Below are positions 1-36,785 of a stretch of 36,785 bases of DNA, piece after piece. How positions within the stretch are numbered: position 1 is the stretch's first letter; every line of letters begins with the position of its first letter. Where the stretch lies: positions 1 through 36,785 of the forward strand of contig CAISOH010000034.1 of the NCBI GenBank assembly GCA_903887005.1, read 5' to 3'. Origin of the DNA: an uncultured Bacteroidota bacterium (lineage in GTDB: Bacteria > Bacteroidota > Bacteroidia > Chitinophagales > Chitinophagaceae). The notes under the pieces were generated by a model. That model was not told the origin of the DNA and did no database searches. It worked only from the letters and a program-made list of their open reading frames with translations. Both the position numbers and the translations under genes were made by a program.

Positions 1-1
1 G

Positions 2-307
2 AAAAAATTAATGCTTTTCGCGCTGGTATCAGCTTTCACTTTGGGTTCCTCATATGCACAAGATCATAAGGCGCCACCACCACCTCCTCCACAAAACAGG
101 CCAGAACCATTGGCTAAACCAAATTCCGGACCTGTATCTGTGCCAGGCAAAGAGAATGTACCTGCACCGGTACCTCAACCCCAGGTAGATAAGCATCATC
201 CTGTTTCTAATCATAATGGGAATGTTCCTATCGCTAAACATCACAAAATGCCACAGCCGCAACCACCGTTACAACAGGGCAATAGGCCAAAACCAATGAA
301 CCATTAA
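2..307 (+). CDS. Secreted Pro/His-rich small protein (5' end cut by window edge)
   Basis: The frame is open from the window edge. The first visible codons read KKL before an internal ATG at 11, and the first base of the window is a g, so the true ATG probably lies just outside. The N terminus is a typical Bacteroidota signal peptide (hydrophobic stretch, then SSYAQ). The mature part is about 80 residues, low complexity, rich in Pro, His, Gln and Asn, with a PPPPPP run near its start. I recognise no domain. It is probably an exported, disordered protein of unknown role. The stop is followed by a strong hairpin. Confidence 0.6.
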   Translation, partial: KKLMLFALVSAFTLGSSYAQDHKAPPPPPPQNRPEPLAKPNSGPVSVPGKENVPAPVPQPQVDKHHPVSNHNGNVPIAKHHKMPQPQPPLQQGNRPKPMNH

Positions 308-327
308 TTATAGAATGCAGAATAGAG

Positions 328-361
328 ATATAGGGATACAATGAAAATTGTATCCCTATAT
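328..361 (+). terminator. Hairpin with GAAA loop after the Pro/His-rich gene
   Basis: A 15-bp uninterrupted inverted repeat (328-342 with 347-361) closes on a GAAA tetraloop. It lies about 20 bases after the stop at 307 and is followed by an AT-rich stretch. It is probably a factor-independent terminator, although the tail is mixed A/T and not a clean T run. Confidence 0.65.
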
Positions 362-422
362 AATTTATAGTTATTACCACGCAATGTATAATTTAATATC
401 TTGCACCAAAAGATAAAATAAG

Positions 423-1229
423 ATGAAAAGAACAGTTATATTTTTTTTCACATTACTGTATCCGGTATTATTATTTAGCCAGATTTTAAATCTTGATAGA
501 ACTGTAGAAGTTGACAGTTCCTATAACAGTAAGAAAAAATACGCTGCAATATTAGGCGCATCCTTTTATAGCGTTCAGCAAAAGTATAGCTTTATTGATG
601 AATCTTTAACCTACGACTTCACCCATTACTTGCCTAAAAATCACATACTTGTTCTAAGTGGGAAAACTAATATAACCAGTTCAGGGAATACAGTTTTTCA
701 GAATATGGGGTTTGCTCATCTCAGGTACAGGGACAATGATACACGAAAATTTTCCGCTGAACCCTTCACTCAATACCAATGGAATCATACATTAGGCTTA
801 ATACAGCGGTATTTATTGGGTTGTAATTTACGCGTTCAGTTATTGAATAATACCAAGATGGATATTTATTATGGCTTGGGGGTAATGTATGAAAATGAAC
901 AATGGAACTATGACGGTGTTATTAACCCTGATTTAATACCAATTGATTGGAAAGTAATCAAAAATGATTTTTATAAAACAAACCAGTACGTTAAAGCTGC
1001 TATTTCATTAAGTGATAACTGTGACGTTGTTTCTGCAATATTTCTGCAAAACAAAATTGATGATTTCATGAACACTTACCGGCTCAGTAATTATACCACA
1101 TTCAATATACGTATTAATAGTAAATTCTATTTTGCGATTTCTGGTGACATATCTTATGATAATAAACCGGTTGTACCCATAAAAAATACGTTCTATAGTA
1201 TGGTCTCGTCTTTATCATTAAGGTTATAA
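423..1229 (+). CDS. Predicted outer-membrane beta-barrel protein (DUF481-like)
   Basis: 268 residues. A signal peptide (about residues 1-20, ending LLFSQ) precedes a body of alternating polar and hydrophobic stretches with many Tyr, Phe and Asn, ending in SLSLRL, as in bacterial outer-membrane barrels. The central part (QYQWNHTLGLIQRYLLG and YYGLGVMYENEQW) resembles DUF481/YdiY-type proteins. I recognise this by pattern only. The gene stands alone between a terminator-like hairpin and a convergent gene. Function unknown. Confidence 0.6.
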   Translation: MKRTVIFFFTLLYPVLLFSQILNLDRTVEVDSSYNSKKKYAAILGASFYSVQQKYSFIDESLTYDFTHYLPKNHILVLSGKTNITSSGNTVFQNMGFAHLRYRDNDTRKFSAEPFTQYQWNHTLGLIQRYLLGCNLRVQLLNNTKMDIYYGLGVMYENEQWNYDGVINPDLIPIDWKVIKNDFYKTNQYVKAAISLSDNCDVVSAIFLQNKIDDFMNTYRLSNYTTFNIRINSKFYFAISGDISYDNKPVVPIKNTFYSMVSSLSLRL

Positions 1230-1363
1230 AGGGGCAATTCATTACCCCTGGGGACATGTTACAGAAGATAAAAAAATGGTGAATGACGCTCGTAAAATAG
1301 TATGGATAAAACGTTCATCCATATGCGGCAGGTTTATGAGCATATCCACGGCATATCCTGACA

Positions 1364-2440
1364 TTATTTATTGGCAACAATTATCTTACTATAATAGATA
1401 TGCTGCCCTATGGTTGAAGATAGAAAATAGATACCTGCGGAAACATCAAGATTTACAACTGTTGTAATGTTGGTTGCAGTTATTATTTCTTTTACTTTTT
1501 CACCCAACATATTGGTTATTGTAAGCGCTACCCGCTCATTAGCAGCAGAGGGAATATACACAGAAAATGTTCCATCGTTAGGATTAGGATAGATGTTGCT
1601 TTCCAAAAGATTGTTTTGAGGCACACTGACACCGCAGGGTTTAACTGTGAGAAAAACATTTTCATGATTCATGCAACCATTCGCTTTCAGGGTGAAGTAA
1701 TAAGTAACCATAACAGGACTTGTTGTTGTATCGTCCAGCGTCTCAAGTATATTACCTGAACCAGAAGATGTCGGGTTGCTGATACCTGCTTTCAGATTGC
1801 GTGTCCAGCTAAATGTTGTTCCGGGAGTACCGCTTGCCGGGTAATAGCTAAATAAAGTACTGTCACACACAGATGGTGTTAGCTGACTGCTTAACACGGG
1901 GGTAGGATTGACCGTTACCGTCACGTTTGCAGTATTTGTGCAACCGTTTGCTGTCAATGTATAAGTGTAAGTTACGGCAACCGGGAAATTAGTATAATTT
2001 ATCAGTTGTTCAACAGGATTATCGATTCCGCTTCCGGCAAGCAGTAGGATACCCGGAACGTAAGCGCGTTCCCAACTAAATAAAGCGCCCGGTGGAATGC
2101 TCGTTGGCGTATAATTGAAGTAACTACTATCGCAAATAGCAGGTGGTGTTAGCGTGCTGGTAAGTATCGGCTGCGGGTTTACAGTAACAGTAATAGTTAC
2201 ATAACTAAGTCCGGCCGTATAAGTAATAGTTGAAGTACCCGCGGATACACCAGATACAATACCAGATGAAACGGTTGCAACAGAAGTAGTACTGCTGCTC
2301 CAGGTACCTCCGGCAGTCGTATCGCTTAAAGCAGTAGTAGCGAACTGGCATACAACCGGTGTTCCGGTTATCGGCCCAACCACAGCATAGGAAATAAAAG
2401 GCAAAAAGAACAGGGATAATATCAGGCTAAAGTATCTCAT
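1364..2440 (-). CDS. Secreted Ig-like repeat protein with T9SS sorting domain
   Basis: 358 residues. The signal peptide (about 1-19, ending ISYAVV) is followed by a BIG2-like segment (TAGGTWSSSTTSVATVSSG, about 40-85). Two PKD/Ig-like repeats follow, each beginning near a PQPIL or PTPVL motif and containing an ATVTYTYTL or MVTYYFTL strand. The last ~80 residues (IYPNPNDGTFSVYIP to the terminal KIIVANK) form a type A T9SS C-terminal sorting domain. Known family behaviour: such proteins cross the outer membrane by T9SS and are released or anchored at the surface. It is probably an adhesin or surface protein; the ligand cannot be read from the sequence. Confidence 0.8.
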   Translation of the reverse strand: MRYFSLILSLFFLPFISYAVVGPITGTPVVCQFATTALSDTTAGGTWSSSTTSVATVSSGIVSGVSAGTSTITYTAGLSYVTITVTVNPQPILTSTLTPPAICDSSYFNYTPTSIPPGALFSWERAYVPGILLLAGSGIDNPVEQLINYTNFPVAVTYTYTLTANGCTNTANVTVTVNPTPVLSSQLTPSVCDSTLFSYYPASGTPGTTFSWTRNLKAGISNPTSSGSGNILETLDDTTTSPVMVTYYFTLKANGCMNHENVFLTVKPCGVSVPQNNLLESNIYPNPNDGTFSVYIPSAANERVALTITNMLGEKVKEIITATNITTVVNLDVSAGIYFLSSTIGQHIYYSKIIVANK

Positions 2441-2490
2441 GGGATGGTCTTAGAACGTAAATTTATAGTATGGACAAAACGTTCAGTTTT

Positions 2491-2871
2491 CTATTTTGCC
2501 ACGCTCATCGGGATATTAGGACTTTGGGGATTAACAGTTACCTTTAATAAAGCAGGTTGAATAACTAAATCCATATCTTCCATTGGAATAGCGCCAAGCA
2601 AAACATCTTCACCAAAAACCATTGCACCGGTAAAACAATTACGGTTTTTAAAAGTAATCTTTACCGGGCCTACATATGGCACAAGCTTCTTACTGCCGTC
2701 GGCTAAGGTTACTTCCCGTTCCTCTAATTGTTTTAGTTTCAATTGAAAAGAAATATGCTGCGGGATGCATAAGTGCAAAGCGCCTGTATCCACCAAAGCC
2801 TTTGTGACATATGGCTCCATTTCCGGTGCTAAAAGGTTAGTGATCTGGATTTCTGTATAAATCAATCCCAT
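2491..2871 (-). CDS. Small clan AA (retropepsin-like) aspartic protease
   Basis: 126 residues, one domain, no signal peptide. The catalytic motif is ALVDTGA, a hydrophobic-DTG motif typical of retropepsin-like single-domain proteases that act as dimers. A second conserved block, LLGAIPMEDMD, corresponds to the hydrophobic-hydrophobic-Gly segment. Bacterial cytosolic clan AA proteases of this size are widespread, with substrates mostly unknown. A paralog lies at 5194-5613 on the other side of dnaX, with the same start (MGL-Y-E) and the same FKNR and LLGAIP blocks. Confidence 0.8.
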   Translation of the reverse strand: MGLIYTEIQITNLLAPEMEPYVTKALVDTGALHLCIPQHISFQLKLKQLEEREVTLADGSKKLVPYVGPVKITFKNRNCFTGAMVFGEDVLLGAIPMEDMDLVIQPALLKVTVNPQSPNIPMSVAK

Positions 2872-3012
2872 AAAACAAAATTACAATTTTATTTCTTATC
2901 TGAATTGTTTTGAACAATAACAATCTAAATGAGACACTTATCAATAGTATTTTTATCACGAAACACACTATATAATTCCACTTTTTTAATCCCTCTTTTT
3001 CTGGTAAATTTG

Positions 3013-3075
3013 TAAAACATTTCAATTCATGAATTCAAAGATTTTTTGAATTTTGAATTTTGGCTTTTGAATTTA
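3013..3075 (+). repeat. AT-rich TTTTGAATTT direct repeat before dnaX
   Basis: Just before the dnaX start the sequence repeats TTTTGAATTT several times, with a GAATTC palindrome nearby (GAATTCATGAATTC-like). The reverse complement of the same word recurs after bcrA at about 21738-21757. It looks like a dispersed simple intergenic repeat of this genome. Its effect on dnaX expression is unknown. Confidence 0.45.
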
Positions 3076-3079
3076 AAGA

Positions 3080-4885
3080 ATGAGCGACAATTATATAGTT
3101 TCCGCCCGGAAGTACCGCCCGCAGACGTTTGATACGGTTGTGGGGCAGGAGCATATTACTACTACGCTGAAAAATGCCATCAAAAACCAACACCTGGCAC
3201 ATGCATTCCTTTTTTGCGGCCCGCGTGGTGTGGGCAAGACCACCTGCGCCCGTATTCTTGCCAAGACCATCAACTGTGAATCGCCTACCGAAGATATGGA
3301 AGCATGTGGTATATGCCCTACCTGTGTAAGCTTTAAGAACAATGCTTCTTTCAACGTTTTTGAACTGGATGCCGCCAGCAACAACTCCGTTGACGACATA
3401 CGCGAACTCACCAACCAGGTACGTTTCGCACCACAGCAAGGGAAGTACAAGATATATATAATAGATGAGGTGCACATGCTCACAGCATCGGCATTCAATG
3501 CATTCCTGAAAACACTGGAAGAGCCACCGCCCTATGCTATTTTTATTCTCGCTACTACCGAGAAACATAAAGTACTTCCCACCGTTCAGAGCCGTTGCCA
3601 GATATTTGAATTCAAGCGCATAACCACGCATGATATTGTGGCGCACCTGCAAAGCATAGCCAGCAAAGAAGGCATGATTGCCCAGGAAGCTGCCCTGCAT
3701 GTAATTGCGCAGAAAAGCGAAGGCTGTATGCGTGATGCGCTTTCCATGCTCGACCGTATTGCCAGTTTTACAAATGGGATGCTCACCTACAAGAATACCA
3801 TGGCGCATCTGAACTTGCTGGATGCGGAGTATTATTTCCGACTTACTGACAGTATGCTAAGCCAGGACGTAGCCGCTGCCTTGCTGCTGTTTGACCAGGC
3901 GCTGGAAAAAGGTTTTGAGGGCGACATTATCATTAATGGGCTGGCAGAGCATTTCCGTAATCTGCTGCTGTGCAAAGACGCCCGAATGGCAAAACTGCTG
4001 GACGTGCCGAATGACCACAAGCCCATGTATCATGAAAAGGCTAACCAAACCCCGCCATCATTTATACTATCTGCACTTAATGTTATTAACGACAGCGAAC
4101 TGCAATACAAGAGCGCAACCAACAAGCGCCTGCATGTGGAAATGTGCCTGATAAGGCTGTGTTTTTTGCTGCAGAGCCTTTCTGTTACGCAGTTGGCAGC
4201 TGATAATTCACAGTCAGCAGTTGGCGATGTAAAAAAAAACTCCAATAGTGTAGGTAATGCGCCCTCAACTGTTGCACAGATAGTTAATAATGCACCTCCG
4301 AGCGCTGATTATGAATCTGTAGGAATAAAAGAACAGATAATACAGGAGCCTGCCCCACAACCGATACAACAAAAAGAAATACCAAACCCACTGCCACCTG
4401 TGTCAACCACAACCGCATCCGGCGGTCGCAGGTTAACAATGAATATTCTTGACGATATTGATGCAGCGGTTACTACAGCAACAGCCAACCTGAAACATGA
4501 AAAAAAGACGGTTTCAGATGAGATTGCAAAACAACTTTTTGAAAAATATAAAAAACACTTACAGGACACCAATAAAACGGTCATTTACGCACAGTTCAGC
4601 ATGATGCGTGTTGAAGCTTTACCCCCGGATGAGGTACGCATAATCTCCCCAAGTGAATTTACCGATGCTTACGCACTTGAACAGCGCACTGCACTCATAG
4701 ATTTTTATCGTGCTGAAACCAAAATGGTCATACGGATTACTACAGAAATACAGGAAGACGAAGCCATAAAAAACGCGCAAATAACGAAGGTACTCAGCAA
4801 GAGTGAAATGTATGAAGTTATGGCCGGTAAAAATCCAAATCTCGCTAAACTGAGAGATGGGCTTGGAATGCAGATTGAGTATTAG
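3080..4885 (+). CDS. dnaX: DNA polymerase III subunit gamma/tau
   Basis: 601 residues. Clamp-loader ATPase of the replicative polymerase. The N terminus (RKYRPQTFDTVVGQEH) is the DnaX signature. Walker A is GPRGVGKTT (about 47-55), followed by the four-Cys zinc module (NCESP to CPTCVSF, about 64-82). Walker B is IIDEVHML (about 127-134), and TLEEPP plus ATTEKHKVLPTVQSRCQ give the sensor and arginine-finger region. Domain III ends near residue 370, then a Pro/Ser-rich linker and a C-terminal tau domain (about 470-601). The linker begins at a nine-A run at codons 384-387 that could give a shorter gamma product. Antisense frames over the first 700 bases are shadows. Confidence 0.97.
   Translation: MSDNYIVSARKYRPQTFDTVVGQEHITTTLKNAIKNQHLAHAFLFCGPRGVGKTTCARILAKTINCESPTEDMEACGICPTCVSFKNNASFNVFELDAASNNSVDDIRELTNQVRFAPQQGKYKIYIIDEVHMLTASAFNAFLKTLEEPPPYAIFILATTEKHKVLPTVQSRCQIFEFKRITTHDIVAHLQSIASKEGMIAQEAALHVIAQKSEGCMRDALSMLDRIASFTNGMLTYKNTMAHLNLLDAEYYFRLTDSMLSQDVAAALLLFDQALEKGFEGDIIINGLAEHFRNLLLCKDARMAKLLDVPNDHKPMYHEKANQTPPSFILSALNVINDSELQYKSATNKRLHVEMCLIRLCFLLQSLSVTQLAADNSQSAVGDVKKNSNSVGNAPSTVAQIVNNAPPSADYESVGIKEQIIQEPAPQPIQQKEIPNPLPPVSTTTASGGRRLTMNILDDIDAAVTTATANLKHEKKTVSDEIAKQLFEKYKKHLQDTNKTVIYAQFSMMRVEALPPDEVRIISPSEFTDAYALEQRTALIDFYRAETKMVIRITTEIQEDEAIKNAQITKVLSKSEMYEVMAGKNPNLAKLRDGLGMQIEY
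4231..4239 (+). promoter_or_regulatory. A9 slippage run in dnaX
   Basis: Nine consecutive A follow the end of the conserved DnaX core (codons 384-387, reading V-K-K-N in frame). Adding one A gives V-K-K-K-L-Q-stop. Removing one gives V-K-K-T-P-I-V-stop. Both give a product of about 390 residues that keeps the ATPase and domain III but lacks the tau tail. Homopolymer slippage making gamma from dnaX is known in Thermus thermophilus; its use here is inferred. Confidence 0.5.
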
Positions 4886-4974
4886 TAAAAGGTAGAAAAG
4901 TTAAAATAGAAAAGGGTAGTAGCTGTTAGTAAGAGGCAATACCAAACGACTTTTACTCAATGCGCTTTCAATAC

Positions 4975-5022
4975 GCGAAGTTATTATGTGAAAGAGCGTT
5001 TGCTTCCATATAATAACTTCGC
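4975..5022. repeat. 13-bp perfect inverted repeat after dnaX
   Basis: GCGAAGTTATTAT (4975-4987) pairs perfectly with 5010-5022 and extends a further three pairs if one G-T wobble is allowed, leaving a loop of about 16 bases. It lies 90 bases past the dnaX stop and about 170 bases past the stop of the convergent protease gene, so it may end either transcript. There is no T run. Otherwise the gap 4886-5193 holds AT-rich tandem words (AAAAGGTAGAAAAGTT-like) and a duplicated gene fragment. Confidence 0.5.
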
Positions 5023-5045
5023 AGACTTATACCAGACAAAAAAAT

Positions 5046-5187
5046 TAATTCCCCGAATTCACCGATGTGGTTTTACTCCTCCCTTTCTCTGCAGTAATTG
5101 TAGTATGTGCCTTCTCCTTGTATTCAGCAGTTATTTTTTCGTAAGATTGTTCGCCTTTTTTCAAATCATCATTCAGTACGGTAACAA
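5046..5187 (-). pseudogene. Duplicated 3' end fragment of the Asp-box protein gene
   Basis: About 140 bases here match 5789-5930, the last ~45 codons plus stop of the large Asp-box gene, with roughly 85% identity by eye and no shift in the first 120 bases. The copied segment ends just before the stop of the protease gene at 5194. It is a decayed relic, probably from a tandem duplication or recombination that placed the second protease gene between two copies of the Asp-box 3' end. No start codon or other part of the gene is present. Confidence 0.75.
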
Positions 5188-5193
5188 CCAGCA

Positions 5194-5613
5194 TTATTTC
5201 ATTTTCATTTGTGCAAAATATGGGTGTTCGGGATTTACTATCAACTCTTGCCGTTGCGGATGAATCAATACATCCATATCTTCCAACGGTATGGCGCCTA
5301 ATAAGGGTTCAGAGCTGCCGGGCAACACCATTGCACTGCAAACGCAACGCCTGTTCTTAAAACGCACTTCTACCGGCGATACCACATCATATTCCACAAT
5401 ATGCCCGTTTGCCAGCTCTGCCTTTCTTTTTTCTACAACCGGCAGTTGCAATTGTTCCTGTATGCTTTCATTTATAGCAAGCATATAAGCTCCTGTATCA
5501 ACCAGCATACTTACAGGCATTTTTCTTATCTCATCTTCGCCTATTATATGTCTGCGTGCCAATACCAGGTCTTCTCCATTTATTAATATTACTTCGGCAT
5601 ACACTAACCCCAT
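5194..5613 (-). CDS. Small clan AA aspartic protease, second copy
   Basis: 139 residues, paralog of the protein at 2491-2871. It shares the MGL-Y-E start, the catalytic MLVDTGAY motif, the ELANG segment, FKNRRC and LLGAIPLEDMD. It has about ten extra residues (GEDLVLARRHIIGEDE) before the catalytic strand. The active Asp is kept, so it should be able to form an active dimer. No signal peptide; expected in the cytoplasm. Its 3' end abuts the duplicated Asp-box gene fragment. Confidence 0.8.
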   Translation of the reverse strand: MGLVYAEVILINGEDLVLARRHIIGEDEIRKMPVSMLVDTGAYMLAINESIQEQLQLPVVEKRKAELANGHIVEYDVVSPVEVRFKNRRCVCSAMVLPGSSEPLLGAIPLEDMDVLIHPQRQELIVNPEHPYFAQMKMK

Positions 5614-5742
5614 AAGTTTTTTGTGTTTTGTCTAATGTATAAAAGTAAGCAGAATTTCAGGAAATAAACAGGGTCTAATGTTCTCGTGCTTCTTTTGTCG
5701 GGCAAAATAGTGCATTTTGACAGTTGTAACGTAACTCAACAC

Positions 5743-5780
5743 GTCCCCGTCTGACCGCGAAAAGCGGTACTAACGGGGAC
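5743..5780 (-). terminator. Nested GC-rich hairpin after the Asp-box gene
   Basis: GTCCCCGT (5743-5750) pairs with ACGGGGAC (5773-5780), and inside it ACCGC (5754-5758) pairs with GCGGT (5764-5768) around a GAAAA loop. It begins six bases after the Asp-box gene stop, as a 3'-end structure would. There is no T run on either side, so it may protect the transcript end or be a REP-like unit instead of an intrinsic terminator. Confidence 0.5.
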
Positions 5781-5786
5781 GGATCC

Positions 5787-8700
5787 CTAATTCCCCGAAT
5801 TCACCGATGTCGTTTTACTCCTCCCTTTCTCTGCTGTAATTGTAGTATGCGCTTTCTCCTGGTATTCTGAGGTGATTTTTTCGTAGGATTCTTCACCTTT
5901 TTTCAAGTCGTCATTCAGTACTGTTATACGCCCTAATTGCAGGTTTGAGGGCTTACATTCCTGGCTGCAAACGGAGGCGTAAACTTCTGTTATGTATTCA
6001 CGGAGTTTTTTCTCGTCCGCAAAAATAGATTTGTGTTTGGTGGCTAATAGGGTGCTTCTCAGTTCTTCCAGTTTGGTGTTATACTCTTTAAGCATTTTTT
6101 TAGCCTGGGGTTTTGTTACGGAGTCCATATTATCCTTTAGCAGCTTTTGCTCTTTATTTATATTGTCCACAAGGGTATATAGCTGTTCATGCATTTTATA
6201 CAATTCCATAGCAGCTTTATATTGCACTTTGCGGTCTTCTTCAGTGAATCGTTTATTCGCATCATCATGCACCATTTGTAACTGGTTGGTATATTCCTTA
6301 TCGCCTATTTTCAGTTTTACAGTATAAGTGCCGGGCAATACAACCGGCGCTATAAATCCGCCATAGTCCATTTTTGTGCTGCCTGTAGCTGTTTTTGGCG
6401 GGGTGTAGCGGAGGTTCCAGTAAACCTTGTTAATGCCCTTGCGTTTGCTGCCGGGCAACGTCTGTACCAGCTTGCCGGTTACATCATATATCTCCACCTT
6501 TACTTCTTTTGTAGCGCGGTCTTTCATGTAGTATTCTATAGGTTGTACATAGTCCGGATTGCCGCCATACCAGCCACCGCTTACCGGGGAGCCACCTCCG
6601 CCATACTTACCCATAGTAATAGGCAATGGCTTATTGTCAAACAAATAAACATCCTTATCAACTACTTCTTTACTAAGCGCACGTATCGGGGTAATGTTGT
6701 TGACTACCATAATGCCCCTGCCATGCGTGGCAATTACGAGGTCATTGGTTTGGGGTTGGATCTGTATATCTCGCACCATGCAATAGTCGGGTATGTGGTT
6801 TTTCATCCGGAACCAGCTTTCGCCGCCGTCTATGCTGGCGATTAGCCCTCTTTCCGTACCGAGGAAGAGCAGGTTTTTGTTTACTATGTCCTCTTTTATT
6901 TTATGGGCATATCCTGTAAATTCATCACTGGTTATCCGTTTCCATGTTTTGCCTGCATCTGTTGATTTGGCAAGGTAGGTGTTCATATCGCCATACATGT
7001 GATTGTCGAATGTGGCGTAAACTACATTTTTGTCAAATTTTGATGGTTCTATACTGCTGACCCATGTCTGTGCAGGAATGCCTGCGGCTTCATAATTTTT
7101 GGCAAGGTTCATCCATGATTTGCCGCCATCGGTAACCAATTGCAGATTGCCATCATCGGTACCCACCCATATCATATTTTCATCGAGCGGTGATTCGGCA
7201 AGGGTGAATATGGTACAATGGTTTTCAGCTGATGTATTATCCTCGCTCAAACCGCCTGACTCTTCCTGTTGTTGTTTTTTCTTGTCATTGGTAGTAAGGT
7301 CGGGTGATATTTTTTGCCAGTTGCGCCCCTGGTCTGTGGTCTTATAAAGGTATTGTGCGGCTGTGTATAAGTTGTGGTGATTAGCCTGCCCGGTGACAAT
7401 GGGCGTATTCCAGTTCCAGCGCAGCTTTTCATCATCTTTACCTGCCTGTGGTGTTATGTCCAATGACTTGAATGTGGTGAGGTCTATACGTCCCAGGTTT
7501 CCTCCCTGCGATTCGGCATAAGCAGTGTTATTGTCGGTAAGGTCGGGCTGCACCCAAAAGCCATCGCCGCCATACATATCCTGCCAGTTTGAATTATTGA
7601 CACCACCGGGAGCTTCGGAGGGCGCCATCCAGCTACCATTATCCTGCAGCCCGCCATACATCCGGTAAGGAGTATTGTTGTCACACGCCACATGGTAAAA
7701 TTGACCTACAGGAAGATTGTAAACAAACATCCAGGTAGTGCCCTTGTCCAGGCTAAAGTAAACGCCGCCATCCGTACCAAGGTACATTTGATTGGTATAG
7801 TTTGGGTTTATCCAGAGCGCGTGGTGGTCGCTATGCACCCAGCCGCCGTCATAGGATGCGTCAGTAAAGGAATAGCCGCCATCATCTGAATAAGAAAAGC
7901 CAAATCCCGGACGATAAACCCTTTTAGGGTCTTTAGGGTCAATGACTAAACAACTAAAATAAAATGGTCTGGATATAACATTCATAGTAGCGCTTTGAGA
8001 TTTCCAGGTTTCGCCGCCATCAGCAGAAATATAAAGCCCTGTTTCTTTTGACTCCACAATCGCAATCATATTTTTTGGGTCGCTCGGTGCGAGTGTAAGG
8101 GCTATACGTCCGAATGGTTTAGTGGGTAAGCCATTAGTAAGCTCTCTCCAGGTATGTCCACCATCAGTACTTTTCCACATGCCGCTGCCCTTGCCGCCCG
8201 AATTGAATGCATAAGGGAACCGCCTGAATTCCCAGGTAGTCGCATATACTATCATGGGATTAGTTGGGTCAATGGCAACATCTGCGCAGCCTGTTTTTTC
8301 ATTGATATAAAATATCTTACTCCAGGTATCGCCGCCATCTGTTGATTTATAAAGCCCCCGGTGTTTGCTGTCGCTCCATAGCGGGCCCGGCGCTGCCGCA
8401 TAAATGTTATTTGGATTTTTGGGGTCTATCAGTATTTTGGCGATATGTTCTGTACTATCCAGACCCACCTTTACCCAGTTATCACCCGCATCTGTTGATT
8501 TGTATAATCCATCGCCAATGGATACTGTATTCCGCATATTACTTTCTCCTGTGCCAACAAAAACGGTAGCAGGGTTAGCCTGATCAACAGCGATAGAGCC
8601 GATACTCATACAATATTTATCGAAGATTGGTTTGAAGGACGCTCCGGCATTGGTGCTTTTCCAGACGCCCCCGCCTGCACTGCCTACATACAAGGTTTTG

Positions 8701-8864
8701 CTGTCCGCGTTTACGCCTTCTATGGCTGTAATGCGTCCGCTCATAGTGCCCGGCCCAAGCCATCTTGCTTCCAGTGCGCCGAAAGTATAGGAGTTAACCT
8801 TTGTCTGTGACTGAGCTTTACCAACCAGGAGTAAAGCAGATAAAAGGAAAAAAAGTTTTTTCAT
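5787..8864 (-). CDS. Secreted Asp-box/BNR-repeat protein, sortilin (VPS10)-like
   Basis: 1025 residues from the chosen start at 8864, where MKKLFFLLSALLLVGKAQSQ is a clear signal peptide; an upstream in-frame ATG at 8906 would add 14 residues before it and is unlikely. Residues ~30-720 carry at least ten Asp-box motifs (S-T-D-G-G-x-T-W type, for example STDGGDTWSK, STDGGHTWRE, SADGGETWKS, STDAGKTWKR), so one or two beta-propellers are expected. Residues ~790-890 resemble a FlgD-like Ig strand set (YDVTGKLVQTLPG), and the tail is charged and helical. No T9SS sorting domain is evident. Related proteins are annotated as glycosyl hydrolases, but no catalytic residues are recognised. Probably binds a surface polymer or protein. 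Confidence 0.85.
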   Translation of the reverse strand: MKKLFFLLSALLLVGKAQSQTKVNSYTFGALEARWLGPGTMSGRITAIEGVNADSKTLYVGSAGGGVWKSTNAGASFKPIFDKYCMSIGSIAVDQANPATVFVGTGESNMRNTVSIGDGLYKSTDAGDNWVKVGLDSTEHIAKILIDPKNPNNIYAAAPGPLWSDSKHRGLYKSTDGGDTWSKIFYINEKTGCADVAIDPTNPMIVYATTWEFRRFPYAFNSGGKGSGMWKSTDGGHTWRELTNGLPTKPFGRIALTLAPSDPKNMIAIVESKETGLYISADGGETWKSQSATMNVISRPFYFSCLVIDPKDPKRVYRPGFGFSYSDDGGYSFTDASYDGGWVHSDHHALWINPNYTNQMYLGTDGGVYFSLDKGTTWMFVYNLPVGQFYHVACDNNTPYRMYGGLQDNGSWMAPSEAPGGVNNSNWQDMYGGDGFWVQPDLTDNNTAYAESQGGNLGRIDLTTFKSLDITPQAGKDDEKLRWNWNTPIVTGQANHHNLYTAAQYLYKTTDQGRNWQKISPDLTTNDKKKQQQEESGGLSEDNTSAENHCTIFTLAESPLDENMIWVGTDDGNLQLVTDGGKSWMNLAKNYEAAGIPAQTWVSSIEPSKFDKNVVYATFDNHMYGDMNTYLAKSTDAGKTWKRITSDEFTGYAHKIKEDIVNKNLLFLGTERGLIASIDGGESWFRMKNHIPDYCMVRDIQIQPQTNDLVIATHGRGIMVVNNITPIRALSKEVVDKDVYLFDNKPLPITMGKYGGGGSPVSGGWYGGNPDYVQPIEYYMKDRATKEVKVEIYDVTGKLVQTLPGSKRKGINKVYWNLRYTPPKTATGSTKMDYGGFIAPVVLPGTYTVKLKIGDKEYTNQLQMVHDDANKRFTEEDRKVQYKAAMELYKMHEQLYTLVDNINKEQKLLKDNMDSVTKPQAKKMLKEYNTKLEELRSTLLATKHKSIFADEKKLREYITEVYASVCSQECKPSNLQLGRITVLNDDLKKGEESYEKITSEYQEKAHTTITAEKGRSKTTSVNSGN

Positions 8865-8971
8865 AATAGTGTGTATAATTTTGAAAATATCGTTTTGCCA
8901 AAGCATTGTGAATTAATATTCGCGAAATTCTTTTTGTTCATTACCTGACAGATAACATCTCCCGGCACCTG

Positions 8972-8990
8972 TCCCGATTTTTCATCGGGA
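8972..8990. repeat. TCCCGAT hairpin between the LolA-like gene and the Asp-box gene
   Basis: TCCCGAT (8972-8978) and ATCGGGA (8984-8990) form a 7-bp stem with loop TTTTC. It overlaps the stop of the 8982-9707 gene and reads on the minus strand as a stem with a GAAAA loop. It is either a terminator for that gene or a short REP-like unit. Confidence 0.4.
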
Positions 8991-9707
8991 GCTATGGGGT
9001 TCTTCCGGTTTGAAAATCTGTTCATCAACCGGTTTATTGATTTCAATACTTTTTATAGTCATGGAGCCGGCGCCATCCATAGACATCGGGTAAATGATTC
9101 CTTCAGGGAGTTTTTCATAATCGCCGTAAGTAGCAGTTTGCACTTGTTCTTTACCATTGGCTTTTATTTTTTCTACGGTGCGTACCAGGTAGTAACTGGA
9201 GGCATCTATAAAAATGGTTTCTTCCTTTCCTGACGGAAGTGTTACTTTCAGTTTATAACATTCGGTCCCTTCCACATCATCCTTGCCAAGGTTAATAACT
9301 TTGTTTCCCTTGGTCTTATAATCAATCAGCGGGCCTTGTATGTCTAACCTGTCCTGCGCCTGCTTTACTGCGTCTTCTGGTATTACATCTGCTTTTTGCC
9401 CCCCGCGTGGATTATAGTTCCATCCTGCTTTGTCTGTAATTATTGTATAGCCGGTCATACCATTCACCGTATTTTCAGTTTTATATCCTTTTCCCTGGAG
9501 AACAGTAATGGTCACAGGTATTTCCACACCCCTGGAATTCCTGACACAGTTCTTTTTTATAGAATTAATTTTCTTCCAGTTATCAGCGCCGCCAATTGCA
9601 ATTATGTGCTTTTGTATTATCTCATCGGTAGTCTGGCCCTTTGCAGCAGTGATACCACCAGCGCCGGATATTGCGAAAGCAAAGAATAACAATCTGGCGT
9701 ATTTCAC
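8982..9707 (-). CDS. Periplasmic LolA-like protein, copy 1
   Basis: 241 residues. Signal peptide about 1-24 (ITAAKGQ), then the conserved start TTDEIIQKHIIAIGGADNW. Alternating strands follow (KGYKTENTVNGMTGYTIIT, YKLKVTLPSGKEETIFIDAS, YLVRTVEKIKANGKE), a pattern seen in outer-membrane lipoprotein-sorting (LolA/LolB fold) proteins of Bacteroidota. It is about 50% identical by eye to the next gene upstream on the same strand, so the two arose by tandem duplication. The ligand is unknown; a role in lipid or lipoprotein handling is only suggested by the fold. Confidence 0.6.
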   Translation of the reverse strand: MKYARLLFFAFAISGAGGITAAKGQTTDEIIQKHIIAIGGADNWKKINSIKKNCVRNSRGVEIPVTITVLQGKGYKTENTVNGMTGYTIITDKAGWNYNPRGGQKADVIPEDAVKQAQDRLDIQGPLIDYKTKGNKVINLGKDDVEGTECYKLKVTLPSGKEETIFIDASSYYLVRTVEKIKANGKEQVQTATYGDYEKLPEGIIYPMSMDGAGSMTIKSIEINKPVDEQIFKPEEPHSSR

Positions 9708-9764
9708 AGTTGGGCGTTTGATGCAAATGGATAAAATAAGGATGATATCGCGTTACACAGATAC

Positions 9765-9790
9765 GACAACCCCGAGGCGTCGGGATTGTC
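9765..9790 (-). terminator. Hairpin between the two LolA-like genes
   Basis: GACAA plus CCCGA on the left arm (9765-9775) pairs with 9780-9790 with one C-A mismatch around a GGCG loop. It starts 17 bases past the stop of the upstream gene. No T run follows on the minus strand, so termination is possible but not certain. Confidence 0.45.
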
Positions 9791-9806
9791 AAATCTACCA
9801 CACGCA

Positions 9807-10547
9807 CTATTTTTTACTGTCAACTGCATTTGTTGGTTCGCCCGGTTTGAAAATACTTTCGTCAACCGGTTTATTGACTTCAATAGTCTTAAATGTGATA
9901 GCACCCATTCCTTCATCAGTTGTCATTGCTACTACAATGCCTTCCGGTAGTTTCTGATAATTGCTGTAATTTACTATCGTCTCTTCCTCTTTACCGTTCG
10001 CTTTGATTTTATCTACTGTGCGGATATGGTAGTAATTAGATGCATCGAGATAAATGGTTTCTTCTTTTCCATTCTTGTAGGTCACCTTTAGTTTATAACA
10101 TTCTGTCCCTTCCACCTGGTCTTTACCAAGGTAAACCACTTTATTGCCCTTGGCCTTATAATCAACAAGGGGTCCCTGCACATCCAGGCCATCCTGCAAC
10201 TGTTCCACCATATCGGCCGGAACTGCTTCCGGTTTTTTCTGGCCATACATCGGGAAATAACCCCATCCATCCTTCGTTGTCATTATCTGATAGCCGGTCA
10301 TTCCGTTCATCGTTACTTCCATGCGTGCGCCTTTGCCGTTTAATACAATCGTGGTAACAGGGATCTCCGTACCTCCGGCATTAATACTGCCAATTGATTT
10401 AATGGAAGTTATTTTCTTCCAGTTGTCTAATCCGCCAATAGCGGTTACATGTTTTTGGATTATCTCATCGGCGGTTTGGGCTTTAGTGGTTGTAAAGCCT
10501 GCAAATAACATAGCAGCCGCTACCACTGAAAATCGGAATGTTCTCAT
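9807..10547 (-). CDS. Periplasmic LolA-like protein, copy 2
   Basis: 246 residues with signal peptide about 1-23 (FAGFTTTKAQ). It shares with copy 1 the ADEIIQKHVTAIGGLDNWKK start, the VNGMTGY-like segment (here MNGMTGYQIM), the QGPLVDYKAKGNKV block and the KPVDESIFKPGEPT tail. It is the likely first gene of the pair; the gap between the two is about 100 bases and holds a hairpin. Function as for copy 1: exported, LolA-like fold suspected, ligand unknown. Confidence 0.6.
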   Translation of the reverse strand: MRTFRFSVVAAAMLFAGFTTTKAQTADEIIQKHVTAIGGLDNWKKITSIKSIGSINAGGTEIPVTTIVLNGKGARMEVTMNGMTGYQIMTTKDGWGYFPMYGQKKPEAVPADMVEQLQDGLDVQGPLVDYKAKGNKVVYLGKDQVEGTECYKLKVTYKNGKEETIYLDASNYYHIRTVDKIKANGKEEETIVNYSNYQKLPEGIVVAMTTDEGMGAITFKTIEVNKPVDESIFKPGEPTNAVDSKK

Positions 10548-10703
10548 TATTGGTGTGTTTTTAGTTTTTGATAAAAAATTAAATATAGCGCAAGATATGG
10601 AAAAAAGTTTTTTGTAACGGGGGTGAAATTGGAGGGTAATTTATTTCTTAATGCTTTACAGGACACTTATAGGGATATTTTCAGAAAATTTTTGCGTTAC
10701 AGA

Positions 10704-10735
10704 TTGATGGATAACCTTTAGAACGGTTACTTTTG
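10704..10735 (+). promoter_or_regulatory. Bacteroidota-type promoter before the aminotransferase gene
   Basis: TACTTTTG (10728-10735) matches the Bacteroidota -7 consensus TAnnTTTG. A TTG (10704-10706) lies 21 bases upstream, the right distance for the -33 element. The chosen start codon is 18 bases after the -7 box, which argues against the earlier TTG at 10733 that lies within the promoter. Confidence 0.5.
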
Positions 10736-10753
10736 TGGTATAAACTAAGTTAT

Positions 10754-11968
10754 ATGCCCGGATACGAACTATTTGGCGCACAGGAGCGCAAGGAAGTAAA
10801 TGATGTACTGGAAACAGGCATCCTCATGCGGTATGGTTTTGATGGGGCCCGTAATGGCACCTGGAAAGCCAAAGAACTGGAGCAGGAGATCTGTAAAACT
10901 TTCGGCGTAGGTTATGCGCAACTCGTAAGCAGCGGCACTGCAGCTCTGACGACTGCCATGGCTGCATTGGGCATAGGGGCAGGTGATGAGATCATTATGC
11001 CGGCATTTACGTTTGTGGCAAGCTTTGAAGCAGTTCTTTCAGTAGGCGCCATACCTGTGATGGTGGATATTGATGAAACGCTTACACTTGACCCAAAAGC
11101 GGTTGAAGCGGCTATTACCCACCGTACAAAGGCGGTAATGCCGGTACACATGTGTGGCAGTATGGCCCAGATGGATGAATTAAAAGCTATTTGTGATATC
11201 CATAAATTACTGTTGCTGGAAGACGCCTGCCAGGCTATAGGGGCCAGCTACAAGGGTAAGAGCGTAGGCACGATAGGACATGCCGGTACGTTCTCATTCG
11301 ATTTTGTAAAGATTATTACTTGCGCTGAAGGCGGTGCGGTGATCACTAATAATGAAGCGGTTTACAAGAAGTGCGACCAGTTCAGTGACCACGGCCATGA
11401 TCATGCCGGCAAGGATCGCGGTGCAGATTTGCATCCATATCTTGGTTATAATTTTCGTATATCAGAGCTTCATGCCGCTGTGGGACTGGCGCAGGTCAGG
11501 AGGCTGAATGAATTCCTTACTTTACAAAAACGTAATCACAGCATTATAAAGAATACGCTTGAAAAGGTGGAAGGCCTGACCTTCCGCCGGATACCTGATC
11601 CTGCCGGAGATGCAGGTTCATTCCTCTCTTTCTTTTTACCTACGGAAGATATGGCGCGCGATGCTGTTGCCGGTTTCAATGCCGCAAACATTGGCGGCAA
11701 TTTTTACTGGTACGACAATAACTGGCACTACATACGCAAATGGCAGCACCTGCAAAGCGGCAGCTGGATGCACCGCCTGCACGATGATATGAAAAAACAG
11801 GTAATGCATTACACCAACCAGGCTTTTGCTATGAGCGATGCCATTATGAGTCGTTGCATCTCTTCATCCATCAGCCTGCTTTGGGACGAAGCCCAGGCGC
11901 AGGAACGCGCTGATAAAATGGCGGAAGTTTTGCGGAAAGTGATGGTTGGAAATAGGGTAGGAGCTTAG
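10754..11968 (+). CDS. DegT/DnrJ/EryC1/StrS-family sugar aminotransferase
   Basis: 404 residues from ATG 10754 (MPGYELFG). PLP-dependent aminotransferases of this family transaminate keto-sugars for surface polysaccharides. Recognisable parts: SSGTAALTTAMAALGIG (about 60-76, cofactor phosphate loop), DEIIMPAFTFVAS, EDACQAIGASYKGKSVGTIG (about 155-175), the lysine in FSFDFVKIITCAEGGA (Schiff-base site), and HPYLGYNFRISELHAAVGLAQ. The MPG-(Y/F)-E-(L/V)-FG start and length of about 400 resemble KdnA-type 8-amino-octulosonate transaminases, but I cannot confirm the substrate. It stands alone behind a Bacteroidota promoter. Confidence 0.85.
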   Translation: MPGYELFGAQERKEVNDVLETGILMRYGFDGARNGTWKAKELEQEICKTFGVGYAQLVSSGTAALTTAMAALGIGAGDEIIMPAFTFVASFEAVLSVGAIPVMVDIDETLTLDPKAVEAAITHRTKAVMPVHMCGSMAQMDELKAICDIHKLLLLEDACQAIGASYKGKSVGTIGHAGTFSFDFVKIITCAEGGAVITNNEAVYKKCDQFSDHGHDHAGKDRGADLHPYLGYNFRISELHAAVGLAQVRRLNEFLTLQKRNHSIIKNTLEKVEGLTFRRIPDPAGDAGSFLSFFLPTEDMARDAVAGFNAANIGGNFYWYDNNWHYIRKWQHLQSGSWMHRLHDDMKKQVMHYTNQAFAMSDAIMSRCISSSISLLWDEAQAQERADKMAEVLRKVMVGNRVGA

Positions 11969-12016
11969 TTTTCTTGTTGGAATTTTTAATTGGGTTTGTT
12001 TTTATGAATTTTATTG

Positions 12017-12122
12017 TTGTCTGAACTGGAATTTGTTGAATTCTCAGAATTAAAGAATTCTTATTTCAAAATGGAAAAAATTCTACCAATTCTTTAATTC
12101 TAAAAATTCCGGTTCAGACAAT
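12017..12122. repeat. Inverted-repeat element, copy 1 (MITE-like)
   Basis: The ends are TTGTCTGAAC and GGTTCAGACAA, imperfect inverted repeats. The interior has further complementary AT-rich arms (GGAATTTGTTGAATT against AATTCTAAAAATTCC), giving a long imperfect hairpin. Near-identical copies lie at 12596-12700 and 14424-14530. Copies 1 and 2 bracket the GxxExxY gene. Confidence 0.7.
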
Positions 12123-12127
12123 CCAGC

Positions 12128-12529
12128 TCATGTATTTTTATACTTTTTATTAGTCAGCCGTTTAAACGTAAGGCTTTTGCTACCGAAATTTATCAGCAAT
12201 CCAGTCTTCATATTATAGGCTTCAAGGTAATTGATTGCCTGGGCAAGATGCACATCTTCCAATGTGATTATTGCTTTCAACTCAACCATAATCTCATTTT
12301 CAACGAAAAAATCCACACGCCTTGTGCCAATGATTTCATCGCGATAAAAGATAGGCATTTCTTTTTCTCTTTCATAGGCTAACCCTTCATACCTGAATTC
12401 TATTTCCAAGGCTCTTTGATATATTACTTCCTGGAAACCATTTCCTAAAGCAGCATGTACTTTCATAGCACAACCTATGATTTTACCGGTGCAATCATGA
12501 AATTCTTCCGGTTTGCGTTTTGCATCCAT
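12128..12529 (-). CDS. GxxExxY-family protein (PD-(D/E)XK nuclease-like)
   Basis: 133 residues. The name-giving motif is GNGFQEVIY (about 29-37). RRVDFFVENEIMVELKAI (about 71-88) looks like the D...ExK core of the PD-(D/E)XK nuclease fold, and LINFGSKSLTFKRL is the usual C terminus. Function in this family is unsettled; many copies sit in repeat-rich intergenic sites. Here inverted-repeat copies lie directly on both sides (12017-12122 and 12596-12700), and a 3' fragment of a second copy lies beside repeat copy 3 at 14.5 kb. The AT-rich context supports a mobile or repeat-linked gene. Confidence 0.8.
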   Translation of the reverse strand: MDAKRKPEEFHDCTGKIIGCAMKVHAALGNGFQEVIYQRALEIEFRYEGLAYEREKEMPIFYRDEIIGTRRVDFFVENEIMVELKAIITLEDVHLAQAINYLEAYNMKTGLLINFGSKSLTFKRLTNKKYKNT

Positions 12530-12595
12530 TTTTCTATATTATTTTTTGAACAGAAATTTGTTGAATTTCTGGAATTAGTGAATTGTTTTTTCTTG

Positions 12596-12700
12596 TTGTC
12601 TGAACCGAAATTTATAGAATTTCTGGAATTATTGAATTTTTTTTCTGATTTTTAAAAATTCCACCAATTCTTTAATTCTAAAAATTCCAGTTCCGACAAT
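12596..12700. repeat. Inverted-repeat element, copy 2 (MITE-like)
   Basis: Starts TTGTCTGAACCG and ends CCAGTTCCGACAA, with the same internal CCACCAATTCTTTAATTC block as copies 1 and 3. A partial, more diverged start (TTTTTTGAACAGAAATTTG) lies just before it at about 12543-12565, so this site may be two nested or tandem units. Confidence 0.65.
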
Positions 12701-12765
12701 CAAATATTCCCTATCTTTATTCATCTTTTCACAATAAGAAGTTATCCCATATTCTTATAAAACAG

Positions 12766-14424
12766 ATGAAAAAATCTATATACCGCCGGGCAATCATGGT
12801 GCTATTATTTGTTTTGTTTTCTACAGTAGAAAACATAAATTTTCTTTATGCCCAGATAATTACTACTGTTGCCGGAAATGGAATTTTGGGATATAGTGGA
12901 GACGGTGGGCCTGCAACGGCTGCAAAATTTCATATTCCGGGTAAAGTGATTATTGATAACAAAGGAAATTTATTTATTGCCGATGATTATAATCACTGTG
13001 TTCGAAAAGTGAATGCTGTAACTGGGATAATCAATACCATTGCCGGAACTGGAGTTGCAGGATACAATGGAGATGGGATATCGGCTACTTCAGCACAATT
13101 AGACGATCCATGTGGTATGGCTTTCGATGCTGCTGGTAACTTATTTATCGGAGATATCATTAATCATAGGGTTCGTAAAATAAATGCTGTCACCGGAATT
13201 ATAAGTACTGTTGCCGGAACTGGTTTTGGCGCCGGTGGATTGGGTGGATATAATGGAGATGGAATACCTGCAACTATGGCAGAGCTCAATGTTCCAGGAT
13301 ATATTTCTATTGATTCATCGGATAATTTATTCATATCAGATGGCAGAAATTACAGAATACGTAAGGTTGATTCCAAGACCAATATTATAACTACGATTGC
13401 AGGCAATGGAATTTCAGGATATACTGGTGATGGAGGACTTGCTACTTCCGCAGAATTAATGGGGCCACAAGGAATAGCTTTTAAAAGAGATGATTATCGT
13501 AATTTATTCATTGCAGACAGTCTTTCTAATGTTCGGAAGATTGATCTTGCAACAGGCATTATTACTGTTGTAGCAGGTAATGGCACTTATGGTTATAGCG
13601 GAGATGGGGCACCGGCTTCTGCTGCTTCAATAGCTGCTCCTTTTGATATTGCTTTTGATGCATCCGGCAACTGTTATATTGCTGAATTCCCAGGTAGGAT
13701 CCGTAAGATAGATACTTTTGGCATCATTCATACAGTTGCCGGTACAACCGTATCTGGTTACAATGGAGATGGAATACCTGCTACCGCAGCAGAACTTAAC
13801 GAAACAGTAGGGATTGCTATAGATGCGTGTGGTAGTTTATACATTGCTGATGCAAGTAATGAAAGAATCCGTAAAGTAACATTTCCACCTGTTCTGACAG
13901 TTCCAACGATTTCTCTCTCGGGTGCAAGCTCAGCATTAATGGGTTCTTCTGTAACAATAACTGCAACTATTTCAAATTCAGGCAGCACTTATATAATACA
14001 TTGGATGAACCATGGTATAGAATTTACCACTACCACTATACCCTCAGTTACTTACTCTAAGCCTTTTTTGGGCAATGATACAATAACAGCAAGAGTGGTG
14101 TCAACCGCTACTTACGGGTGTTATGATAGTACGACCTCGGCTGGGCATATTGTTGCAACTGTGCCAGGAGGCATAGCTTCAATATCTCTTAAAGAAGATT
14201 TTACTATCTATCCCAACCCTGCCCATGAAATACTTTATTTAGAAGTATTTAAAGCTACTACAACCTATCGGCTAGTAAGCATAGTAGGTGCAGTGTTGCA
14301 GCAAGGCGAATTAAGCAGTAGCAATAATAGTATTTCCATAAAGGCATTGCCGAGAGGCATATATATGCTGGAGGTGAGGGACAATGAAGGTGGAAAAACG
14401 CTTAGTAAGATCGTAAAGGAGTAA
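12766..14424 (+). CDS. Secreted NHL-repeat protein with T9SS sorting domain
   Basis: 552 residues. Signal peptide to about residue 30 (NFLYAQ). Residues ~31-370 hold about six NHL-type repeats, each with a TVAGNG-x-GYSGDGGPAT module followed by NLFIADxxNHRVRKI, predicting a beta-propeller. Residues ~375-455 form an Ig-like domain (SLSGASSALMGSSVTITATI). The C terminus (FTIYPNPAHEILYLEV to the end KTLSKIVKE) is a T9SS sorting domain. Known family role: exported or surface proteins of unknown ligand. The stop codon overlaps the start of inverted-repeat copy 3. Confidence 0.88.
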   Translation: MKKSIYRRAIMVLLFVLFSTVENINFLYAQIITTVAGNGILGYSGDGGPATAAKFHIPGKVIIDNKGNLFIADDYNHCVRKVNAVTGIINTIAGTGVAGYNGDGISATSAQLDDPCGMAFDAAGNLFIGDIINHRVRKINAVTGIISTVAGTGFGAGGLGGYNGDGIPATMAELNVPGYISIDSSDNLFISDGRNYRIRKVDSKTNIITTIAGNGISGYTGDGGLATSAELMGPQGIAFKRDDYRNLFIADSLSNVRKIDLATGIITVVAGNGTYGYSGDGAPASAASIAAPFDIAFDASGNCYIAEFPGRIRKIDTFGIIHTVAGTTVSGYNGDGIPATAAELNETVGIAIDACGSLYIADASNERIRKVTFPPVLTVPTISLSGASSALMGSSVTITATISNSGSTYIIHWMNHGIEFTTTTIPSVTYSKPFLGNDTITARVVSTATYGCYDSTTSAGHIVATVPGGIASISLKEDFTIYPNPAHEILYLEVFKATTTYRLVSIVGAVLQQGELSSSNNSISIKALPRGIYMLEVRDNEGGKTLSKIVKE

Positions 14425-14530
14425 TTGTCTGAACCAGAATTTGTTGAATTTTTAGAATTAAAGAATTCTTATTTCAAAATGGAAAAAATTCCCCCAATTC
14501 TTTAATTCTAAAAATTCCGGTTCAGACAAT
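14424..14530. repeat. Inverted-repeat element, copy 3 (MITE-like)
   Basis: Starts ATTGTCTGAACC and ends GGTTCAGACAAT, the best-preserved terminal inverted repeat of the three copies. The interior matches copy 1 almost base for base from AATTAAAGAATTC to the right end. It begins inside the stop codon of the NHL-repeat gene. Confidence 0.7.
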
Positions 14531-14534
14531 CCGG

Positions 14535-14661
14535 TTAATGCATGTTTATACTTTTTATTAGTCAGTCGTTTTGAAAGTAAGATTATTTGTCCTGAAATGT
14601 ATTTTGGCATAGCCTCACGAATCCATTCCTGGCTACAGCCAATCCATTCATGAGTAAACAA
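14535..14661 (-). pseudogene. 3' remnant of a GxxExxY gene
   Basis: An open frame (14458-14661) contains KRLTNKKYK, identical to the C terminus of the intact GxxExxY protein at 12128-12529, and sits at the same place relative to the repeat element. Upstream of this the residues (IGCSQEWIREAMPKYISG) no longer match well, and the GxxExxY motif and catalytic core are missing. The rest of the gap 14425-14823 is AT-rich with no gene I can support. Confidence 0.5.
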
Positions 14662-14823
14662 AATACTCTTTTAGTTTTCAAGCCTTTTCTTCTTAAAAAA
14701 ATGATAAAGGCTTTGCTGCTCTACGAAAGAAAGAATGATTTTATGTAAGTCTTAATTCATATTTTTAACCTGTATTCTTATAATAAACTGTCTATATGAA
14801 AATAATAACACCCATTGCAAAAC

Positions 14824-15363
14824 CTATTCCACTGGTTGTTGTTTATCCAGCAACTTTAAAAGATCAGTAAATTCCATCTTTTTTGTTTCGCCAAGTTCAC
14901 GGTCAAGGTCTATGAAGCGATAATAAATATTTTCCAGTTCATCTTCGGTAAATATACCATAAGCAGTTTGGAACAATTCTTCATTTTCTACTGCAATATG
15001 GTCCAGTAAAGCTTCCGTATATTCATCAATCTTCTCTGAAGCCTCACTATAGTTTTGTTGTTCCAGGTCCAATTCTATATCACGGATCAGTTCCCTGAAA
15101 TAATTGTGGTTATCGAACATTTCATTAATGATCCCTTCCGCCAACAGCTCATTCTTTTTTGCCATCTCCGGAAAGAGTATTTCTTCTTCCTTATGGTGAT
15201 GGTACTGGTCGGCATAGACCCTGAAAAAGCGTATGAGCTCACTGATAGTGATTTCATACTCCTCATCGTTTTTTCCAATCAGGGACTTAGCGTTTTTAGC
15301 AATCTCCACTGCGCGGGTGATGATTTCATGCTCATCAAACAGCATCTTTAATGAATTGTTCAT
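14824..15363 (-). CDS. Hemerythrin-like (HHE) di-iron protein
   Basis: 179 residues, all helical and acidic. Metal-ligand motifs for a hemerythrin-type four-helix bundle: LFDEHEII (His12), DQYHHHKEEEILFPEM (about 54-69), FDNHNYF (about 84-90), and LDHIAVENEELF (about 121-132). HHE proteins bind O2 or NO or handle iron. It is the last gene of the leftward operon (18 bases after the SDR stop), opposite the oxygen-sensitive benzoyl-CoA reductase genes, so O2 or NO protection or sensing is a reasonable inference. The ligand itself cannot be read from the sequence. Confidence 0.85.
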   Translation of the reverse strand: MNNSLKMLFDEHEIITRAVEIAKNAKSLIGKNDEEYEITISELIRFFRVYADQYHHHKEEEILFPEMAKKNELLAEGIINEMFDNHNYFRELIRDIELDLEQQNYSEASEKIDEYTEALLDHIAVENEELFQTAYGIFTEDELENIYYRFIDLDRELGETKKMEFTDLLKLLDKQQPVE

Positions 15364-15381
15364 ATTTATTATTTTGTTTTT

Positions 15382-16122
15382 TTACATGTTTGCACCTATG
15401 CTCTTTCCTCCGTCCACGTATATGGTTTGCCCGGTAATAAATTGTGTGTTTCCGGAAACAAGAAACGATACGGCATTTGCTACATCTCCGGGGCTGCCCA
15501 TTGACTTTGACGGTTGCGCTTCAATTAATTTCTGCAATACATCCGTTGCTAATTTTTGAGTCAGCGGTGTGTCTATTAAACCCGGGGCTACGGCATTTAC
15601 GCTGACATTATACTTGCCCAGTTCCAGCGCCAAAACCCTTGTCAGTGCTACCACTCCTGCTTTTGATGCTGAATAATTACTTTGTCCCCGATTTCCAAGC
15701 CAGGCGCGGGAAGCAATGTTTACTATCCTGCCCGATTTCTGTTCTTTCATAGTAATGGCTGCTTCCCGGCACATTAACCATGTTCCTTTCAGGTTTACAT
15801 TTACTACCGCATCAAAATCATCAACGCTCATATTCCATATCATATTATCCCGTATGATGCCTGCATTATTTACTACTGCGCTGACTGTACCAAATTTGCT
15901 TTTCACACCTTCAAACAATTCCTTTACCTGCTGTTCATTGCTAATGCTCATCTTGATAAATTCAACACAATCCTTGCCAAATTCATTTATGAGAGTATCT
16001 TCTCCTGTAGGGTCCATGTCAACGGCTACTACATAAAATCCGTCATTTACTAATTTTTTGCAGATGGCTTTTCCTATTCCTTTTGCCGCCCCTGTTACAA
16101 TTGCTATTGGCCTGTTGTTCAT
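15382..16122 (-). CDS. Short-chain dehydrogenase/reductase (FabG-like)
   Basis: 246 residues, classical SDR. Cofactor motif TGAAKGIG (about 10-17), NNAG (about 88-91), and active site NIASRAWLGNRGQSNYSASK with Ser, Tyr and Lys in the usual places. PGLIDTPL and the C-terminal FITGQTIYVDGG are also typical. Its ATG overlaps the xdhC-like stop by one base, so the two are translated together. Substrate unknown. Candidates from context are a 3-oxoacyl or alicyclic hydroxyacyl-CoA (BadH of Rhodopseudomonas palustris is an SDR acting on 2-hydroxycyclohexane-carbonyl-CoA), but the similarity I see is generic. Confidence 0.85.
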   Translation of the reverse strand: MNNRPIAIVTGAAKGIGKAICKKLVNDGFYVVAVDMDPTGEDTLINEFGKDCVEFIKMSISNEQQVKELFEGVKSKFGTVSAVVNNAGIIRDNMIWNMSVDDFDAVVNVNLKGTWLMCREAAITMKEQKSGRIVNIASRAWLGNRGQSNYSASKAGVVALTRVLALELGKYNVSVNAVAPGLIDTPLTQKLATDVLQKLIEAQPSKSMGSPGDVANAVSFLVSGNTQFITGQTIYVDGGKSIGANM

Positions 16123-16889
16123 TATGCTGTTATTTTATTTTTTACTGAAAGTAATTTTGCAAGAATACTTATGGATATTTCATCGGGTCCGTCAGCGCCA
16201 ATTTCAATGCCCAGTGGCATATCCACCTTCTCTAATGCCTCTTTGGTTCCTATACCATCTTCTATAAACATCTTTTTAGTTAGCTCCACTTTTCGCTGGC
16301 TTCCCATCATACCTAAATAAGCATATGGTTTATTGATACAAAAGGAAAGAATCTCCCGGTCAAACGGATGGCTGTAAGTCACGATAGTGATATAAGTACT
16401 TTCATCGAATGGTAGCGCTGCTAAAACCTGGCTGAACTCACCAAATATTTTATTAATACCGGTTAGTTTTAATTCTTCCAGGTAATCTTTGCGGTTATCT
16501 ATCACCGTTATTTCAAAATCAAAATCCAGTGCCCTTTTTGCAAGCGCAGACCCGGTATGTCCGGCCCCGAAAATGTACAGTTTGTTTTTCCTCATTACTG
16601 GTTCTATATACATATCCAAACTGCCTCCGCAAGACATTTGAAGTTGTTTCAGCAGATCATAGTGAAATAATAGTGGTTCTTTTGTTTTCAATACACCTAG
16701 TGCATCTTCGATCACTTTTTTTTCAATCCTTCCGCCGCCTATTGTTCCATATATTTTTCCATCCGGGAATACCAGCATTTTTGCCCCGGTGGTACGTGGA
16801 ACAGACCCTCTTGTATTTGTTATAATACAAAAGGCGAATTCACAATTCTGCGCTCTTAATTCCGCTACCTTTTCAAAAACATCGTTCAC
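16122..16889 (-). CDS. XdhC/CoxI-family molybdenum hydroxylase maturation factor
   Basis: 255 residues with a GTG start that overlaps the mocA-like stop (TAGTG). N-terminal XdhC_CoxI domain: NTRGSVPRTTGAKMLV, then GTIGGGRIE (about 25-60) and the MSCGGSLDMYIEP block with the conserved Cys (about 90-100). C-terminal Rossmann domain: LYIFGAGHTGSALAKRA (about 108-124), YSHPFDREIL and YLGMMGSQRK. Known role: binds and sulfurates the molybdenum cofactor before insertion into xanthine-oxidase-family enzymes. No such enzyme is encoded in the window. 4-Hydroxybenzoyl-CoA reductase, a molybdenum hydroxylase that feeds benzoyl-CoA pathways, is an obvious candidate client elsewhere. Confidence 0.9.
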   Translation of the reverse strand: MNDVFEKVAELRAQNCEFAFCIITNTRGSVPRTTGAKMLVFPDGKIYGTIGGGRIEKKVIEDALGVLKTKEPLLFHYDLLKQLQMSCGGSLDMYIEPVMRKNKLYIFGAGHTGSALAKRALDFDFEITVIDNRKDYLEELKLTGINKIFGEFSQVLAALPFDESTYITIVTYSHPFDREILSFCINKPYAYLGMMGSQRKVELTKKMFIEDGIGTKEALEKVDMPLGIEIGADGPDEISISILAKLLSVKNKITA

Positions 16890-17506
16890 TACAATATCTG
16901 GATTTTATTGTGACTTAAAATATGCTTTTGATAATCCGAAGGCAGGTTAATATTCAGGATACAATTTTCATCATCAATGTTTAATTTGTATCTGCTAAAT
17001 AGTTCCAACTCTTCACGCAAAGTATTTTTATATTCTTTTAAATGTAAAATCTTTTTAATTATTGCGGCTGAAATCAGTACCGGATGCCCCCCCTTATTAT
17101 TGTATTCAGGAGAAACATAGTCGGCGTTTGATCTATATGTAAGTAAGTTTTTGATGAGCTCCGTTGTTACGAAAGGGTTGTCAATATTTTGAATGAAGCA
17201 ATAATCTGCATTAGGTGATTCATTCAATCCAAGTTGAAGGGAATATAATCTCCCTTTTTCGGAGTAATAATTATTTACAATGCTTACCATGTCATTATTT
17301 ACCCCATCATCTGTAAAGTCTATATCTGCATTTTTTACAACAATAATTTTTTTCATTCCTGCTTTTTGATATACCTCTATTATATGTTGCAGAAAGTTTT
17401 GCTGCTCCGAAAATTTAAGTAGTGCTTTATGAGTTTTCATCCTGGATGATAATCCTCCGGAAAGAATAACACAAATGATATTTTCATTTTTCAGGAATGA
17501 TCTCAT
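16889..17506 (-). CDS. MobA-like NTP transferase (molybdenum cofactor cytidylyltransferase type)
   Basis: 205 residues. The nucleotide-binding start is VILSGGLSSRMKTHKALLKF (about 13-32), the LxGGxSxRMGxxK pattern of MobA/MocA with Gly replaced by Lys-Thr-His spacing. QNIDNPFV (about 110-117) supplies the metal-binding Asp, and KGGHPVLIS (about 138-146) is the MocA/MobA GHP motif. Being joined to xdhC suggests MocA (CTP, for xanthine-oxidase-type enzymes), not MobA. It is the first gene of the leftward operon and is clearly more AT-rich than its neighbours. A second possibility is a sugar nucleotidyltransferase, less likely next to xdhC. Confidence 0.8.
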   Translation of the reverse strand: MRSFLKNENIICVILSGGLSSRMKTHKALLKFSEQQNFLQHIIEVYQKAGMKKIIVVKNADIDFTDDGVNNDMVSIVNNYYSEKGRLYSLQLGLNESPNADYCFIQNIDNPFVTTELIKNLLTYRSNADYVSPEYNNKGGHPVLISAAIIKKILHLKEYKNTLREELELFSRYKLNIDDENCILNINLPSDYQKHILSHNKIQIL

Positions 17507-17602
17507 TTTTTTATTAAAATTTAGAAATAACTATCATTTCAATAATACTTCCTGGAAAGAATGGAATAATATGCAAATAAGAGATGTTTCTAAATAAAAA
17601 AC

Positions 17603-17616
17603 CTGATATAAATCAA
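17603..17616. promoter_or_regulatory. FNR/CRP-type operator, box 1
   Basis: CTGATATAAATCAA fits the FNR consensus TTGAT-N4-ATCAA at nine of ten defined bases; the core TGAT-N4-ATCA is a perfect palindrome. It lies 97 bases from the mocA-like start and 107 from the bcrC start. In Rhodopseudomonas and Azoarcus, FNR-family regulators (AadR, AcpR) control benzoyl-CoA genes. No regulator gene is in the window. Confidence 0.65.
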
Positions 17617-17624
17617 CCATTTTT

Positions 17625-17638
17625 CTGATAGTAATCAT
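17625..17638. promoter_or_regulatory. FNR/CRP-type operator, box 2
   Basis: CTGATAGTAATCAT has the same perfect core TGAT-N4-ATCA. Its centre is 22 bp from that of box 1, about two helix turns, so two dimers would sit on the same DNA face. It is 85 bases from the bcrC start. I could not place a convincing -7 box for bcrC; TACCTTAT near 17677 is the closest. Confidence 0.6.
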
Positions 17639-17722
17639 AATTCAAAGGATAAAGTTGTCGCAAATTGCATACTAATTACCTTATTGTAATAACAGGCATT
17701 TAGAGAAATAAAAAAACTACTG

Positions 17723-18898
17723 ATGAAAAAAGCACCGGAGCGCTTGACTTCCTTGTTAGATGAATGCAAAACTTTAGCATTCGATCTCAATTTTAATTAT
17801 GCAAAACAATGGAAAGCAAAATCAAAGTACAGGCTATTAGTGGGGTATCTGCCCATTTATGTTCCAAGAGAAATAATTCATGCCGCAAACGGACTTGCTG
17901 TAGGGTTAATGGGAGTTGGTGATCGTAAGCAAATAATAAAAGGCGATGCTTATTACCAATCCTATATATGTCATTTGCCACGTGGAATTATTGAAATGGC
18001 ATTAGATAATAACCTCGATAATTTCGATGGTTTTCTTTTCCCTTCTATTTGTGATTGTGTCCGCAATCTGAGCGGTATGTTCAAATTAGCAAAAAAAGGA
18101 AAGTTTTCCCGTTATTTCGATTATCCGCAGAATTTTGAAAAACACATTGGTGGAACCTTCTATCGTGAATTAAATGAAACTATCATCAATGATATGTTTA
18201 AAATAAACGACATGAAGATAACTACCCAGCACCTCAATGCTTCGATAGCTCTTTACAATCACAACCGGGATTTAATTGAAACGATTTATAATATCCGCCA
18301 GGAATTTCCATGGAGGTTATCTGCTGTTGACATTTATCATATTATCAGGGCAGGTATGGTCATTAATGTAGAGAAGCATAATGAGATGCTGGAGGAAGTT
18401 GTTAATCTGATAAGTGAAGATTTTGGGGAGCCTATGGATAATATCAGGGTAGTAATATCCGGTTCTTTCTGTGAACAACCTCCAATCGGAATGATCAAAT
18501 CAATTGAAATGGCGGGTTGCTATATTGTTGATGATGATTTTATGCTTGGTTCCAGGTGGATCCAGGGCCGTATTGATGATACTACCAATGATCCTTTAAA
18601 TGAAATTGTAGAAGCATTTCTTACAAAAAGTGCGCCTTCTTCAGCAGTTTATGATGTGCCGCATCCCAAAAGCGCGCGTCTTGTACAGCAGGTTAGAGAC
18701 AGGGGCGCAGATGGCGTTATCTTTTGCGCGGCAAGTTTCTGCGACCCGGCATTGCTCGACAGGCCTGACTTACAGAAGGCATGTGATGATGCGGGAATAG
18801 CACATATAAATTTCCAGTTTCATGAAAATACCGGCCAGTTTAAAGTAATAAAAGAACAGGCAGGGACATTTTCAGATTCAATAAAGTTATGGGTTTAA
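17723..18898 (+). CDS. bcrC: Benzoyl-CoA reductase subunit C (2-hydroxyacyl-CoA dehydratase family)
   Basis: 391 residues, usual size for BcrC/BadD. This subunit and BcrB hold the substrate and Fe-S clusters that reduce benzoyl-CoA to cyclohexa-1,5-diene-1-carbonyl-CoA. Visible: GYLPIYVPREIIHAANGL near residue 35 (family start), PSICDCVRNL with Cys110 and Cys112 as cluster ligands, SGSFCEQPP (about 250), DDFMLGSRW (about 271) and FCAASFCDPALLDRP (about 340-354). It is the first of thirteen rightward genes and starts with an ordinary ATG. The gene order C-B-A-D equals that of Thauera bcr and Rhodopseudomonas badDEFG. A 21-base hairpin lies between it and bcrB. Confidence 0.93.
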   Translation: MKKAPERLTSLLDECKTLAFDLNFNYAKQWKAKSKYRLLVGYLPIYVPREIIHAANGLAVGLMGVGDRKQIIKGDAYYQSYICHLPRGIIEMALDNNLDNFDGFLFPSICDCVRNLSGMFKLAKKGKFSRYFDYPQNFEKHIGGTFYRELNETIINDMFKINDMKITTQHLNASIALYNHNRDLIETIYNIRQEFPWRLSAVDIYHIIRAGMVINVEKHNEMLEEVVNLISEDFGEPMDNIRVVISGSFCEQPPIGMIKSIEMAGCYIVDDDFMLGSRWIQGRIDDTTNDPLNEIVEAFLTKSAPSSAVYDVPHPKSARLVQQVRDRGADGVIFCAASFCDPALLDRPDLQKACDDAGIAHINFQFHENTGQFKVIKEQAGTFSDSIKLWV

Positions 18899-18904
18899 CG
18901 GGTA

Positions 18905-18925
18905 GAGACGCAACGCTTGCGTCTC
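18905..18925. repeat. GAGACGCAA hairpin between bcrC and bcrB
   Basis: A perfect 9-bp stem (GAGACGCAA 18905-18913, TTGCGTCTC 18917-18925) with a three-base loop. No T run follows, and the downstream gene is part of the same enzyme, so it is more likely an RNA-processing or stability element, or a REP-like unit, than a full terminator. Confidence 0.6.
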
Positions 18926-18984
18926 CTGCTCAAAGTTTGACAGGTGATTTTTAAATGCATTTTCCACATTAATTCATATAAAAA

Positions 18985-20286
18985 ATGAGTAATCCTAAAG
19001 AAGCAATCAAGGAAAAAAGTATGGTCATTCAGAAAGAGATGCTGGCTAATCTTTTTACTGAACTGAGCAATGCGAAAGCGAATGGTAAGAAAGTAGTGTA
19101 CACATTTGTGCCGGGGAACCTGACGGAATTGATCCTTGCTATGGATATGCTTCCTGTTTACCCTGAGATTAATGCTCTCCAATCCGGTATGCGCAAAAAA
19201 TCAGGAGGCTATATAAAGGATGCAGAGAAGCTTGGGTTTTCTGAAGATGTATGCACATATGTAAAGTGCGACATAGGTATGATGCTCAATGGCAATATTG
19301 GCCCTACAGGCGAAAAACTTCCTGAACCTGATTTGTTGCTGTTAAGTTATACGGGTTGTTTCACTTTTCTGAAATGGTTTGAGAACCTCGAAAGGTTGTA
19401 CCCGGGAGTAGAAATAGCCATGTTGCATACCCCTTACCAGGAAGATGGTAAAATAACTGAAGATCAAATCAGTTATATGGTTAAGCAATTGAAAGAAGAC
19501 GTAATCCCAAAAATGGAAAAAGTAGCGGGGAAAAAACTGGATTACGACCGTCTTGGTAAAATGCTGGATAATGCCGCAAAGGCAGAAGACTTGTGGGTTA
19601 AGGTATTGGAAACTGCAAAAAACAGGCCGTCTCCTATTGATTCTTATTTTGCCGGTGTGTACTACATGGGCCCGTTGAATACCGCATTCCGCGGCACGGA
19701 AGAAGCAGTTCATTATTATGAAGAATTATACAAAGAAGTAACAGACAGGATGAAACTGGGATTGTGCCCTGTAACTCCCGAAGGTGAAATGAAAGAAGAA
19801 AAATTCAGGCTGGTTGTGGAAGGGCCTCCAAACTGGACAAACTTCCGCGAATTCTGGAAAATATTCTACGATATGGGAGCTGTAATTGTTGCTTCTACCT
19901 ATACCAAAGTTGGTGGTTTATATGATCAGGGTTTCAGGCATGAGCCGGGGAAACCATTGGAAAGCCTTGCCAAATATTGTATGGGTTGCTACACCAATTT
20001 GAATTTGCCGCAGCGTGTTGATCTGATCGAACATTATATTAAAGAGTATAAAGCGGATGGTTTCCTGATTAATTCTATTAAGAGTTGCAATTCATTCTCT
20101 GCCGGCCAGTTGTTAATGATGCGGGAGGTAGAGCAAAGATGCGGTATACCGGTTGGTTTTATTGAAAGCGACCTTGTTGATCCCCGTTATTTCTCTTATG
20201 CGAATATCAAAAACAGGTTAGAATCATACTTCCAGATGCTTGGACAGAGAAAAGTGATCATAGCACAGGAAGAAGCTGCAGTGTAA
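18985..20286 (+). CDS. bcrB: Benzoyl-CoA reductase subunit B (2-hydroxyacyl-CoA dehydratase family)
   Basis: 433 residues, usual size for BcrB/BadE. Cysteines are placed as in HgdB-type Fe-S subunits: Cys90 and Cys95 (VCTYVKCDIG), Cys125 (SYTGCFTF), Cys332 and Cys335 (YCMGCYTN), Cys368 (KSCNSFSAGQ). TFVPGNLTELILAMDMLPVYPE near residue 35 is the family N-terminal block (split here for reading: TFVPGNLTELILA, then MDMLPVYPE). It works with BcrC as the reducing module. It precedes bcrA by 26 bases. The third homologous subunit at 24989-26206 has three of these Cys positions but lacks Cys332 and Cys335. Confidence 0.93.
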   Translation: MSNPKEAIKEKSMVIQKEMLANLFTELSNAKANGKKVVYTFVPGNLTELILAMDMLPVYPEINALQSGMRKKSGGYIKDAEKLGFSEDVCTYVKCDIGMMLNGNIGPTGEKLPEPDLLLLSYTGCFTFLKWFENLERLYPGVEIAMLHTPYQEDGKITEDQISYMVKQLKEDVIPKMEKVAGKKLDYDRLGKMLDNAAKAEDLWVKVLETAKNRPSPIDSYFAGVYYMGPLNTAFRGTEEAVHYYEELYKEVTDRMKLGLCPVTPEGEMKEEKFRLVVEGPPNWTNFREFWKIFYDMGAVIVASTYTKVGGLYDQGFRHEPGKPLESLAKYCMGCYTNLNLPQRVDLIEHYIKEYKADGFLINSIKSCNSFSAGQLLMMREVEQRCGIPVGFIESDLVDPRYFSYANIKNRLESYFQMLGQRKVIIAQEEAAV

Positions 20287-20312
20287 TTAATCATAAAACG
20301 AAACTCAAAATA

Positions 20313-21734
20313 ATGAACAAGTATTATTTAGGTATTGACCTCGGGTCAACAACTTCCAAAGCGGTGATCATCAATGAGCAGGATGAGATTATAGGCCGTG
20401 GCATAACTAATACCCGCGCTAATTATTCAGTGGCGGCTGATATAGCGAGGATGGAGGCAATATACAATGCCCGTTTTTCTATCCTGAAGAAGAACCTCGC
20501 TAAGGAGATCGAATCAAAACCGCAATACAAGAAATATTTGTCTGACCTGGAAAGCGTTTTCCAGTACGAACAATTTAAGGTTAGAATTGATAAACTGGGC
20601 GATGAACTTCTGAAAACCTGCTACAATCATTTTGAAGGTGAAAGGCGCCTGGTGATGATTGATCATTTACGGATTATCCGGAAGGCCATCAAGCCCAGGA
20701 TCAAGCACCAGTATATTTATGAGAACCTCGGTGATAAAAATCAATTCTTCCGTGATATAGTATCTGAAAAATATAATGAAGAAGTAAACAAATTCGATAT
20801 TTCACTTTTTGAACCATTGATGACAATATGGGATAAAAGCATCACGGCTGCAGAAAATGAAATAGTGAATTTTGATTTCGAAGCCCTGATCACACAGGCT
20901 ATGGATTTGCTCCGGGAAAAATATGAAAATCTGCCTGACCAGGCTGAAAATATTCCGATTGAAGCAAACGCAACTTTTGACGCGGAAATGTATTTGCTGA
21001 AAGGCGACTTTAAAAATGTTTCTGAATCATTGCGTGACCGGATTGATGAAGTTGCAAACATTGAATTTAATATAGAAAACATGACCGGGACAGGTTATGG
21101 TAGGGCTTTGCTGCCATTTCCGCAGGAATGTATCAGGTCGGAAATTTTGTGCCATGCTTTCGGAGCCCATGCGGTATTCCCTGAAACACGTACCGTATTG
21201 GACATTGGCGGGCAGGATACCAAGGCCATCCAGGTTGATAAGTATGGTCTCGTAACCAGTTTCCAGATGAATGACCGTTGCGCTGCAGGATGTGGCAGAT
21301 ACCTTGGTTATATAGCTGATGAAATGAGTATTTCCCTGAACGAATTAGGCCCGTTGGCTATGCAGGCTGAGAAGGAAGTAACCATTTGTTCTACCTGTAC
21401 GGTTTTTGCAGGCGCTGAATTACGTGAGCTGACCAATATGGGAGAAAAAAGAGCGGATATCCTTGGTGGCTTGCATAAGGCGATAATCATGAGGGCTATG
21501 TCGCTGATTGCCAGGTCTGGCGGTGTTTTCAATGAATTTACTTTTACTGGTGGAGTCGCAAGAAACCAGGCCGTAATAAAATATCTCGCTCAGCTGGTAA
21601 AGGAAAATTATGGCGATAACATCAAAATAAACATTCACACGGATTCCATCTTCATGGGTGCATTGGGTGGTGCCATGTTTGCACGCAGGAATATTAAAAT
21701 TGATTTGCCAAGCGCAAAAAAGGTTACAGCTTAA
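20313..21734 (+). CDS. bcrA: Benzoyl-CoA reductase subunit A (ATP-hydrolysing activator)
   Basis: 473 residues. One of the two ASKHA-fold ATPase subunits that drive electrons into BcrBC with ATP hydrolysis. LGIDLGSTTSKAVII (residues 5-19) is phosphate loop 1. A long helical insert (about 45-240) separates it from GTGYGRALLPFP, DIGGQDTKAIQ, NDRCAAGCGRYL (Cys323, Cys327), ICSTCTVFAGAE (Cys359, Cys362) and FTGGVARNQAV. The insert is typical of the larger BcrA/BadF-type subunit. The [4Fe-4S] cluster bridges the two ATPase subunits through the paired Cys. Cys327 and Cys362 are extra to the minimal pair seen in BcrD. Confidence 0.93.
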   Translation: MNKYYLGIDLGSTTSKAVIINEQDEIIGRGITNTRANYSVAADIARMEAIYNARFSILKKNLAKEIESKPQYKKYLSDLESVFQYEQFKVRIDKLGDELLKTCYNHFEGERRLVMIDHLRIIRKAIKPRIKHQYIYENLGDKNQFFRDIVSEKYNEEVNKFDISLFEPLMTIWDKSITAAENEIVNFDFEALITQAMDLLREKYENLPDQAENIPIEANATFDAEMYLLKGDFKNVSESLRDRIDEVANIEFNIENMTGTGYGRALLPFPQECIRSEILCHAFGAHAVFPETRTVLDIGGQDTKAIQVDKYGLVTSFQMNDRCAAGCGRYLGYIADEMSISLNELGPLAMQAEKEVTICSTCTVFAGAELRELTNMGEKRADILGGLHKAIIMRAMSLIARSGGVFNEFTFTGGVARNQAVIKYLAQLVKENYGDNIKINIHTDSIFMGALGGAMFARRNIKIDLPSAKKVTA

Positions 21735-21737
21735 AAA

Positions 21738-21757
21738 GTCAAAATTCAAAATTCAAA
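21738..21757 (+). repeat. CAAAATTCAAAATTCAAAAG word after bcrA
   Basis: This simple repeat just after the bcrA stop is the reverse complement of the TTTTGAATTTTGAATTTTG words before dnaX (about 3040-3060). It is probably a dispersed short intergenic repeat. Confidence 0.45.
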
Positions 21758-21795
21758 AGATAAAGTCAAATAATCATACCTGAAAAATATATTTT

Positions 21796-22635
21796 ATGAC
21801 AGAGACAGTTTATACGATGGGGATAGATGTTGGAAGCAACTTTATTAAACTGGTATTGATGGAGTATTCTGATCAGCCAAAACTGGTTGACAAGCATACG
21901 GAAAAGATACGTAAGCGTAACCCCACCCAGGTTGCCGATGAAATGGTACAGATAATGCTTGATAAAAACAAGCTGAAGTACGAAGATGTGGTTTATCTCG
22001 CATCAACAGGTGAAGGGGATCTCGTAAAACGCAAGCGTGGCCATTTCTATGGAATGACTACCCATGCGCGTGGTGCGAATTTCTTCTTTCCTGAAGCCCG
22101 TACTGTAGTTGATCTCGGCGCATTATATGTACGTTGTATCCGTATAAATGCAGGAGCAAGAGTAGAGGATTATAAAATGACGGGCCAGTGCGCGTCTGGT
22201 TCCGGGCAATTCCTCGAAAATATATCCCGCTATCTTGGATTGAGTATTGAAGAAGTTGGAGAGGTTTCCCTGCAGGCGAGTAACCCTGAAATATCTTCGG
22301 GTATATGTGCAGTGCTTGCCGAAACAGATGTGATTAACATGGTATCGCGGGGTATAAAGACCGCCGACATTATTAAGGGTATTCACTTGTCCATCGCAGC
22401 GCGTGTCATAAAATTGCTTGGGGCATTGAAAGCGGAGTCTCCTATTATTCTTACCGGGGGGATGGCGCTTAATAAAGGAATGATACAGGCAATTGATGAG
22501 ACGCTGAAAGAAGGAACCAAAAAATTTGTTATCCATGCACATCCCGATTCCATATATGCAGGATGTATAGGAGCGGCATTGTGGGGTGGCTACCGTCATT
22601 TTAAATTGAAAGAAAAACAAGCAGTAGTGGCGTAA
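21796..22635 (+). CDS. bcrD: Benzoyl-CoA reductase subunit D (ATP-hydrolysing activator)
   Basis: 279 residues, the shorter ATPase subunit (BcrD/BadG). TMGIDVGSNFIKLVLM (about 7-22) is phosphate loop 1; STGEGDLVKRKRG, TVVDLGALYVR, MTGQCASGSGQFL (Cys132), GICAVLAETDVINM (Cys171) and LTGGMALNKGM follow in family order. The two Cys match the cluster-binding pair of HgdC-type activators. In DLGALYVRC the usual acidic residue after the Gly-Gly (GGQD or GGED in the other two activators here) is Ala-Leu, a difference also compatible with a non-equivalent BcrD site. It completes the four-subunit enzyme. Confidence 0.92.
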   Translation: MTETVYTMGIDVGSNFIKLVLMEYSDQPKLVDKHTEKIRKRNPTQVADEMVQIMLDKNKLKYEDVVYLASTGEGDLVKRKRGHFYGMTTHARGANFFFPEARTVVDLGALYVRCIRINAGARVEDYKMTGQCASGSGQFLENISRYLGLSIEEVGEVSLQASNPEISSGICAVLAETDVINMVSRGIKTADIIKGIHLSIAARVIKLLGALKAESPIILTGGMALNKGMIQAIDETLKEGTKKFVIHAHPDSIYAGCIGAALWGGYRHFKLKEKQAVVA

Positions 22636-22642
22636 GTCAAAA

Positions 22643-22674
22643 GGTTAATTGGTTAAAAGGTTAATTGGTTAATA
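22643..22674 (+). repeat. Tandem AAAAGGTTAATTGGTT words
   Basis: Two direct copies of a 16-base word, AAAGGTTAATTGGTTA, occur directly after bcrD. Similar short tandem words occur after dnaX and in the 36.3-kb gap. No function seen. Confidence 0.55.
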
Positions 22675-22678
22675 AAAG

Positions 22679-22790
22679 CCAGTGTTGTTTCAAGAATAGT
22701 AAACCCGAAGGGTTGGTATTATTATAGCAAAAACAACGAATAAAGATTAACCCCGAAGGGGTGACATTATTTACTCATAATGAACACTGG
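22679..22790. repeat. REP-like element: two CCCGAAGGG hairpins inside an inverted repeat
   Basis: CCAGTGTT (22679-22686) and AACACTGG (22783-22790) are perfect inverted repeats. Between them are two short palindromes, AACCCGAAGGGTT (22702-22714) and ACCCCGAAGGGGT (22750-22762), each followed by a similar AT-rich stretch. The CCCCGAAGGGG motif is common in Bacteroidota intergenic repeats. It lies between bcrD and the acyl-CoA synthetase gene and could mark a transcript boundary or 3'-end processing. Confidence 0.65.
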
Positions 22791-22848
22791 AAGTTTAGGA
22801 TGGGATTACTAATATAGCTTAAACAACACTGCATTAAATTTTAATAAA

Positions 22849-24978
22849 ATGGAAGCAGAATTAATGGAGCCTGTCAAAAAAGCAGTTCATGAACTGGATG
22901 CACTGTTTAAACCAAGGTCAATAGCCATAATAGGCGCATCTCAGAAAGAGTTATCAATCGGGAATGTAATTATAAAAAATCTCGTTCATTATGGTTATAC
23001 CGGGGCCTTATATCCCATTAACCCGAAGATGGATGAAATACGGGGGATTAAAGCATATCCTACCATATTTGAAGTGCCTGATGAAATTGACCTGGCGCAT
23101 GTAATCATTCCTGCAAAATTCGTTCCCCAAACCATTGAAGATTGCGGGAAAAAGGGTATTAAGGCAGTAATAATAAATTCCGCAGGCTTTAGTGAGATGG
23201 GTGAAGAAGGCGTAGCCTTGCAAAATGAATTTTTGTCTATTGCTAAGAAATATGGCATCAGGATTTTCGGCCCTAATTGCCAGGGAATCATAAACTCAGA
23301 TCCTGAATATAAAGCCTATTGTGATTTTACCTTCACTTTCCCGAAACCGGGAAAAATTTCTATTGTTGCCCTTAGCGGTGGTGTAGGCGCCTTCATTATG
23401 CAAAGCCTTTTTGATTTGGATATTGGGATGCGGATGTATGCATCTAACGGCAATGCATCTGATGTATCTATACCTGATGTGATAAAATATTATGGGGATG
23501 ATGAGGAAACAAAAGCTATAATACTTTATACAGAAGGATTGTCAAATCCGCTGGAATTTATGGAAGTGGCAAAATCGGTAACCAAAAAGAAACCGATACT
23601 TGCCATGAAAGCCGGCAGAACTGAAGAGGGTGCAAAAGCTGCTGCCTCTCATACAGGCTCGCTTGCAGGGGTTGATATTTCTACAGAGCTTATTTTTGAA
23701 AAAACCGGAATTCTCGCTTTTAATAATGAAGAAGAATTATGCCAGGTAGCAATGGCTTTTGCAACTCAGCCTTTTCCAAAAGGGAATAGGGTAGGAGTAA
23801 TTACCAATACCGGGGGGCCTGCAGTAATAGCTACTGATGAATTGATTAATTCAGGGCTTAGGTTGCCTGCTCTTTCTGAAAAAGCAAAAAGTATTTTGCA
23901 GACAACCATGTTGCCTGAAGCGACTATCGGTAACCCGATAGATGTTGTTGCTACGGGAGGAGGCGCACATTTCAGAAGTGCAATGGATGTGCTTATGGAG
24001 GAAGATGAAATTGATTCTATTTATATCAATTTTGTAACAGCGCCGTTTACGGATACTGATGAAGTTGCAAGAAATATTGTTGAGGTAAGCCAGTTGAAGA
24101 AGAAACCGGTTGTATGCAATTTCATGACTAATATGAGCCTGGAACGTTTCCAGGAGACGGCAAGGATACTAAAAGACGGAGGCGTTCCGTGTTATAGTTT
24201 TCCAACCACAGCTGCAAAAGCGCTTGGAGCTCTATATCGTTACAGTAAAACCAGGTCAAGAAATATAGGCGAGCCAAAAGACTTTCCGGGAATTGATAAA
24301 AAGAAGGCGGATGTCATAATCAGGCAGGCTCAGAAAGAAGGTAAATCTTACCTGGCAGCTGATGGTGTTTATGAAATACTGACAGCCTATGGCATACCTG
24401 TAGCAGATTGGTGGTTGGCCAATGATATATTTGAGGCGGAAAGTGCTGCTGAAAATATAGGGTACCCGGTTGTCATTAAGGTCGAATCTTCTGCAATCGT
24501 TCATAAAAGTGATATAGGTGGAGTGGCAATTAACCTGAAAAATGCCGCAGAAGTAACGGAGACCCTGGAAAAAATGAAATTAAAATTTGGTACCAGGAAT
24601 GTAAAATACTTAGTTCAGAAATTTCTTCCCGGAGGAAAGGAGTTGATTGCAGGCGTAAGTACCAAAGCTGGGTTGGGGCATCTGATCATGTTTGGGCTGG
24701 GAGGTATTTATGTGGAAGTATTGAAAGATGTTGTTTTTAAAATAGCGCCTGTTACTGAGTTGGAAGCAGGAGAAATGTTATCCTCTATTAAGGCGGCAAA
24801 ATTATTGGATGGCGTAAGAGGGGAGAAAGCTATCAATAAGGAAATGGTAATTGATATAATACAACGCGTGTCAAAGTTAGTGACTGACTTCCCGATGATT
24901 ACTGAAATGGATATGAACCCAATCATCGCTATTCATGACAAAGTATATGTGGTGGATGCCAGGATAAAAATTGACTAA
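22849..24978 (+). CDS. ADP-forming acyl-CoA synthetase (fused alpha-beta, NDP-forming)
   Basis: 709 residues. N-terminal CoA-binding domain (SIAIIGASQ, about 24-32; YPINPK; NSAGFSEMG; GPNCQGI), succinyl-CoA-ligase-like domains with the phospho-histidine motif AGRTEEGAKAAASHTGS (His268), and a C-terminal ATP-grasp (AYGIPVADWW about 510, YPVVIKVESS, IGGVAINL, KFLPGGKELIAGVS). These enzymes interconvert acyl-CoA + ADP + Pi with acid + ATP. It may make benzoyl-CoA from benzoate, or harvest ATP from a product CoA ester; the sequence does not decide. No AMP-forming benzoate-CoA ligase is present here. It ends 10 bases before the third dehydratase-type subunit. Confidence 0.9.
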   Translation: MEAELMEPVKKAVHELDALFKPRSIAIIGASQKELSIGNVIIKNLVHYGYTGALYPINPKMDEIRGIKAYPTIFEVPDEIDLAHVIIPAKFVPQTIEDCGKKGIKAVIINSAGFSEMGEEGVALQNEFLSIAKKYGIRIFGPNCQGIINSDPEYKAYCDFTFTFPKPGKISIVALSGGVGAFIMQSLFDLDIGMRMYASNGNASDVSIPDVIKYYGDDEETKAIILYTEGLSNPLEFMEVAKSVTKKKPILAMKAGRTEEGAKAAASHTGSLAGVDISTELIFEKTGILAFNNEEELCQVAMAFATQPFPKGNRVGVITNTGGPAVIATDELINSGLRLPALSEKAKSILQTTMLPEATIGNPIDVVATGGGAHFRSAMDVLMEEDEIDSIYINFVTAPFTDTDEVARNIVEVSQLKKKPVVCNFMTNMSLERFQETARILKDGGVPCYSFPTTAAKALGALYRYSKTRSRNIGEPKDFPGIDKKKADVIIRQAQKEGKSYLAADGVYEILTAYGIPVADWWLANDIFEAESAAENIGYPVVIKVESSAIVHKSDIGGVAINLKNAAEVTETLEKMKLKFGTRNVKYLVQKFLPGGKELIAGVSTKAGLGHLIMFGLGGIYVEVLKDVVFKIAPVTELEAGEMLSSIKAAKLLDGVRGEKAINKEMVIDIIQRVSKLVTDFPMITEMDMNPIIAIHDKVYVVDARIKID

Positions 24979-24988
24979 ATAATTAATT

Positions 24989-26206
24989 ATGTATAAAATT
25001 GAATCGGCAAAATATTTGAAGGAAATAATGGGTAATTATTTCCTGGGAATGAAAGACAAGAGCAAAAAATATGCATGGTGTACAAGTGTCGGACCGGCGG
25101 AACTATTGCGGTCATTTGGTTTTGAAGTTCATTTTCCGGAAAATCATGGTGCTCTTTTAGGGACCTCCCGCACAGCCGGAGATTTTATTCCGGAATCTGA
25201 GAAACTGGGCTACTCCAATGACATCTGTTCTTATTTAACTGCTGACATTGGATCCTATCTGAAGAAAGAAACTCCGCTTACAAAACATTATGGTTTGAAT
25301 GGCCCGCCAAGACCAGACATTATTGTTTATAATACCAATCAGTGCCGCGAGGTGCAGGATTGGTTTTGTTATTTTGGTAAGGAATTGGATTGCCCTGTTG
25401 TAGGGATTTGTCCGCCTCGGCATTTAGATGAAGTAACTAAGGAAGCTATTGATGATGTAGCTACTCAGTTTAAGAATATGATACCTGTATGTGAACAGGT
25501 AAGCGGGCAAAAATTTGATATTGACAAGTTTAGAGAAACCCTGAGGTTAAGTAAAGAAGCAACTGATTTGTGGAAACAAGTATTGTGGACAGCAACAGCT
25601 TCGCCTTCGCCCATTAGTTTCTTTGATGCAACGATTCACATGGGACCGATTGTAGTGTTAAGAGGAACGCAGATCGCAAAGGACTATTACAAGTTGTTGC
25701 TGGATGAGTTACAAGGTAATGTTGTGAAAGGAATTGGATTCCTGGAAAATGAGAAGTGCCGTATTTACTGGGATGGAATGCCTATATGGGGCAAATTAAG
25801 GCCGCTGTCAGAATTATTTATTCAGAATAATGCGGCAATTGTAGCATCTACTTATTGTAATAGCTGGGTATTTGATGCATTTGATGAAAGAAATCCTTTT
25901 GAATCTTCCGCAAAAGCATACACGGAAATTTTCATTAACAGAAGCGAAAGTGCAAAAGAAAAGATTTTGGCAGGACTTGTCAGAGATTTCAACATCGATG
26001 GATTGATATTTCATGAAGCAAAAACCTGTGCCAACAATTCAAATTCCCGGTTTGGTATGCCACAGCGCCTTAGGGAATCATTAGGTATCCCGACCTTGAT
26101 TATTGAAGGAGACCTTTGTGATCTCCGGTTTTATTCAGAAGGCCAGAGCATAACAAAAATTGAAACATTTATCGAGCAAATAGAAAGTTCTAAAGTTTAT
26201 AGCTAA
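24989..26206 (+). CDS. Third BcrB/HgdB-type Fe-S subunit (unassigned reductase/dehydratase)
   Basis: 405 residues, 2-hydroxyacyl-CoA dehydratase family. Three Cys line up with BcrB cluster ligands: Cys80 (NDICSYLTADIG), Cys119 (NTNQCREVQDW) and Cys347 (EAKTCANNSNSR). Shared family features include MGPIVVLRGT (about 222) and IVASTYCNSWVFD. It lacks the BcrB Cys332/Cys335 pair and is about 30 residues shorter. Dehydratases and reductases of this family normally use two different such subunits; here only one is encoded next to an activator (the fusion at 26788). It either pairs with BcrB or BcrC, forms a homodimer, or has a partner elsewhere. Substrate not predictable. Confidence 0.85.
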   Translation: MYKIESAKYLKEIMGNYFLGMKDKSKKYAWCTSVGPAELLRSFGFEVHFPENHGALLGTSRTAGDFIPESEKLGYSNDICSYLTADIGSYLKKETPLTKHYGLNGPPRPDIIVYNTNQCREVQDWFCYFGKELDCPVVGICPPRHLDEVTKEAIDDVATQFKNMIPVCEQVSGQKFDIDKFRETLRLSKEATDLWKQVLWTATASPSPISFFDATIHMGPIVVLRGTQIAKDYYKLLLDELQGNVVKGIGFLENEKCRIYWDGMPIWGKLRPLSELFIQNNAAIVASTYCNSWVFDAFDERNPFESSAKAYTEIFINRSESAKEKILAGLVRDFNIDGLIFHEAKTCANNSNSRFGMPQRLRESLGIPTLIIEGDLCDLRFYSEGQSITKIETFIEQIESSKVYS

Positions 26207-26231
26207 TAAACTGTGAGGTATAAAAACCGGT

Positions 26232-26714
26232 ATGAGCGCATATACGTCAATTGAAAACAAGGTACATAAACTTTCCAATGGACAATTGGTGGATACTGCA
26301 TTATTGGAGCAGGAGATAAAGAAAATTTGCCATTATGTACAAGATGTCACAATAACTGTGAAGGATGAGAAATACCTTACTGCAATAATCTTTCCAAACA
26401 GGAAATTGTTTTCAAATCCCGATTATCAAAAGACGCCGGAGGAAGGTTGTTTTTGCCCAAGGAATTTGAATGAAATTGGCAAATGTCTTTCCGGCTGCAT
26501 GAATACAATGAACCTGGGCCTTTTGCCCGGCTATGCAAAAATAAATTCTGCAGTAATTATTAACACCGCATTATCTGTAGAAGATGGTACTCTTACTCCT
26601 GCATTAGGAGTGATTGACGATAATGTTATCAGGAAGTATAAAGATCACCTTGATAATCTTTACGGAGGTAAGATCCAGGTAAAAGAAGAGGTTTTTAATA
26701 TGCAATTTAATTAG
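26232..26714 (+). CDS. Free-standing C-terminal domain of a long-chain acyl-CoA synthetase
   Basis: 160 residues. It matches only the mobile C-terminal domain of AMP-forming long-chain acyl-CoA synthetases: HKLSNGQLVDTALLEQEI, YVQDVTITVKDEKYLTAIIF-type hydrophobic strand pair, and TLTPALGVIDDNVIRKYKDH then LDNLY. In complete enzymes this last block reads LTPTLKxKRxxV; here the Lys and Arg are replaced (ALGVIDD). An inserted CFCPRNLNEIGKCLSGC (four Cys) sits in the middle. The adenylation domain is absent: the 25 bases before it follow another gene's stop. It is a degenerate or repurposed domain, perhaps a CoA-ester-binding or Fe-S/metal partner. Confidence 0.7.
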   Translation: MSAYTSIENKVHKLSNGQLVDTALLEQEIKKICHYVQDVTITVKDEKYLTAIIFPNRKLFSNPDYQKTPEEGCFCPRNLNEIGKCLSGCMNTMNLGLLPGYAKINSAVIINTALSVEDGTLTPALGVIDDNVIRKYKDHLDNLYGGKIQVKEEVFNMQFN

Positions 26715-26787
26715 TGATGTGGGCTTAAGAATAATAGGGATCTGGATGTTTGACCGATAAAATTTATAACCTGCTTTAATTATATTG

Positions 26788-28638
26788 ATGAAAGAGGAAA
26801 ATGGAATAAAAGTTGGGATCATTGGTGTTGGCCCTGTGGGGATGATTCTTGCCGTAAAGCTAATGGAAGCCGGATGTGAAGTTGCAATCTGCGATAAGGA
26901 TGAATTTAAGCTGAAAAAAATCAGGGAAGAGGGGATCGTGCTCCAAAATGTCTTTGAGTCAACAACAAGATTTGACAAGGTTTATAGCTCGGTAAAGGAA
27001 ATGGCCCCGCTTGACCTCGACTATCTTGTTTTCTCCTTGAAATCTTATCATACACCCGGTGCAGTCAGGGAAGCGGAAGTTCTTAAAACTGATAAGTTAA
27101 CCGTGATTGCTGCGCAAAATGGCATTGATGTGGAAGGGCTTTTAATTCCTACTTTCGGGGAATCGAGAACTATGCGTATGATCATTAACTACGCAGGTAA
27201 CATGTTTAATCCCAATACGGTTAGAGTATCCTTTTTCACTCCTCCGAATTATATAGGGTCTGTAGATGATAACAGGACAGAGCAGGCAAAAAGATTTGCG
27301 GATATTTTAAACAAAGTAGATTTTAAAACGGAGAGTATTAATTCATTTGAATTAGTAAAAAGGGTTTGGGAAAAAACTATACTTAACGCTTCTCTTAGCC
27401 CGTTGTGCGGTGTTGGGAGATTGACCATGGCTGAGGCTATGGCGGATCCGGATACTGTCGAATTGGTGGAGCAAATTATCAGTGAAGGAATCGAAGTAGC
27501 GGAAAAAGAAAAAATAAGGTTCCCCGATGAATTTGTACGAAACTGCATGAGGTACCTGAGAAAAGGAGGCGATCACTTTCCTTCTCTCGCAATTGATATA
27601 ATCAACAACCGGCAAACGGAGATTGATTACTTCAATGGAAAAATTGTGGAGTACGGCAAAAAGCATTATGTAAAAACTTCCCTGAACCTGTCTTTTACCA
27701 ATATGGTGAAAGCTATGACTAACAAAAATGTTTTGTCAAGAATGCCCGGCGTGATGGGTGAGTTGAATAAAAAGATCGTCAACAAGGGACTGATAGAAAA
27801 AGATAAGTCATCAGTTTATTATAAAGAATTAAATTGTTTTCTTGGGATTGATCTTGGTTCTGCCTATACGAAGTTTACTGTGATTGACGGGAAAGGCAAC
27901 CCGGTTTTCAGGTATCTTTTACAAACCTTAAACAAAGACCGGCAGGCCATGAAGGCCGTTATTCAGGCTATCCATGGTGTGTTTAACATTAAATACAGTT
28001 GTGCTACTGGTTATGGAAGAAAACATTTTACAGAAACAGACATCGTAAAAACAGAAATCAATTGCGGGGCAGCAGGTGTTTCGGAATATTTCAGCGGAGC
28101 TAAAAATATTATAGATATCGGAGGCGAAGACATTAAGGTGCTGCAATGCAATAATGAGAATCACGTTGTCAACTTTTACATGAATGACAAGTGTGCCGCG
28201 GGTACCGGTGCATTTCTATCTGAAATAGCTGAAAGGGCGGGCATAAATGATGCAGATATGAGCAGCCTTGCCGCTCATTCTGCATATGAGAAGGAATTGA
28301 ATAGCTTCTGCGCGGTATTTGCCAAAACTGAAATTATGAATTGGGTTTTTGACGGAATGCCTGCTCCGGATATTGCGCGTGGGATCTATATTTCGATTGC
28401 CAATAAAGTGGCTAAAATGAAAATGGTTCCCGGCATTCCGATTTATATGATTGGAGGCGTTATTGCTTATCATCCTTATTTAAGCAATTTGCTCGCCGAT
28501 AAATTTGGCAAGGAAATTAAAACAGTAGAGCATCCTCAATATATTGTTTCCTATGGGGCTGCTAACATTGCAAAGCAACATTGGATGCAGAAATCCGAAC
28601 CGGTACCAGATGTTATTTTAACAACAAAAATTATTTAA
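26788..28638 (+). CDS. Fusion: ketopantoate-reductase-type enzyme + dehydratase/BCR activator ATPase
   Basis: 616 residues from ATG 26788 (a TTG at 26785 also fits the frame). Residues ~1-320 are a whole PanE/ApbA-type 2-oxoacid reductase: KVGIIGVGPVGMILA (NADPH loop), catalytic-type Lys196 and Asn200 in WEKTILNASLSP, and TEIDYFNGKIVEYGKK with Glu278. Residues ~350-616 are a whole activator: LGIDLGSAYTKFTV (352-365), CATGYGR, DIGGEDIKVLQ, NDKCAAGTGAFL (Cys469) and FCAVFAKTEIM (Cys508), the pair that holds the dimer-bridging cluster. The two halves keep their catalytic residues, so both may be active. It is 9 bases before the thiolase gene. The fusion is not a common architecture. Confidence 0.85.
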   Translation: MKEENGIKVGIIGVGPVGMILAVKLMEAGCEVAICDKDEFKLKKIREEGIVLQNVFESTTRFDKVYSSVKEMAPLDLDYLVFSLKSYHTPGAVREAEVLKTDKLTVIAAQNGIDVEGLLIPTFGESRTMRMIINYAGNMFNPNTVRVSFFTPPNYIGSVDDNRTEQAKRFADILNKVDFKTESINSFELVKRVWEKTILNASLSPLCGVGRLTMAEAMADPDTVELVEQIISEGIEVAEKEKIRFPDEFVRNCMRYLRKGGDHFPSLAIDIINNRQTEIDYFNGKIVEYGKKHYVKTSLNLSFTNMVKAMTNKNVLSRMPGVMGELNKKIVNKGLIEKDKSSVYYKELNCFLGIDLGSAYTKFTVIDGKGNPVFRYLLQTLNKDRQAMKAVIQAIHGVFNIKYSCATGYGRKHFTETDIVKTEINCGAAGVSEYFSGAKNIIDIGGEDIKVLQCNNENHVVNFYMNDKCAAGTGAFLSEIAERAGINDADMSSLAAHSAYEKELNSFCAVFAKTEIMNWVFDGMPAPDIARGIYISIANKVAKMKMVPGIPIYMIGGVIAYHPYLSNLLADKFGKEIKTVEHPQYIVSYGAANIAKQHWMQKSEPVPDVILTTKII

Positions 28639-28647
28639 ACATAAAAA

Positions 28648-29907
28648 ATGAAAGCATACCATAATAAAGAAAAAGGTTTTGGAATTATTTACGATGATAT
28701 TTTTTTAGTGAATGGCGCACGGACGCCATTTGGGAAATTATGCGGCACCCTTGCCAATATTTCCCCCACTGATTTAGGGATTTATGCATGTAGGGCAGCC
28801 ATTGCAAAATCAGGTATTTCTCCTGATGATATTGACCAGGTGATGATGGCAAACATCGGACAAAGTTCCTTTGACTCTTATTTCCTGCCCCGGCATATTG
28901 GTTTATACTCAGGCGTTCCACAAACCATTCCTGCTGTGATGTTGCAGCGTATCTGTGGTTCAGGTTTTGAAACTATGACTGCCGGAGCAGACCAGATTAC
29001 ACTTGGTAAAGCGGATGTTGCGCTGTGCGGTGGTACGGAAAATATGTCGCTGGCGCCTACAGTCAGTTATGGGAACAGGATGGGATATGCTTTAGGACGT
29101 GTGGAATTCAAAGATTTTCTTTGGGAAGCGCTGAATGATACTTCTGGTGTGCCAATGGGATGTACCGCAGAAAACGTTGCTAAACAATACAAGATTACAA
29201 GGCAGGAAACAGATGAGTTTGGAAAGCTTTCTGTTGACAGGGCTATTGCCGCAACACAAAGAGGGTATTTCAAAGATGAAATTACCCCGATCAATGCTGC
29301 CGTGTTCGAAGCTGAAGGATTAAAACCAAGGAAAGTATCTCTATCAAAGAAAATAGTTGATTTTGTTACTGATGAAAATATTCGCGTTTCTTCTCTTGAG
29401 GATATGGCAAAACTGCCCACCGTATTTGAAAAAGACGGTGTTCAGACTGCTGCAAACTCAAGTGGAATAGTAGATGGCGCTGCTTCTGCAATAGTTGCTA
29501 AAAAATCGTTTTTATCAGCCAGGAATATTAACCCGCTGACACGGATAGTTGCTTCTGCCACAAGCGCTATTGATCCGAAAGTGATGGGATTAGGGCCTGT
29601 GCCTGCAATCAGGCTATTGCTGGAAATGACCGGTTTGGAAATTGGTGATATTGGCCTGGTTGAAATAAATGAAGCTTTTGCTGCGCAGTTCATTGGTTGT
29701 GAAAGAGAATTAGGGTTAGACAGGAATATCTGCAACGTTAACGGAGGCGCCATCGCGTATGGACACCCGCTGGCAGCAAGTGGCCTGAGATTATCATTGA
29801 CCCTGTCGAGGGAAATGAACATCAGGAAAGTAAGATATGGAATAGCTTCAGCCTGTATTGGCGGCGGACAGGGAAATGCAATTTTATTTGAGAACTTAAA
29901 TATGTAA
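28648..29907 (+). CDS. Acetyl-CoA C-acyltransferase (thiolase)
   Basis: 419 residues. Thiolase II family signatures: NGARTPFGKLCGTL (about 24-37), nucleophile Cys in QRICGSGFETMTAG (about 98), GGTENMSLAP, INEAFAAQ, GGAIAYGHPLAASG (His) and CIGGGQGNAI (second Cys). Expected role in this cluster: cleave 3-oxopimelyl-CoA to glutaryl-CoA and acetyl-CoA. An extra ~15 residues precede the usual start; the first ATG is used because it sits 9 bases after the previous stop. Tightly coupled to had (2 bases between). Confidence 0.93.
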   Translation: MKAYHNKEKGFGIIYDDIFLVNGARTPFGKLCGTLANISPTDLGIYACRAAIAKSGISPDDIDQVMMANIGQSSFDSYFLPRHIGLYSGVPQTIPAVMLQRICGSGFETMTAGADQITLGKADVALCGGTENMSLAPTVSYGNRMGYALGRVEFKDFLWEALNDTSGVPMGCTAENVAKQYKITRQETDEFGKLSVDRAIAATQRGYFKDEITPINAAVFEAEGLKPRKVSLSKKIVDFVTDENIRVSSLEDMAKLPTVFEKDGVQTAANSSGIVDGAASAIVAKKSFLSARNINPLTRIVASATSAIDPKVMGLGPVPAIRLLLEMTGLEIGDIGLVEINEAFAAQFIGCERELGLDRNICNVNGGAIAYGHPLAASGLRLSLTLSREMNIRKVRYGIASACIGGGQGNAILFENLNM

Positions 29908-29909
29908 CA

Positions 29910-30977
29910 ATGACTGATCAAAAAATTTATCAGTGGCAAATGACTGCCCTTGATAAAGAATTTTCCCTTGTTGAGCAACCTGTACCCGTATTAAAAGACG
30001 GAGAAGCATTGGTTAAAGTTGCCGGATGCGGCGTTTGTCATACAGATATTAGCTTCTGGCACCATGGTGTGCAGACTAAACATGCCTTACCGCTTACCCT
30101 TGGTCATGAGATCAGCGGCACGGTTGTAAGTGGGCCTGTTGAATGGCTGAATAAAAACGTTATCATACCGGCCGTTCTTCCATGTGGAGAATGTGAATTA
30201 TGCAAAAAAGGCCGTAGTAACATTTGCCGTAATCAACTAATGCCGGGTAACGATTTTGATGGCGGTTTTGCATCACACATCAAAGTGCCTGCTAAGTATT
30301 TGTGCCCGGTTCCGGATGCTGTATTGGAAAAATACTCCTTACAGCAACTCTCCATTATTGCCGATGCGGTTTCTACTCCATACCAGGTAATGAAAAAGGC
30401 GGAGATTGAATCAGGAGATCTTGCCATTGTCATCGGTGTTGGTGGGGTAGGGATATATGGAGCGCAAATCGCGAAAATATTCGGAGCGAAAGTGATAGCA
30501 TTGGATGTGAATGAAGAAAAACTTGCTATCGCTAAACAAAATGGTATTGATGCAACGATCAACATTAAAGGGCTTGATATAAAAGAAATAAAGGACAAGG
30601 TAAAAGCTACAGTGAAAGAACTCAAAGCGTCTCCTTTTTGCTGGAAGATATTTGAAATGTCAGGTACAAAAGCCGGACAGGAAGTTGCATTTAACCTGGT
30701 CACTTTTGCTTCAACACTTTCGATTGTCGGATTTACTATGGATAAAGTGGAAGTACGCCTTAGCAACTTAATGGCTTTTGATGCAAAATTGATTGGTACC
30801 TGGGGTTGCAAACCAGAACTGTATCCTGAAGTGGTACAGCTGGTTGCTAATGACCAGTTACATATTGATGAGTTTGTACAGACATTCCCAATGTCTCAGA
30901 TCAATGAAGTTTTCAGAAATACCCTGGAACATAAATATATCAAGCGTTCAGTGCTTGTACCTGATTTTAACAACTAA
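29910..30977 (+). CDS. had: 6-hydroxycyclohex-1-ene-1-carbonyl-CoA dehydrogenase
   Basis: 355 residues, zinc-dependent medium-chain dehydrogenase. Catalytic-zinc ligands in GCGVCHTD (Cys about 38) and LTLGHEISG (His, Glu). Structural-zinc Cys cluster CGECELCKKGRSNIC (about 91-105). NAD(P) motif IGVGGVGIYG (about 172-181). It oxidises 6-hydroxycyclohex-1-ene-1-carbonyl-CoA to the 6-oxo compound. Length and neighbours (oah directly after, no gap) match the dch-had-oah set of Thauera. The specific call rests on neighbours plus family-like sequence (YQWQM and FWHHG starts); family alone would only give MDR. Confidence 0.9.
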   Translation: MTDQKIYQWQMTALDKEFSLVEQPVPVLKDGEALVKVAGCGVCHTDISFWHHGVQTKHALPLTLGHEISGTVVSGPVEWLNKNVIIPAVLPCGECELCKKGRSNICRNQLMPGNDFDGGFASHIKVPAKYLCPVPDAVLEKYSLQQLSIIADAVSTPYQVMKKAEIESGDLAIVIGVGGVGIYGAQIAKIFGAKVIALDVNEEKLAIAKQNGIDATINIKGLDIKEIKDKVKATVKELKASPFCWKIFEMSGTKAGQEVAFNLVTFASTLSIVGFTMDKVEVRLSNLMAFDAKLIGTWGCKPELYPEVVQLVANDQLHIDEFVQTFPMSQINEVFRNTLEHKYIKRSVLVPDFNN

Positions 30978-32087
30978 ATGATATATATGAGCAACTTAAA
31001 AAATCATGACCTCGTAACAATTGACTTTAAAGAGATTTTATTTGAAACACGTCCCTGTTTGGATAAAGATGGTTCTGCAATAGATGGTTTGTTTAATGCG
31101 TGGATTATTCTTAATAATCCTAAGCAATACAATTCTTATACCACAGCGGCTATCAAGGAAATAATCCTTGCGTTCCGTAAGGCATCGAATGATCGCAGTG
31201 TGGTAGCAGTAGTATTTACAGCCGTTGGAGATAAAGCGTTCTGCACAGGTGGTAATACAAAGGAATACGCAGAGTATTATTCAGGAAATCCACAGGAGTA
31301 TTCTCAATACATGCGCCTTTTCAATGACATGGTTTCTGCAATTCTTATGTGCGAGAAGCCTGTTGTTTGTCGTGTTAATGGGATGCGCGTTGGTGGCGGC
31401 CAGGAAATAGGAATGGCATGTGATTTCAGCATAGCCAGCGATATGGCGCGCTTAGGACAGGCAGGGCCAAAGCATGGCAGCGCTCCTATTGGAGGCGCAA
31501 CAGATTTTCTTCCTCTTTTTGTAGGAGTGGAACGGGCTATGTATTCGCTCACTTTATGCGAACCCTGGACTGCTCACCAGGCATATTACTTTGGCGTGCT
31601 TACGGATATTGCCCCGGTTTTAAAACTGGATGGCAAGTTCATTGCAAACCCAATGGTCGTTACCGATAAAATGACAGATGAATTTGGCAGGATTGCTTTC
31701 GGTTCCATGAAAACAGGTGATGAATTGGGTAAGGCTAAAGAGATCGTAGCTAAAGCGGAAGTGGATCTTAGTATGCTTGATAAAGCTGTGAATAACCTGA
31801 TTGCTAAGCTACTCCATACCTTCCCTAACTGTATGAATAAGACCATCAGTGAAGTACGCAAATTTAAACTGGAGCATTGGGATAAGAATAAAGAAGGTAG
31901 CCGTGAATGGCTTGCTTTGAACATGATGACAGAAGCAAAAGCCGGATTCCGTGCGTTTAATGACGGGCCAAAGGACAACAGGGAAGCGGATTTTGTATTG
32001 CTCCGCCAGCTACTTGCAGAAGGCCATGAATGGAATGAAGAACTGCACAGAGCCATTTCTCCCCAATTTGAAAAACAATCAGCATAA
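30978..32087 (+). CDS. oah: 6-oxocyclohex-1-ene-1-carbonyl-CoA hydrolase
   Basis: 369 residues, crotonase superfamily, ring-opening hydrolase giving 3-hydroxypimelyl-CoA. It carries blocks I recognise as diagnostic of Oah: LNNPKQYNSYTT (about 49-60), CTGGNTKEYAEYY (about 90-102), QYMRLFNDMVSAIL and GGQEIGMACDF (oxyanion region) and QAGPKHGSAPIGGATDFLP (about 163-181). The first ATG follows the had stop with no gap; a second ATG three codons on (30987) is an equal possibility. A hairpin-rich gap of 135 bases follows before dch. Confidence 0.96.
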   Translation: MIYMSNLKNHDLVTIDFKEILFETRPCLDKDGSAIDGLFNAWIILNNPKQYNSYTTAAIKEIILAFRKASNDRSVVAVVFTAVGDKAFCTGGNTKEYAEYYSGNPQEYSQYMRLFNDMVSAILMCEKPVVCRVNGMRVGGGQEIGMACDFSIASDMARLGQAGPKHGSAPIGGATDFLPLFVGVERAMYSLTLCEPWTAHQAYYFGVLTDIAPVLKLDGKFIANPMVVTDKMTDEFGRIAFGSMKTGDELGKAKEIVAKAEVDLSMLDKAVNNLIAKLLHTFPNCMNKTISEVRKFKLEHWDKNKEGSREWLALNMMTEAKAGFRAFNDGPKDNREADFVLLRQLLAEGHEWNEELHRAISPQFEKQSA

Positions 32088-32093
32088 ACAAAT

Positions 32094-32128
32094 AATCAAT
32101 CCGGCAAAGGTCTTTTGGCGGATTGATT
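32094..32128 (+). terminator. Stem-loop between oah and dch
   Basis: AATCAATCCG (32094-32103) pairs with CGGATTGATT (32119-32128), and the interior GCAAAG and CTTTTGGC can extend it. It follows the oah stop by 7 bases, with AATTATA after it. It may be a leaky terminator or mRNA-processing site within the operon. A second weaker stem, CCGGGTTAA with TTAACCGG (32175-32183, 32193-32200), lies before dch. Confidence 0.5.
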
Positions 32129-32222
32129 AATTATAGCATAAGCTGTAATGCCAATAACTCAAGCGTCTTTAAAGCCGGGTTAAGTTTGTTAATTAACCGG
32201 AAAGCATATTTAAAAAAATTTT

Positions 32223-32996
32223 ATGGAAAAAATTAAGGTTAATTATTTGTTTGAAGGTGCAGTTGCCCAAATCATTCTTGATGATGGAAAGGGTAATGTA
32301 CTGGATCATATCATGATGGAGGAACTGCTTGGTCTTTTTGATACTTTCAAATCTAAGAATGATTTAAAGCTGATAACTTTTGAAGGAGCAGGAAAGCATT
32401 TTTCATTCGGCGCCAGTGTTGAAGAACATCAGAAGGACATGGCCGGGGCTATGCTTAAATCTTTTCACCAAATATTTTTTACGCTTAAAGACCTTGCTAT
32501 CCCTACACTTGCAAAAATTTCAGGCCAGTGCCTTGGTGGTGGGATGGAGCTAGCCATCATGTGCAATTTCCTGTATGCTGATAAAAATGCAAAACTAAGT
32601 CAGCCGGAAATTGTACTTGGAGTTTTTCCTCCTCTGGCTTCTATTATTCTTGCAGAAAAGATTGGTCTGGCAAAAGCAGAGGAGTTAATAATTACAGGCA
32701 AAGTTATTACTGCAGATCTGGGAAAATCCATTGGCTTAATTAATGAAGTTTTTAACGATAAAGCAGAATTGGAATCAGGGATTAATACTTTCATTGAGCA
32801 GCAGATCCTTCCTAAAAGCGCATCCTCATTGCGGTTTGCTGTAAAGGCAAGCAGGGTTAAGTTCAATCATATTTTAGGGAATTTCCTTCCAATTCTGGAA
32901 CAGTTGTATGTTAATGAGTTGATGAACACAAAAGACGCCAACGAGGGTATTAATTCGTTCATTGAAAAAAGAAAACCGGTTTGGCAGAATAATTAA
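32223..32996 (+). CDS. dch: Cyclohexa-1,5-diene-1-carbonyl-CoA hydratase
   Basis: 257 residues, crotonase superfamily. FGASVEEHQKD (about 62-72) is the Dch-type variant of the crotonase GADI segment, and GQCLGGGMELAIMCNFLYAD (about 102-121) is the oxyanion loop. VLGVFPPLASIILAEKIG (about 140) follows. It adds water to the diene made by BcrCBAD to give 6-hydroxycyclohex-1-ene-1-carbonyl-CoA. Length equals that of Thauera Dch (258). Only 12 bases separate it from the next gene. Confidence 0.93.
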   Translation: MEKIKVNYLFEGAVAQIILDDGKGNVLDHIMMEELLGLFDTFKSKNDLKLITFEGAGKHFSFGASVEEHQKDMAGAMLKSFHQIFFTLKDLAIPTLAKISGQCLGGGMELAIMCNFLYADKNAKLSQPEIVLGVFPPLASIILAEKIGLAKAEELIITGKVITADLGKSIGLINEVFNDKAELESGINTFIEQQILPKSASSLRFAVKASRVKFNHILGNFLPILEQLYVNELMNTKDANEGINSFIEKRKPVWQNN

Positions 32997-33008
32997 TAAT
33001 CCAATTTT

Positions 33009-35006
33009 ATGAAAACTATTAAAACAGTGGGAGTCATTGGCGCCGGAACAATGGGCGCTGCCATTGCACAAAAATTTGCCCAGGAAAATTTTAATGTAAT
33101 TCTCGCCGACCGTGAGGAAAGATTTGTGAAACGCGGGATAGACAACATTACAAAAATGTTCCGGGAAGGTGTTGAGAAAAATGTGTTTACTGAAGAGCAG
33201 GTTGATAATTACCTTTCAAACATTAAGGGTACTCATGAACTTGAAAACCTCAAAAAATGCGATCTCATTGTTGAAGCGATATTTGAGGATTTTATTGCTA
33301 AATCAGATTTGTTTAAAATAGTAGATTCCATTGTTGGTCCTGAGACAATATTAGCTACCAATACATCATCGTTCTCCGTAACTGAACTTGCACAATCCGT
33401 TTCTCACCCTGAAAGGTTTGTTGGGATGCATTATTTCTATCATGCCGCCAAAAATCGTTTGGTTGAAATAATACCGGGTGAAGAAACTTCACAGGAGGTA
33501 GTTGATTCTGTAAAAGCATTTTCCCTGCTTTCAGGCAAGGATGCCATTATTTGTAAAGATTCATATGGCTTCGTTGTCAACAGGTTTTTTGTACCATGGC
33601 TCAATGAGGCAGCCCGCCTGCTGGAGGAAAATATTGCCAACATCGCAACCATTGATGATGTTTGCATGAATGTATTTGGTATTGGCATGGGTCCCTTCGC
33701 ATTGATGAATGCTACCGGCGTACCTGTTGCTTATCATGCCGAGAAGACCCTTGAAAGGTATGGTACGCTCTATTCAGTATCGCATAAGCTGAAAGAACAG
33801 GCATTGTCTAATCAGCAATGGGAGCTTGAAGGCGAGGTTTCGACAGATGAGGCGTTAAGAAAGAAGGTGAGTGACCGGATGCTTGGTATTGTCTTTTTTG
33901 TTTGTTCCCAGCTATTGGATGAACAGGTTTGTGCAGCGGTTGACATAAACCGTGGAGCGAAGATTGGGTTAAAGTGGCGAAAAGGACCAATAGAGTTGAT
34001 GCAATATTATAAAGAGGATATGGTGTGGTATTTTATCCACCTTGCTGCAGGCCTCTATCAAATGCATTTGCCGGTATCTATTGGTGCCAAGTTCTGGAAA
34101 ATGAAGTACGTGGAACTGGAAAAGAGAGGAAACATTGCCATCCTTACCATGAGCAGGCCGGAAGACCTCAATGCCCTTAATGAAGAAGTAATGAAACAGC
34201 TGGATGAACAATTTTCACTGGCAGATAATGATACATCGGTTGATACTATATTTATTACGGGTTCAGGCAAGGCGTTTGTTGCAGGAGCTGATATAAAATT
34301 CTTTATTAAAAATATTAAGACACACAGGATAAGCGATATTGAAACATTCACTGGTTACGGCCAGTCGGTATTTAAAAAGATTGATGAATCTCCTAAGAAA
34401 ATTGTAGCTGTAATCAATGGGCTCGCTCTTGGCGGCGGCCTGGAACTGGCGTTGTGTGCCGATGTAATCCTGGCTGTACCTGCAGCTCAAATGGCTTTTC
34501 CGGAAACGGGTATAGGCATTTATCCCGGTCTTGGAGGTACTCAAAGATGTGCAAAGAAAATAGGCAAACCATTGAGTAAATATCTGATCCATACAGGCAA
34601 AATGCTGAGTGCAAAAGATGCGCAGGAAATTGGGTTAGTTGACAAAATAATCACACGGGAACAAATGTTTGAAATATTTTCAGGCAATAGTCCGGTTCCG
34701 GATAATAGTTCAGTTCAGCTTAGCAATAAATGGAAAAACATCGAACATTTTTTCAGTAACAATTCACTAAGCAAAGTATTGGCGCATGAATATGCAACGG
34801 ATGGAATGGGAAGTGAAGATGCTGAGAAAATATTTAAGACACTGAAAAAGAAAGCGTCGATAGCCATCAATATTGCAGACAAGCTGATTGATGAAGCAAA
34901 AGGCTGCGATTCAGAATTGAAATATCTCGACCTCATATTCTCCACCTCAGACGCCCTGCTTGGATTAAGTTCTATTGGTAAGCAAGTGGAATACCAGGGG
35001 AACTAG
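33009..35006 (+). CDS. Bifunctional 3-hydroxyacyl-CoA dehydrogenase / enoyl-CoA hydratase
   Basis: 665 residues. N-terminal NAD-binding domain with VGVIGAGTMGAAIAQKF (6-22) and NTSSFSVTELA; GMHYFYHAAKNRLVEI (about 140) replaces the usual GMHFFNP motif but keeps His and Glu. C-terminal 3HCDH domains (about 185-365, SYGFVVNRFF). From about 368 a crotonase domain: AFVAGADIKFF, GLALGGGLELALCADV and PETGIGIYPGLGGTQR, with both Glu present. Order is dehydrogenase first, hydratase second, the reverse of FadB. Expected to oxidise 3-hydroxypimelyl-CoA; the hydratase half could act on dehydropimelyl-CoA or crotonyl-CoA. Last gene of the cluster, 24 bases from a convergent gene. Confidence 0.92.
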   Translation: MKTIKTVGVIGAGTMGAAIAQKFAQENFNVILADREERFVKRGIDNITKMFREGVEKNVFTEEQVDNYLSNIKGTHELENLKKCDLIVEAIFEDFIAKSDLFKIVDSIVGPETILATNTSSFSVTELAQSVSHPERFVGMHYFYHAAKNRLVEIIPGEETSQEVVDSVKAFSLLSGKDAIICKDSYGFVVNRFFVPWLNEAARLLEENIANIATIDDVCMNVFGIGMGPFALMNATGVPVAYHAEKTLERYGTLYSVSHKLKEQALSNQQWELEGEVSTDEALRKKVSDRMLGIVFFVCSQLLDEQVCAAVDINRGAKIGLKWRKGPIELMQYYKEDMVWYFIHLAAGLYQMHLPVSIGAKFWKMKYVELEKRGNIAILTMSRPEDLNALNEEVMKQLDEQFSLADNDTSVDTIFITGSGKAFVAGADIKFFIKNIKTHRISDIETFTGYGQSVFKKIDESPKKIVAVINGLALGGGLELALCADVILAVPAAQMAFPETGIGIYPGLGGTQRCAKKIGKPLSKYLIHTGKMLSAKDAQEIGLVDKIITREQMFEIFSGNSPVPDNSSVQLSNKWKNIEHFFSNNSLSKVLAHEYATDGMGSEDAEKIFKTLKKKASIAINIADKLIDEAKGCDSELKYLDLIFSTSDALLGLSSIGKQVEYQGN

Positions 35007-35030
35007 CGGAATGTGAGCAAAAGTGTACAA

Positions 35031-36293
35031 TCACTTCAGCACTTTCATTTTCACTGTCTCAATACGCGTATCGGTAACGAGCAATACATCAAATTCATAC
35101 CTGCCGAGGAAGATACGCTCTTTTATTTTAGGTATGGTTTCATGCTCTGTAATGATATAGCCCGACAAGGTTTCCGACTCCTCAGTCGGTAAGTCAAAAC
35201 CGTATTTTTCATTTAGGTAATCCAGCTCCAGCCTGCCTGAAAAAATGTATTCATTCTCGGCTAATTGTTTTTCCACATACTCTTCCTCATCATATTCATC
35301 ATTAATATCCCCGAAGATCTCTTCCAGCACATCTTCCATGGTTACTATGCCGGCCGTGCCGCCAAATTCATCTATCACCCACGCTATGCTTTTTCGCTCT
35401 TTGGTAAACCGGTTCATCAGGTCCACAGCGCTCATGGCTTCCGGTACCGGGGTAATAGTATGCAGAATTTCCCGCACACCCGCAGGGCGGCGGTTGAGGT
35501 CAAGGTGGTGCATGTAACCGATAATGTTGTCTATATTATCCTCATATACTATTATCTTGGAAAGCTTGGTTTCAATGAACTTCTTACGGATACCCGCCAA
35601 TGAAGTGCCCACCTCTACGGCTTCAATCTCATTTCTCGGCACCATACATTTACGTATGCGTACATTTACCAGATAAAGCGCATTCTCAAACAGTTCTGCG
35701 TTTACCTCGCTGGTTTCATTCTCATGGCCGTGCATGCTTTGTTTCACCAGCAGCTCCAGGTCCACCCGGTTGAATACCTGCTTGTTGTCTTTTATGCGCA
35801 CATTGAACAGGTATTTCAGTATAAATTCAGAGATCGATACGAATATTTTAGCCACCGGGTAAAATATATAGTACATCAACAGCATCGGGAAACTGAACAA
35901 GGTAAGAACAGCCTCCGCCTTGGTCCTGAATATTGCCTTGGGCAGGAACTCGGCGAATATGAGAATGACAATAGTGGCGAGTAGTGTATCTATAACTAAT
36001 TTCGGGTATTCAGATAGATTAATGCCGTAATGATGTAATAATTTATCGGTTGCCTGCGATGCCAGCAATCCATATATCACCACCAGTACATTCACCCCTA
36101 CCAGGCTCGTGCCTATGAACTCCGAAGGGTTATCCATAAACCGGGCCAGAATTTGCCCGGAGAACTTCCCCTGCTTTTTACGCAACTCAATATTCAGCTT
36201 ATTTGCCGAAATAAATGCTATCTCCGTTCCGGCAAAAAAACCTATCAGCAAAATACATACTAAGATGTACAATAGCAGATGCGTCATATCCAT
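35031..36293 (-). CDS. CNNM/CorC (HlyC)-family membrane protein
   Basis: About 420 residues from ATG 36293 (MDMTHLLLY); the longer frame from a GTG at 36326 adds 11 residues and is less likely. N-terminal CNNM membrane domain with about four hydrophobic segments (about 4-24, 58-78, 90-115, 120-145). A CBS pair (about 190-315: MVPRNEIEAVEVG, YEDNIDNIIGYMHHLDL, WVIDEFGGTAGIVTMEDVLE) and a C-terminal CorC_HlyC domain (about 340-420) follow. Family roles include metal-ion efflux; GldE, a gliding-associated homologue, is another option in Bacteroidota, which gldD or single-gene context does not support here. Confidence 0.88.
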   Translation of the reverse strand: MDMTHLLLYILVCILLIGFFAGTEIAFISANKLNIELRKKQGKFSGQILARFMDNPSEFIGTSLVGVNVLVVIYGLLASQATDKLLHHYGINLSEYPKLVIDTLLATIVILIFAEFLPKAIFRTKAEAVLTLFSFPMLLMYYIFYPVAKIFVSISEFILKYLFNVRIKDNKQVFNRVDLELLVKQSMHGHENETSEVNAELFENALYLVNVRIRKCMVPRNEIEAVEVGTSLAGIRKKFIETKLSKIIVYEDNIDNIIGYMHHLDLNRRPAGVREILHTITPVPEAMSAVDLMNRFTKERKSIAWVIDEFGGTAGIVTMEDVLEEIFGDINDEYDEEEYVEKQLAENEYIFSGRLELDYLNEKYGFDLPTEESETLSGYIITEHETIPKIKERIFLGRYEFDVLLVTDTRIETVKMKVLK

Positions 36294-36299
36294 ACTTGT

Positions 36300-36598
36300 C
36301 AAAGATAATAATAAAGTTGTAATCACATCAATGATGTATTTAGTATCTTACCGGACAATGGCTTAATTGCGTAATGGCTGAATGGCTCAATTAATGTGAA
36401 AATGTGTCGTTTGGCGAAAAACTCGCGAGGACAGGGAATGTAAATTATTGATAATCAATATATTGAAAAATGTCAAAAAACAGGAATCTCTGTCCTGAAC
36501 GAGAAAAACCACCCCGGCTGTATTCGGCATTCGCCTCATCCAGCATCCCACTCCTTGAAAAAACTTACCATTACCCAAAACTTTTTTTTAGGAGATCA
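36300..36598. other. Non-coding gap left of the transposase
   Basis: No gene that I can support. It contains short repeated words (AATGGCTTAATTG, AATGGCTGAATGGCTC) with a 7-bp inverted repeat TTAATTG/CAATTAA (36363-36369, 36388-36394). A CTTTG-containing TATCTTTG (minus strand, about 36303) directly precedes the start of the membrane-protein gene. The left end of the insertion element probably lies here, but I could not identify its terminal repeat. Confidence 0.35.
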
Positions 36599-36785
36599 AT
36601 GTGTATAACTTGCATGATGCAAGTTGATTTAGCGTTAGAATTGAAGTATTTAGACTTAAATCACGAGCAAAGGAATGCCCGATTCAGTCATACGGTAAAC
36701 CAGTTAGTGAATAATCCTAATTCCAGTATTCCCCAGGCTTCTTCTAATTGGGCAGATACAAAAGGTACGTATCGTTTTTTCAGCA
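36599..36785 (+). CDS. IS4/Tn5-type transposase, 5' part only
   Basis: The frame is open to the window edge. Start at ATG 36599 is preceded by AGGAG at a good distance; ATGs at 36614 and 36617 are alternatives. The peptide HEQRNARFSHTVNQLVNN, then PNSSIPQASSNWADTKGTYR matches the N-terminal DNA-binding domain of Tn5-like IS4-family transposases (R-x-x-R spacing and a W-A-x-T-K-x-x-Y-R-F-F motif). The catalytic DDE core is outside the window, so whether it is intact is unknown. Confidence 0.75.
   Translation, partial: MCITCMMQVDLALELKYLDLNHEQRNARFSHTVNQLVNNPNSSIPQASSNWADTKGTYRFFS

Follow-up and report, generated by a model that had tools for sequence, protein, structure and literature searches.

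A Bacteroidota class I benzoyl-CoA pathway with a proposed feeding arm for aromatic amino acids

What would an uncultured Bacteroidota bacterium degrade with a benzoyl-CoA reductase cluster that carries a dehydratase module in its middle? We analysed a stretch of 36,785 nucleotides (the window) from a near-complete Bacteroidota genome. The original prediction had correctly placed the cluster at positions 17,723–35,006 of the forward strand, where 13 genes run from bcrC to a dehydrogenase/hydratase fusion, an arrangement far beyond chance. Assigning families by NCBIfam bit score against the curated cut-off, we found known enzyme kinds in a new combination. We see an even chance that the cluster is a genuine Bacteroidota form of the class I benzoyl-CoA pathway equipped with a feeding arm of its own, for which phenylalanine and tyrosine are the proposed substrates.

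A bcr-type pathway in Bacteroidota

The first four genes encode a benzoyl-CoA reductase. BcrC (17,723–18,898), the beta-like HGD-D subunit, is conserved in relatives and scored 444.3 bits with TIGR02263 (cut-off 421.15), and BcrB (18,985–20,286), the catalytic HGD-D subunit, scored 691.5 bits with TIGR02260 (cut-off 486.55). Two distinct BadF-type ATPase subunits (PF01869) follow: BcrA (20,313–21,734), whose best family, TIGR02259, gave 443.6 bits, under its cut-off of 578, and BcrD (21,796–22,635), just over the cut-off of TIGR02261 (313.9 and 312.85 bits). Cys90, Cys125 and Cys368 of the BcrB catalytic cluster are kept in 76 of 76 aligned BcrB proteins; we equated them with Cys95, Cys128 and Cys380 of BzdO (PMC11971306) through family alignments, not by structure overlay. 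On these scores, BcrCBAD is assigned to the bcr-type benzoyl-CoA reductases and is predicted to be ATP-dependent.

Ring opening is represented by had (29,910–30,977; 6-hydroxycyclohex-1-ene-1-carbonyl-CoA dehydrogenase; TIGR03201, 452 bits, cut-off 338.65) and oah (30,978–32,087; 6-oxocyclohex-1-ene-1-carbonyl-CoA hydratase; TIGR03200, 589.7 bits, cut-off 464.45), both over their cut-offs, and by dch (32,223–32,996; dienoyl-CoA hydratase), for which TIGR03189 is the best family at 207.8 of 292.5 bits. A thiolase gene precedes them (28,648–29,907; TIGR01930, 395.2 bits, cut-off 240.55), and the last gene (33,009–35,006) fuses a 3-hydroxyacyl-CoA dehydrogenase (FadB/FadJ-type match at residues 2–256) to an enoyl-CoA hydratase (residues ~365–555). 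Benzoyl-CoA would be reduced by BcrCBAD at the expense of ATP, hydrated by Dch, oxidized by Had and opened by Oah, and the ring-opened product would pass through beta-oxidation by the fusion protein and the thiolase.

These family scores bear out the earlier claim that a Bacteroidota genome encodes class I reduction and opening of the ring, as do the flanks, where T9SS tail domains occur and one neighbour resembles GldE (198 bits, short of the 376 cut-off). All the genes named in the claim of a complete cluster on one strand are present (bcrCBAD, had, oah, dch, thiolase and the fusion), and the word complete needs a qualifier. We found no benzoate-CoA ligase over the family cut-off in the source genome (best 189.4 of 375.25 bits) and no ferredoxin among the 13 genes, nor a short CxxCxxC frame in the six gaps checked. 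A gene for an acyl-CoA dehydrogenase resembling glutaryl-CoA dehydrogenase lies elsewhere (G000:C24); the latter name is unsupported at the family cut-off (glutaryl-CoA dehydrogenase, 271.5 of 470 bits; acryloyl-CoA reductase, 257.5), and its counterpart in locus L101 scored 259.8 for the former and 268 for the latter.

The pathway had also been considered unusual for Bacteroidota, a view that needs revising, as the trait is not isolated: BcrB passed its cut-off in 50 of the 395 genomes of one class-level sample, against 16 of 396 in an order sample, and a Bacteroidota MAG expressing enzymes of anaerobic benzoyl-CoA degradation is already on record (PMC8099898). Of the best 80 BcrB relatives from a genome contig search (72–96% identity), nearly all belonged to Bacteroidota or closely related groups, and many shared the gene order. 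Dozens of related uncultured species have this arrangement. Because this order is repeated across independent assemblies, we rejected a chimeric join, raised earlier as a possible artefact, as very unlikely.

A divergent block on the reverse strand upstream also recurs in many independent assemblies. It consists of a FabG-type SDR family oxidoreductase (15,382–16,122; in 37 of the 80 named loci by ORF clustering), an xdhC-like maturation factor for Mo enzymes (16,122–16,889; NF045664, 199.2 bits; 30 of 80) and a mocA-like cytidylyltransferase, also for Mo-enzyme maturation (16,889–17,506; NF045665, 112.8 bits; TIGR03310, 101.3 bits; 34 of 80), the latter two under all their cut-offs. On contig C413 of the source genome, genes resembling 4-hydroxybenzoyl-CoA reductase scored 797.6 of 994.55 bits (alpha), 172 of 257.8 (gamma) and 218.3 of 404.55 (beta); loci L062 and L101 gave similar scores, also under cut-off. 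For alpha and beta no other model scored higher; we call the enzyme only 4-hydroxybenzoyl-CoA-reductase-like.

An embedded dehydratase module

Between bcrD and the thiolase gene lies a module absent from the original prediction, comprising acdAB, hadBlike, p160 and a PanE–activase fusion. It is the most unusual part of the cluster. The acdAB-type ADP-forming acyl-CoA ligase (22,849–24,978; ATP-grasp_5 and Succ_CoA_lig domains; NF045493, 576.6 bits, cut-off 1,300) occupies the position held in other loci by an AMP-forming ligase, c11; the ligase is AMP-forming in many relatives and ADP-forming here. The product of p160 (26,232–26,714; 160 aa; PF23562, 24.6 bits, cut-off 20.8) corresponds to the C-terminal lid segment of c11 (44% identity to residues 424–574) and lacks the adenylating core. 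By this alignment it is a remnant of the AMP-forming ligase, and 15 of 16 p160 proteins carry the four-cysteine motif CxCPx8C[LI]xxC.

The fusion (26,785–28,638) joins a PanE/ApbA-type reductase (residues ~9–313; TIGR00745, 155 bits, cut-off 141.35) to an acyl-CoA dehydratase activase (residues ~353–593; TIGR00241, 152 bits, cut-off 125.4), which are separate genes in other loci. The activase domain is the single-gene, ATP-dependent type found with 2-hydroxyacyl-CoA dehydratases (HADs); besides it, only BcrA and BcrD in the source genome score over cut-off as BadF-type ATPases. No CoA-transferase for the hydroxyacid is present in the operon, where the ligase stands instead. The genes for the ligase, hadBlike, PanE–activase and thiolase often overlap or are separated by only a few bases.

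Such coupling bears on whether this is an ordinary benzoate degrader, with the ADP-forming enzyme as its benzoate-CoA ligase and the remaining module a minor side pathway. In many loci the ligase does lie next to bcr-type genes, as it does next to bzd-type genes in genome G595, and the source genome has no other benzoate-CoA ligase over cut-off. We nevertheless regard this as very unlikely: it leaves unexplained the HadB-like protein, PanE and activase, which are as widespread across loci as the ligases and are often encoded by genes coupled to that of the ligase. Our literature search found no paper on an ADP-forming benzoate ligase.

A HadB-like protein without a beta subunit of its own

The hadBlike gene (24,989–26,206) encodes a HadB/BcrB-type HGD-D protein, proposed here as the alpha subunit of an aryl-lactyl-CoA dehydratase lacking a beta partner. 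It scored 215.5 bits with the HadB model (under the cut-off of 750) and 171.5 with that of BcrB. Its PDB sequence matches included 3o3m (1e-50) and MbdO (5e-38), and Foldseek aligned it to 3o3m_A with an E value of 3.5e-27 and TM scores of 0.91 and 0.92. The cluster cysteines Cys80, Cys119 and Cys347, together with Glu51, are invariant in 33 of 33 sequences and are also seen in the 3o3m alignment. The protein retains the FPEN glutamate and has the W-x-T-S-V loop typical of HadB in place of the YTFVPGN of BcrB. On HMM score, PDB sequence, active-site loop and fold alike, HadB is its nearer relative and BcrB the more distant one.

Two extra conserved cysteines, C31 and C290, were considered as ligands of a double-cubane cluster. 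The profile alignment with BcrC was too weak (31% probability over 172 columns) to assign them such a role. Both the fold (TM 0.91 to HadB against 0.77 to the double-cubane protein, DCCP) and the HMM scores led us to reject a double-cubane protein.

The source genome encodes three HGD-D proteins (PF06050), namely BcrB, BcrC and the HadB-like protein, and a search with the same model found no beta subunit for the latter elsewhere in this genome; exactly three were also present in 46 of 50 related genomes, drawn from the 80 named loci. As BcrC is the only beta-like HGD-D protein of the genome and a heterodimer with a HadC-type beta subunit is lacking, we class the protein as HAD-like rather than canonical HAD. 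Since no other beta subunit is encoded, it probably works as a homodimer.

A sole beta-like protein could instead serve twice, with hadBlike encoding a BcrB paralogue that shares BcrC to form a second enzyme, an aryl-CoA reductase or dehydroxylase acting on, for instance, hydroxybenzoyl-CoA. The gene lies in a bcr operon and is hardly ever seen without a benzoyl-CoA reductase, and hhalign finds its product homologous to BcrB (probability 100%, 29% identity). We consider this quite unlikely, because the protein is closer to HadB, is accompanied by one activase rather than a BcrA/BcrD pair, and has a PanE reductase, fused or adjoining, that would be without a role. It also persists, with PanE and activase, in G595 beside a bzd-type reductase (BzdN, BzdO), and the hadBlike search found no bcr-type BcrB there.

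Distribution and history of the module

In the order sample, a second match was present in all 16 genomes with BcrB (source included), and each of the 12 we compared among the other 15 carried hadBlike (64–86% identity). A second match of that score was present in 51 of 51 BcrB genomes of the class-level sample (one split over two contigs; not aligned singly). Both samples overlap with the 80 named loci, and these counts are therefore not independent. In a phylum sample, hadBlike occurred in 4 of 395 genomes (source included), all four with a class I reductase.

Exceptions were few. Of the 80 loci, 57 extend at least 9.5 kb beyond bcrB, and nine of these lacked hadBlike in the sequenced stretch. 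The genomes of L095 and L060 contain BcrB and two HGD-D proteins in all, and in G1108 hadBlike is accompanied by no more than a bcrC stub. In G595 the module is scattered over several contigs. One PanE gene there meets, at a shared base, a HisC-type aminotransferase gene whose product passes the histidinol-phosphate transaminase cut-off, and the other PanE copy lies beside squalene-synthase-like genes. G724 has a 4-hydroxybenzoyl-CoA-reductase-like pair inside the module, although its small subunit fits xanthine dehydrogenase XdhB better (221.1 against 129.7). The module thus accompanies benzoyl-CoA reductase with few exceptions.

Across 19 loci (all eight genes present within length limits, and all with fused PanE–activase), hadBlike distances correlated more closely with those of PanE (r = 0.84) and activase (0.77) than with those of the bcr genes (0.62–0.71). 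The correlation between PanE and activase (r = 0.92) is expected from their fusion. A separate analysis drew its distances from 36 loci and its tree from 78 rows. The module has a history partly separate from that of bcr. Relatives outside, in a plasmid collection, reached 19–29% identity and so provided no outgroup for the Bacteroidota bcr genes.

Two loci bear unexpected taxonomic labels. The Competibacteraceae label of L064 might suggest a transfer but is probably wrong, since that genome shares a class with 15 genomes from other named loci. L060, from Armatimonadetes, holds bcrCBAD only, with adjoining chemotaxis-type genes, and may be a real transfer.

A proposed feeding arm

The gene families of the arm are read directly, and its substrate and quaternary structure are proposed from them. 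The PanE domain would reduce an aryl-pyruvate, from phenylalanine or tyrosine, to the (R)-aryl-lactate, which the acyl-CoA ligase would convert to its CoA ester. The fused activase would prime the HadB-like protein with an ATP-driven electron, and removal of water would yield cinnamoyl-CoA or coumaroyl-CoA. Hydratase, dehydrogenase and thiolase would then release acetyl-CoA and benzoyl-CoA or 4-hydroxybenzoyl-CoA, the latter becoming benzoyl-CoA through the 4-hydroxybenzoyl-CoA-reductase-like Mo enzyme. For phenylalanine, the line would run from phenylpyruvate through phenyllactate, phenyllactyl-CoA and cinnamoyl-CoA to benzoyl-CoA.

We count in favour the family scores, HadB likeness, single activase, co-occurrence, gene coupling, distance correlations, G595, G724 together with C413, and the lack of a benzoate-CoA ligase over cut-off. 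Against it stand the missing second subunit, the low score against the HadB cut-off, an aminotransferase link from one genome (G595), the scatter in G595, the exceptions L095, L060 and G1108, the nine loci without hadBlike and the below-cut-off matches to 4-hydroxybenzoyl-CoA reductase. The PanE domain, moreover, passes the cut-off for ketopantoate reductase (TIGR00745, 2-dehydropantoate 2-reductase), its PDB matches are named likewise, and its substrate may be ketopantoate or another compound.

One alternative builds on that cut-off: PanE could be an uninvolved ketopantoate reductase, or the module could dehydrate a non-aromatic acid (2-hydroxyglutarate, 2-hydroxyisocaproate or lactate) and lie beside bcr for regulation only. 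The best characterized match is indeed 2-hydroxyisocaproyl-CoA dehydratase. We judge this unlikely, since such a module should then also be found in amino-acid fermenters without benzoyl-CoA reductase, yet all four phylum-sample genomes with hadBlike have a class I reductase; the operon's thiolase and dehydrogenase/hydratase also suit cinnamoyl-CoA breakdown, although ring-derived acids would suit them too.

Returning to the feeding arm, a more specific reading is that the cluster encodes an undescribed anaerobic route from phenylalanine and tyrosine to acetyl-CoA run by a homodimeric dehydratase without a beta subunit. The ligase would have been swapped from AMP- to ADP-forming and the four-cysteine lid of the old one kept as a protein in its own right, which may have a structural or redox role in the dehydratase complex. 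We offer this tentatively, as possible but short of an even chance.

Discussion

If the feeding arm operates as proposed, ring reduction in Bacteroidota would serve amino-acid carbon from dead biomass, not pollutants. That would give a reason for the presence of benzoyl-CoA pathway genes in Bacteroidota MAGs with isolate names that refer to lakes, bogs, fens and groundwater, and for the MAG of PMC8099898, in which peptidases are expressed alongside enzymes of benzoyl-CoA degradation. The pathway would combine two low-potential radical enzymes, both driven by ATP, and bcr genes in Bacteroidota MAGs should not be taken as a sign of hydrocarbon or benzoate degradation. The module would also be a natural test of a 2-hydroxyacyl-CoA dehydratase working without its own beta subunit, and a homodimer of this kind would be a third BCR/HAD build beside alpha–beta heterodimers and double-cubane homodimers.

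The bcr-type benzoyl-CoA pathway is known from Thauera, Rhodopseudomonas and Magnetospirillum. The present cluster shares with it bcrCBAD, had, oah and dch, and five of the products (BcrB, BcrC, BcrD, Had and Oah) pass their cut-offs. It differs in its Bacteroidota host, ADP-forming ligase and embedded module, in having BcrA and Dch under cut-off, and in that we found no ferredoxin in the cluster and no benzoate-CoA ligase over cut-off. In contrast to the bzd-type reductase of Aromatoleum sp. CIB, the source reductase is of the bcr type and scores low with BzdN and BzdO models; the bzd type does occur in Bacteroidota, in G595, alongside the HadB-like protein, PanE and activase.

Among 2-hydroxyacyl-CoA dehydratases, HadBC works with the activator HadI, and FldABC with FldI is the phenyllactyl-CoA dehydratase of Clostridium sporogenes. 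As in these systems, one unit combines a HadB-type protein that keeps the cluster cysteines and Glu with a single activase, an enzyme for CoA activation and a likely 2-hydroxyacid dehydrogenase. Unlike them, the module has no beta subunit of its own, its PanE-type reductase is fused to the activase, an acyl-CoA ligase replaces the CoA-transferase, and the proposed product would enter ring reduction rather than be excreted as arylpropionate. HADs as reported in PMC11971306 and PMC5897657 consist of two cluster-bearing subunits, and PMC11971306 describes DCCPs as homodimeric members of the family; the HadB-like protein matches HadB far better and has the alpha-type set of three cysteines. The same chemistry has been proposed for the benzene-degrading strain BzS1, from phenylpyruvate through cinnamoyl-CoA to benzoyl-CoA with a phenyllactyl-CoA dehydratase (PMC13416013). 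That route is described there as hypothetical, with candidate genes in several places, whereas here the parts lie in one operon.

A benzoyl-CoA pathway cluster in Bacteroidota

The cluster at 17723–35006 contains 13 open reading frames, all on the plus strand, and 10 of its 12 intergenic gaps are shorter than 100 bases. The original prediction that this stretch encodes benzoyl-CoA reduction and ring opening was confirmed, as every pathway gene that it listed was found. BcrC, BcrB, BcrD, Had and Oah met their NCBIfam cut-offs; BcrA and Dch matched their own families best, with scores below the cut-offs. We regard the assignment to the benzoyl-CoA pathway as almost certain. Four further genes of the cluster were absent from that prediction: acdAB, which encodes an ADP-forming acyl-CoA ligase; hadBlike (24989–26206, plus strand), which encodes a HadB/BcrB-type HGD-D protein; p160, a 160-residue remnant of c11, the AMP-forming ligase of other loci; and a fusion of a PanE/ApbA-type reductase with an acyl-CoA dehydratase activase. 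We refer to the ligase, hadBlike, p160 and the PanE–activase fusion as the module.

The window, at 36,785 bases, is an entire contig (C34) of a 5.96-Mb genome that is split into 453 contigs, with completeness of 99.8% and contamination of 1.01%. T9SS tail domains give the window a Bacteroidota-type setting, and a GldE-like gene scored 198 bits, below the cut-off of 376. An IS4-type transposase (NF049926) is represented by an N-terminal portion at the right contig end (36470–36784), and a repeat there may explain why the contig stops.

Scanning genome_contigs with BcrB gave 287 confirmed relatives. The best 80 of these 287 (72–96% identity) were labelled Bacteroidota (69), Ignavibacteria (4), Chlorobiota (4), Armatimonadetes (1), Competibacteraceae (1) or were unnamed (1); the Competibacteraceae-labelled genome belongs to the same class as 15 genomes behind other named loci. 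In a BcrB tree, the window fell within a set of 10 rows (support 100/95), the others all labelled Bacteroidota. BcrB exceeded the cut-off in 16 of the 396 order-sample genomes and in 50 of 395 from the class of genome G445, and hadBlike occurred in 4 of 395 genomes of the phylum sample, our own included. These rates are not comparable: 371 of the 395 phylum genomes reached 90% completeness or more with contamination of 5% or less, and no quality is given for the class sample. The full operon was present in G724 and G500, which are single-contig genomes, and therefore mis-binning is no explanation there. Two loci carry an O-methyltransferase-like gene in the bcrC/bcrB interval (L062, 8820–9977; L065, 8840–9985).

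Co-occurrence of the module with the reductase

We consider it very probable that the dehydratase module is functionally linked to the benzoyl-CoA pathway. All 16 order-sample genomes with BcrB above the cut-off contained a second match, which was hadBlike (64–86% identity) in the 12 genomes fetched of the 15 other than our own. A 17th matched genome, G392, had only a distant HGD-D protein (~20% identity). At least two matches were found in 51 class-sample genomes, with the BcrB of G992 split over two contigs. One genome, G1108, had a single match, which was hadBlike in a cluster keeping only a bcrC stub. There, ~66 bcrC residues are left at the expected bcrCBAD site (L188, 1229–1426 of G1108:C82), and acdAB, panE, had, oah, dch, hadBlike and the activase gene are in place; this reflects either a deletion or an assembly fault.

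In 57 named loci the sequence extended 9.5 kb or more beyond bcrB; hadBlike was present in 48 of these, PanE in 49 and the activase in 38. Nine (L052, L076, L087, L057, L075, L060, L095, L066 and L103) showed no hadBlike in the stretch covered. The genomes of L052, L076 and L087 had a third HGD-D match farther along the same contig, as did those of L057 and L075, judged partly by score; no third match was found in the genomes of L060 and L095. The ligase–hadBlike, hadBlike–PanE and PanE–thiolase junctions often overlap or span a few bases. Across 19 loci, the pairwise distances of hadBlike agreed more closely with those of PanE (0.84) and the activase (0.77) than with those of bcrCBAD (0.62–0.71), and those of the bcrCBAD genes agreed with one another at 0.85–0.96; these values are descriptive only because the rows are related and PanE and the activase are fused in the 19 loci.

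We also found hadBlike beside a second type of reductase. Genome G595 encodes a bzd-type enzyme (BzdN 485.1, BzdO 658.6 and BzdQ 444.3, all above cut-off) and a hadBlike 68% identical to that of the window; a hadBlike search of G595 found no bcr-type BcrB. Two PanE genes and one activase gene lie on its other contigs. This Bacteroidota bzd cluster (L137, 8090–17714 of G595:C15) adjoins an 860-residue NAD(P)-binding oxidoreductase fusion and an ADP-forming ligase.

hadBlike resembles a dehydratase alpha subunit

hadBlike scored higher against the HadB profile (215.5 bits) than against BcrB (171.5), and its PDB sequence matches were HadB 3o3m (1e-50), MbdO (5e-38) and BzdO (7e-21). Searching structures with its AlphaFold model (pLDDT 88.0, pTM 0.89) returned 3o3m_A first (TM 0.91/0.92), then MbdO and BzdO, with double-cubane cluster proteins and beta subunits ranking lower. 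In 33 aligned hadBlike sequences, W30, C31, S33, E51, C80, C119, C290 and C347 were invariant. We take the HadB residue numbers to be Ser37 and Glu55. PMC11971306 describes three cluster cysteines and a catalytic Glu in BzdO and HadB, to which C80, C119 and C347, and E51, of hadBlike correspond. The motif WCTSVGP of hadBlike stands where BcrB has YTFVPGN. C31 and C290 are further invariant cysteines, at positions where BcrB has Thr.

The HADs covered by PMC11971306 and PMC5897657 form heterodimers or carry two clusters. Our genome encodes three HGD-D proteins, namely BcrB, BcrC and hadBlike, and exactly three were found in 46 of 50 genomes behind named loci, whose completeness is not given (the exceptions being five for L087 and L102 and two for L095 and L060). 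The simplest reading is that hadBlike is a homodimer, to which we give about an even chance. Locus L087 carries a second, divergent HGD-D and activase gene set adjoining bcr (3922–8423). L060 is an Armatimonadetes-labelled contig in which chemotaxis-type genes adjoin bcrCBAD (1–4567), with BcrB 81–84% identical to Bacteroidota copies; in this genome with only two HGD-D proteins, the reductase was possibly transferred on its own.

Ligase exchange and an apparently retained lid

ORF clustering placed c11 (~581 residues) in 31 of 80 loci, mostly between bcrD and hadBlike. The 57 loci divided into 26 with a c11-query match and no acdAB, 10 with acdAB and p160, 12 with acdAB alone, 6 with c11 and acdAB (some of these c11 matches being p160-type fragments, as in L058) and 3 with neither. 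p160 corresponds to the C-terminal lid region of c11 and lacks its P-loop and hinge, and no full-length c11 was found in our genome. The lid segment seems to have been retained after ligase function was lost, because the motif C-x-C-P-x8-C-[LI]-x2-C is kept (in 29 of the 30 long c11 sequences and 15 of the 16 p160 proteins), remnants cut in other ways precede acdAB in L077 and L079, and L052 has a c11 with changed P-loop and hinge adjoining acdAB. p160 is not always needed, since none was seen in eight loci with another acdAB type. The dehydratase complex of C. sporogenes includes a CoA-transferase (PMC5897657), and by analogy our guess is that the lid might have a similar docking role. Two short palindromes, AACCCGAAGGGTT (22702–22714) and ACCCCGAAGGGGT (22750–22762), lie in the 213-base bcrD–acdAB gap, the site of the ligase swap.

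Proposed substrate and lower pathway

The module would convert a 2-ketoacid to a 2-hydroxyacid, its CoA ester and an enoyl-CoA, followed by cinnamoyl-CoA cleavage. Up to the enoyl-CoA, this order is that of the 3-aryllactate pathway (PMC5897657), and PMC13416013 gives a hypothetical route for the benzene degrader BzS1 with 3-aryllactate-type steps, then cinnamoyl-CoA cleavage. We propose an aryl-lactate substrate, a reading that could equally well hold or fail. An aromatic substrate was chosen because the module is linked to two benzoyl-CoA reductase types, because 4-hydroxybenzoyl-CoA-reductase-like genes occur in the stretches covered for 20 of 57 loci and inside the G724 module, because a HisC-type aminotransferase (306.3 bits; cut-off 276.55) meets a PanE gene in G595, and because our genome has no benzoate-CoA ligase above cut-off. 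Against the aromatic reading, the PanE domain exceeds the ketopantoate reductase cut-off, the HisC-type enzyme of G595 may serve histidine, and the Mo enzyme scores below the 4-hydroxybenzoyl-CoA reductase cut-offs.

For the lower pathway, an acyl-CoA dehydrogenase adjoins the cluster in loci of the L100–L106 type, and contig C24 of our genome has a 71% identical copy. Judged from sequence, this enzyme likely performs the glutaryl-CoA dehydrogenase step; we put it no more firmly because its score is near both the glutaryl-CoA dehydrogenase (271.5 of 470) and acryloyl-CoA reductase (257.5) models.

Comparison with known systems

According to PMC8099898, benzoyl-CoA degradation enzymes and peptidases were both expressed by a Bacteroidota MAG, and a survey of 37 FCB genomes records no bcr or bam genes (PMC10936416). 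We found no description of the linked dehydratase module in the literature searched, whose coverage leaves out most subscription papers. Both halves, the benzoyl-CoA pathway and the dehydratase module, are of known kinds; as far as tested, the novelty lies in how they are combined, in the absence of a beta subunit and in the retention of the ligase lid.
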